Below, in pieces: positions 1 through 64,000 of a DNA stretch of 64,000 nucleotides (the first letter of the stretch is position 1; each line of letters opens with the position of its first letter). This DNA is from Ascidia mentula (taxonomy: Eukaryota > Chordata > Ascidiacea > Phlebobranchia > Ascidiidae). The stretch spans positions 9,855,001-9,919,000 of the forward strand of contig OX387197.1 of the NCBI GenBank assembly GCA_947561715.1, written 5' to 3'. The notes under the pieces are model-generated. The model was not told the DNA's origin. It did no database searches and saw only the letters and a list, made by a program, of their open reading frames with translations. The position numbers were made by a program, and so were the translations under genes.

Positions 1-315
1 TATATTATTTTCTGGATTCAACTATGAGTAAACAAATTATCAAAAATAAACTTTTATTACCTCATGTATCACTTCATAGTCGTTAAGAACGACGTAATCA
101 TCTCGACCCAAGCGAATCGTCATAATGGGACCGTAAACTTTACCCCATTTTGCAAATGTTCTTTCAGGATAATCACCAAGAAAGGGCAATGCCCCAACAA
201 TAGGAAACCCCCTGGGACCAGGCGGCATCTTACTTTGTCTCCAGTACCAATAAAAAAGGCCCAAAGCCAGACAAGACATGGCAACAGCAGTGGTGGAACT
301 AAAAAACTCAATCAT
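1..315 (-). CDS. CYP2-like cytochrome P450, first exon only (gene runs off left edge)
   Basis: Only the N-terminal exon of a microsomal P450 is present: ATG at 315 on the minus strand (an in-frame upstream ATG at 330 is possible), coding to 61, then a GTAATA donor. The protein starts with a hydrophobic anchor, followed by the hinge PPGPRGFPIVG and the conserved KWGKVYGPIMTIRLGR stretch of CYP2-clan enzymes, ending in VIHE at a phase-0 junction. It is very similar to exon 1 of the P450 gene at 4252-6776 and belongs to the same tandem array. The rest of the gene, including the heme-binding Cys, lies outside the window, so integrity cannot be judged. Family is certain; substrate is unknown. Confidence 0.9.
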
Positions 316-330
316 GTTAACCTGCAACAT

Positions 331-3300
331 ACAGCAATATAACCTGGTTGCATTTCACAAAATGTGCTTATTTTTAAAATACGCTTCATAACTCCAACAG
401 TTTAGCCAAAAAGCCATTGGAACGATTGACCAGTTTTGAATGTTGTAAACAGATTTTGCTGTACTCATCGAAAAAAGAAAAAAGCAGGTAATTCGTCACA
501 TTGTAATATGACCTTCAACTGCGTTGGGCGAGGTATTTCAAACTATCAATCATGCACGTTTGTTTGTACATCGCTGTTGCATGCAGAGAATTGCGATTTT
601 CCTTGTTCGGTTTTATAGCCCTGAACCACGGAAAATTATCTTGGCTTCCACTATTATAACATCTGGGACAAATGTTGATTGTTAACGGTACATGTTCAGT
701 GTGTTCAAAGCAAGTAATTTCGGAAGCGATATTTTGTTTGCAAACCTTTTGTTGTTTTGCAACTCTAAAGGGCAACAGATTTTACCCATTGTGCTAATAG
801 CTTTGTTTAAATGTGCATGCATGAAATTGCCTATCTGCCAAATTGTCACCCTTTGAAATAGGCGGAATGCGCTCAACATTTTTTAGTCTACTTTTCTGAA
901 GTTCCTTTCTATTCCTGCAGCAACGAAGGTCAACCTGCGGCTCTTCGAAATGTCGATTATGGTTCAGTGTTCAGCAAAAAACACTGTCAGTCCTAACACC
1001 ACGAATAAAATCAAGCCTAGAGACTGAATGAAACGTTTATTTGATTGCAAAGTGGAAAATGAAATCATCAAATATGGTTCGTAGATCGAAACAAAATTTC
1101 TGGCTAACATTTACTTCAGAAACAAATTTTCGCAGCATTGTACACCGACCATTTAAAAACTTACAGCTTTTAATGAGGTTTGTTGCATCCAGAAATGCAC
1201 AAAATAATGTTTCCTTCTGCACCATGCATTAAAAATTGAAATACTATGCAGCAAATAACATGGCAAATTTATTGATCGCATTGTTTACTCACCAAGCTTG
1301 CGTATTTTTATGGAATCAATCATTCGAGTTTTCTAACGTTGTCTTTACACCATTCGCGAAAAACGTTTGGTGACCCCTGGATATATGGTGATCAAACATT
1401 TATTGATTTTCTTGCCAATGTGGCCAAATGATATATGCACAAACAGGATTATAGTTTTACACAGAGGTTAACAGCTGTGGCAAAATGTTTCAAAATCAGA
1501 TGTTCACTTAATTAAAATTTTGATCGCGCAGGTTTAATAAAACAAAAGGAAAGTTAAATGTGACCAAATGCAAACGCACAAATTCCGAGTGGCAGACACT
1601 ATGGAGCGCATGGTTACATAAAAACATATTAGTACGTTTCTGTAAACCATGAAACGGGTCGGCAACCTGTGTGCAAATGTACATAATATGTCAAAATGGT
1701 AATAACTTCGCATGTCATATGCGCAACACAAAACATTTGAGATTTCTTTTCTTTACCACTGCGTCGCAACAGCCCTATTGTATAGTATTGGAATTAATTT
1801 CAATGGGCAAATTCATACATTTCCCGGAATATTTTTTACAACAGTTCCTGGCGCAGCACAATCATGGACCAAGAAATGTATTGGAGTGTGAACTCATATA
1901 AAACACAGTAATCACCTGCGACCCTTGCACTAAAAAAGATGGCTACTGACATTATATAAGCTAAAGGGACAATATATGTACACATTTATATTCTTAAAAT
2001 TCGACATGACAGTAAAGGGTATCCCCTCATTTTCTGCTTACAGGATACGAATTGCGCCTTCCAGTGGATCTCATTTCCCCGTAGGCCACGAAGCGGCAAC
2101 GACACCTTTGGTTCACAGGTTACGATGTAGATTACGGCTGGTGTGGATGTTGCTTTTAGAAAAATGCTGGCAGCTCAACGAATTCGCATGCAGGAGCAAT
2201 ACGACAGGTGACAACATGGAGACCAAATCAACGAAGGTGACATTGTTCTGTTAGAGAACCCAGTCTGACAGACTCATACCGAAAATTTATAAGAACGTAC
2301 AAAGGCCCTTTTGACGTCATTGGCCAACAAGGTCAGCCTGTACTTTTCAACTGTCTAAAAAAATAAGAAAGAACGCGGAAATACGAAGCCGGATAAGCTC
2401 GGGCTGCATGACACTGATAACTCTGTTATTTACACCCAACAAAGACAAGCACCGAGGCACCCAGCGCATAGCAAATAGATACTCGGCCGTTGCCGGACAT
2501 TAACGATAGCCGAATCCGTCTAAATCGGAGACAAACCCAGTCTTATAAAGCGTCCTAACGGAGTAGAACAATTTGTAACGTGTGGGGTGTAAACGACCTT
2601 ATTCGTTATGTTTTCTACATGTTTTGTTTCTATCCATGTTTCAACTTCACCTATACATTCACTTTTACTCATATGTTTTTCTTCGTTGATTTCCAACACA
2701 CCTTTAGCATATATTTGTATTTATTTCATCTTTTCACAGTTATTTTTATTAACGCTCGACTAGTCGGGCTTGCGTGGCAGATGTGGGATGCACTGATTGT
2801 CTGAATTGTTCAGTGGCTAGCCGAAATAATGGCAGCCGCGCAGCTCTCTTGTGGTGGTGAGGTGTGAATACCTATTTGTTGTTCAGCGCTAGTTAGAGTA
2901 TAGTACCGTTTCTGTGCAAAGCGTAAAACAAACTTTGTTTTATTTGTGCTTTTTTCGTTTTATTCTTTTTGTATCTTTTAGCGTCCTTCCATTTAAATAG
3001 AAGAATATAGCGACCTTAATCGCGCGGCTCCAGGTCTTTGCGATGGCCGTCAGTCCAGGGTAACCTTGGCGTTTATCAAATTGGGGTTGACGACCCTGCT
3101 AAAAATTGCAGTTCAGGTCGGGTAAACTGTTAGTTTAGGCCCCTAACAACCACCTGAACGTTAAGCAGAATTACAAAGTCGCCGCACTAATTTCGGTTAC
3201 ACCTATGCACGAGTTTTCTGTGCTTTTTAGTGATAAGCGGTGTTGCGCACTGTTAAGGATATTGGTTTCATAGTAACTTCGAATAAGTGCACATCACAAC

Positions 3301-4251
3301 AAACCATCACTGCGACTGCGTTTGGAAAATGTCCCAGTTGGCTGGTAGATTGCTATTTTTATTGCAGTTTTGAAAGATTTTAATGCCTGTTATTTCAAGT
3401 AACTTGTAGTGGTCGTGCTTATGCCGCAAATATAAACTAACCTTCATCAACGTTATCAACATGTAGGTGTTAAAAATGCGACGGACTTTACAGTGCAAAC
3501 TCATTTGCGTTGTGATTGCCGCGGGCTTGTCTGCTCTAACCACTTGCTGAATGCGACATAATGTAAGAAGCAAATTTAAACATTACAAATATAGTGCTAT
3601 TGTGTTTGCAAACAAAGCACTCCTGTAACTTTTAAACAACTTTTAAAGCAGCCATGAACAACACCACGTTTAGAAACGAAAAAATTATAGAAAAACGTTT
3701 GCATGCGGGAGATTACTTGCGGAGAGATTCGGCATTAGATCGCCTTCACTTTTTGTCTTATAAATTGGTCACATTGTGATTACGTCGTTGGAAATAGATT
3801 ATCATCATTTCGTGAGTTTTATTGATAGATTACACCAGCGAAGGAAAGCTTTTACACCAATTGACTTTGTCAACACGTTGTACAGAAGGCAACATTAAAA
3901 CTGTCAGTGACTTACATTATCGGCAAAACGAAAATGATTGGCAGTTTAAAATTTGTTGCACCAGTTTTGTCGGAAGAGTCTCGACTAAAACATTAAAGCC
4001 AATTAAATAAAAACATCATTTTAACGTACATATCTGAATCACGGTTTTTCAGTGTACAAAGAAATGTCATGTTACAACAAAAAAATCGGTTATTTTTTTA
4101 CATTGACTGCATCAAGAATCACAGCACGATGTATCCTGGTGTTAACAACGGAAACTATTGTCTTTGCGATGATCCAACTATAACCAAGGTTTATAGTGCT
4201 AACGACGTTTCTACTTCACAATCCCTATGTACATGATTATACCCGATTGTT
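331..4251. other. Intergenic region between P450 genes
   Basis: About 3.9 kb with no coding exon I can support. Open frames here are short and show no domain or splice logic. It should hold the promoter of the P450 cut by the left edge (right of 330) and the 3' UTR of the next P450 (left of 4252). A segment near 1850-1960 loosely resembles 7370-7430 upstream of the second P450, as expected for a duplicated promoter that has diverged. The one clear repeat is at 3351-3590. Confidence 0.6.
3351..3590. repeat. Duplicated intergenic segment, copy 1
   Basis: About 240 bp that align along their length with 7864-8106. Shared landmarks in order are TTGTAGTGGTCG, CTTATGCCGCAA, CAACATGTAGGTGTTA, GATTGCCGCGGGCTTGTC and GAATGCGACAT. 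Both copies lie in intergenic DNA of the P450 array, in the same orientation. It may be part of the ancestral duplicated gene unit or an interspersed repeat family; a genome search would tell. Confidence 0.75.
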
Positions 4252-6776
4252 CTAGAATTGTCTCTCCTTTGCTATTATCTTGTACGGTAACGGGGTGAAC
4301 ACAAACCCGTTTGCTCCCTTCTCAATTTCAGGAAGATTCCCTGGTTCTGGAAGAATTTCGAACTTTTGAACTATGGATGTCAGGAAAACAAAAAGCTCCA
4401 TTTCAGCCAGTTGCTGTCCAACGCAACGACGAGGCCCAACAGAGAAAGGTATGACGTAATTAGATTTGACGAAACAACCTTCAGCATCTAAATGACGTTC
4501 GGGTTTAAACATTTCCGGTTCATTCCACAGGTTGGGGTCGTTGTGAACTGCCCAGATATTTGGTAGAACCTTTAAACAAAAAAATAAAATTGGTTCCTTT
4601 ATTTGTTAAGTAAGATGGCAACTTACAGCTGTGCTTTTCGGAACCTTGTATCCTTTTAATTCTACGTCAATGGACGTGCAATGAACAATACTAAGAGGAA
4701 CCAACGTACGATATCTCTGTACCTCGTAAATAAATGCACACGTGTAAGGCATGTCATCCTTCATTGACATTTGAGGTTTACCCGATTCACCTGTATTGAA
4801 AATGTTATTACTTTTGTATTTAAACCAACTATTTTGTTTCTTCTGACCAATTACTTGTATAACCTCCTTGTATATCTTGTCTTGAGCTTCAGGATTGTGA
4901 ATAAGACAAAGAATCGCCCAACGTAAAGTGCTAGAAGTTGTCTCTGTTCCAGCCTCAAACAAGTCCCGGATGTAGTGAAGAAGTTGCAGGTTCTCGAAAT
5001 TAAGGTTTAAAAAGTTTATTTTAGGAATGGGCTGAAAGTCTGCATCGACGTGACGTGATCAAATATATGACCTTTAAATGTATAAAAAAACGGATGGATA
5101 AAAAGCTGACAAAAAGCATCCCGAGATCAAGATAATTGGATTGAAAGCTTTGAACAAAAAACAACAGCATGCAGTGTCTACAATCACTCACTGTAAAACT
5201 TTCTTTGCCATCATCCATTTCAGCTAAATATGCATCAACGAAATCACGCAACTCGTCCTTTTGAAATGTTTCCCTGTGTGCTTTCACAATCTTTCCGAAT
5301 TCGGCTTCACACACATTTTGGCAACGAAAATAAAAATAAAGGTGAGTTACGCAAAATTTTTACAAACCAAGGTGTTACTATAATTGTCAGGCACATTACT
5401 AATAATCAGGGCTCCTCTTTTTCAAAAAAAAATACATATTCTCATCAATCTATCGTATCGGTTCAACAAACCTTCATCAGGATTTAAACAGAAGATCAAC
5501 GAGAGCAAATTGATAAAAATAAGTAGTGTTTTTGGCGGAGGATATCCCTCTGCATTACTTTACTCACCAAGCTCATGTTCTTGATCTTGTTTCAGGTCCT
5601 TCACCAAACCGTAAAAAGGAGGAATGTATTTCAACCAACAGGCGAATGTTAAAATATTTAACATAAACAGTCGTTTTGGATTATTGAACCTGCGAGAAGT
5701 ATGCAAGTCGTTTGCTAAACTGTGACTATTTAAGGTTTTGTCATTATCGTGTGGCGGGGAATAATGAAACTGTAAACAATTGAAAACCTAATCAGCTATA
5801 TTTTGTTGTTCACCAATTATATTGAAGTTAACATCTGATTTTCGATAGCATTTCAGCTGCAATGCTTGTAATTCTCATGGAACAAAACTAATTCAACTGA
5901 AACACTCACACACACACCATTTGGCCAAATATTCAAGCAAATCAGAAAACCATGGTTCATCATAATCAAACCGTTTTCCAAACACAACTCCACATATCAC
6001 GTTTGACACGGTGTTCGCCAAGATGTTCTGCACAAAACAACATTGTAGAGTCCACATAAATATATAAATGTATTTTCACCATCATTGAGAAAGGCTTTCC
6101 CGCCTTATTTCTCATCTCTTCAACCATGTATGAAGCTTCCTCCAAAACACGATCCTCCATACTCCTCTTGCCCATCCCAAAACTACGAATACAGTTAAAT
6201 AACTGGCTCACAAAATTACACAGATGAACTTGGAACAAAAGTCCTACCCGCGTAAAGTCATAAGACCAAACTTTCTCTGTTCCTTCCACTTTTTCCCGTA
6301 GTCTAAAAAACCTAATCCATGACCTTGTGTCGATTCTTGAAAAATAGTTCCATTCGGCCGTCCAGAAAAGAAATCGCCTTGTTTTACCAGAGCCTTAAAC
6401 GTAAAAATATGTGCTATGGAAGATTGCTCACAGCGACAGGAGATGTCCAAGAGGCAACATACATCCAATGAGCCCAAAATAGTTGATAGTGCTTTGAAAC
6501 CAAGTAGAAAAACTCGTTACTTACCTCATGTATCACTTCATAGTTGTTAAGAACGACCCAGTCTTCTCGACCCAAGCGAATCGTCATAATGGGCCCGTAA
6601 ACTTTCCCCCATTTTGCAAATGTTCTTTCAGCATAATCGCCAACAAAAGGCAATGACCCAACGATGGGAAATCCTCTTGGACCTGGTGGCATTTTACTTG
6701 GCCTGCGATACCAATAGCAAAGGCCCAAAGCCACAGCAATGCACCCAACAACAATGGAACTACAGTAGTCTATCAT
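4252..6776 (-). CDS. CYP2-like cytochrome P450 monooxygenase, complete
   Basis: Heme-thiolate monooxygenase of the CYP2 clan, predicted to be ER-anchored and to oxidise hydrophobic substrates with electrons from P450 reductase. Nine exons on the minus strand: 6776-6525, 6393-6248, 6182-6080, 6027-5918, 5689-5568, 5304-5192, 4992-4848, 4790-4627, 4569-4252; 490 residues. All junction phases close. Landmarks: N-terminal anchor and PPGPRGFPIVG hinge, FGMGKRSMEDR, I-helix AGTETTS near residue 296, K-helix EVQR (ExxR), and heme loop FSVGPRRCVG with Cys near 434. The start is the ATG at 6776; the upstream in-frame codon is TTG. The 57-nt intron 4791-4847 is in frame and free of stops. A foldback repeat begins about 25 bp upstream of the ATG. 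Specific substrate unknown. Confidence 0.93.
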
Positions 6777-6801
6777 GTTCAACTACAACAAATATACGCT
6801 G

Positions 6802-6975
6802 GGAACATAGCTAACGGTTTTGAACATCTTTAATACAAACAAGATAGCCCATACAATGGTAGAGAACTTCATACGGACGTTTCGATTTTTTTTACATTGA
6901 AAATGGTTGTAGAAAACAATCGAAACTTCTGTATGAAGTTCTCTACCATTGTATGAGCTATCTTGGTTATATCAG
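6802..6975. mobile_element. Foldback element (inverted repeat) next to a P450 start codon
   Basis: Arms of 47 bp at 6841-6887 and 6918-6964 are inverted copies with three or four mismatches, separated by 30 bp. A 12-bp direct repeat, AAATATACGCTG, stands at 6790-6801 and again at 6976-6987, so the interval between them looks like an insertion with a target-site duplication. No coding capacity. It lies in the presumed 5' UTR or core promoter of the P450 gene whose ATG is at 6776. It could instead be a local inverted duplication. Confidence 0.7.
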
Positions 6976-7570
6976 AAATATACGCTGATTTGTTGAATAG
7001 AACTTGCTATAAAAAGTTGTAGAGAATTTGTTTCAAATTGTCAATGAGTTATGGCTCAAAAAAGCAAATCTTCGAACCAAACATATTTTGAACCAAACAC
7101 GATGGACAAGTTCAATTCCCCACAGTGCATAAAGATATGCCTCAACAGACAACAGAGTCCCTTCACGCTTTACTAATCACGTGGGACTCTAGAAAAAGGT
7201 GATTGCGTAAAAGTCAATTTTCACTCGGATCGACAAAATGCCGCTTTCGTGTTCGTTAGAACGAGAACGAGTCGGTTCACTGCGTGCAAGTGTGCAAAAA
7301 AGACGTCAAAATGACAATGACCTCGCAATTTTTCTTGCCCCAACACATTCCTGGACGAGTACAAAAGTATTGTAAACTGGTAAAGCACAGTTACCACCCA
7401 CGACCCCTGACTGGACGATTGCTGCTGACATTATAATCCCAAATATTGCGAGTTAAAAAAAATGGTAAAGAAAAAAAGTGTTTCACACTAAGGCAGGATC
7501 GCCCAACTACGCGTGCCCAGGTCCTTACTTTGCGATCACAGCTATCATACCGAGATCATTAGGTTTACAG

Positions 7571-7626
7571 GCATTGTAGCCCAGGCATTGCAGCCCAGGC
7601 ATTGCAGCCCAGGCATTACAGCCTAG
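7571..7626. repeat. Four tandem copies of a 14-bp unit
   Basis: Units at 7571-7584, 7585-7598, 7599-7612 and 7613-7626 follow GCATTGCAGCCCAG with one to three changes. They lie about 45 bp from the tRNA-like segment at 7672-7743, on the side that would be the 3' tail of a minus-strand SINE. Confidence 0.9.
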
Positions 7627-7671
7627 CTGGATCGGAAACTTTTTCCCGACAAGTCGGAGCGAGATCTGAAA

Positions 7672-7743
7672 AATCAAGGTGAAGTTTGAACTCACGTCCC
7701 TGGGCTAACCAGGTCCAACGCTCTACCAACTGAGCTACAGGGC
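7672..7743 (-). repeat. tRNA-like head of a SINE or tRNA pseudogene
   Basis: The minus strand starts GCCCTGTAGCTCAGTTGG, a perfect A-box and D-arm, and later has GAGTTCAAACTTC in the T-arm/B-box position. The 3' acceptor strand does not pair with the 5' GCCCTGT, the anticodon stem needs an extra base and a mismatch, and the B box is degenerate. It is therefore not a working tRNA. With the downstream tail of 14-bp repeats it fits a tRNA-derived SINE; composite SINEs of this type are known in Ciona, but the family here was not checked. Confidence 0.7.
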
Positions 7744-7863
7744 TTGCTGCAGCTTTAAAGTGCCCATACACATGCCACCACTGGGCCTAGCGGTGCGCAA
7801 GCATTCGTCAAGTTCGTCACGCTTCGCTTGCAATTGTCATTTTTGCGTTGCTTGTCATTTGCG

Positions 7864-8106
7864 GATTTTTTGCAGTTTTAAAAGATGTAAATGACTCTTT
7901 ACACTTCACATAGCTTGTAGTGGTCGGGCTTATGCCGCAACTATGAACTACTCTTTATTCATCAACGTATTCAACATGTAGGTGTTACAAATGCGCCGGA
8001 CTTACAGTGCAAACTCGTTTCGGTTGTGATTGCCGCGGGCTTGTCTCCTCTAACCGCTTGTTGAATGCGACATTATACAATGAGAGACAAATTAAACATT
8101 GCATAA
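7864..8106. repeat. Duplicated intergenic segment, copy 2
   Basis: Second copy of the segment at 3351-3590, same orientation, about 80 percent alike by eye. It stops within a few bases of the P450 exon-1 relic that starts near 8106, whereas the first copy has no P450 sequence beside it. Confidence 0.75.
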
Positions 8107-8296
8107 GTTCGACCGTAAACTTCTTCCCATTTGACAAATGTTCTTTCTGCGTCATCACCAACAAAAGGTAAAGTCCCAACAACAGAGAATCCTCTTCGGC
8201 CTGGCCGAAGTTTACTTTGCTAGCGACATCAACACGAAAGTTCTAATGCCACAGCAACCACAACGGCAGTATAACTAAATTACTCAATCACGTCGC
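8106..8296 (-). pseudogene. Relic of P450 exon 1
   Basis: Minus-strand sequence aligns with exon 1 of the P450 gene at 4252-6776 over its first 60 or so codons. GTLPFVGDDAERTFVKWEEV is still readable and matches SLPFVGDYAERTFAKWGKV of the intact gene. It is dead: the start ATG has become GTG, there are in-frame TAA, TGA and TAG codons before the readable stretch, the hinge motif is eroded, and the last third of the exon is replaced by the repeat at 7864-8106. No later P450 exons are found between 6976 and 8105. Confidence 0.9.
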
Positions 8297-9402
8297 CAAA
8301 ATTACACTAATCGGAGTGGCATTTTCAAAAAATCCTGCTTGTGTTTACTGTGTTTAGCAAATAAATTACTGGGAAGTAACTTGGTAAGGTTGCGTTAATG
8401 CATCTTTACAATGCGTTTGTTAGTTTGCACCTATAATACCTGACAAATTCAAACAGGTTAACACGCTTCATGTTGTGAACTGAATTGTCGAAGAGTTCTT
8501 TAAAAAGCAACTTTCACATGGAAAATCCTGCGAACCGAACTTTCTTTCTAGTACAGTACAGATACATAGGACAAAGTCATGCTCGCTTTTCTCTTTGGAT
8601 CAATACCGTTCAAGAAAGGCAAGTTACGAGATCAATACGTCATCGGCTGTTTGCCAGAGAAGTGAACTTCAGTATTTCTACAGTAGACTGCAAAAAGATT
8701 TAACAATAAAAGTCACTAAGCTTTGAATAAGGCACAAAAAAGACCAAACATCCAGCGTTATAAAGTTATCAAAAGATACTTTGGCTGTTTGTAACGTAAA
8801 AACATAAAGGAAATAAATGTCGTCGGTACTTCAACGAACAATAACAACCAACTAGCACAATTCCCAACGGGCCTGTTGGTGTTTGTTAGGCCTGTGTTAG
8901 CAATATGAAACTACAGAAGGTCAAATCCACTAACATCGCGCAGCGTAGACTCTAGCGAACCAAACTTTTGCACCTAAGCATGCTGCTGTTTGACCACTTC
9001 CTCTGCATGTATAATACAAGCAAGCAGTCACTAGATAGCAAACTATAAACACTTTATCGTGGTGATATATTGGATGTTGCTTTCAACAACTAACGGTTTG
9101 CCTCTGGTAAAATATTGTTATTCTTGGCTACATCAAAAGTCACTTGTGTGAGTGTTCTCCTTTTTTAATCTTCGAAATTATTTCTGTGTTTGTTATTTTG
9201 GTTCTGGGAAATCAGTTTATTCTTGCGGACGTGACGTAACGATATAGACCAGTATTACATTTAACCATGCTCAAAAAAGCGTGCAAGGGTAGAGTCTTCA
9301 GCTATGTTTACAAGAATCCCACCAAGTTGAAGCTTTTATACGATAGCTTTATATATGTACAGGTGGGCATAGTAAGGACATGTACATAAATAGTTTCATA
9401 AT
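8297..9402. other. Intergenic region
   Basis: No exon, RNA or repeat that I can support. It should contain the 3' UTR of the P450 ending at 9403 (minus strand) at its right end. Confidence 0.6.
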
Positions 9403-11465
9403 TTATCTTTCTTTTGCCAGGACGTTGTAAGGTGAAGGGGTGAAAATATTTCCGTTGGAACCCTTTTCAATATTCGGAAGTTTTCCTGGCTCTGGGAGGA
9501 ATTCGAATTTCTGAATCATTGAAGTGAGAAAACAAAATAGCTCGGTTTTAGCCAATTGCTCCCCAAGGCAATGTCGCGGACCCACAGAGAAAGGTATGAC
9601 GTAGTTTGATTTGACAAAGCTGCCATTAGCATCTAGGTGACGTTCTGGCCTGAACATGTTGGGTTGATCCCATATGTCGGAATCGTTGTGAACTGCCCAA
9701 ATGTTTGGCACAACCTGGTAAAAAAGAAAATGAAAACGTTTTGGTTTGGAGTCTTGTATAACTCGCCTACTTGAGCTCCCTTTGATACTTTAAATCCAGC
9801 CAATTCTGTGTCATTTGATGCGCAATGAGGAACGCCCAAAGGTATCAATGTGCGATATCTGTTCAGTTCATGAATGAATGCAGATGTGTATGGCATGTCT
9901 TTCTGGACCAAAATCGAAATTTTACCATTTCCACCTGCGTTGTTGTCAAAAATGTGGATATTTATTTTTTAGACGTAATAATATACATATAACCTTACCC
10001 ACAACTGTCTTGATTTCGTTGAACAATTTGTCTTGAGTTTCAGGGAAGTGAATAAGACAAAGAATCGCCCAACGCAAAGTATTTGCCGTGGTTCCAGATC
10101 CAGCCTCGAACAAATCCCTTATGTAGTGAAGAAGTTGCAGTTGCTGCGACAGAATCGATTTTAATTAATTCTGTTTTGAACGCATATTAAAAAATCAATG
10201 TCCCATAATGAAATTTTATTGTTTAAGGGCTTTTAATGGAATTATGGGCGAAGAGTCAGTCCCCGTGTATCTTACTGTAAAATCATCCTTGTCTTCACTC
10301 ATCTCGGCCAAAAATGCGTCAATAAAGTCACGCAAGTCGTTTTTTTGGAAAGTTGATTTGTGTTCATTTACTTCAGTTTCCATCACATCTGCAACAATCC
10401 AGAAGTATTAATACACGTTTGTGTAAACTACAAGTAGACTCCTTTTAATCTTACCTAACATGTGGCCGAAATCATTTTTGAGATCCTTCATAACCCCCGA
10501 GAAAGGCGGAAAATGCGCAAGCCAAGGCACAAATATAAGCATGGTCAGTAAAATGTTTGTTTTCGGGTCGTTAAACCTGCAGTGGGTTTGTGAAAGGGTT
10601 TGTAAGAAAATGCAGGTTAATAAATCTAAAATGAACCAACCATTTCTCCAAAATTCGCAGCAAGCTGTTAAACCGCTGGTCGTTGTAATCAAACCTTTGC
10701 CCGAATACCACTGCACATATCACGTTCGACACAGAATTTGACAAAATTTCCTGTGCGAGACAAAAAAATATAAAAATTTAACGACGCGGTAAAAATAAGC
10801 ATTAAAAAAACTGGAAATGTTGTGTTGACAAAATGTACCTGCAATGAAAACGGTTTGCCGATATATTTTCTTATCTCGTCGTTCATGTATTCTGCTTCTT
10901 CAAGGACTCGCTCCTCCATGCTTCGTTTTCCCATTCCTAAGCTACAAATGTTCATGTAATAGTTTTGACACAGAAAATTCAATTGGCAGCGTAGAGCGCA
11001 TACCCGCGCAGTGTCATGAGACCAAATTTTCGTTGCGATTTCCATTTCTGCCCGTAGTCCAGGCTACCTAAACCGTTACCCTTCGTCATTTCGTCAAACA
11101 TAGGGATAGTTGGGCGTCCAGAAAAGACTTCACCTTGCTTGACAAGAGCCTGTAGATTAATTCAAACATAAAGTTGCAAGCTTTTTGGGAGACAAAATAC
11201 TGTCTACCTGGTATATGGCATCGTAGTTGTTGAGAACAATCCAATCCTGTCGACCAAACCGCACCGACATGATGGGACCGTATGCCTTTCCCCACTTCGC
11301 TAATTTACGTTCCGGGTATGAACCGAGGAATGGGATGACACCAACAACTGGAAGGCCTCTAGGTCCAGGGGCTGCTTTCTTAGGCCTCCCGTGCCAATAA
11401 AGCAAACTAATCACTGCCACCACCAATAAGGCTGACGCAGTTGGCACATTTATCCATTCAAGCAT
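9403..11465 (-). CDS. CYP2-like cytochrome P450, complete, with altered I-helix
   Basis: Third P450 of the array. Nine exons on the minus strand: 11465-11208, 11149-11004, 10941-10839, 10750-10641, 10576-10455, 10388-10276, 10143-9999, 9934-9771, 9714-9403; 490 residues. Exons 2-8 have exactly the lengths of the neighbouring gene (146, 103, 110, 122, 113, 145, 164), with all phases kept. Landmarks: N-terminal anchor, PGPRGLPVVG hinge, LGMGKRSMEER, K-helix ELNR, and heme loop FSVGPRHCLG with Cys near 436. The I-helix reads AGSGTT near residues 298-303, where AGTETT is usual: Gly replaces the conserved acidic residue before the catalytic Thr. Otherwise it looks functional. It is the most diverged member of the three in the anchor region. 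Confidence 0.93.
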
Positions 11466-12589
11466 TTTCGAAAGTAGGTTACAGGATACTAGATGATACA
11501 AATGAAACCACTATTAGTTTTTCGATCAGCAAACCTACCTACATTCAAAGCATATTGTTGTTAACAGTACATTCCGAAGCGGATAGCTGACTGGTTGTTT
11601 GGTCACGAACGTGCTGAAGCTGCTATTGTAAGCTATTCCTGCTGCACTACTGCCAGCATCGAAGTAGATTATGTTCAATGCCTAGTCACGCCACAATTCT
11701 GCGGTTGTATTGTAACTCCTTCTTTTCTCTCTCTATCTGGCGCCTCGTCCACATTTCAACCTTGGCACTACACATGTTCGGAATTTTATGCGTGAAAACT
11801 TTTCAAGCACTCCCATATGGACAAACATACCATATCATACAGAAAATGTAATACTGGAATATGATTTTCCACTATCAAGTCAGTCATATATTTTATCGAC
11901 AGGTCTTTTACCACTTTCCAGCATTCCAGGTGTTGTTTTGCAACACCTGGACACGAGTTTTTAGAAACTAAGTCAGCAGAAGGCCACTTGACTGTTGAAG
12001 TGTCAGGCCTGTCCCACCAAAACCACTCAACAAACATAAAAAACGTTCCATTTCTAGAGCGCCTGATGCAAAATCTGTCCGAAAACAAACAACGCCAAAA
12101 ACCAAACATGGCATTTACTTATAACACGACCTTTAACATAAGTCACGTATTCGTGATTCAGTTAGTACTGCAACTGTGACTAAAACAGTTGATTGAAAAA
12201 GGATGTGATGACATATGAAAATGCAACATGTCAACGCTAACATGCCTTGTATCATAGTAGGCCTATACTCTATGCTTGTATAATATTGAATAAAAAATGT
12301 CTAAAATTATGCTAAATGGATCTAATTAAAAACAAACAGGGTCGCAATATTTAATATACCTAAATTATGTTGTTCTTTTTTGCGCAAATTCTCAGACTAA
12401 TTTTTGCTTTATTAAAATCTGGAAATAGCCGGATACCATGCGATTAGCTTGATTATATAGGTATGTGGCGTACCTGTATCCGACACAGGATCGCCTTTCA
12501 AATGTGACAAGCGATATGCCGAGCCGTTCCGGGTTGCTGGCAATGTGAAGTCCGACGATTAAAAGCTCTCATCTATAATCGAATTGGAG
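11466..12589. other. Intergenic, divergent promoter region
   Basis: Lies between two gene starts, the P450 on the left (minus) and the large charged-protein gene on the right (plus), so it must hold both promoters. The only structure I see is a small perfect hairpin, CCAGGTGTTG at 11926-11935 and its complement at 11941-11950. No coding exon recognised. Confidence 0.55.
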
Positions 12590-15500
12590 ATGGTATTGAA
12601 GGCAAAGAAAGAATCGCCAAAAGACAATCATGTGCACACGCAGAAGGAAAGTAAAGCCAAGAAATCTTTTGTCAGGAAGACGACCTCTGACGCAGCAACG
12701 AACACCAGCTCGGTATCCCTTGGAATTACAGGTGTATCGACTGCACCAGAAAACGAAGGAAAGCCGCCGATTCCACCCAGTCGTGAGAAAGGTGCGGGGC
12801 AGAAGAGTTCAAAGGCTGAAAACAGATCCCCACAGCGAATTCGAAGTGATACCGGTTATAGAAGCGACGATGGTTTTGTGGTAAAGCGCTTGGTTACTTC
12901 AGATAGTAGTCCAAGGCTTTTCAGGCGTCGAACGCACTCCGCAGTTAAGAGTGGCTCCAATAGCGGCGCACTCTCTGCAAATAAATTTCTGTCAACGCTC
13001 AGCAATCAACTACAGCCGAGCGCACCCAGAAGCAGTCCTGTGGTAGGTGGAGCAAATCTAAAGGAGGAAGAAGTGGCCAGATGCTCTTCAGGTTTTTACC
13101 ACAACACAGAGTAGGCACAAATTGACGTTAGTGTTCTGGTTTATTGAATTTGTTTATGATCAGTTGTTGTATTTTGGTAAAGCTTGTACGGGGAAATGGG
13201 AACGCTCTCCAGAGGTAATCAGGACCTATCGCTCCCCCGACTTGCCGAAAATGCGGGCGGGGGCGTCGTTGACATCTATCAAAGGACAACTACTACCACA
13301 TATGCCGCGCGCTTTCCAGGCTTATCTCGAGGTGATTTGTGTGTCCTGCGTTTTTTACGGTTAAGGTCAATTACAAACGTACAACACGCTGTTATTTCGT
13401 TATCCAGGCAGTTACAACCAGACTTCGGCGAGACCGGACACCGCACTTAGTCACGGTGGTCTGCCTCCATATTTCGTCCGCAGCACCTTGGAAGACACAG
13501 AAAGGTTGCCTGCCATACACCCGTCGGTGTGGGTAAGTGGATTCCCTATTCTTTACGTCCCGCCTTACAAAGCTGTTGTTGTGTTTAAGTTGTAACAGGC
13601 CGAGTGTTTACTTGCCTTTGTAAGGTTGTCGGTTCGAGCGACTTGCAACACAAGACCGAACCTAAGCGACTCGTGTAAACTGACTCACAAACAAGCGTTT
13701 TGTAAACAGATAGTTTTGTAAATAGCGCCGAGGAGATTTAAACGGGGGTAGCGTTGTTGTAATCGTCTGCGGTAACGCTTTCCGAACCTATAAAAAATTG
13801 TTACTTCTTCTTTCGTCATTACACGTTGATCATAAAATTACATGTAACCTTTGGTAAACTTTGTTTGACGCTGATAACAGTTAAACTATATTAAATACTA
13901 TTCTTGGAATTACACTGATTGGAACATTTACTGGCGATAATTACATCCACAGCAAAAAACATGTGTTGATAAGGAAACACATTAGTATATTGTGGAACTG
14001 TTTAGAAAATACGACCCCGGTTTTGTTGCTAAGATAAAGGCAATAAAATATGTGGTCTATAAATACGGGTCCTCGCATTGTCTCGGAATCAAACAAAGGA
14101 AATACGCCACAATACCCGTTCGGCTTTTGACGCCCCGCAAAGCAGATCAAATAACAACTGATTACGGAGCACAAGTAACCTTGTCAATCCACAGCACAAT
14201 CAGCAAGTCGATTTTTGTCGCATCTAAGTTGTACGACCATAGCCTGTCACGTGAAACGCAAACATTTGAAGCCAAACAAAAGTTCGAGTTCACAGGGTGG
14301 AATAACATTTTACCCTGCGCAGGCGTCCAAAGGGGAAAAGACTGTCGAGTATCGTGGATTCATATCGGCGCCTCCTTTGTCCGCGTCGCCCCCTGGCACC
14401 GAGGCGGCCCGACGGAGTCCCACCAAGATAAACGCCATACCGCTCAAACGTCCCTCCGCCGTAAAAAAGGTTGAAAAACAGACGGAAGAATGCTGGCGTT
14501 GTGCATTACATCTTGACCATGCAAAATGCGAAACCACCAAATATATCAGGTAATGGAAAACTGTCAAGGAGTAGTAAATGTTTGCAAGATATCGTTACTA
14601 AATCTGAGGAAACACGTAATTTTTATGGTTTTTAGCTAGCCATTCGTTGATCCATTTTAAAATAGCGATAAAGAGGCACAGTGTTTAAAAATACAAGTAC
14701 ATAAATGCAGGGAATTAAGTTAAATCCGTTACGTGTGCTGAAGGATTGGCGGAGGTTACAGACACAGCTATTGGTTCGTGAGGCAGCTGATTGAACAAGC
14801 CAAGGAAGAGGAAGAAAAGCAACTTGCATTTATTCGCAAGCAACAAAAGAAGATCTTCTCCGAAAAACTGGCCTGGAGAGTTGGCAAAGACGGAACAAGT
14901 GCGTTTATAAATAACCTCACAACCCACATGTTCTTATTATATGTTAAATGAAAGTTTGTTTTCTTTGAATCGCCTGTTGTCTCTATGGCTAACGGAGAAT
15001 CAGTAACAGATCAGCACAAAATATTATAGATAATCCTGAGTCGTCTGATTAACGTTTATTATGTGTTAATTCTATTTTCCCTTCTTTTCACACCAGGGGA
15101 AAGACGAATCAAAACTTTCGTGAGGACGAGCAGTGGTAGGAAAATCGAAAAGTACCAATACGTTTCCGAGGATATTTACAACGATATGATGATCCTAAAC
15201 GACCCCAACGCTCGGGCATCAGATTCGGCAAAACGCAGAATGAAACAAAAGCTGGCCATGCAAATGGGTTTATCGGTGAGACGGCGCAGAATTTAAAATC
15301 TGTTGTCATTTTGTTTCATGAAATGTTATCATACCGGTCACAGGAGGAAGACGCAGATATGCTTGACACTTGGGACATCAAATCAGTGGGCGCCGACGAT
15401 GTTGCAGTGGACGAAGAGGGGAACGTCCTTCTTGATGACTTTGGAGAGCCGATTAGTGTCAATGACGCTGAAAACATACAGGTATGGACCATTGATGCGA

Positions 15501-18500
15501 CGAATCTTTAGCTGGAGCTTAAATTTGATACCAAATTGCATGAAAATATGCTCCAATTAATTGATTCATTATTTTTTATGTATTGACTATTGTCATGTGA
15601 ACACCATCTGCGTAATTTACTCCGCAGAAGGCTTATCAGAGGCGTCGGAAGAAGGGAGGTCGCGATCGTGATTCGGAGGAGGACAGCGACCGCGCAGATT
15701 CAGGTCTTGCATTCAGCGACACTGAAGCCAGGGAAAGACGAAGGCGCCGACGCGGAGATGGAAGCGACAGCGACCGTAAGGGTGATAGAGATAGTGATGA
15801 TTATAGTGATGCGGGCAAAGGCAGGGGAAAGCGCAGGGATCGTGGCAAGGGCGGCGCCAGTGACGCTTCGAGCGATGTTTCGGCGTCACGTGGTAAAAAG
15901 CAGCGCGGAAGGAAGGGCGGGGATTCGGATGGTTCCGATTATGGAAGTGAGGCCGGTGGAAAAAGCAAAGGTCGCCGCGGCAAAGGAAGAAAAGGGCATG
16001 GAAGCGAAAGCGATTACTCTGACGAAGGATCTAAGAAAGGAAAACGCCGCGGTGGTCGGGGTAGACGAGGAAGGTCGAAGGATGGAAGTTACGATTCTGG
16101 TGACAGTCGTGGTGGTGGTGGTGGAAAAAAGAAGGGGAAACATGGTAAGGGCAAAGGAAAGGGATATGATGATGAAGAAGACAGTGACTACAGCGGTAGC
16201 CGGCGGCGTGGCAAAGGAAGACGGAAGGGCAGACGCGGTTCACGCGATGGAAGCATCTCAGAGGGGAGCTATGATGAAAGAGGTGGGAAAAAAGGGAAAG
16301 GAAAGGGAAAGAAAAAAGGTGGTCGGCACCATGGTGACGATGAAAGCGATGAATCCGGGGGCGAAGACGGTAAACACAGGAAAAAGAAAAAGGGAAAAAA
16401 AGGCCATAAAGGGTCCGGCGACGATTCAGCTGAAAGTGAATACAGTGACGGAGGCGGGCACCATAAGGGCCGCAAGCATCGCCAAAAAGGAAAGCGGGGT
16501 CAGGATGATGACAGTGAAGGTTCACTAACTGACGGAGGGGGTAAAAGAGGCGGCCGGAAAAAGAAAGATCGACAAGGTCGACATCACGACTCGGATTCCG
16601 AAGGTTATAGCGATGAGGAAGGCAGAAGCGGGGACAGAAAACACAGAAAGGGAAAGCATCGGGATCGAAAAGGAGGAAGGCGCGGTTCCGATGATGACTC
16701 TGCAACAGACGACGACAAACGTCACAGACACCGTCGTCGCGGAAAGCATAGAGATCGAAGCCGGTATTCAGACGAAGATAGTCACAGCGATGACAGCCGC
16801 GACCGTCGACATCGCAGAAAAAAGGATCGCCATCGCCGGAGACGAAGCGGCAGCGGAAGCCGTTCAAGCGACGGAAGTTATCGTTCTGATGGCTCCGGGC
16901 ATCACAAAAGTAGGCGCCGTAGAGACAGACGGCGTCACCGGAGCGACAGATCGGATTACGGAAGTGACGATATGTCTGACGACGATGGTAGCCGAGGTGG
17001 ACACAGACGACGCCGGCATCGCAAAGATAAGCATGGTCGAAGAAAAGGCAGGCGTGGCTCTTCTTACAGCGACGAAAGCGGGTCTGATTCCGGAAACAGC
17101 GATGGTGGCCGCAGGAAAAAGCGACGCAGCAAGCGACATGGTTCGCGACATCGTCGTCGAAGGCGCGGCGATGATTCAGAGGGATCAGTTTCTTTTGAGT
17201 CCGACTACAGTGGTTCTGACGATAGCCGTAGAAGCAGGAGAAGAAGAAAGAAGCGACGCGATAAGCACAGGCGTCACAGACGCCACTCCTCCGATGACTA
17301 CAGTGACGAATATAGCGACGAGGACCGCGGAAGTCGGAGTGAGTTTATGGTGGTTTATCGTCGGACAACATTCACTGGAATGTTGTCAATTTTTCAAGTG
17401 GTGATTACATTCGTCGAATGTATCACCTATCATGGAAAAGAAAACCACTGCATCGAGCCTGCGCCTTTGCCCAAACCCCTTTCCATTTACACTGTGTGCT
17501 GTGCGAAATACTTCACAAAATCACAGCAACTAAAGCTCGTGACAAATCAAAAACATTTGGCGAGATGAATCAAAAGATATAAAAATTTAAACCAAATCGG
17601 TTTGCAGCGGCAAGTCGCAGGCTTTAGATGCAGTGATTTGTTGGTGAATTGAAAATAAACTGATCAGGTTCGCCACCCCTTGTTGGATGCTAAATTATTT
17701 ATGTGCCTTTCAGGACGAAGGCAGCGTCGTCATCGTCGTCGTAGTTACTCCGACAGCGAAAGTGGATCGAGTGACAGCGGAGCTGACGCAGAATCGCGAC
17801 GTGGCAAAAAGAAGCGACACAGGCGACACCACAGAAGGAGGTATGTAAAAACCTATTTACTTTATGAACTTAACAGTGGATACCCTGACATCTTGCCTTA
17901 AAAGGAGCTCCTCGGCATCTTATGATTCGGACGAAAGTCGTCCAAGGCGGAGACACCGAAGACATCGGCGCCATCGATCTGGAAGCAAGGACGATTCTGA
18001 ATATTCATCGGAATACTCATCAGTAAGAAGCTGTAGGAATTATGCAGTTTGTGAAATTTAAAAACGCTTTTGGACCATTTGTTCCGTGCAGTAAAGTGTT
18101 TATTTTCAAAACTACAGAGAAGTCGAAGTAAGAAGAGACATAGACGGAGACACCGACGCCATGACTCAGACGACTCCCGATCGGGATCCCGCTCGGATGA
18201 CAGTAGAAGAAGCAGGCATCGACGTCACAGAAGAAGAAGGAAACGATATAGCGATTCCGACTCTGATGAATCCTCCAGGTAAATAAAAAGAATCTGTTGT
18301 CGTTTAGGGATGAAGTTGTTGAAGTCGGTTGTGTTCGTTTATTTTCAAACAATTTAGCTCAACATAAAATCAAACCATAGTTTCAAAAAGAGAATTTTTT
18401 TTTAAATTAAGGCGTGATGAAATAAAGTTATCGGTGATATTTTTCTAAAGCTCCCTTGCATGTCTGCAGGTCACGACGGCATCATAGGCGTAAGGGACGA

Positions 18501-21500
18501 CGCCATCGCAAACGTTACGACAGTGATGACAGTTCGTCAGACTACACAACGTCGACTGAAGACTCTCGGCCTCGCAGAAGACGTCATCGAAAAAAGTGTA
18601 AGGGCTTGCAGCAAGCGCACTCAGATTTAACAAGTTGTTTCTCATAATTACTGGTGTATAATAACGGAAGGAGCTTGAATGGGGTTTTCGCCCTATAAGG
18701 GTATTTCTATAACCCCCTGAAAGCTGCAAACTACAAATATAATGTTTCTGTTGCTGCCAGGCATATTGTAATTTAATAGTCTGTTCTTCTGGCACAATAA
18801 AAACGTAACTTTATTGACCGACGTTTCGCCTGTTATCCAACAAGGCTTCCTCAGGGTAATAATATTGGTACAGCACACAACCAACACTAAGAAAACGTAC
18901 CACCACGAAAAAATATAACGCTAACACCGCTTGTGAAATTGCGTGACCCTGGGAAAGCCTTGTTGGATAACAGGCGAAACGTCGGTCAATAAAGTTACGT
19001 TTTTATTGTGCCAGAAGAACAGACTATTAAATTAGCTGCAAACTACAACCTTATTTGGAAAAGAATTCTGTACAACTGTGGTTAGCCTGCTGCATTACCG
19101 TTGTCTTGCAGACTCCGATGACAGCTCTGATTCCGATTCATATGATGACAGGGATCGGCGAAGAGGAAGAAGAAAGGACAAAGGAAAGAAAGGTATTGAA
19201 GCCAACCGCGATCGCATAAAAACAAGTACAACGAGCATAGAATAACAAAAATGTTCCATCAGACAGAAGACGCCGGAGGTACTCAACGAGCACAGAGGAA
19301 AGTTCTGCTGGAGATGAGAAACCTTCAAAAAGGAGGGATAGGCACCGACGTAGAAAAGATCGGTTTGTTCTGACTCACTAGCTTTTGATTATTTTCGCCT
19401 AATAACATTTACCTTAACAGTTATTAGTAAATCGCGTGTTTTTACGTATGTTTGTAAACTATCCCTGTGGTTTCAATAGGCATAACTTTATTTTCGAATA
19501 GCTCGTTGTCGGTTTGATATTAATCGGTGTAATTTGTTTATTTTTAACAGCATTGAATCTTTATTGCTGCAACACGGCTGTTCTGCGCAATAATTTTATT
19601 ATATCGACGTTTCAACGGTAACATCGAACCTTTGTTTAAAAAAAAACGCCAGACCACAGTTTTCGAAACAATGTTAAAGTTATCCGAATTTATGTGAAAG
19701 GAAATTTGATGGAGTAAAAGAGTAATCAATTTGCAGATACGACAGCAGCGACAGCGAGTCCAGTTACGACTCGCGTGACCGAAGGCGACGCGACAAAAAG
19801 AAGAAGCGTCCTCCCCGACCACCCAGCTCCGATTCCAGCGACCTTAGCTCGGGGGCATCGTCTGATCGCTTGGCAAAGATGTCCAAGAAGGATCGCAAAA
19901 TGTACGAGCGCAGGAGAAAGGACAAAATCGCGCGCCAGGAGAAGAGGCAGGAGCAGAGGGAAGAGTATGATAGGTACATGGAGAAAAAGGAGAAGAAAAA
20001 AGAAAGGTAAATTTAGTTTCGTCGTGTTTCAAATTCCTCATATTTAATTAAACATTTAGGACATGTAGTTCAACACACTCAAGTTTTGAGACCTATTGGA
20101 GTCACAATCTATGCGTGTAATATAAATTAAAGGTAAAAAAGTTACTCAAAGAAAGAAAAAGCTAGTAATTGGAGAGCGATCTATTAGCTTTCATCAATGC
20201 AGCTTGTAACAGTCTGCATCTCACTGAAAACATTTATTATTGCTTTTATTGTATTTCACAATATATTGCGAATTTTAGACGTAAGCAGAGGGAAGGTAAG
20301 GATTATTACTCCTCATCCTCGGACGATGACAGTTTTGGAGACGGACGCACAGCTGTTAAATACGATCGTGGCTCGAGAAGAAAAATCCTCGACAAAAACC
20401 GAAAAACAGATGACCGTGACATTGGATACGACGATCCGTCAGTAGAATTTATTTGGACTGCGACAGCCGTGATCCTTGGAAAGTTAACAAGTTATTTTTG
20501 CTTCAGAAATGATCCCTGGAACAAAAAATCCCATCGAAGGGATCGAAAGAAGAAAGATCGTGCGAAAAAGGAAGGAGGACATTCCGGATCTGAGTCTTCC
20601 TCATTGGAGTCGGAGGAATTCGATCCATCTGATCCTTTCCGCAAGAAGAAAAAGAAGAAGGATAAAGCGAAAAAGAAGGGGAAAGGTGGGAGTTTTGTGT
20701 AGATAGAGAACTATTTCTCGGCAAGTAAAATCGTAACAACACAACATTATTTTTCCGTTGTTTAGCTGGCCTAGACGGTTCGTCATCAGATTCAAGTGAC
20801 GCGCAGTCCATCTATGAGGACGTGTTTCAAGAAGATGGTTCGTATAATGCCTGTTTTCATGCCTGATTGTTGCAATTTACTCTCTACATTTTTCACCTGA
20901 AGGAACTGTTCAAAGACGGCGTGTCAAAGTTAGCAAAAAGAAAGATAAAACGGCTCGGGTTTATGATGATTATGAACTGGATGCTGAGTCCGAATACGAT
21001 TCGGTCGGAAGCGCTGATCTAGACGGGATGATTGCAAGACAAATTTGTAAGTCTTGTTTGGGTGGTCGGTGAATGGACTGTATTTGTCCGTGCATACGCG
21101 TATAAAAGTAAATCCTAAGTGTGTCCAAGCACGGTGATAAGGAGGATCTTACTCTGCGACTTGAGCCAACAGGTTTATATGATATTTGTCATGATGTCAA
21201 TATATTATCTGTTTAAGTTTTTTACAAGGTGCTACACTTCACAGTTTTGATACATCTACAATATATAACATGATTTTAGCAACTGTAAGTTGACCAGGAT
21301 TTGTAAAATTTAATGTATCATACTCCAGACGATCAAGATGGGGAGGTGATTCGTTTGACCAAGGATGGCAGAAGAATCAAGGACGGAAAAATTAGCAAAG
21401 AGGTGTTCGACATCGACAAGCACAAGGCGAAGAAAAAGAAAAAGAAAAAGGAGAAAAAAATGATGGAGAAAAGTTACGAGGAAGAATACGTGGAAGAGTT

Positions 21501-23333
21501 CGTCGACGAAGAAGGAAATGTAGTGAAAGTAGTGAAAAAGGTATGTGTTCCCACCATGTTACTTGCCTACACATGTGTCAAAGATATGTTGTATGTTTGT
21601 GCGTTAAAAAAATACTTACAGAGGTTGAAGGAAAAAGCGACTGCGCCAGGAAAAAGGCCGTCGACGCCTTTGACAGGGCCACGGAGAGTGCAAGTGCTTT
21701 TCCTTAAAGGTGGCGCGGAAATGGAGGTAACCAGAGAACATGGCATATTAGAGAGAGAGTCGACTGTGTAATGTGTTTAAAGCTAAAAATCTAGTCTAAA
21801 TTTGTAAAAACAAAATCGAGTGTGTTTTCGAAGACACGTCTTAAAACGTTGCTTGCGGAGTGTCCTCTCAACGATGATCCTCGGCGCCCACTGGACCGTG
21901 AAGAGGGCGCAGTAGACCTTGACGAAAGAGGTATACTTTGCGAGTTTTGCGGTTGAAATTTATAATGTGCATGTTTTCATTGATTTTTTTTTTCGAAGAG
22001 GGAATGATCGATTACATAGCACATTACCGCTTGGTGGACCCCAGCAACCTTGAGGTTTACGGGAAAGCGTTTCTGGTAGAAGACCAGGACGAAAACAACG
22101 TCATTAACTTAAGCGAATGTCGGGTTGCTTTGGATGGAATTGCTGGAGTCCAGGTACGTTTCATTAACTCACAGTTCGTTACCAAATCCGTTTCATTACT
22201 ACCCCATTTCTGCAGGGTATAAACGACAAGCAAGTCAACTATATTCTGAAAGTGCTTGGAATCGATGAAACAACGATGGTAACCTTCAAGATGTTCGCTG
22301 TGGTCGCCGCACTATGCGAGAGGCTGCTGTCAGTTATGGAGTAAGTTATTCTATGAGAATAGAGCTTTCGTTTCTTCTTTTCAAAACGAATTGTTTGCAT
22401 TGTAAGCCTATACCGACATAAAGCGAGGACTTTACCTTGACTTACAGCGAGCAAACAAAGCAATGGATGGAGATAAACGACTTGTCAGACATGGAAAGGA
22501 AGGTTGGACTTTACCGCGCGATGTTTTATTGGAACACGATGTCCGACCGCAGTTCGAACTACATAAAAGCGACTTCATTGAGAATAGAGTTGATTGCAGG
22601 AGGCCTTAACAGAACGCAAGAAGAATACGTTTTGACAAAGATTGAACCGAATACATTTCGAGAGGTGACGACAAATAAAATTTTGTGAAGTTAAATCAAG
22701 CGACAGAACGTCTTCATATTATTCAGGTTTCGTTTATTGACTACATGGCGTTTATTCCTTTGTTCATGAGCACACACGAAAGTATCATCCAAAATCCACT
22801 GGACATGTCACGAAATAAGTTTAATGACACAAAAGTGTTTCAACAGCAAAGGGATATGGTGAGTAACAAAACGTATAACCACCTTACCATTAATGCATTT
22901 ATTTATACCTTTACTGTAAAGCGGAATCTTATAATACTGCTTAAAGACAGGTTACAAACGGTCCAATAAAAAAATATCAAATCCCATGTGTAAATTCAGG
23001 TACCTCTTGGGAGGCCAATGACACAAACCGCCTCCTTTTCTATGGAGTCAGTCCCCATACCTTACGAATTCGAAAAACGTCCTGGGTAAGTCGAATACTA
23101 AATATGATAATATTCAATGTTTTAATACTAGTATGATATTAAACATAGAAATTGCTTCCAGGTCATCCCTGAGGAAACGTATCAGGCTTAGAACGCCACA
23201 GCCCAAACTACCTACCCCTGAACCAAACGATGACGATTCGTTTCCTGGAAGTAGGGCTTCGTTTTCACCGATTCCACCAAAAATAAAACGCGTTTCAGAG
23301 TTACGAAGAAATACTGTGATTGGAACACGATAA
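12590..23333 (+). CDS. Giant Arg/Lys/Ser/Asp-rich protein with C-terminal EF-hand-like region
   Basis: About 28 exons, near 1,997 residues: 12590-13110, 13183-13331, 13408-13532, 14323-14549 (start uncertain), 14762-14898, 15097-15275, 15344-15481, 15628-17338, 17714-17840, 17905-18022, 18118-18278, 18470-18597, 19112-19192, 19263-19362, 19737-20006, 20279-20437, 20507-20685, 20766-20837, 20903-21046, 21329-21540, 21622-21693, 21834-21930, 21999-22153, 22216-22340, 22448-22664, 22727-22858, 23000-23085, 23162-23333. Phases close throughout. The N-terminus is Ser/Pro-rich and disordered; residues about 450-1400 are RS-, RD- and KG-like low complexity; then a Lys/Glu block. The last 300 residues look folded, with a loop DQDENNVINLSE near 1731 that fits the EF-hand pattern. 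I do not recognise the family. Basic/acidic Ser-rich tracts suggest a nuclear or cytoskeletal scaffold, but that is inference. The exon 21-22 join is tentative. Confidence 0.8.
15628..17338 (+). other. Long low-complexity coding exon of the charged protein
   Basis: A single 1,711-bp exon encodes about 570 residues made almost only of Gly, Lys, Arg, Ser, Asp and His, in irregular repeats. The first half is KGKG/RRGK-like with SDYSD islands; the second half is RRHRR/SDDS-like. The right frame contains no Met until 16972, so it is easily missed. It is entered from the phase-0 acceptor at 15626-15627 and left at the GTGAGT donor at 17339. Composition opens long spurious frames in both strands. 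A compact array of this kind, next to seven short exons of the same composition, suggests growth by internal duplication. Confidence 0.85.
18737..19033. mobile_element. Foldback/MITE in an intron of the charged-protein gene
   Basis: Arms of 87 bp at 18770-18856 and 18947-19033 are inverted copies with about two mismatches, around a 90-bp centre. Each arm contains a GACGTTTCGCC motif. The 15-bp sequence AGCTGCAAACTACAA occurs at 18722-18736 and again at 19034-19048, so the whole 297-bp interval is bounded by a direct repeat like a target-site duplication. No coding capacity. It sits in the intron 18598-19111 and leaves the splice sites intact. Confidence 0.85.
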
Positions 23334-23468
23334 CTATATTTATTTGTTGAATTTTTCCAAGTTATTCAACGGCTTACTTGAACGAAGGCAATGTAACATT
23401 GCAAGGTGTTAATTTCTCAGCATTTGTCCACAGTAGTTTCACATTTAGTACAACTGCCGTTGACAAGC

Positions 23469-23474
23469 AATAAA
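23469..23474 (+). terminator. Poly(A) signal AATAAA for the charged-protein gene
   Basis: First AATAAA after the stop codon at 23331-23333, about 135 bp downstream. A second AATAAA near 23626 is possible. Confidence 0.5.
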
Positions 23475-23860
23475 ATGACTGCCCTACATTCCCATTCTTA
23501 CCCTAAACGAACCGAAACAAACAGTTAGTTGCCTGGACTGTTTTGCATGTATTTGTTTTATAATTTATTGCCATTAGAGAAATTTATAGTGCGGCAATTC
23601 TTTTTGAATGTTTGTACATTGATGCGCTAATAAAATAGACGGTAGTAATGTAGCACATGTCTGTTTTTTAGTGCAAGGAAAAATGTGGCAGAACCTTTTG
23701 TTAAAATTCCACTTGTTTGCAAGTTGTGTTTAACCGGATATTTTCGCATGAAATGGTAATTTACAACACGTGATGATTTGTTGTTGTTCCACGCTTGATT
23801 GCGTTCATTTCTTTGTGACTGTACTGTTGGAGAGAACACCGCTTCCTAAAATAGTCAAAT

Positions 23861-25027
23861 ATGGAGAGTTTAGTTTTACTGGTTGGCATTTTTATACTGT
23901 TTTTGTGTTTAATTGCAACAATCGGTTTCTTGTTGTCCTACTTGGGGTTGACCAGCGGTGTCCAAATTAGCGTTGGAAAACCAGTTGTTGGAAAACTGTG
24001 CATCGCTTATAAACACCATAAAGGTGCTTATAATAAATGCGGGCACCACTTTACAGAAGCAATTTCAATTTTACCAAACAAGACGAGCATTGGTATATTT
24101 TATGATGACCCCAATAAGGTTGGTACAATTTTCATACAATTACACAATTACATGTAGGCTATCTGATCAGATCAATGTAAAAGTGATTGTGTAATGAAAA
24201 ACAATTAAACCTTTCACTTTTAATGTTACATAACATACGAAAGTAATATTGCATTTCTTATGTTCAATTCATTATAAATCCTTTACATTTTCTGTTTTCT
24301 TGCAGTCAAAAGAAGCTGAATTGAGATATGCAGTTGGAGTAATATTGTCAGAAGGTGAAGACATGCCAAACTCAGAAGAATCTGAAATCATGAAAAACAA
24401 TGAGTATCAAATAACTCACTTTCCCAAGATAGACTTTGCAGTTAAAGCACAATTTCCAAATCATCTGGATTTATGTGCTTGGATTGGTTCTTGGAAAGTA
24501 TATCCATCATTACGACAGTTTATTGATGTAAGTTTTTATATTTTGAAGTGAACAAATCATCAAGTAGCAAGATTTTGCAACTGTGTAATGCAAAACCCAT
24601 GAACAGTGGCAGATGTTACTTTTCATATTAAAATCTGGCTTCAATTTAGGCAAGAAAGCTATCAGCTTATCCCTTCATGGAGATATACCAAGATAATTTC
24701 ATCCACTATATGGCCCCTCTCAGCAAACAAAATGACTTCTTTGTGCCAGAAATCAAATTTAGCAACGCCACCTCGTCAGATAGGTGAGTCAATGCAAACA
24801 CAACTGTTCAACTATGAATATAATAAATATGTACTTTCAAATATAACTTTTGTTTGCTTGTAATATTGTTGCATTGTTGTCTATGTGCATTAAAGTCATC
24901 AACTTTATTATGTGCAAATGTTTTGAAACCAAAGTGTTTATGTTGTAGGGACTCCCCTCAAAATGATACAACAGATGATGACACACAAAGCACAAGTTCA
25001 TTTGAGGAAATCAATGCTTCTGAATGA
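23861..25027 (+). CDS. TEX264: TEX264-like ER-phagy receptor
   Basis: Four exons: 23861-24118, 24306-24527, 24650-24783, 24949-25027; 230 residues. TEX264 is an ER membrane protein that links ER to ATG8/LC3-family proteins during selective autophagy. Visible here: an N-terminal membrane segment (residues 5-28), a GyrI-like domain with YKHHKGAYNKCGHHFTE, YAVGVILSEGED and RKLSAYPFMEIYQDNFIHYM, and a short acidic disordered tail ending in SSFEEINASE. FEEI (residues 223-226) after Ser/Asp-rich sequence is a textbook LC3-interacting region at the place of the human FEEL motif. The tail is much shorter than in human (313 residues). It is convergent with XRCC4, with overlapping poly(A) signals. Confidence 0.93.
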
Positions 25028-25206
25028 TCCAGCTGTGCCATTAGTTTCTATTCATGTCTTTTAAATTATGTTTTATGTGTTTGGCTGCTACTGCTTGTGT
25101 GTTTTTTTATATCAAGAACTTCTGTTTTGGAATTTCAGTTTTCACTGCTATCAACCTACTGCAGTTTCCTCACCTTCTTAATCATTTTTAACAGTCTTTA
25201 AAACCA

Positions 25207-25266
25207 TTTATTTTAGTGCACACGCACAAAAAGGTGAAGTTGCAGCATAATGATCAAAATAATAAA
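25207..25266. terminator. Overlapping poly(A) signals of TEX264 and XRCC4
   Basis: AATAAA for the plus-strand TEX264 lies at 25261-25266, while the minus-strand AATAAA that would serve XRCC4 lies at 25212-25207. If both are used, the two 3' UTRs overlap by more than 50 bp. Confidence 0.5.
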
Positions 25267-25337
25267 AAAAAATCAAAACAATTGTGAAAAGTTGATTTAC
25301 AAAATGTTGCATATTTTTGGAAAAAATGGTTGTTTGT

Positions 25338-26398
25338 TCACATGTCACCGATCATCTCATTGATGTCCACTGTGGAATCCGAGGAGGTTGTGACAGCAAT
25401 GTCAGACAAACCAGTTACTACTGAGGTAGATGTCTCCATTGGTTTAATCGGTGAAGCAGGAAGAATTTTTTGTGGAGGTGGTAGGGGTGTTTTTCTTTTA
25501 ATTATGACTGGACATGCATCGTCAGTTTCAGAGGATGAAGATGACATTTTTCTTAATGGTTTTTCACCAGAAAATCCCCTGGAAGTGGAAGGTTGCATCT
25601 CTGCTTCAGGAATGTTTTTAACCTTTTCCTCAAGAATTCCTATTGCTTCAACATAGTTCTTATTTTGTTCGATGAGCTTGCGAATTTTTGCTTTCTTTTC
25701 ATTGATAAGTAAAACAAACTTAAGTATCAGATCATCTTCCATTTTCTGTTTCAATTGTGTGCAAGTTTCAAGTGACTCCACAGCTTGTATGTATCGTTTT
25801 TCCATGTATTCACTATGCTGTTTGGACTCTGTCAACATATTTTTCCTATTGTGCAAGTCCTGACAAACTTGTGTCAATATTTTGGTAATTTCAATCTCTG
25901 CCTCAACTTTTGGCAAAGATATTACCCCAAGGCAAAACTTAATGTCATTTTCCACCGTTTTCCATTTAAACTCTGCAGCTTCTGATTGTTGGCTTAATTC
26001 AAATTCAATGTTCTGCACAATGCAAATCATAAGCTTTAATATATGTAGGGTAAGAAAATAAGACTTTATCACACAGTTTGCATTGTGTGACATGCATTTT
26101 AGGTACATTGTAGATTACTCTAGTATCAAAATACCCACCTAACAACAACTAAACTTACAGGTGTATCTTCCTCCTGTAGAGCAGACTTCATTTTTAATGC
26201 ATATTCATTAGGATTCATGCCGGTATCTTTGGCCAACGAGCAAATTTGAACACTTTCCAAACTTGTCTTCCAACATGTTACTCCACTGGAAACAGTTATG
26301 TCGCAAGTATTGTCCGCATAAATTTTGGTCACAACAAAGTAAGTTTCCTTGTTGTGCAAAAACGACTTGATTCCCGTTGAAGTGTCTGTTGTTTCCAT
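25338..26398 (-). CDS. XRCC4: XRCC4, non-homologous end-joining scaffold
   Basis: Two exons on the minus strand: 26398-26159 and 26012-25338; 304 residues (human 336). XRCC4 forms a homodimer that stabilises DNA ligase IV and makes filaments with XLF during double-strand break repair in the nucleus. The first 110 residues fit the beta-sandwich head (DITVSSGVTCWKTSLESVQI). They are followed by a long coiled coil that contains LKFVLLINEKKAKIRKL, matching the conserved ligase IV-binding stretch of vertebrates. The tail is disordered, Ser/Asp-rich, with SSSSSETDD, and ends in an acidic IGDM, similar in character to the vertebrate C-terminus. Start is the ATG at 26398, 536 bp from the PRDX3 ATG on the other strand. 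Confidence 0.93.
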
Positions 26399-26934
26399 TG
26401 TTATCGTTTATTCCCTGGATTAAAAACGATTACTGGATTTAAAGGTTGACCGTTATGCGAAAAAATTGAAAAAGATTTCTTAAAATTGAATATTTATGCC
26501 ACAGAAAACCACCGGTTCATCGAATAAATAAAAATCGTTCTGCTCATGGGATACCTAATAAATGAGTCAGCAAAACACCATGCACACTTTTTACGCTGCG
26601 TAATGTTTATAAAATTTGTTAAAATGCTGGTGATCTCACCCCATTCTTTATATATTTGATTTATGTGCGTGTAAAATCTGAATAAGATTATTTCATTTAT
26701 GGTTTTTCCTGTTCGAAATTGTATGTGGTACAAATTTTAATTTTGGGTCGTGAAGGGCACGCACAAGGTCAACTGTCACAAAAGTAAAGTAATACAATAA
26801 TAATAATAAACTAGTTTTTTTCATCAAACTCTCATTGGCAGTTTTTGATTAATTCATTTGAGTGTTTAAACTATAATATACTTTTGTATCTTTATATCCA
26901 AAATTTAAGAAAAGATTTAGACTTATACAGAATC
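26399..26934. promoter_or_regulatory. Shared divergent promoter, XRCC4 and PRDX3
   Basis: Only 536 bp separate the two start codons, so both promoters must lie here. An AG at 26929-26930 stands 4 nt before the PRDX3 ATG and could serve as a splice acceptor, including for spliced-leader trans-splicing of the kind known in tunicates; this is speculation. No other element recognised. Confidence 0.5.
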
Positions 26935-27857
26935 ATGGCCCTATACAGATCTGCTTTCCAAGGTTTCTCAAGAAGTGTGGTAAGAGTAGAATATGGTTGA
27001 TATTTTTATTGGGCTACACATGTTTTCTTACAGGGGTTGGCGTGCAAGCAGTTACCCATTCAAAGAAAGTTTTCCACAACAGGTCTTAAATTTACTGCTG
27101 CTGTTACTCAAGCTGCACCATCATTCAAAGGACAAGCGGTTGTTGATGGCCAGTTTAAAGAAATTTCACTTCAGGACTACAGTGGTCAATATGTAGTTTT
27201 GTTCTTCTACCCTTTGGATTTGTAAGATGTTTGAAAAATAAGCAGAAATCCCCATTTAAAACTTATTGTTTGCAGCACATTTGTATGCCCGACAGAAATA
27301 ATAGCCTTTAGTGACCGTGCCAATGAGTTCAAGGACATTAACACTGCCTTGATCGGTGCATCAGTTGATTCCCACTTCTCACACTTGGCATGGATAAATA
27401 TGCCAAGAAAGAAAGGGGGACTGGGTGGTTTGAATTTTCCACTGCTTGCAGATCTGACAAAGTCTGTGTCTAAGGACTATGGGGTTCTTCTTGAGGGAGC
27501 GGGCATTGCTCTTAGGTGACGCAATTTCCTATAAATTATGCTGACTATTGTGACTGGAAGTTTATATATGCAGGGGTTTGTTTATCATTGACGGCAAGGG
27601 AACAGTTCGGCACCTAAGTGTAAATGACTTGCCTGTTGGGAGGAGTGTAGATGAAGTCTTGAGGCTTGTAAAAGCATTTCAATTCACTGATAAACATGGT
27701 GAAGTATGTCCAGCAAGTTGGACCCCAGGTTCAAAAACTGTAAGCACTTTTTATTCTTCAGCTGTAGTATTTAAACAATATTTGTAAATTACATATTTGC
27801 TTGCAGATTAAACCCAGTGTTGATGGATCAAAAGAGTATTTTGAAAATGCAAACTAA
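26935..27857 (+). CDS. PRDX3: Mitochondrial typical 2-Cys peroxiredoxin
   Basis: Five exons: 26935-26979, 27034-27221, 27276-27515, 27574-27739, 27807-27857; 229 residues. It reduces hydrogen peroxide and peroxynitrite using thioredoxin-2. The first 35 residues are basic and Ser-rich without acids ([14 protein letters not shown]), a mitochondrial presequence, which points to PRDX3 rather than PRDX1/2/4. The peroxidatic Cys is in FTFVCPTE (Cys 82), the resolving Cys in GEVCPASW (Cys 203). Both features linked to sensitivity to overoxidation are present: GGLG and the C-terminal YF. A poly(A) signal is at 28010-28015. Convergent with PEX10, with 215 bp between the stop codons. Confidence 0.96.
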
Positions 27858-28072
27858 GTGGTTGTATAAAACTTTGCACAATGTTTTTTGGATTTTACCT
27901 AGATGTGTTTACCTGTAGCATTATTAAGTTTCTGCCTTCATGTATATACAATATCATGCTTGGGATTTGCCATACACATGACAGTATAAACAAAACAAAT
28001 TTTTTTGCAAATAAAAATTGTGCAGATTTGAAATTTGTATTGAGTAAATTTGTAGAAATGCACATATAAGCT

Positions 28073-29322
28073 TCAAAGATTTTGTAAAACAGTTATTTCC
28101 CTTGGATCTATGCTCTGCCTGCATACAGGGCACTCATGCTTAGTCTCCATCCAATTGTGAATGCAATAATAACAGAACAGGTGACCACATGGTGTCGCAC
28201 TGGAGTGAGTCCTAGTTTCAAGACACAGTGAACAAGACATCTGCTTTTCGGTCAAGTACTGCTCTTTCACATTTAAACCCGATTCAGATTGATTGGGAAA
28301 TTTAGAGGAAAAAGTCTTGTTTCGCATTCTGACAAAGTCTTGACACAAACCATAAACCTGCATCGACAACATAATAAGGTTTTGTGCAAGCTGAGCATAT
28401 CCAAGTATGTGAAACCGATTGTCTGAATTGGGAACATTTCTGAAGTATTTGGTGTAGTGAACAGCAGAAAATCGTTTAGAAATTGTGTGAAAAATGTTTT
28501 GCATGTAGAACAAAGATAAGTGTAAGTGGTGAAGAGTGACCAAAATATATTTGCACTTTGGCAATGCCAACAGCAAATAATCTCTTTGTGAAGAGCTGAT
28601 ATGTGGAACCCTGTCTTGACTCAGTAGGTTTTCTAATTTAACAAACAGTCGCTCAATGAGAAAGGGAACAATTGTATGTCCAAATATCATGAAAAACCTC
28701 TGTTTCCAAGTGGGAGTGGCGGCACATGTATTGTCCACCTAAAAATTCATTACGTTAATTGTGTTTAATGAGGGATACCAAAAAGGTCAGTTCAATGTGG
28801 GAAGTGGAGTATATTTTGGTAGAACAATATTTTAAAATTTTTTTAGACACAACCTGAAAAAATTGGTACATAGGCAAACCTTAGCAAACAAAATCTAAAT
28901 TATCTCACCGAAAGTAAATGTAGGTATCAATGTGTTCACCTGAATTATTCCTGTGTATTCTTCTCCAAGTGTTTGTAACCCGCTTAGGGTTGTCAATGAG
29001 AAGTACAAAGCATCAGCAATAACAGTGATGTGTTTTGACCAAACTAAAGCAGTGGATGGTCCGAAGATATTTTGGGTTGCTTCATTCAGCAAACCTTTAC
29101 AAAATAACATGTTGATGATCTGTTAAGTATTTCTGTTATTAATACATCGTGCCCTGATGCACACACATTACTCAGGTAACACCAATACAAGCAGTAAGCA
29201 GATAGCCTAAAGATACCAAATACGTATGAACCTGCTGGTGTACCTTTTAGCATGTTCATGTAAAAATCGTCCTTTTGACTTGAGCATATTTGCGCAACAG
29301 TAGATGGTCTTGATAGTGGCAT
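28073..29322 (-). CDS. PEX10: PEX10, peroxisomal RING E3 ubiquitin ligase
   Basis: Three exons on the minus strand: 29322-29232, 29094-28940, 28738-28073; 303 residues (human 326). PEX10 is part of the PEX2-PEX10-PEX12 ligase in the peroxisome membrane that ubiquitinates the import receptor PEX5. The N-terminus has SSQKDDFY, then the family signature LTTLSGLQTLGEEYTGIIQ at the end of exon 2, several hydrophobic helices in exon 3, and a C-terminal C3HC4 RING (residues 251-288) with CSLC, PCGHLFCYYC and CPVC. The ATG at 29322 was chosen because upstream in-frame starts are non-ATG. All phases close. Confidence 0.94.
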
Positions 29323-30066
29323 TGTAAAAAATACCAAAAAAATGATCTCTTCGACTTGTCGTGAAAAATAAAAAAAAGTAAGTTAACTTTACCAAAAAGG
29401 GAAAATCCCCATGCATGCAAATAGAGTGCAGGTTTAAACTGGACGTCATCAATGGTCTTTGTCTTTAGTAATGTTGCAGGTAAAGATCAGCTAAAATTGC
29501 ATTAATCGTGTTCTTTGTCAAAACGCAAGGCGGTAACTTTTTCAAAAAATTATACATTTGGGCCGAGGAATATAACCGTCAGGCGTGAAAAACAAAAAAA
29601 ATGCGTTTAGGGCGAGTGGTTCATATCACTTTTTCTTGTCGACGCCCCTTTCCCCCTGTAACGAACAATATAGCCTATATTCGCATCAAATTCACGGTTC
29701 TGACCTCGCGCCATGTATGGATCTGACGTTACAATGCTGCAGGTAAAGATTGTCTGAAAAGGTATTGATTTAGTTAAGAGTTCCTCAATAAATCGCGTGT
29801 AACGCAGCGGTAAGTCCCTTTGTGGGGAAAGTGTGAAGGACCGCGTTTAGGCGAAGAAAAACGTCTGAAATTAACGGCACGTCGACTAATGTTCGGTCGG
29901 GCCCGGCCCTTTGTTAACTACATGGTTGGTTACTTTTACTAATGAAAAACCACTGCTGATTAAAACAAAATTTAAATAATTCACCATCATAATCTTATTT
30001 TACTATTCCAGTTTATCAAATCTAAATGCACTTCTCCCTTAAATAGGCAACCTTCAAATTGTTAAA
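29323..30066. promoter_or_regulatory. Divergent promoter region, PEX10 and THAP gene
   Basis: 744 bp between two outward-facing start codons, expected to hold both promoters and 5' UTRs. No individual element could be assigned. Confidence 0.45.
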
Positions 30067-33000
30067 ATGGGTTGGTCTTGTTGTGTCAATGGATGCACTT
30101 CGAGGTTTTCTAAAGGAGAAAAAATAACTTTTCACCAATTTCCAAAGGAGAAACAATTGCGAAGGAAGTGGATAAGATTTGTAAATATACGGAGACAATC
30201 ACCAGGTTCTTTTAATAACAACAGTCATATCTGTAGCCTCCACTTCAATGAAGATGATTACAGCAACTACATGCAGTATAAACTTAAACATGCATTATAT
30301 CTTTCACTTAAAAAAGATGCCGTACCAAGTAGGTATAGCAAAAACATCACTGTCAGTGATTGTCCACGAGAAAGACGGGCAAGGCGGAGACAAATAGCCA
30401 AAGTATGTATATAACTATGTATCTACACACATCAGCAACACTAAAAGATTAAAATTAAAATATTCTGTTCAAGTTTGTACACTTTACATTATGGTAATAT
30501 TGAATAAAAAATTAGCTTTGTTAAACAGAAAATAAAAGTGGAAGGATACATGAAGTATAATGCAGAGAAACCAATGAATTTGGTAAGTGGTCTATTGTTT
30601 CCGAATTGTCTTGATGCAAATCAAACAACAAACTGTAGTAAGGATCAGTGTTTGTATTTTGTATATAATCTTAGTGGCCACTATGTAACATTCATAATTT
30701 TACCCTGAATGCAAATTTACCATGTATGTAATCACGATTAGTTTCCCTCCTTTTATGGTGTAGAGGATGAATCGATTCGATTAAATTCATATTTGCAAAC
30801 GACATTAAAACTCAGCCAGAACCACCAGCAATGCAATCAGTTTGACACTGTACAAGTAAACAAATAACACGAAGAACACCTGTTTGTACTGGCTACTATT
30901 GCCACAACCACATTAACAGGTTATTGTTTTGTTTAAGTTTCCAAACAATCCAAAGCTGTATAGAAATTGGCCTGAATGTCTTATTGGTGATTCACACGAC
31001 GATCCAAACAATAGTAGTTTTCAAGTGCGCCGGAAGCATTTTTGCAGCATTGATGTTTCCAAAAAGGTGAGACTTATGGTTTTTGTGCTGATGAAACTAC
31101 AGTAAACCTCGGATAATGTAGGTTTGAGTTGGTGAAAAATAAATGCACAACAAATTGTACCTCATTGTTTGTGGATAATTTTTGAAATTGTATTTTGTTT
31201 TGAGTTCTGAGCCACACAACATTTTGACAAATAGTGACTAACGTAAAACAAATCAACAGGCCTGGTACATCAGTACAATGATTGTCATGATTGTTTACAA
31301 AAATTTTTGTAATATTTATTTTTTTTATTTCAAACACTGTTCCTTATTATTGTTATCATTTTTGTTGCAGGGCTTGAAAACTTGTTTGAAAAAAAATACC
31401 ATGCCCATTGAAGGTAAGAAACAATCACCCTATAGCTGTTTTACACAATAAGATATTTATAGAATTTTATTATTTTGGTAAAATACTCACTTCATTGACT
31501 CTGTACGTCAGCCTTAATTGTATATTATTGCCATGTTAATGCAATAACTACTTATTTGATATTTACAAGTTTATAAACTTTTATCAATGACAATCAATAA
31601 AATTAAACCAGGGGCTATGTGAAAAAGAATATTTTTTTCAAAGACACTTACTCTTTATGAAAGGGGATGAGCCAGTCACAGACCCAAGAAACCAAAAGGT
31701 GCCATCGCAGTTCAAATTAAAAGGGACTGTCGCTCCATTTGTTGAGGTAAAACTTAGTAGGTTTATGTACTGAATTTGTCTCTTTAAACTTTTAATTTTT
31801 ATTTCAGGAAAAAATATCACAACCAGAAAATGTGAATAGTATTGAATATTGTAACATTCCAATGTGTAGCAATAACTCACAGCAGCAACCACATCTCCAA
31901 TATCATATTGTACCCAATGAAAAGTCTAAGGACACTACCATGTCTACCTCAGTGCTGAATGCTTGGAATGAATTTATCAACAAAAAGTTTTCATCATGGG
32001 GAATTCATCAGCGACTGCTTAAGGTACTGATTTCTTATACATGCTGGGAACTTACAGAAAATTTGACTTGTATTTACATTATTTTGTACGAACAGTTGTG
32101 CTCACTAATTGATTTTACCTGTGAAGCTGATTTATATTGAAGATATTTTTCTATTTAAGTTTTAGTGAAAAATATTAGTGACCTGTGTAGTGTGTGTGTT
32201 GGTGTTTTAGTTAAATGCAGCAGATATACCTAACTAAATTTTGTTAAATTAAATTTTCCTATTTACAGGCACACAGATGTATACGCATTTGCTCATATCA
32301 CTTTAAAGTTGAGGACTTTGTGATACCTCCCACCGACAACGAACCGGGAACAAAAGTTTTACTAAAACCAACAGCTTACCCCTCAGTTGATCCTCTGTTA
32401 GAAAACTACTATGCAGTCCAGAGAGAGTAAGAATATTTTGTTTTTTGGTGCAAGTGTATTGTTACAATTTATGCATAAATGAAAAAAAAATCAAGAGAAA
32501 ACGTTTCTGTTCAAACCATAATTAGCTTTGCAGAATCATGTTTTGAAACGTTGAACTCATTTAATAATTTACATAAAGAGTTTGATCGACCATGCACAAA
32601 AATTTATGCAGGAGCTGTACAAAAATTGTTGTGTTAAAATAATGTTTTATTGTTGTTTATGTTTTTTTCAGATTACTGGAAGACACAAATAGTGATATAG
32701 ATTCTGTTGAATCCATCACCTCAAGAGAGGTTGACTTTCATTTAATCCAGCTGGTTGATTGCCAGGTAGGTATCAGTATACTGAGCTTCTTTGGCAGTTA
32801 CAAATTTTGTTTTGTAACACAGCTTTATCTAGCGACAACTCAAATTCATCTTAAATGATATATTCCTTAAAAGACACATATGTGCTAGAAAATTATATTC
32901 GAAGTTGTTTAATGGATGACAAAAGTTCATATAACACTGGATAATTGAACACCAATATAAACTAATCCATAAAACACACCAATGGCATATTTTTTTATTT

Positions 33001-33907
33001 CCTATTGATATAGGTTGTTGTAAAATCAGGCCTAATCCCATCGACTGCATCCAAAGCAGCAGGATCTTCAATCCGCAACCTCATACAAGCTGCAAAACGC
33101 CAACACCAATTGAGGCTGGGTACTTTCCCCAGATTCCCCACAGAAGGTCGTACAAGTAATGAAGGCGTCTCTCAAACTAGGTTCCTTATTCCCCCTGACG
33201 ATTCCACCTCCACATCTGTGGCAGTTAAACCCGACAGTGTGCCAGAACTTTGCAAACCCAAAGACCATTGTAAGGTCAAAGTGCTGGTTTCCGGAAACCC
33301 TACAAAAAAGGTTTCACGAAAGAAAAGGAAAAACTTAGTTGCTGGGAAAAGGCAGAAGAAAGCCAAGAAACAAATAACCAGTGGTACATCTGGCAGCCAA
33401 CTTTCGAGTCCGGTAAATGCAACACGCGCCAAAAAGAAACGCGTATGGTCAGCTGCATTGCTGTCTGATCCGACGCCGATGGTTGACGATAAACCCTTTG
33501 TGGCGTCAAATTCCGATGACATAATGTTATCTCCCCTTCCCTCGTGCGATATAAATGCATCCGATGCTCCATCGCAAGGTGATGAACTAACGCCAGACAT
33601 CTCTCGTTGTCCCAATGACGAAACAGTTTCAAAAAAGCTTCCTGAAATCATTTTAAAACTTCGTAAAACAGCAGTCAAAAATTTGTTGAATTTGAAGCAA
33701 GAGTTTGAAAATCATCTTGATATTGTAGTAATCCCGGCCACGTCACAATGCGACCCGGCCGTTAGTTCCGTTAGAACGGATGTGAACGAGGTACACCCTC
33801 CTATGCAAAAGCAAATCAAAATTGAGGAAAACATCGTCGAGTCTTCTTTGCAACCCTTCTTTCCCCGAACCCCCACGAATGAACTGAATCAGTCGCAACA
33901 AAGATGA
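30067..33907 (+). CDS. Multi-THAP zinc-finger protein
   Basis: Nine exons: 30067-30402, 30529-30582, 30938-31066, 31371-31413, 31664-31746, 31808-32023, 32269-32426, 32672-32765, 33014-33907; 668 residues, phases closing. THAP domains are C2CH zinc fingers that bind DNA, often derived from P-element transposases. Domain 1 (residues 1-90) is complete: CCVNGC, FHQFP, RKWIRF, ICSLHF. Exons 6-7 (230-340) carry a second C2CH set: YCNIPMC, LNAWNEFI, ICSYHFKVEDF. Exons 2-4 encode a middle THAP-like piece (FPNNPKLYRNWPE, KHFCSIDV) that lacks the first Cys pair and the final His. The last exon is basic and disordered (KKVSRKKRK), with an IKIEE sumoylation-type motif near the end. No transposase catalytic part is seen. 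Probably a transcription regulator; specific name unknown. Confidence 0.85.
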
Positions 33908-34780
33908 AAACGAATCTGCCTTCAAACTCCAACGAACCGACTTTTCCGGACGACTGCTTACATGAAGGACATGTTGCTGCGCTCACTTCGTTCCAAGCAG
34001 GAGTTTGTCAGTGAGGCCCTGTGACGTCATTGACGAGCAATCAAACTGCTATACAATACCACAGAATTCACTGCAAAATTTTACGGCACTAACCCAATGT
34101 CGGCTATAGAACAAATGCAACTGGCCTATATCTAAACTGCCAAACTTGATGAATATGATAACCTCACTGAAAAACCTGGACTGCAACTGGCGTTTTTGAA
34201 TTTTTTTGCACATGCCTTCGTTTTCCGGGTCCTGTTCAAAAGTTTTTCTAATGAAATGCTTCTAATAAAAAGTTTTCAATATTTCAATTTTTGTCAACTG
34301 TTTTCCACAGTTATATCTTCTATCAGGCTAAATAAACTATTTGAGTTCGGATAAACAAAGTCCAACGATAGCCTAGATGACTTGCAAACATCAACCCAAG
34401 TTTGACAGCTGCTATATGTGAGCAAATTTTATTACTGTGGATATATTGTTAATATTACAACAGTAGTTAGTTCGTGACGCTACCCAACACGAGTTGGAAC
34501 AAAAGTGTGTGAAGGGGTTTTCTGTTAAATGCGAAACGTAGAACAAATTTAATCGTGACCCGTGGTATCAAATTTAAATTGTTTTGATCTTGTTTGCATT
34601 TTCCACATTTGTAAATGATTGGGGTTTTGGTCACAATCATCAATTAAACGTATTTGGCATCCAATAAAACTACATTGCAGAATCAATTTCACTAAGATTA
34701 TAAATTAACACCATGATGCAAGTTTTGCTCAAACAACAAATAGGGTTAGACTACTATGACAGCGAAGTCATCCCTTCACT
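33908..34780. other. Convergent 3' intergenic region
   Basis: Holds the 3' UTR of the THAP gene, with AATAAA at 34264-34269, and that of the minus-strand seven-DOMON gene, for which a minus-strand AATAAA at 34433-34428 is the best candidate. Nothing else recognised. Confidence 0.5.
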
Positions 34781-37700
34781 TTATACAACGGTAAAGTTAA
34801 ATGAAGTCGCAGAAAACCACTTGTTTCCGCCGTGATATGCCAGATTTCCTCCTGCAACAAACAACATGCAAATAACAACACCCGCACAAATCGCAATGAA
34901 CAGGAGACATTAAATCTTTGAGTACATTGTAGATTTTTTCTCTATTAATTAAGTATTTTAATAAACAAACAAAGTGTCATATTGGCGCAGCCATTTTCGT
35001 TTTACTCACCGGTGATGTCGCCATGACAGAACAATGTGTGATATTTGCTATTGAGGAAATGAAAGCTCTCGGTGCCTGAACCGACCATGCGGTCGACACT
35101 GACAGGACGAGTAAAGGAACATCCTTGAACCCCGTTTGCCGCCGATGCCATCGCATTGCTTACTCCTGGCTAACAACAGAACAACATATGTGTGTGTTAT
35201 AGTTGCACACATAGAACAGAGCATAAAAAGCTATTTACTGGAAATTCTGTGTCCACAACAGGAGCGGTGTGTCCTAGAATTGTGCCCGACTTAAGACTTG
35301 TACCAGTGCAGTAATACAGCTCGGCATCCAACATAGCAGCCTGTGGAGCAAAGGCGATGCCAACATACGTGTCACCATTGCCGGTCCCTGGGCCTTCAAA
35401 TTCGACGTTGTAGGAGTTGCTGCTGGGATCCTACAAACACCAAATTACTATATTAGCAAGTGATGGATAATTTCGTACATTAGTGCTAATTCGAGTGACA
35501 TTGTTTTTTTCTTCCGCCGTTAAAACCATACGACTTTTCCCAATTTTACACAGGGCTAACAGCTATAATTTACTTACAAATGTGATAGCTATAGCGACGC
35601 AATCGCTACCGGCTGCTGGAGTGCAACCTGCCATGCTGGTGCCGCAGAACATTGTGCTCTCGTCACAACTAAAGGACGGTACAATTGGTGCAGGAGGAGG
35701 TGCAGGAAGTGGCGCAAATGTTATCGAAGTAAGCGATGCCCATCTCGAAGTTGCACTGTGTTGGTTTAACATGTTGCCTGTACACAATGTTCACAAAATG
35801 ATAATTGCGTGAAGTGAAATACCATTAAAAATGCCTGATTTCTAATTATACGGCGAAAGGAAAATCTTCTTACCAGCGTACGATCCAATAGCGTACAAAA
35901 CATAGAAAGGTGCAGACAGGTCAAAGGTTGTTGATACCCCGTTAATATCTTTAGTGATGCTGGCAGCGCGTGTAAATGAACAAGCAGTTACTCCATCGTT
36001 TACCTCGGTGTTGACGTTGGAAATTCCAGCCTAAACAGAAGGAAATTTAAATTATTATTAAATATTACGATCCCCTGTAATGTAATGTATATTAATGTAT
36101 TGGGAATCATTTTTGGAACCAGAGGTGTGGCGGGTCGATTTGGATGCGGCTAATACGTAAAATTCAGTATTGGGCGAATACGAATATGAACACCGTTTTC
36201 AAATATTGATGTGGGGAATCCAACATTCAATGTGCTTTTCATTATGTAAAAAAAACAACGCCTGGAATCGTGCATTTTCATTGAGGTTGCACGAAACAAA
36301 CCCTTAAAAAAACACTTTACCTTAAGTGAACAAATTGTTTAATTTCACCAAAACTTAAGGCTACGTCACACTATAAAATATTCAAGCCCAAATAAAATGG
36401 GATGTTATCGAAAACATTAGCACTGTTGACGTTTCGATAAGCGCGGTCAAAAAGTAAGTACTGGTTACGTACTGGTATCATAGCGTCGGTAACAGGAGTG
36501 GAATGAAGACTTCCAATAACTCCTGACTTCAACGACCCTCCCGCGCAGTAATAGAGGTCTGCATTTTGCATTGACGGTGTTGGAGCAAAAGCAATCGCGA
36601 CGTAATCGTCATTTTCATCTATTTCGGCACTGAAGGTGAAGTCGATCGAATTAGCGACAGAATCCTGCATAAAAGCAAACAAAGTTTCCAGTTTGTATTC
36701 TTTAGTGCACAAAGGTAAATTGATCCCGACTGATGTAACACTATAGCAAATGTTTCTTTCTCAAAAATGACTGTTGATTCTCTTTAAAAAAAGTGAAATA
36801 TTTTACATGCGCCCAGGATAGGAGAACACAGCCTTCGTCGTAGGGGTCGCATTCCTCTACGTTGCTGGTGCATTCTCTTGTTGTGCCACACTCATCTGTG
36901 ACTCCGGTCGAAGGAGGAGAAAGGAAGTTGATGGTGTTCTGAGAAACTCCACGGGACTCCACTGTGTGCTGCATGATCATCCCACCTTCAATCACAAGAG
37001 TTTAAACACCTTAGATATATTTTCGCCTGTTTAAACAAGAATTGACCACCGCCCATCGACACGCGATCAGAGGAAACCAAGGAGAAACGAAATAAACTGT
37101 TAGTATTTATTCGAAAAGAACGTACAAATGTTAGCACTACGTTGAGGTTTAAACCAGGTTGAAGTCTTCTGTATGTATATTAATGAAATTTGATAAATTT
37201 CCATTTTAAATTTATCTAATTTCACTACCATTGTTACATGTTATCGTACCAAATCAGAACATTGTTTATTTGCTTGGATTCCTCAAATAAAGCAACATTT
37301 CATTACCTGTGTACGGCCCGGTTGCATACAACAAATGGAAGGAAGTTGTCGAGAAGTTGAACGTCGTAGAAACTCCACTGATGTCTTTGCTGACGCTCAA
37401 TGGACGAGTGAAGGAGCATACAATAACTCCATCCTGACTTCCTACGCTCACCACCTGTACTCCAGTCTGCAAGGAAAACAGGTCGTGAGCTCAACTGAAG
37501 ACTGTTATGGAGATATTGTGAATAGAACCGGCCAAAGCACACATGCTGCACGATAGTTATGATGAGGTAATATTGGCCATTACCAGTTCTGAGTAAATAG
37601 CAATAGTTTCGGCAAGCCTTTCAAAAGAAACGTCGTTGCGGAACGAACCGTTTTTAACAGAGGAAACTATCGGTTTCTAAACTTCGGTTCGGTTTTCCTG

Positions 37701-40700
37701 TGTTATATTTTGGACAAAACCCAAACTGGTATTCAAACATGCTTTAAAAATGTTGCGTTTTGTGGCAAGATAAGGACTCCACTAACAGGCAGATTTGAGT
37801 CGGTTCTCGGTGTCATGTGCCGGCCTTCAATCGCGCCGGATTTGAATACTGAGTTGGTGCAGTAATAAAGATCGGCGTTTTCCATCAATGGTGAAGAACC
37901 GAACGCGATAGCGACGTACTCATCCCCGGAAGGTGAACCCCCAACGATGGTAAAATCCACAGTTTCGTCGGCTTCATTCTAAAAAAACACAAGTTGTCAC
38001 CCTGTTTCATCAGGGCGTTATTCGGCATCCTACGTATATCCACGACGTCAACATGCAACCGTCGGTCCCAGGGTCCTCGCATTGCGGCTTGTTTGTGGCG
38101 CAATTTCTCGTCGTTCCACATCCTTCGGCCAAAGACGGCGGTGGAGCCTCCACAAACTGGATTCCTGATGCCGTGGCCCATCGCCTGTCTGCGGCATGTG
38201 GTTGTATGTCGCCCCCTGCATGAAAATATGCAGGAAAAACTGCTTGTGATAATTAGGGAGATTTGACCAAAAACTTTATACATACGACTTTATTTTTGCT
38301 AAAAATTTGAGACAATATGCCCTTAATTTTGAGTGATTTTGTCATGACATTATCAGCTATCCAGTAGTGAATTAACGAACAATATAATTTTTAATATAGT
38401 CAGCATTTTTTTGCAAAATCGACTGCAAAAAAGATAAACGCAAAAGGAATGAAAACTTAAAGAAATATTAAAATATTCTCGACCCAGAATCTCAATCAGA
38501 CCAACAATAGAATATTTTATCGACCCAAGGGCCCGAATATATGCAAACAACCCGAAGTCGAACAAAATCTTCCCACTTTATGACTTTTGATGTAAAAAAT
38601 ATTTCATTGCCCAATGCATAAAAGTTTTTTTTAGTCACCAAGGAAAAAAAACCATATGATATTTGTGCGTGACAAAAGCATCCAACTTGGGGAAAAATAA
38701 GACTTCATTGACAACAAATGGCCCTCGCGTGATCATGGTTTGGCATGTTATGGTGGTTAACAGCAGATTTGAAATACATTACGCAGTTTCCACAAGGTCT
38801 CCTAATATCCCTAAAAAATATCCAATTACCTGAAAAGGTTCCTGTAGCGAACAACACGTAAAATGGTGAGGCTGAAAGATCAAATGTGGTCGGAGATCCG
38901 TTGATGTCTTTCATAATGGCGACTTCGCGTTTAAAGGAACAAACGTTGGCGCCGTTTTGTGATCCGGCGAACAAGTTTGTGATTCCATCCTGATAAAAAA
39001 TTAACCATTTTATTGTTTGTGAGTTTTTTCTTATTCTTCATTGATATATATTTTATGCTTTTTATGTGATTGGAATCTTTTTACTAATTTTCATTATTTT
39101 ATCACTATCTTGTCTTTTTTATTTAAAGAAGTTTCTATCGTCATTATTTTGCAGTATGATCAAACGTGAACATCACGCAAGGATGTAAATGTTACGTTTT
39201 TTGGAAAATTGGTACAGACAAGTGACGACAGAGAAATGTCGACTGGACAGCTTGCAGCATGCGCCCAAAGTTGCAAATCATTGCCTACCGGAATTGAAGC
39301 GTCGGTAACAGGTTGTGAATGGCGATTTCCAATTACTCCTGTCTTCAGCATTGTACCAGTACAATAATACAAGTCTGCGTTCTCCATAAGAGGCCCAGAT
39401 GCAAACGCTATAGCCACATATTCGTCACCGCTAGTGAGCATACCTCCACTGAAGGTGAAATCAATTGTCTGAGATTCCTCATCCTACAATCAAGTATTCA
39501 TCTAAGAAACCATGCTGGATCCAGAATGTTTTTGCAAGTAATTAAACAATATTCAAATGTGCATTGCTACGTGGTAAATGTTTGTTATACTCATTGTTAG
39601 GCTGCACAAGGTTTATGGTTATTGGTGTCACAGCCATTTATTTCTTACGGTTATTGCCAATCTGCGTAAACGTAATAACTTTTGCGCAAAAAAGTTTACA
39701 TATGTTTATAATTATCTCATCAATTATCCAAGAATACTGTTTTTGTTTACCCGCAACAAAGGCAAGTTTTATTATACTTACTAAAGCCCACTTTAAGAAG
39801 ACGCAGTTAGCGTCATAAGGATTGCAATCCGCAACATTTGAAGAGCAGTTTGTGGTTTCTTCATTGCAACCTTCATCAAGCGCAGGGGTTGGCGGAGTTG
39901 TAAAATCGAATGCATTTGCGGTTGCCCACCTTTCGTCGGGTTTGTGTTTCTGTGGGCTTGTCTCCCCTGATAAGCATATACTGTCATTAATCTTTCTTCT
40001 AACTTATTGAGAGAAATAATACAATTGGTCTTGGGGACACGTTGTGTTGGTGTATAGCTTACATCCTATGGTGATAGGAGTATTTCTTGACATTCTATGG
40101 TGATTTTTCTGACACAATGTCAGATGATAGGAGATTTGCTGCCCTTTACGTTTTGAAGAAATCGTCAAGACATAAACGCAGAAAACTAACCATAATTTGT
40201 CAGAAGATACAATCACCTGTTTGTGATCCCATTGCCATTAAGATGTGATACTGGTTTGCCGTTAGGTCAAAGGTCAAATCCGCACCGCCGTCGTTCGTCC
40301 GAACGATTGAAGCCTGTCTCTTGAATGAACAGCTCAGAACTCCGTCGTCCGACGAAGAACGATAATTATCTGCTGCGCTCTAAACGTCAGCAATAATTTA
40401 AGCAATTGCACAACAAACACGAGAAGTTTCATGTAACTCACTGGACAATTCAATTCGAGGACTGGTGACGCATGTCTGGCTCCGATTAAACCGCTTCTAA
40501 GTTCGTGGGCATTTGTTCCCTTCATGCAAACGTACGTATCGGAATTTTCCATTGTTCCTGTGGGGGAAAAGGCAAAAGCGACATACTCTCCCGACTCTGC
40601 CGGCCCGCTCACTTCGAAGTCATAGGTATCATCATCCGCGTTCTGTAACGGCCAGGTTACATTTTAGGTATTGTTACACTTCCGCATTTCAAAGATTTCA

Positions 40701-43700
40701 ATTTGGAATGCAATTTCCAACAGCTTTCGTTTAAACCCGTATGGATAAATACGTTGCTTTCGTTGGATAAAGTTTAATTTTAGATTTGTGCAAACTCAAA
40801 AGAAGGGTAAAATCAATGCTTATCATACAGATGGACAAATAAGCAACGTAAAAACAGGAATCTATCTTACGCGTTTCCACGATACAAGTAGACACTTGTC
40901 ATCGCCAAGCTCGCATCCTTCAACATTGTACACACACTGCTTTGTTACTCCGCACCCAGCGCTTGGCATCATGCTGCAAAAAGGTGATCAGCCATCAATA
41001 CTTACTAAAACCTAAATAATGCGCTGTGATATTCCAAAATAATAGGTTTTTAGTCAAAAAGCAAACTCAAAATTTGTGCGCGCACACCCTTTTGTGTAAA
41101 AAAATGTTTTTTTTTAAAGAAAACGACAAAAAATGTTTCATGTCGCATGAAAATCTTTAAAAAAAACACCCTCTTACTTCTTATCCGGCATGAAGCTTTT
41201 TGCATCCTCGGACGCCCACCTGTTCATCCCGTGGTATTGCGGTCTACCTAAAAACAACAACACATCACAGTCAAAAATAGATCTACTATGACTGCCGGTT
41301 TGACAAAAAAAATCTTAGTCTGCGGACATCTTACCGACGAAGAAAAACCCATGACAAAAAAGAACGTGGAACTTCGATGTCGATAAGTCGAATGTCTGCG
41401 ATATATCGTTGGCACCATCCTTCGCAACAACTTTGCAGACTTTAGCCGGCCTGGTAAACTTACACGTGGCTATACCGTTCACCAATGTGGCACTCAACAA
41501 AACTACTCCTTCCTGCAAAATAAATACACGTCAGTAACAACATTCTTTAGAATGGAAGCCGCGCATACTGACTGGCAATTGCGGGTCCATTGCGGGTGGA
41601 AAGTACTGATTCTGTATGGTTCCTGTAAGGAAATTGCTTCCAGTACAGACGTATAGGTCGGCGCGCCTCATCTGCTGACCCGACGAGAAGGCGATTGCGA
41701 CATACCGGGAGAGACCGAACATTTTTTCAGCTGGCCCGCTCATCACCATGTTATAGTTGGTCGCATTTTTGTCCTGAAAGCTTAGTCGTTATAGTTAGGT
41801 ATAAATATGCGCTAAAACGTCATAACTTCACTGAAGCCTGATTTGCCTGATTAAAACTTGCAATTTCTTTTGATTGACCGCAGTTGGGAAACTTTTCTTT
41901 GGGGTTAATTCAAAAAATATTGGCACAAATTTCATAACGTAATGTAAGCGCTCTATCGGGTTTTTAGGTTTCCACAGCCAAATTTCTTCAATAAGCAAAA
42001 ATTTCTCAAAAATGTAGGATTTCACTCACGTATGTCCAGGTAAGGGAAACGCAGTTTGGGTCACCAGTTTTGCAATCCGGTATGTTTGATATCGTGCCAC
42101 CAAGTTCCTCCTCTTCCTCAATATGATCATCATCATCATCATCGTCGTCGTCGTCGTCGTCGTCGTGATCTCCTTCTTCATCATCGTCGTCTTCACTATG
42201 AAATCAATGTAAAAAAAGCTTTACTATTTGTTATATTTGTTTTCCCTCTTTTGGAGAATTATTTGAAATTCCTTACAAGCTGTTGGTTTCGAGCGAAACA
42301 AATCTATTCGTCCCGTGGTACTGAATCACGCCGCCTGCAAAAAATCGACGCATTTAACATAAAACAAATATGTGGGAATTTTGTCTCCTCCACTCACCTA
42401 TGATGATTCCCCTGGCCAAAAGCACGTGGAAATCATTGTCTTCCAAATCAAACTCTTTCAACATGTTATTGCTGACTGTCTTGCTTACACTCTTTGCCCG
42501 AGTGAATGAACACCGTATTTCGCCGTCGACTATGCTCGCAACAGGATTGGTGATTTCGGACTTGATAAAAACGTTTAAAAGTTGAAATGAAAGCTATTTT
42601 CCAAAACTCCTTTTTTGAAGTCACGTTTTATGCATAAATTTTGTGTATAGATCGTGGAAAAAATGTACCGTTTAACGATAAGCGGCATGAAAGTATTAAA
42701 CAGGACAAAGCATCTTTGTACATTTTACCTCAATATAGTCACACGTTGGTAAATAATACTTAAAAATTGACCCAACATGAGCATATTTACCGGCAGGGAA
42801 GAGTCGATTACGGGAGGAAAGAAGCGCTGTTGAATGGCCCCGGACTTAACATTTACTCCATCGCAGTAATACAAGTCAGCGTCTTGCATCTGAGGTAGGA
42901 ATCCGAAAGCAACAGCGAGGTATTCGCTTGTATCTGTTGCATTTCCTTTTATTTCAACGTCAATTGTCTCCGCATCGTCATCCTTCAGTAAATACGTTTT
43001 TAGGTGCACGAGTACAAAATCAGGGTTTATGATACATGCGTCAAAAGTATGTAGAACGGGTAAAATAAGTGGAACAGCATGAAAAACAAATGTTGGTTTA
43101 TGTGAATGATTGCAGTGAAAGAGTTCCCAAACCCTTACGTGACCAAAGGAAATGGCATATAGTTCCAATAATTTCATATGTATAATTGTGCAACCGGCGC
43201 GTAAAACTTCGTAAACTATTGACATACAGACTCTGAAAATTGTGTAAAATAAACAAACGAATGGTGTTTTTGGTTTTGCGGGGCACTTGCTCACTGAGAA
43301 AGTTGCCGAGTCATTTCACGGCGCATAGCGACAAGCGTGTTATTACGGCAATTACTGGAAAAGGCTTTATGCGTTAAGTGGTAAAGCCGCTGGGAGCGAC
43401 TCCCCGCTGCTGAATAACCTGTAGCATGTCCCGCGGCGTTGTAATCACTACAGCTGATCTTTTTTTGACAAAAATAGGCAGCATTGGTTAACTCATATAA
43501 CGTCTTGTTTCTCTATTTTTTAAACCGTCATAAAAAACAGTTTTAGTTTTACGAATTTGAGCGAATTTGGTTTACCCGTGGATAAGAAGATTCTACGTAT
43601 ATACGTGGGGGGAGTTATTTTGTTTATTGTAACAAAAGCTAATAAATAAATGTATTCCTCTAACACACCACAGGAGTGTTTCCTTTATGTTTAATTACAT

Positions 43701-44736
43701 TTCAATATCATAAATTTTCAATGTAAGCAAAATTTCAGCGGCTGGTTGATAAAATACATACAAAACACTGTATAGTCAACTGCTTCGTGGTTTTTATCGT
43801 GCAGAAAACACCAGTCGAAAACGATTGGGAAGGGTCATTTGAGCTCGCCTTCTGACCCGGACATTATACGGTAGAAGGGCATGACTCACTGCCTTAAACG
43901 ACCTTTGGTAAAGTGTTACTGGCGTTTAATTAAATCTGCACGCAAAATGTCAGAACAAAGCACCTCAGGCAAAACGGGAATGTTTTTAGCCACGGAAACG
44001 CAATTTTACATTTGCTGACTGCATAGAATCATTTTTTGTTAATTTAGTGCGTAATGCAAAAACTCATATTATGCTGGATGCAAAGCATTCATAAGCAGCA
44101 ATTACAGTTATTATGTTAACTTAACAGAAAATCACTTCATGAGTAAATGAATAAATTAAATGGGACACTATTACGCACATTGCGTATTCTGATAGTTATT
44201 GCAAATTCTTCTTGTTTTTCTTAACTTTTGCCAAATTTAAGTTACTCTCATTTCGCCAGAAAACAATGCGAACTAAAACGGAACATTTTAATGCTCATCA
44301 ACTATTTGTGTTCCAACTTAGCACCACCCTTCTACCTACATGATGAGTTTTTTGGCTTCTGTCAAATACTGAGTTTCTTATGACCTGGTACATAAATTAA
44401 ATCTGGTAATTTTAGTGGGACAATACCTGTGTATTGCTTTGTCTACATTATTTTCAATTTAGGCGTTTGCTTATTTTTCGCTGAAATAAAAAAATTGCGT
44501 GATTATGTTTAAATGGCAAGCTTTGACTCCTAGCAACTTACGGTGGCTTTGAATAGATTTTGGTAAAAAATTCAAACTGTACTTACCCAGCTCAGAGATA
44601 CGGATACACATGTTGTCTGGTCCGGATCGCACTTTAAGGAAAAACAAAGCTTGTCATCCCCGCATTCATCGGAGTGCGAACTGACTGCGCTAATCCACAA
44701 CAACAACACACAAACGAAAGTAGAAACTGAAGCCAT
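34781..44736 (-). CDS. Secreted protein with seven DOMON modules
   Basis: Twenty-four exons on the minus strand, 1,289 residues: 44736-44587, 42982-42791, 42560-42398, 42334-42277, 42195-42030, 41773-41573, 41512-41335, 41247-41178, 40973-40871, 40642-40442, 40379-40217, 39966-39782, 39483-39289, 38989-38830, 38215-38034, 37978-37787, 37466-37307, 36985-36807, 36664-36473, 36030-35874, 35777-35578, 35430-35239, 35169-35010, 34851-34781. Exon 1 encodes a signal peptide, then a four-Cys motif ending in Trp. Each module is a four-Cys linker, an exon of about 192 bp with YVAIAF and MxxxDLYYC, and an exon of about 160 bp with CSFTR and a FDL-FHVLLA strand, completed by an invariant His at the start of the next exon. 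No membrane span or GPI signal is evident. DOMON domains bind heme or sugars; a heme electron-transfer role is inferred from the Met/His pair. It is paralogous to the FRRS1-like gene at 51236. Confidence 0.9.
42126..42164 (-). repeat. Poly-aspartate tract in the first DOMON linker
   Basis: Thirteen consecutive Asp codons (six GAT, seven GAC) in the linker exon 42195-42030, followed by a Glu-rich run. This linker has lost the first two of the four Cys that all other linkers carry and has gained the acidic tract instead. Plausible cation-binding or spacer segment. Confidence 0.9.
42983..44586 (-). other. Long first intron of the seven-DOMON gene
   Basis: 1.6-kb stretch between the signal-peptide exon and the first DOMON exon. 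No exon, repeat or RNA recognised. It is the longest intron of the gene and a likely place for enhancers. Confidence 0.5.
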
Positions 44737-45789
44737 TTTGTTTTGCTTGTGTCCTATGCAAAAGGCTGCCAGGACTGCTGGTATAGCTTTACCGACTTTC
44801 ACAATTGAACATGCCGACGTAAAAAGTCATACAGCTTGGCGTTAATTATTGCCTGCAGCAAAATCTGTAGCAGAGAGTGCAGTCAAAAGCAGTTATGACA
44901 CCGATAGGTTTGAAAGTACAATGGTAGCTTATACGCAACTGTGTTGTATCGGCCAAATGTTACAGTTAATTTACTTGAATAATTAAGGTAGCTGTTGTTC
45001 AAACAAACAAACAAACAACCAAATAAACCCACTCCTCTGTTTATTCAGTTGCGTACAAAACATGATTCTCTTGATGTTTTGTATACATTGCAGAACGACA
45101 CCATTGTGGAAAACACCATGACAAATTAAAACAGACAATAAGCGTTTTGTCGGTGTCTGCGCAATTCCAGTTTTCATTCAGGTTTTGTTTACTCACGTGC
45201 TTTTACCGGTCGAAAATTAGTACCCGCCGCTAATCATCACAGTAAGTGGTTTTCGGTTCTTCATTTCCGTAAGAGTTTTCCATTACTCTTGATATTGTTC
45301 GTTGGCGTTTCCCACAGCGGAAAAACTACAACAGAATAACTCCCTAGTGTTGTTTCGTTTGCCAGAAGCTTTTAGTTTTGCAAAAACAGTTACGAACTGA
45401 CCTGTTCGTGCAAAGCTTTCAAAAAACGTGTACTATAAAGCAAGCTCACCATTAAAAAGAACTTTAATCGTCAGATTTTAAGGATTTCTACTTTTAGTCG
45501 CATTTTGTTTTGTGTCCAACCTCTGGAGTCATCTGTACCGTTGTTGTATTTCTGTGTAAACGTCAGTGAACAAAAATATAAGGCGTGGTATGCAGCAATG
45601 TTACGCGTTGTCATGCATATGCCCAATGTACTTCTCTATTATAGCAGGTGTGATAACGGTTCCCCGAGGCTTGTTGCAACAAACAAAAGCTAAGTGGTGT
45701 CTTTCTCTCCCGACATCAACAAATACTTCGTTTTTTACTTCACACAAATGATGTAACAAAGTGAATTGAAATCCGTGAATACAGACGTT
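44737..45789. promoter_or_regulatory. Region upstream of the seven-DOMON gene
   Basis: About 1 kb from the seven-DOMON start codon (minus) to the left edge of the tandem ParB-like units. It should hold the promoter of the DOMON gene. No conserved element recognised and no coding exon supported. Confidence 0.45.
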
Positions 45790-46116
45790 GGAAGATACAA
45801 AGGCTATAAAAGTAAACTTGCGTCCTCCATTCGGGAACCTGCCGGTGATCGCATGCAAAAACTTGTCGTCTCTCATTCTGAATCTATAAATACGTTTAAC
45901 ACTATTAACCGTAAAGCACAAAAATGATGTTTGAGTGGACATTCGTCATCTAAATCACATGATGTCACTCAGTATGCAATGTTACTGCGTCAATAGGTGG
46001 GTGTAAGTTCTATGCGTACATGCAACGTCGGTGCTGGATCCAGTTCTGCTTGGTAGTGGCAAATAGTTAAGATTAAGTGCTAAGCGTTAAACAGTAGCAA
46101 AAAAACTCGTGAAAAT

Positions 46117-46673
46117 ATGTATTTAAAGCCTTCTGAGATTCGATTCATGCAAAACAGTATTCACCACAGATTTTGGGGCAACATTGACGTAAATGGCACG
46201 ATAGACGATATCGCTGCCGGTTTGAAAAGTGTCGACAGCCTTGAGCCTATTAGAGTAACTAAGCACAATGGAAAGTATTACAGCTTGGATAACCGACGAC
46301 TCTACGTGTTTCGGGTTTTGGAAAAACGTGGACACCTGAAATACATTGACGTAAAATATACTCCTTCTTGGGATGACAGCAAGTTTACAACCGAAAACGA
46401 TGGCTACTCAATCTACGTTCGCGGTGGAAATACTCGCGTCCACACTTTTAACACTCTGAAGCAGTCAACTAGTTGTAGAATGTAATGCAGATCTTATATG
46501 CGTTTTAAAATTTTTGCTATTTTAGGAACGCTGATATGATGGATACTATTGCTATTGACATTCAAGAAATGGACAGGAGCGAAACACAAGATTTACCATC
46601 CGGGCTTACTTCTTACGACAGGGACGTTGAAACTCTATACAATGCCCAATGGTGCAACTGCGCTATTTTATAG
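46117..46673 (+). CDS. ParB/sulfiredoxin-like domain protein, copy 1
   Basis: Exon 46117-46481, a 44-nt intron, then 46526-46673; 170 residues if spliced so, or 122 residues if read through to the TAA at 46483. The N-terminal 115 residues resemble the ParB/Srx fold: LKPSEIRFMQNSIHHRF, a helix, then LEPIRVTKHNGKYYSLDNRR followed by LYVFRVLEKRG. DNRRLYVFR occupies the place of the ParB box GxRR. This fold includes chromosome-partition CTPases, nucleases and sulfiredoxin, so the activity is open; the Srx Cys is absent. The short acidic tail ends in CNCAIL, a possible prenylation-like CaaX end (CAIL). Upstream TATAAATA near 45886 may be the promoter. The deletions that shortened its intron make correct splicing doubtful. 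Confidence 0.7.
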
Positions 46674-46822
46674 AGTGTATTTTGTTAAATAGGCCACAAC
46701 ATTCACATGATGAGACCCAAAATTTCTGCAGGGATTTACTTCGTTTCAAATCCGAATAGGCTACATTGCTCGAAGTCATAGTATTTTTCCCCGTTTTTAA
46801 AGTTCAATTTTTGCTATTTTAG

Positions 46823-46970
46823 GAACGCTGATATGATGGATACTATTGCTATTAACATTGAAGAAATGGACAAGAGAGAAACACAAGATTTAACATCTAG
46901 GCCTATTTCTTACGACAGAGTCGCTGAAACGCCATCCAATACCCCATATTGCAACTGCGCTATTTTATAG
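46823..46970 (+). repeat. Extra copy of exon 2 in unit 1
   Basis: 148 bp, the same length as the exon at 46526-46673 and open in the same phase to a TAG, with an AG acceptor at 46821-46822. The duplicated block spans about 46508-46715 and 46805-47012, offset 297 bp. The tail again ends CNCAIL. It could act as an alternative last exon. Confidence 0.75.
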
Positions 46971-48047
46971 AGTGTATTTTGTTAAATAGGCCACAATATT
47001 CACATGATGAAACCTAATTTAAAATAATTTCTGAAAGTGTAAAAAAGCGACAGTGTAGCCTAAACAGGAAAGGCTCTATGCATGCGTAGCATATATATCT
47101 GTTTTGTTTGCTATAAATGATATTATCCAGCACACATCGTTTGAGTTTTTCTAGTGCAAAGTTTCTCAAAGACTGTGTCACGAATGTTTCACTAATTAAG
47201 ACTAACTTTTAAAGTTTTTTCACCTTTGTCGTGTAAAATTGAAGAGAATAATGTTATATATAAGAGCTTCTGTGTTAGCACTGCAATTATTGGTGTAATC
47301 GTCTCTTTCCTTCATGACATTTACGAAAAAACTGTGGAGTTAAGGGTAATTGCTTCGCATCATAGCCTATGCTGTTGTGTGTATATACATGCCTTGAATT
47401 AAACTGACTCATACGTGATGTCTACTGCTTGTGGCGTTGTTTCAACATTTAAAATTAAAATGATTGTGACGCAATCTGATCCAGAGGATCGAAGTGTGCG
47501 TTCCGAAAAATGTAAGAACCCTATTCCGATGCCCAAATGGATTGTAGGCCTAGCCTATATTTTAGGAAAAATAGTTAACAGGTATTGTTTTGTTTTTTAT
47601 TATGCCGCAGTTGCTTTTCGGTTGAATATGGCTTGCATGCATGAGAACAAAACCTATACAACCTACATCAATCTTTACTTTTTGCAAAATTTCTGCAGGG
47701 ATTTATTTGGTTTCAGGTCCAGGCTACATTGCTCGATGTCATAGTGCGAAAAAATCCTTTACACTTTTCAAAAAATGCTGAAAATTATTTTGCAAGTTTG
47801 ATACAACAACCTAGTTTCAATGGCTAGATTGGCAGCATCATTGGTGACACCAGAAACTATTCTTAGCAGTCTCTGGTGGCACCAAAGGTCCCAAATTTGC
47901 CGAAGTCACAGCAGCAACTCATATACCAGTTGTGACGTAATAGTGCAGTGAAGCGGAACCTCAAATTATAAAAACCGGTCGCACCAGCTGTGCGAGTGAC
48001 TATTTGGTGAAGGGGTGGCTGGGTTGACAACTTAGCTAATGTTAGCT
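46971..48047. other. Downstream part of unit 1
   Basis: Matches 49554-50646 in unit 2 almost base for base. No further coding exon can be supported: the open frame at 47415-47744 is broken by shifts in the other copy, which argues against coding. It should carry the 3' UTR of copy 1 and the region upstream of unit 2. Confidence 0.6.
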
Positions 48048-50646
48048 GGAAGATACAAAGGCTATAAAAGAAAAATTGCGTCCTCCATTCGGTAACCTGC
48101 CGGTGATCGCATGCAAAAACTTGTCGTCTCTCATTCTGAATCTATAAATACGTTTCACACTATTAACCGTAAAGCACAAAAATGATGGAGTGGACATTCG
48201 TCATCTAAATTACATGACGTCACTCAGTATGCAATGTTGCTGCGTCAATAGGTGGGTGTAAGTTCTACGCGTACATGCAACGTCGGTGCTGGATCCAGTT
48301 CTGCTTGGTAGTGGCAAATAGTTAAGATTAAGTGCTGAGCGTTAAACAGTAGCAAATAACCTCGTGAAAATATGCGTTTAAAGCCTTCTGAGATTCGATT
48401 CATGCAAAACAGTATTCACCACAGCTTTTGGGGCAACATTGACCTAAATCGCACGATAGACAATATCGCTGCCGGTTTGAAAAGTGTCGACAGCCTTGAG
48501 CCTATTAGAGTAACGAAGAACGATGGAAAGTATTACAGCTTGGATAACCGACGACTCTACGTGTTTCGGGTTTTGGAAAAACGTGGGCAACTGCAATACA
48601 TTGACGTAAAATATACTCCTTCTTGGGATGCCAGCAAGTTTACAACCGAAAACGATGGCTACTCAATCTACGTTCGCGGTGGAGTTACTCGCGACCACAC
48701 TTTTGATACACTGAAGCCACCGCAACAGTACGATGTTTTCATGCTTGATATAATAATAACGTTGTTTTCGAAAGTTGAGATTCTGTGTCTCTTTTCGAGT
48801 CACAAAGTATATTGTTAAAGATCAATGCTCACCAAATGACGTGCCGCGAGCTTTTTTCCATATTCACTACAGCATAAAAGCTTTTCTATCAATTGTTTCA
48901 CAATTTACCTACATTTCACTTCAATAAGTCAATTAGAAACTACAGTCAACTAGTTGTAGAATGTAATGCAGATCTTATATGCGTCGCAAAATCTTACACC
49001 TTTTATCCCCCAAAAATCTTGGGAATAACTGGTTATGGATACGTTTTCAGCACAAAAAGCTGCCAAATAATATAACGATTTTTCAAATTGCGTCAGCACT
49101 TAATTATTTGAAAGTTTCGAAATTTATACATTTTTCATTTCACACTTGCCTTATAAATTTTGGTAAAGTACTGGTGTGCAAGTTTTATAGATCCATAAAA
49201 GTATAGTAGACGCATTGACACTTGATCACGGCACAAACTTGTTCTAACATCATTATGGCCCAATGACAGTTCAGTAAGTTTCAAATGCTTGTGAATTGTT
49301 TGATAATATGTCATTAAAAGATATCAGACTGCTGTTTATACAAATGTCATTGTTAAACCTGTTGTATATAAAATATTTTTCCTAGTTTTAAAATTGCTGT
49401 TATTTTAGGCACGCTGATATGATGGATACTATTGCTATCGACATTGAAGAAATGGACAGGAGCGAAACACAAGATTTGCCATCTGGGCCTTCTTACGACG
49501 GAGACGCTGAAACGCTACACAATGCCCAATGGTGCAACTGCGCTATTTTATAGAGTGTATTTTGTTAAATAGGCCAAAATATTCACACGATGAAACCTAA
49601 TTTAATATAATGTCTGAAAGTGTAAAAAAGCGACAGTGTAGCCTAAACAGGAAAGGCTCTATGCATGCGTAGCCTATATATCTGTTTTGTTTGCTATAAA
49701 TGATATTATCCAGCACATATCGTTTGAGTTTTTCTAGTGCAAAGTTTCTCAAAGATTTTGTCACGAATGTTTCACTAATTAAGACTAACTTTTAAATTTT
49801 TTTCACATTTGTCGTGTAAAATTGAAGAGAACGCTGTATATAAGAGCTTCTGTGTTAGCACTGCAATTATTGGTGTAATCGTCTCTTTCCTTCATGACAT
49901 TTACGAACAAACTGTGTAGTTAAGGGTATGCTTAGCCCATATGGGCAAGACAATTGCTTCGCATCATAGCCTATGCTGTTGTGTATATGCATGCCTTGAA
50001 TTAAACTGACTCATACGTGATGTCTACTGTTTGTGGCGTTGTTTTAACATTTAAAATTAAAATGATTGTGACGCAATTTGATCCAGAGGATCGAAGTGTG
50101 CCGTTCCGAAAATGGAAGAACCCTATTCCGATGCCCAAATGGATTGTAGGCCTATATTTTAGGAAAAATAATTAACAGGTTTTGTTTTGTTTTTTTATTA
50201 TGCCGCAGTTGCTTTTCGGTTGAATATGGCTTGCATGCATGAGAACAAAACCTATACAACCTACATCAATCTTTATTTTTTGCAAAATTTCTGCAGGGAT
50301 TTATTTGGTTTCAGATCCAGGCTACATTGCTCGAAGTCATAGTGCGAAAAAAACCTTTACACTTTTCAAAAAATGCTGAAAATTATTTTTGCAAGTTTGA
50401 TACAATAACCTAGTTTTAATTGCTAGATTGGCAGAATCATTGGTGACACTAGAAACTATTCTTAGCAGTCTCTGGTGGCACCAAAGGTCCCAAATTTGCC
50501 GAAGTCGCAGCAGCAACTCACATACAAGTTGTGACGTAATAGTGCAGTGAAGCGGAACCTCAAAATTATAAAACCGGTTGCACCAGCTGTGCGAGTGACT
50601 ATTTGGTGAAGAGATGGCTGGGTTCATAACTTAGCTAGTGTTAGCT
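48048..50646 (+). repeat. Tandem duplication unit 2 (2.60 kb)
   Basis: Direct head-to-tail neighbour of unit 1, starting with the same GGAAGATACAAAGG and ending with the same GTTAGCT. It appears to keep the fuller structure of the gene. Confidence 0.92.
48372..49553 (+). CDS. ParB/sulfiredoxin-like domain protein, copy 2
   Basis: Exon 48372-48727, donor GTACGA, then 49409-49553; 166 residues. The domain is nearly identical to that of copy 1 (FWGNIDLNRTIDNIAAGLKS, LDNRRLYVFR, SWDASKFTTENDGYSIY), with scattered substitutions that keep the frame. The second exon encodes MMDTIAIDIEEMDRSETQ and ends CNCAIL. The 681-bp intron contains sequence missing from copy 1. Without splicing the frame would run to a stop at 48816-48818 with an unrelated hydrophobic tail. 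Copy 2 looks more likely than copy 1 to be intact. Function unknown. Confidence 0.72.
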
Positions 50647-51235
50647 GTGGGCTGTTCTATACTGTAGATGTTCTTTTTTAAGCAAAATAATTTGTCGCTG
50701 TAAACGGATATTTTGAGTCAAGCGTCTTCTGTGAATTATTCATGTGTTTACAAGAAATACACTAACAATGTGACGTGTATATCCATGGGCATTTTCTTGT
50801 CAGGTCTGGTGCAGAAGTGCAACAACTGCTGAATGTATTTCAGAGTTAGTTATAATTGTAAATCTATGTTTTTAGACAAGTTACTTGGTGTTACCTTGTT
50901 ATAGGTAATTACATTTTTTAAATTGCGATTTTAAACAATTTACAAACATATGACATTATTACTTTGGCAGAATAATAGTGAAACTATTGGCTTTTGTGTT
51001 TCATCTGACTGTAAAACTTAGTTAAGCGAGGTAGGCCTACTTTTTTGATATTGTTTGGCAACTATTTGCCTTAATTTTATATGCATGTATATATATTTAT
51101 ATGTATATGTACATTATTCTTGCTGTAAATTTGGTCAAATGTGTTTTACACTGTCTATGGACTTGATCATTTTATGATGCTATTTTTCCAGTTTTGCAGG
51201 TGATTGTTATAAGTGTTGGCCATACTGCGAATGAT
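50647..51235. promoter_or_regulatory. Region upstream of the FRRS1-like gene
   Basis: 589 bp between the ParB-like duplication and the start codon. TTTTCCAGTTTTGCAG at 51184-51199 is a strong splice acceptor 36 nt before the ATG with no coding exon upstream, suggesting a 5' UTR intron or a trans-splice site. No other element recognised. Confidence 0.5.
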
Positions 51236-54200
51236 ATGATAGCCCCTGTCTGGGTTACTGTTTTGGCTTTGTTGCAAGCTGTTTGTGGTTTGGACACAGC
51301 AGGATGTGGTTCTTCCAAAAACTGTGTACGGCAGCCCACTGCCTGCTCACAAACTGACCCTGCGTGCTTATTCTTCTCTTATGTTTGGGTACGTTTGTTA
51401 TTATGAATATTTATCACCGTTTTGGTGCTACACAGAAAGTTTGCTACAACTACACTTATTGACAAAAGAACCCATGTGATGTTCTATTGATATTGATTAC
51501 ATATGATCTTCAAATAATTTCGAAATATTATTTTATATTTATAATTTTTGTGCTGTTTGACTGTGTTTATAATAATGTTTGATCTGTCAAACAATTTGTC
51601 ATATTTTTTGTACAAACATGCAGGGACGCGAAAAAATTGGTAAAGAATTTGAAATGCATATTCATTTGGAGAAAAGGGTTTTCCCAAGTTTTTATCTAAG
51701 CTTCAACAAAGAAACTTTTGCCATATACAATGAGTTAGCAATTTTCCGTCTTTCCATATCCTGCTAACCATAAACGCTACAATTCTCGCTCCACCGGTAA
51801 CCAGGGCAAAATTCTCATCACGATTGTAATGTCATGGAGACGCATTTAGACTGGCACGCCCTCTCCTTACGTTGGATTCCGCGGCCGTGGAGCTGCGTCG
51901 ATGACTTGCATTTCCCTGAAAATCTTGACGAAGGTTTAAGCGACCTTGATTATCCTGAAACAATGGCGGTATTGACATTCCCCATAAGTGGGCAGTTTTG
52001 ACGCGAGTTGAACAGAAACGCACATCCACTACTTTCAAAGTCACAAATGTTTGTATATGTACCATTAGTCCACCAGTTAAGTGCTCATTGGACATCGGTA
52101 TGTCGCTGAAAGCTAATATCTCCACTAGGTTTAAGCCACTCCCGTAAACAACATCATAACATGATGTTACAAAAATTATCTTATCAGTGCGGTAAACCTG
52201 CAGTGCTTCGTTGTGTAATCAAAGAGTAGCGCAGCATCACCGCCCTGCAATATTTCTGCGCGAAGCAAAGTTACTTCACCGGTCAGTTGGAATGGCATTT
52301 CTCCGATTATTGCAGTCATCCCCTTTCGTAACCAACAGCCAACATGTTGACTGTTCGTTAAAATGTAAAAAAGCATAACGTTTAACATGGTTGATTTTCT
52401 TTCCTCCAGGACTCGACCAACAGTCGTTTTAACATGGAGTTGTCTGGTGGTGCTGGTAATGGGGCCAGCTACGTGGCCGTTGCGTTCTCTTCAAGCGGAA
52501 ACATGCAAGATTCCGAACTATATTACTGCTCTGGGAGCTCCTTTCAATCAGGCGTCATTCAGGCCCGATACAATCCACCGGTGATAGACTCAACTCTGCA
52601 GGTAAATCGTTTGTGTTTTGTGGGTTTATGTCATAAGCTAAAGGGAATGCATTACTCGTCAATTGACCAATTCAAGTTTTCATTGTTTTTAAAAGACTTT
52701 GTGTTGGTTTCTTTTTGTTAATTGCTAGAAAACTAAAAAGTCTAAACAACATTTGTAACATGTTTTTAAGGAACAATTTCCAACATTTAATGCATATTGC
52801 TATCTGAATTACACCGAACACATTGGTTGTAATATGCATACTGTGAGCATACATTTGTGCAAACGGCAAGAGCGGTTTTGATCGTATCCGCCATGCCGTC
52901 CGCCCATTAATCAACCTCCCCTCTTTTATCATCTACTTTGTACAGAGTGGTGTGTCAAGCACGTCTGCATCCACTGTAGGCGGTGTTGCCGAGTGTGTTT
53001 TCACGAGGCCGGACATAGTGAACAAAACCATCTCAGGATCGACAGTGCAATCTTTCAATCTGCTCACCACGCAGTACAGAATCCTCCTTGCTACCAGCAC
53101 CATAAGCTCGGGTAAGACGCCTCGTTTGTATGTATTGTAGCATGACCAAACTGTAAGGATTGTTTGGGAGTTTTTTATTAATATTTTTTAATACCTTAAT
53201 AAGCAATGTAGAGCCAATAATGTTTTAGTGATCTGCAGACTGCTGTTTTAGTGATGTTTCGACCTATATTATTGTCTCACCAGTGTAGCTTTGCCAATTA
53301 TACGGCGATCATTTCGACTGTATAGTCACCACAAAGTGGGAAGACTCGTTTGGCTATTTAATACCTATGTTCAATAGCTTTATTAAATATATAGACATGC
53401 ACGAAAGTATTTTCAAGCCAACAACGTATCTTGCTGGTCCTTCAAATTGGAAAACACACGCTGACGTTTATCTACTACCAATATTCCATATCTACTTCCA
53501 ATAAACCACATGATTACATGCCTTTCGTAACAGGTACGCTTGAACGGCACACACCTGCAAACAGATATTCCATAGGCCCCTTCGACTTCACCGTCGACCC
53601 TGCGGCAACAACCACGACGCCAACGTAAGTACACTTAATCACATAGTTATTAACTTAAACCTCTACTTACATGCATTCCGCCAGTGCTATATTTCGTATC
53701 TTATTGTAAGAATCCCTTCGCGTAACACTATGGGTGAAGTTGTCAAAAAACCTATCTACACTCTGATGTAAAGATGAATGCGTTGCACTGACACAGCCTA
53801 AAAACATTTCGTGGGAAAAAATACAAAACAACCGCCATTAAGCAAAACTGCTATACTGCGCTTTCATATGACGTCAGCTAAACTAGGTTTTGAAGTACGC
53901 AATGACCAAGCAAGAATTTTACCTGTCACCAGAATAGCAACAAATAGAGTGTTTTTTTTTAAGAATTCAATTCAATTTATTTTCGTCATTATCCACAACA
54001 TGAAAACTTCGCTAAGGTAAAAACGATAAATCTAACAGATTGGATAGTGACGAGGGACCTGTAAATACCGCAATTGGTTGTCTGAAACCGACCCTCGATT
54101 GTGGTGATATTACAAAAACATTTTATTTGTTGCCTGTTTTACTGATTACAGAAAAGAAAAATGACAATTATTTTGCATTTAAGGAAGCAAAAAGAAATGT

Positions 54201-57200
54201 GGCAATAACTCGTTTTTTTACAGCGCATAATATCGTCAAATACAGTAATTAAGAATTAAGGACTTCAAGTAGCATTGGCCTACGTAGCTTCGCGCATGCC
54301 TGCTGCTGCTGTCATACTTACATATTTCTCTTTTCAGAACCACCACTACCACCACTACCACAACTGTGACAAGCTCAACAAACTTTGCTGATGGATGCGC
54401 CGAAACGAAAACGTGCTTGACCGTTCCAGATGGATGCTCACCCGGGACATCCACGTGCATGTTCGCCTCGTGGATATTCGTGAGTTTCATGATTTTGGAT
54501 CGTTTATAATCGACCGCTTGAAATTTCCCTTCACCTGCAGTAATCATTTTTTTTCACGTAAATGCTCTCTTGGTTTTCAGTTACATGTATAATTAACTGC
54601 AGTAGTGCCTAAATGCTGTCTTCGCAACCAGTGGGCTTGAATAAACACACAATTTTGCCCAAAGGCATCAGGGAAAAATTAAGAAAATGGCTAAGAAAGT
54701 CTGGTTTCATGATCTATTCGGACGAAAGGCTATTTTTGTTTTGCTGCAGTGTTTTTTTTTGTCGAAATCGATTTTAAAAGTGAATAACTTTATAGTGACC
54801 TTCTGTTGTTGTGTCGTGCGTGCCACAGGATGGCAAAAACGTGAGTAAGATTGGAGTCTCAAGTGAGCGCAAAACAACTTGGCATCCACGGGGTCACATT
54901 CCCGGTGCCGAGTTCATTCCTTCGCCTTCCATCATTATTCAGATTCGAAAAGTTATGCGACCACACTCTCCGATCGCTCGCACGACATCGCTCTTTACGC
55001 GTTAACAGATAAACTCGGGACGCGCCGTCGGGAGGTCGCGATGCGGAAGTTTATTTTCTGCATCTCACGCCATCCCGTGCGGATGACGTTTCATGTCGGA
55101 TTCGCGCGATACGCTCGATCTGCCCTGTAAATTATGTACAGCCCGCGTTCTGCACGCGAGCGTTTGGTTCTTTTGTTCCGGTTGTTTGTTTGTGGCCTGG
55201 GGCGCGCACGCGAACTCCAAAAAGTTGGGTGTGGCGGTTAAACGCCACATGACCACGACAACACCAACGTGGCTTTCCAAGAAGGGTACGGTGTTCCCCC
55301 CAATACGTAGGGCTAGGGATGATGCATATAGATGCGGTTGCTGTAATGCCATAATGTGATGTATGTTTGTCTGGATAGCGTGGGAGTTTCCTCGCATGTT
55401 GACCATACTCGCATGCAAAGCACATTTTCTCGTTGTACTCTATTGAAGCAATATACAGTATAGTGTTTTGCGCTGTGTATAACATGTGCATTGCCCTACA
55501 AGTAGAAACTAAACGTATCAAACGATGGAATCCACCGCATTTATGATTAAATATCTTTTTTGCACAGGTACCGGTCACCAACACCTTTAACTTCCAGTTG
55601 GTAGGTGCAGGCACGGACCAGTACGTGGCAATCGCATTTTCTGACGATCAGGAAATGCAAGATGACGACTTGTACTATTGCACTTCAAGTAGTGTCGTGT
55701 CAGGAGCAATCCAGGCTTCCGAATCACCGCCTACACCGCTCAGCTCCAACACGGTACCACGATTGTGCACGATCATTTCAGTTTCAGTTCTGGAGTTCGA
55801 ATAGCGTTCATGTGATGCCAGAAGTGGCGATATGACTGACTCCATAGTGTGTGGACTACACACGTTATCCGTTATTCGTTACGATTTGCGTACATTTTAC
55901 GGCGTTATTTGTGAAATTATAAGAAATTAAATTTTGTCATATAAGGCGAGAATACCCTTTAGGGCAATCTCATCACCAACTCTCATTGCGTGTAGATCGG
56001 AATCGCCAATGCTAATGGCGGCGTGGACGGCGGTGTGTTGAGCTGCACCTTCACCAGGGATGCCAGCGTTACCAAACAGGTTTCAGGCGGTTCTAACAAG
56101 GTGTTCGACTTCTCATCTGGCCGTTTTTACGTGCTAATGGCGCGAGGTCCCTTCAGTGGAGGTACCAATTCACACATTTACAAGACACGCCTTTTCTGAA
56201 CCGTTTTTGTTCGGTCTTAAAGGAAGTATCAGCTACCACTTAAGCAACAGAGGTTTCTCAGCCTCCGCGCAAAACTTCACCGCTCCTCCATCTAACGTCG
56301 GTGGCTCGGGATCTTCCTCACACAAACGGAACATGGTGAAAGCCCACGCGTAAGTTACCAATCAATTCTGACTAAGAGATGGCAAGTGTTGATGCCGGGC
56401 TGAGTTAAGGTCGTCTAGATATCATCTAGGCTTGGTTAAATTGGAATGGTAAATTATTGGAATTTATATGTTGCATTATATTTTTACCTCATAAAAGGTG
56501 CATTATCTGTTAACACGATCGTAGGTAGTTTATAGCATATAGATGTGGAAATTCCTTGCGTAAATTCGCCAACCTATGTTTAAGGTTTAGGTCGCAACAA
56601 TACTGGCTGCAAAAAAAACAGGTTTAGGCTCGTAAACACTTAAGTGTAGTTAATGAGTAACATCACTTAAAACTGCACATAATGCGCTGTACTAGGTTGC
56701 TGATTTAAGCTACACATTTACGATAAAAAAAACGTAATGACAGATGCCCATTGCTTTGGTTGTCGTTTAAAGGGGCATACGTAGTTGGAACGCAAGCAGG
56801 TTGAATGTGTTGCGGTTTTTCGACTTGAAACTAGAACCACACCGCAAATAATAGAAGACCATGGGGACCTTACCGCCGATCATATTCTTGTTCACAGCTG
56901 GAAAATTACAGCAGTGGACATTCACAATCTCGCATAAAAACTCACGACCCGCGCTGTTTTTGATCCTATAACGACGCTAATGCGTCACCGTTGCCATTCC
57001 TTTGTAAACGATAACGGGAGATACGGGCAATCATAACTGCATAGAACCGCACGTAACCCGCCATTCGCCTCCACAAACAATGGACAGCGTCCCGTGTTTA
57101 CCTTGGATACCGCGCCGACCTTTCAGAAGCAAACCATTGATTATTTCCATTGTTACAAAGACTGCCTTTCAACATTTGGTCCGCATTCGAGCTTTGAAAA

Positions 57201-60200
57201 TAAGCGGCGAGTTGAAAGTGGGGCTCGTTTTTGTCTTCGTGGTTATAAATTACAAGACTAAGACGCGTAGTTTGATTCCTACGAACCTTCCAAAAAGAAC
57301 ATTTGCAAATAAATAAACGTTTATGTTTACCAGATCACTGATGATCATTGCTTGGCTTACTTGTGCCAGTATCGGAGTTCTCATCGCTCGCCATTTCAAA
57401 CCACTCTGGCACAACAACGACTGTTGTGGCAAGCAAGTCTGGTTTCAGGTGCGCTAGTTGTTGTATAATGGTCCACAATCCGCTAGATTTCTGATTTGTA
57501 TCACAACAATGTCGCTATTAATATAGGACTTGTTCTTTTGGCACTAGGTTACGAAAGTGTTTATTGTAACTAACGTTAACGTTATGATTCAAGCTTTATG
57601 CATGCACAAAACGTGTTGAAAGGGGCAAAGGACGAGTACAGTACATGTTTCAATTTCTGTATCAAAAAATGATTAACCAGTTCAATGTAATAGTACTGAT
57701 GATGAACCCAGTATGAGTTCGAAACGTTTACTTAGAATATGATCAACAGCATCCTAGCTTTGGCTTTCCTTTTCAAAACAAATCATTAGGTTTCACTATG
57801 TACAGTACATTTGAGGGCCAAGTAGCGCACTCTAACTCTATATAGGCGAATCTTATCTTTGTGTGATTTGCGCGGACAATTATGCTGCATATAACTGACA
57901 GCATCCGATCACTGACGCAATGACTGATGTGACCTTTCATCACACTATCAGTGGTTGTACCTTGCGGTTGTGACAAGTCGATTTCCTTTGTAACTTCACG
58001 TAACTTCATACAATTGGAGCTACGTGGATCGGGTTACAAGCGTGGCAAACGCATGTCCTTCCCGGCGTAGTTTATTGGACGCAGACGTACCTGGCACGAT
58101 ACTGTCACATGTTGACAACAAACACACAGGATGTGATGTATTTAAAATACATTTTATTTGTCCGTCGTTGGATACTCATTCATAGGAATCTTGATAAGGC
58201 ACCGATAACACACCAATTTGAATAGTACCAACACAAAATCAACAGCAAGTTTCAATTGTTCTAATTTTGGCAGCTCACGTATTGTACATCTTATCCATTT
58301 TTACCGCGGACTTTTGCAGTAGACATTTCCTCCAAAACGAAACGCAATTCACGGGATTTTGTGTGCGCAAACTTTTCAAAATGAAATGCACTTTGAAATG
58401 AATATTTTGCAGATACACCGCGCCTTGATGATCACTGCGGTCGTTGCCACCTTGCTCGGATTCATCCTGATCTTCTCCAGCGTGGAAGGCTACAGCGGGG
58501 TGAGTGTTGAGGTTTCCCGCGTTGTAACGGCGATGAGTGAGCAATTGTTTATACAAAGCATCCGCGTAAACATTAACACCGCGCGTGTGTTCGTTGGCTT
58601 TATTTACTCACCAACGCTCATGTCGGACAAAGTGCAGATTTAACCAGTTTATTACGCTGTAGGGAATGCGTGGTGTCAGCCCGCACTCAGACACAGATAA
58701 AATGGTGCTTAAGTTATTTTACAGCAATTCTATTTTATCGCAAAAAAGGAGCAAAAATATTGTGTGGCATCTTTTATGAAATACGAATTGTCAAAATATA
58801 GAAATTCGAGTCTTTGTGACAAGCATATCTTCTATTCGAAAATCCGCATTGCATTTTTCTATTTTTATTTGACTCGTAATTACGTACAGCATGCCGGCGC
58901 CCACCCGATCATCGGTATCATAGTCACCATCCTGGCAATAACCAATCCAATTATGGCAATATTCCGTCCCCATCCTGGAACTCCGAAACGCTGGATATTC
59001 AACTGGGGTCATTGGTTCGTCGGATCCGCTGCCCGTATTTTGGGCATTACAGCCATTTTCCTGGGTAAGTAGTCCGGGCGCTGTTGCCATATCCTGTTAC
59101 TAAGACCGTTGTTATGCTTGTTTTTAAGGTTTGACTTTTATTTATTTAAGGGGTGGCTCATGGAAAAGTGTAAGACTTTTTGTGTTGATTCTGTGCGATA
59201 TAGCACAATGAATTTATATGGTTATATAAGGTTTACAATACCATTTGTTTGCGTTTCAACCGTGGATGTTATTATATATAACTGGGAGATAGCTACCCCA
59301 GACGAACACTTCTGTTGAAAGCGTGCATGTCACTAATTCCTATCTTCCAGCAGCGTGTACTCGATTGACATTTAGCCACAAGAACGGATGAATCCGGTTG
59401 TGGCCACGTTTGACAAGATAGCCATTCAAGGAAATAGGATACCACACAGTTACGCACTCACAGTGCTTACCACCTACGCTTACGTAATTCCTCTCAAAAC
59501 AGTGGAACGGCCAAACAGAGCCGCCACCTTATCGCCCTCGTTTTAACTCGCTTATTTCCACAAGTCACTCTGACAATGGTCTCCCGACAGGGCGGGTCTC
59601 TCACAGCGCTTACTTAGCACGTGATGCGCACAATGATTTTGCAGTTTAGGTGATAAATTGCGCTTTGTTTGTGTTCAGGGGTGGACCTGACTTCGTTGGA
59701 TTTGCCTGAATGGGACACCTGGGTGTTGGTTGGATTCGTCTGTTTCCATGTCGTTTTCGAAATCATCCTGGAGATTTTGTCTGCAGTTTATGGGCATATT
59801 AGCGGTGGGTTTCTGTTACTATTACTATACTGCAGCAACTACCTTGAAATGTTCCAACGATAAATATCATAGCTTATGCTGCTATCAAATGACCTAGCCA
59901 TAATGACTTTCTAACAAACACACCAGTGTTTATGATATGTGGAAAGCTAATAACCACATACGCCAATAATTGGTAAACTTGTTTTCCGCGTGTTGATTTA
60001 TATACAGTTTCCCATGTAATCTTTTTGAACGTTTCTGCAACAATGATCATGTTGCGCCATGCGGTGAATTTGAAAGGCATTTCGGAAGCCGTTTTCTAAG
60101 TTTCCTCGTTCCGCAAACTTACCAACAATCCACGAAGTTCGCGCTACGCTGCGCATCGAACGACACTGGATTTATTCCAGCGATCCGCTTGACCTAAAAT

Positions 60201-62331
60201 AACAGACTTTCCACTGAAATCTCCGCAGTAAGTTGATGCTGTGACGTCACCTGTTTGGTTTGCAGGTTACAAGAAAAAGAAGCCAACGAATGACGTTTCT
60301 ATGGACGACAAGGCTGAGGAGGACAAGCCGCCCAGGGTAAGAGCGGATAAAACGGCTCATGTCGGTTTTAATAGGAAACCACTGAGAAGCTATTTCTTAC
60401 TCTAGTTCAGTGATTTTCAACCTGTGTTCCGCGGAACACAAATGTTCCGTAAAAGATCTTCAGGTGTTCCGGAAGAAATTGATTAGTTTGACTAATGTTC
60501 CGTGGAACACGGGTCGGAAATCATTCTTTTTTATCACAAAGGGCGTAAATAGCTTTATGAAAGTAATCATCCACTAACACCAGTTTGAATGTTCCATCGT
60601 GAATTGCTTCATTTATTGTTGTGTAACAATTATGTTTGTTTTGTAATGATAAGAATGTAATTGCACGAGCCTGTTGCTGGTTAAGTACAATGCCGCAGTA
60701 CTTCCAACAATTTAGTGTTCCGCAAGATTATTTTGATAGAAAAAGTGTTCCGTGGCTCAAAAATGTTAAAAAATACTGCTCTAGTTGACCAAAGTTTAAC
60801 CGATAAGATCAAAGATTAGAACTAAAACACGAACCAAATTTATCAATTTACTTTGGGACTGTTCTCTTTGCTGGCTGGAATTGAGCCAAGGTCTCTATAA
60901 TTCGGTGATTCGTGCACTGCTACATGTTTATATTATATCAAGTTACCAGTGGATGTGACGCTAAAGTGAAAAACAATTTAATGACACGCATACCGGTAGC
61001 CACTATTGAAGGATGATTTGGTAACGAATTTTCCGCATGTGTATGATTTTTATATGAATCAAGCTATTTGTACCGTTGCACATTTCTACATACATTCATC
61101 TGACATTCGCTATGCATAATATTTACCTCCTTGTCGTCATATTTTGACAACGGAACGGTGTCATATGACTACAGTGTCGTCACAAGTCGCCTGCGCAGTG
61201 CACAAACATAAACCTTTACACGGAAATCAAATGCTCTTCTTTTCGTCATGTAATGGCACCTCTCTAAGATCCTTATGACTTATCACGAAATGCGTCGTTC
61301 GTCCGCTACCGCTTAAAGTTGGTCGTCCAGCGGAGTCTAGTTGCTGTTTAGTTTAAAAATGCTTCCGGCAATTTTTCGGTGGTTTGTTATGTGGTTATAA
61401 CCATAATTTATTCTCCCGCCAGAAGCAATCGAAAGTAGCGCAAAATTACATTTTATGTTAAAGGGGTGAGCCAGTTTAGAACCAAAAATGGTTGTCGTAT
61501 ATTCCATAAACTTTATCACCACTTGAAAAAACAAAAATAGTGTAAAAAAAAATGACATGGAAATACCACTGGTGTTGACATTGCGTCGCATAAATCGCAA
61601 TGTCACGTTGCACAATATAATGCCACCGAAATTTTCTTACCGCGACCAAACAAACGTTTTCGAGGCCAGCTATCGATTAAACATCTTTCAAAACGTTCTC
61701 TTGTTCTGAATCCACTGCTTTAAGAAACCCTTCCCAGCAACGTACATAAACTTGTTTGCTTTCATTGTATTCAAGCGTCCATATGTCTCCTTCGGGCTAT
61801 TTCATCATTTCTTGCTTGGACGGATTTTTTGCAAGTCGATTACCCGCTCTTTCGCTGCGCGGCGTCTCGCAGCTATCCGAACAAAAGTAACATTTTGCTT
61901 GAATTTTCAGGCGACTGATTACCATTTTATGTGGAAAACATAACAATCAGTTAGCCACTTGCCACGGCGTGTAACAATGTACTCGAACACTTATAATAAG
62001 GGTGCTGCTATCAATATATCCGAAAAATACTGCCGAGGCGCAGGGATTATTGTTGTCATAATAAGAAAAATATAGCTGAAATTCAAGCCTCAGATGGGTT
62101 TAGTTTCATACTGAAATAGCGTCATGAGAATTCTTTTTTTTACCTCCATGTTGTTCACGTAATGCCCTTTTTATAGTTCACATCACTATATAAGGCAAAG
62201 TGCAACCAAGCAATAATATTACATGTTCTGAACAGGGTGTTGGCATCAAGTACTTCGTTCTGGTCGTCTACTCCCTTGGAAACATCGCCTTTGCACTCAC
62301 GTTTCTAGCTACCATCGGGCAAATGGACTAG
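51236..62331 (+). CDS. FRRS1: FRRS1-like ferric-chelate reductase: two DOMON modules plus cytochrome b561
   Basis: Fourteen exons, 630 residues: 51236-51388, 52410-52601, 52946-53111, 53534-53624, 54338-54479, 55568-55753, 55996-56161, 56223-56349, 57334-57448, 58413-58499, 58890-59064, 59679-59804, 60266-60336, 62236-62331. Order: signal peptide (MIAPVWVTVLALLQAVCG), four-Cys motif, DOMON 1 (52-201), Thr-rich linker with a second four-Cys motif, DOMON 2 (249-405), then six membrane helices. The b561 part matches FRRS1: LMIIAWLTCASIGVLIARHF, a following helix starting IHRALM, HAGAHP, FNWGHWFVG, VCFHVVFEI. Candidate heme His are 448, 480, 516 and 557. Such proteins pass electrons across a membrane to reduce ferric iron. 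Unlike vertebrate FRRS1 there is no reeler domain, and there are two DOMONs. A Lys/Asp-rich cytosolic loop precedes the last helix. ATTAAA at 62511 may be the poly(A) signal. Confidence 0.92.
60400..60786. mobile_element. hAT-type non-autonomous element (MITE) with 8-bp target duplication
   Basis: Element 60408-60778 (371 bp) lies between two copies of CTCTAGTT at 60400-60407 and 60779-60786. The left end begins CAGTGATTTTCAACCTG; the right end, read on the minus strand, begins CAGTATTTTTTAACATTTTTG. The CAGTG...TCAACC terminus and an 8-bp duplication are hallmarks of the hAT superfamily. Inside are several GTGTTCCG/CGGAACAC subterminal motifs in both orientations. There is no transposase frame. 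It sits in the last intron of the FRRS1-like gene. Confidence 0.9.
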
Positions 62332-64000
62332 GTACCTACATCCAACTTAGTCAACATGCATTATCCCTTGTGAGCCTGCTATGCACGTTGATGCTACAAC
62401 ATGACCGTGCGCCAGGCTGCTGAAGACAATCTAGAAGATGTTTGTTTGTATTTGACATTATGTGCTTGTAAATATTCCTGTCCTGTTGCTTTTATGAGCT
62501 ATGTACTCGTATTAAACCGACTAATCTTACGTATGCTTAGGTTTTTACTTAAAATTTTATAACTTCTTATTTTAAACTTCTGTTTTTACTCTGTTAACCC
62601 AGACAGACATTTAAAAGAGCGTGTAAGCTGGCGAAACATACAGTAACCTATCCAAAACATGGCCCAACTGAATCGCTTTTCATTGTATTTGTTATTCGCG
62701 TACTTCTTTAACAATACGATTGTGCATCGTTTGCACTTCCGAGCTCCTATTGTGCAAGTTACTCCACCAATGCTTTGTCAATACAATAATCCCATTCTGT
62801 TACTCTACTCCCACATCAAGTGGGTCATTGTCAATTGACAGCTTGTGTATTTCGTCATAATCGTCTCAATTTTCTCGACAATTTGTTGATTTGTGGAGCT
62901 AAAGTTATGCAGTTTTTGTACCCAGTGTAGCGTATATGTAATGCGTCGAAGAAAATTTCACGTAGCAAGATTTTGCCGCTAGAAGTCGTCACTTTTCCTC
63001 CCTATATAGAATCCTATAGTCCAGCGCGCGACAAACAATAAGTGGTGAATTATTTATATCGCTATCGGTCACTCGGTCGGAGATCATTTTCCTAATCTCC
63101 AGTTTTCACGTCCGCGTCGATCGTCTGTCATGATGTAATAAATAAATGTCCTGGTTTTAAATTGGATGTTGTTGTCACTTGTTGAAGCAGTGTGTCACAA
63201 AGAAGGCTGGTATAGATCGGTGGGTGCAAAAGTATTTTTCTAAGAAAGGACATTCAACAAATACTGAAATTCCCTTTGGAGCTTTTTGATGGTGGTCATT
63301 AAACGCCTTTTTAGAGTTTTGAGTTAATGCGTGATTCATACTAGTAGGAAATAAACCATAGGGTTAAAACACTTCTACCATTTCAACCGTAACACTTGCC
63401 ATTTTCAATCATTGGCGCAAGAAACTACTTCCCAAAATCAACAACATAATTTAACTTCTCGTTGAAAACCTTCAAATTTGATTGTTGCTTTTGTTTTTGC
63501 AGATCTTCTTCACATTCTTAAAAAACAAATGTTAAGCTGTGCTGTAAATTTACCCACCAAGCCTTAAGCTGTTAATAATTAGGCTGATGGTATTTTCCTA
63601 CACGTGGTTATCATCCACGCGTATAGTATTAGCAAAACCTCGTCATGCTTTCCAACATAATTTAGTAATATAACTGTCAGTTTTATAAATCTTCAAAACA
63701 AACAGTAAAATCCATGAATTTATTAGCAGTTACATGGGCTATACAGTTTGTTTTGAATATTTCAGTAAGTGACATCGTTTAAGTATACACTGTGTCTGCC
63801 TTTCGTGAGTTTGGATTTACAAAGGAAATTATACACATCGACTATCTACAAGTTCATCCGAAGCTCTTGGCTTTAGTTTCTAACAACGGCGAGAGTAACA
63901 CGGATATTTTGCCAACTTTCTTTATTGAAAAAGAAAGCGAAGTAAAGCATGAAAATCCGCGCAAAAAGTCAAATTTCAAGGAAAATACAAAGCTGTTTAC
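62332..64000. other. Downstream intergenic DNA to window end
   Basis: 1.7 kb after the FRRS1-like stop codon. It contains the 3' UTR (ATTAAA at 62511-62516). No exon, RNA gene or repeat that I can support in the rest. Confidence 0.55.

Follow-up and report, generated by a model that had tools for sequence, protein, structure and literature searches.

A secreted seven-DOMON protein and related DOMON-cytochrome b561 proteins of Ascidia mentula as candidates for extracellular electron transfer

The ascidian Ascidia mentula carries two neighbouring, divergently oriented genes, one predicted to encode a secreted chain of seven DOMON modules (gene S) and the other a two-DOMON cytochrome b561 membrane protein (gene R). 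The window, i.e., the 64,000-nt stretch that was analysed, spans positions 9,855,001 to 9,919,000 of the forward strand of contig OX387197.1 (assembly GCA_947561715.1). The main new result lies beyond it: about 118 kb past the window, the same contig holds a paralog (gene T) in which seven DOMONs and a b561 domain are fused in one chain. We propose that R is a reductase of the CYBDOM family and that S is a soluble carrier charged by R or by T, and assign this proposal as a whole a probability of roughly 0.45. Judged from its sequence, S would be a variant, not previously found described, of a known kind of DOMON heme protein.

Gene S (minus strand, 34781-44736) comprises 24 coding exons encoding 1289 amino acids, with a signal peptide followed by seven units of a Cys-rich linker and a DOMON. 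In the gene model, all 23 introns are of the GT-AG type with matching phases and the frame is open, and the product matches Pfam DOMON (PF03351) in seven stretches (E 2.1e-88). Exon 1 (44587-44736) encodes the signal peptide and the first Cys linker, and the S1 DOMON (42277-42982; MQDADLYYC, QYHG) is spread over exons 42982-42791, 42560-42398, and 42334-42277. An acidic insert, in which 26 of 30 residues are Asp or Glu, shares its exon (42030-42195) with the S2 linker. The following DOMONs are S2 (41178-41773; MRRADLYVC, QYHG), S3 (39782-40973; MENSDTYVC, QKHK), S4 (38034-39483; MENADLYYC, QPHA), S5 (36807-37978; MENADLYYC, MQHT), and S6 (35578-36664; MQNADLYYC, NQHS), with the linkers of S4 to S7 each encoded in the last exon of the module before. 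The stop codon directly follows the last module, S7 (34781-35430; MLDAELYYC, AYHG), and poly-A hexamers lie 227 and 347 bases past it. Residues 1-22, corresponding to the signal peptide, are the only stretch above the hydropathy threshold, and the chain has no hydrophobic tail.

Gene R (plus strand, 51236-62331) has 14 exons and encodes 630 amino acids, comprising a signal peptide, two DOMONs, and a cytochrome b561 domain; its 13 introns are all GT-AG with matching phases in the gene model. The first DOMON segment (51236-53624) includes the signal peptide, a linker, and module R1 (MQDSELYYC, ERHT), and the second (54338-56349) includes a Thr-rich linker and module R2 (MQDDDLYYC, SYHL), which adjoins the membrane domain. 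Pfam recovers two DOMON stretches (E 1.7e-21, 77.2 bits, cut-off 32.7) and Cytochrom_B561 (E 1.2e-6, 29.2 bits, cut-off 23). The b561 membrane domain (57334-62331) is thus seen in the gene model, in Pfam, and in the hydropathy profile, which contains the signal stretch and six further hydrophobic stretches after merging of overlaps. Spacing relative to the CRR and CG8399 positions points to H407, H448, H480, and H516 as candidate b561 heme histidines, the codon of H407 being located in the preceding exon (56223-56349). On its predicted domain composition, R is a CYBDOM protein without a reeler. A comparison of its b561 domain with solved structures returned eight matches (best E 0.087; seven to endoglucanase H and one to a fusion protein that includes it), which we attribute to chance.

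The coding ends of the two genes fall exactly at 34781 and 62331, and their coding parts are 6.5 kb apart, with other, duplicated sequence in between. The initial annotation had described nine DOMON modules in two divergent genes, with seven encoded on the minus strand and the other two on the plus strand, and this arrangement is borne out by the gene models and Pfam. Its further description of heme-type DOMONs and of a secreted seven-module chain adjoining a DOMON-b561 membrane protein is supported by the sequence together with the available accounts of animal and plant CYBDOM proteins. We rejected the possibility that S and R are a single split gene because the two differ in strand and S ends in a stop codon of its own, followed by poly-A hexamers. 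An assembly artefact was likewise rejected, given pairwise identities of 26-67% among the 16 modules of S, R, and T.

Each of these 16 modules retains one Met and one His spaced by 91-98 residues, including the nine in S and R for which such a pair had originally been noted (T 7/7, R 2/2). The nine His contexts listed above are all present in the gene models as first reported, while the proposed Met context M-x-x-[AS]-[DE]-x-Y-x-C holds in eight of the nine modules and fails in R2, which reads MQDDDLYYC. The alignment of the 16 modules, whose mean identity is 36%, has 175 core columns, of which 16 are invariant; these include only one Met column and only one His column, which together form the proposed ligand pair. 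The chance that both prenamed columns would be invariant is about 0.008, assuming exchangeable columns. The Met-His spacing is close to the 84-93 residues of published CYBDOM pairs, namely Met286/His379 of CG8399 (93 apart), Met89/His180 of CRR (91), and M90/H174 of HYP1 (84). By analogy with these relatives, most of the modules probably bind heme. No CxxCH heme attachment motif, as found in multiheme c-type cytochromes, occurs in S, R, or T. Searching solved structures with a profile of the nine modules gave one match, a T-cell receptor (E 0.85), which was taken as chance.

The idea that the Met/His pair is special to S, R, and T was rejected, since monooxygenase-like DOMON loci of the same genome carry such a pair. 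At eight of these loci (L001-L008), scanned on both strands in stretches of only about 3 kb, the Met exon was found in all eight and the His motif in five, with no His recovered by the motif pattern within those stretches at L004, L007, and L008. Met exons are also present at L005, L029, L031, L032, and L033, some of which are identical to or overlap control loci. The pair therefore marks heme-type DOMONs generally and is no proof of heme; taken by itself, its conservation would prove neither heme binding nor electron transfer.

Gene T consists of 32 exons and encodes 1688 amino acids, with seven Pfam DOMON matches (245 bits) and a Cytochrom_B561 match (24.5 bits); H1463, H1504, H1536, and H1572 are its candidate b561 heme histidines, assigned by spacing. 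Because it fuses seven DOMONs to b561, T is the strongest argument for a coupling of DOMON chains with b561, and thus indirectly suggests that the two could exchange electrons. Its linkers are long and Thr/Pro-rich, with 102-147 residues from each His to the next Met, and therefore do not suggest a rigid heme wire. A Pfam b561 search of the genome gave nine matches yet recovered neither the b561 exons of R nor those of T, so that absence in that search means little; a protein search matched the R and T loci and no other locus.

Several published systems share parts of this layout. Cellobiose dehydrogenase is a fungal flavocytochrome with a single DOMON-type domain. Its cytochrome domain is described as having a DOMON-type fold and Met/His-ligated heme b, but was not matched by the nine-module profile among solved structures. 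The core of R and T, DOMONs with the Met/His pair plus b561, is that described for the animal CYBDOM ferric reductases, human FRRS1/SDR2 and fly CG8399. Those proteins contain one DOMON and an N-terminal reeler, whereas R has two DOMONs, T has seven, S has seven but no b561, and Pfam scans of all three detect no Reeler domain. At least 19 Reeler matches occur in the genome, none of them within 2 Mb of a listed DOMON match on the same contig. A survey of insects reports two DOMONs in 19 of 888 CYBDOM hits, and the phrases "three DOMON" and "more than two" are absent from its main text. The literature also mentions plant CYBDOM proteins that carry two or more DOMONs, the details not being given there. 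The plant proteins HYP1 and CRR likewise combine an extracellular Met/His DOMON with b561 as in R and T, but as a single DOMON in one chain with b561, unlike the separate chain of seven in S. Ascorbate-dependent electron export or iron reduction has been reported for both; for HYP1, the account includes an ascorbate-dependent current across the plasma membrane, reduction of ferric and cupric substrates, and a model with about 20.9 Å (Fe-Fe) between the heme of the DOMON and the closer of the two b561 hemes. The HYP1 DOMON heme itself was beyond test, as its ligand mutants were reported to be mislocalised. The plant protein AIR12 is a DOMON-only heme protein, and S, with its signal peptide, DOMON Met/His pairs, and lack of b561, fits this pattern. 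According to its description, however, AIR12 is GPI-anchored and contains only one DOMON, whereas S has seven and lacks a hydrophobic tail.

In the proposed mechanism, S and R would both be members of a single animal family built on heme modules of the CYBDOM type. R would act as a plasma-membrane reductase that passes electrons from cytosolic ascorbate to the two b hemes of its b561 domain and on through the heme b of R2, the module next to the membrane, and then through R1 to acceptors outside the cell. S, a secreted chain in which each of the seven DOMONs would hold heme b, would most likely serve as a soluble carrier or buffer of several electrons, charged by R or by T; these electrons would then reach oxidants outside the cell, such as complexes of ferric or cupric ions or of vanadium. 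Vanadium was added to iron and copper as a candidate substrate because the genome contains vanabin-family genes (12 matches); it also carries a vanabin cluster. Published relatives are the basis on which heme b binding, ascorbate as the donor, and metal reduction are attributed to S, R, and T, and ascorbate-dependent transmembrane electron transport is predicted for R and T on the same grounds. S may take electrons from either reductase and may reduce substrates of these kinds; its ties to R in particular are limited to adjacency and module kinship. A role of S in electron transfer together with partners of the b561 kind is a tentative assignment. It is very unlikely that the full scheme operates, in which R or T, with two or seven heme DOMONs, charges a seven-heme S and metals including vanadium are reduced away from the cell surface.

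The position of S beside R may reflect local duplication and nothing more, in which case S would serve T or a different reductase, or no reductase at all, instead of R. The module tree pairs R1 with T1 (94/85), S1 with T5 (81/82), and T4 with T6 (100/99; the most alike pair, with dN 0.23, dS 0.71, and purifying selection). The modules of the three genes are therefore mixed, and this, together with the divergent coding parts and the duplicated sequence between them, favours such an origin; against it, 10 of 13 inner branches were drawn open, mostly without resolution, so that the module history is undecided. We regard this explanation as somewhat doubtful, an estimate that does not exclude the preferred one, as local duplication is compatible with a carrier role of S.

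Two further explanations deny S that role. As a secreted scavenger or store of heme or iron, serving defence or nutrition, S could hold heme at up to seven candidate sites per chain, its signal is its only hydrophobic stretch, and its acidic run could bind metal ions. This is unlikely in our view: the Met/His DOMON hemes of CYBDOM proteins are discussed in the available literature as electron carriers, AIR12 is described as being reduced by ascorbate, and T carries the same kind of module on b561. It is similarly improbable that S lost, or never had, a redox function and is an adhesive or scaffolding extracellular protein. The Met/His pair does occur in monooxygenase-like DOMONs too, some other DOMONs bind sugar, or neither sugar nor heme, and a coral paper places DOMON proteins among the matrix and adhesion proteins. 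Yet sugar-binding DOMONs and dopamine beta-hydroxylase, whose DOMON is without heme, have been reported to lack the conserved Met and His that are kept in every module here.

Bacteria are well known to use multiheme electron carriers outside the cell; an animal counterpart was not found in the open-access literature among the matches listed. The layout described here suggests that an animal may have an unusual means of moving electrons outside the cell; should S hold seven hemes and receive electrons from b561, this would amount to long-reach extracellular metal reduction in animals. The authors of the CRR work suggested that the DOMON extends the reach of b561 to acceptors farther away, an idea that a seven-DOMON b561 protein and a free seven-DOMON chain make directly testable. 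For vanadium-handling sea squirts, information on the proteins involved is said to be limited, and S, R, and T would, given the vanabin-family genes, be defined candidates for metal reduction in these animals.

The annotated region resolves into two divergent genes, a minus-strand gene (S) and a plus-strand gene (R), whose predicted splice models were built by hand from the raw genomic sequence alone. S runs from 44736 to 34781 on the minus strand (24 exons, 1289 aa) and R from 51236 to 62331 on the plus strand (14 exons, 630 aa). Every modelled intron is bounded by GT...AG, the phases agree throughout, both frames are free of stops, and poly-A hexamers lie downstream of each gene. In Pfam, S matches seven DOMON stretches (E 2.1e-88), and R matches two DOMON stretches (E 1.7e-21) together with Cytochrom_B561 (E 1.2e-6). 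Hydropathy analysis places the sole signal/hydrophobic stretch of S at residues 1-22 and finds a signal stretch plus six further hydrophobic stretches in R (overlaps merged); these profiles suggest that S is secreted as a soluble chain and that R sits in the membrane, its DOMONs facing outward. Modules S1 and S2 are separated by an acidic run (D or E in 26 of 30 residues), coded in part by a GAC trinucleotide repeat of 8.3 copies (42142-42166), whose length may vary among individuals.

When one S module and the b561 domain of R served as genome queries, the search led to another locus on the contig of the window, here termed T (C1:10036706-10048977); its gene starts 117.7 kb past the window's end and 119.4 kb past that of R. 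Its splice model comprises 32 exons, all GT-AG, and encodes 1688 aa, uniting in one chain a signal peptide, seven DOMONs (Pfam E 1.8e-73) and a b561 domain (Cytochrom_B561, E 3.4e-5), with four candidate b561 histidines. The linkers of T are long and Thr/Pro-rich (102-147 residues from His to the next Met), and those of S are shorter (83-103 residues).

The initial annotation had proposed a Met and a His, as a putative heme ligand pair, in all nine modules of S and R. Both residues are indeed present in 9/9 modules and are likewise kept in 7/7 modules of T, while the context described for the Met, M-x-x-[AS]-[DE]-x-Y-x-C, holds in eight of the nine and fails in R2, which reads MQDDDLYYC. The two residues lie 91-98 positions apart in S and R; for related DOMON–b561 proteins the reported spacing is 93 with fly CG8399, 91 with Arabidopsis CRR and 84 with HYP1. 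S, R and T together supply 16 modules, with a mean pairwise identity of 36%. Of the 175 core columns in their alignment 16 never vary, and the putative ligands are the only invariant Met and the only invariant His; if columns are exchangeable, two pre-named columns would both be invariant with P ~0.008. The c-type heme motif CxxCH is absent from all three products. T4 and T6, the most alike modules, show dN 0.23 against dS 0.71, which points to purifying selection on this pair, and synonymous sites are saturated in all three S-internal pairs tested.

Elsewhere in the genome, DOMON genes that we take to resemble DBH/MOXD1-type monooxygenases carry a similar Met exon at 8/8 loci and a similar His motif at 5/8. 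Judged from these loci, the Met/His pair therefore characterises many DOMONs beyond the family of S, R and T, and is no proof of bound heme. A module profile found no relative among solved structures. S and R may also stand side by side through duplication, without acting together; the module tree is mostly unresolved, its notable forks joining R1 with T1 (94/85), S1 with T5 (81/82) and T4 with T6 (100/99). The fusion predicted for T is the best evidence in hand tying seven-DOMON chains to b561 electron transfer.

A further DOMON type occurs at G000:C71:19554392-19558200 as three near-identical tandem units spaced by 1378-1379 bases. Thr/Pro-rich sequence separates the units, and the last is followed by a Thr-rich stretch and a hydrophobic tail resembling a GPI-anchor signal, so that the product is possibly a GPI-anchored multi-DOMON protein; a single related unit lies at G000:C67:2562171-2564100. 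Within the window, the sequence between S and R (45789-50647) contains a duplicated stretch with a copy spacing of 2.26-2.60 kb, seven of its eight repeat families being 88-97% identical. An ORF without introns lies in each copy, at 46084-46485 (133 codons from one stop to the next) and at 48360-48818 (152 codons). It has at least 31 matches in the genome, many of them clustered on contigs C67 and C72, and no Pfam or NCBIfam family matched it above its cut-off. Minus-strand exons at 4252-11510, with motifs such as PPGPRG and PFSVGPR, belong to what appear to be two tandem genes, presumably cytochrome P450s. An ORF at 28073-28738 (minus strand) ends in what we take to be a PEX10-like RING finger, and another at 30043-30414 (plus strand) is presumably THAP domain-like.

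Searching the open-access literature for multiple, repeated or tandem DOMONs, we found a single match, an insect survey of CYBDOM (DOMON plus cytochrome b561) proteins. Two-DOMON forms are uncommon there (19/888 hits), and neither "three DOMON" nor "more than two" occurs in its main text. Nothing closer was among the other open-access matches listed; work on a coral reports membrane proteins with DOMON domains that are raised after settlement, and its relevant passages do not mention several DOMONs per chain. Because the comparison covered open-access literature, relatives recorded in databases only may well exist.

The genome contains two matches to the GH6 glycosyl hydrolase family, described as horizontally transferred into Ciona, and another 12 that pass the cut-off of the vanabin family (PF11437), all on one contig (G000:C70:4225689-4256185; 11 on the minus strand), which to judge by sequence is a large vanabin array. 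Both would fit a vanadium-handling ascidian. Reduction of V(V) to V(IV) by vanabins has been reported, and one paper describes what is known of the proteins behind vanadium accumulation and reduction as still limited; no b561 or DOMON protein tied to vanadium or ascidians was among the literature matches listed. Against this background, the acidic run of S is reminiscent, no more.

Plant HYP1, with one DOMON and a b561 domain, is reported to mediate ascorbate-dependent electron transfer across the plasma membrane and to act as a reductase on both ferric and cupric substrates. The scheme proposed by its authors has three b hemes in a row, with the DOMON heme ~20.9 Å from the next (Fe to Fe); mutants of its DOMON ligands were mislocalised, which placed these ligands beyond testing there. 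For CRR, the DOMON has been suggested to extend the reach of b561 to acceptors further out. By the same logic, R would hold two hemes in b561 and two in its DOMONs, four in all; T would hold nine, and S, as a soluble chain, seven. Given the linker lengths of T and S, heme contact would more likely arise by collision of tethered modules than along a rigid wire. Electrons would likely pass from ascorbate through b561 and DOMON to a soluble or chelated acceptor, a path in which S would likely serve as an electron carrier or buffer.
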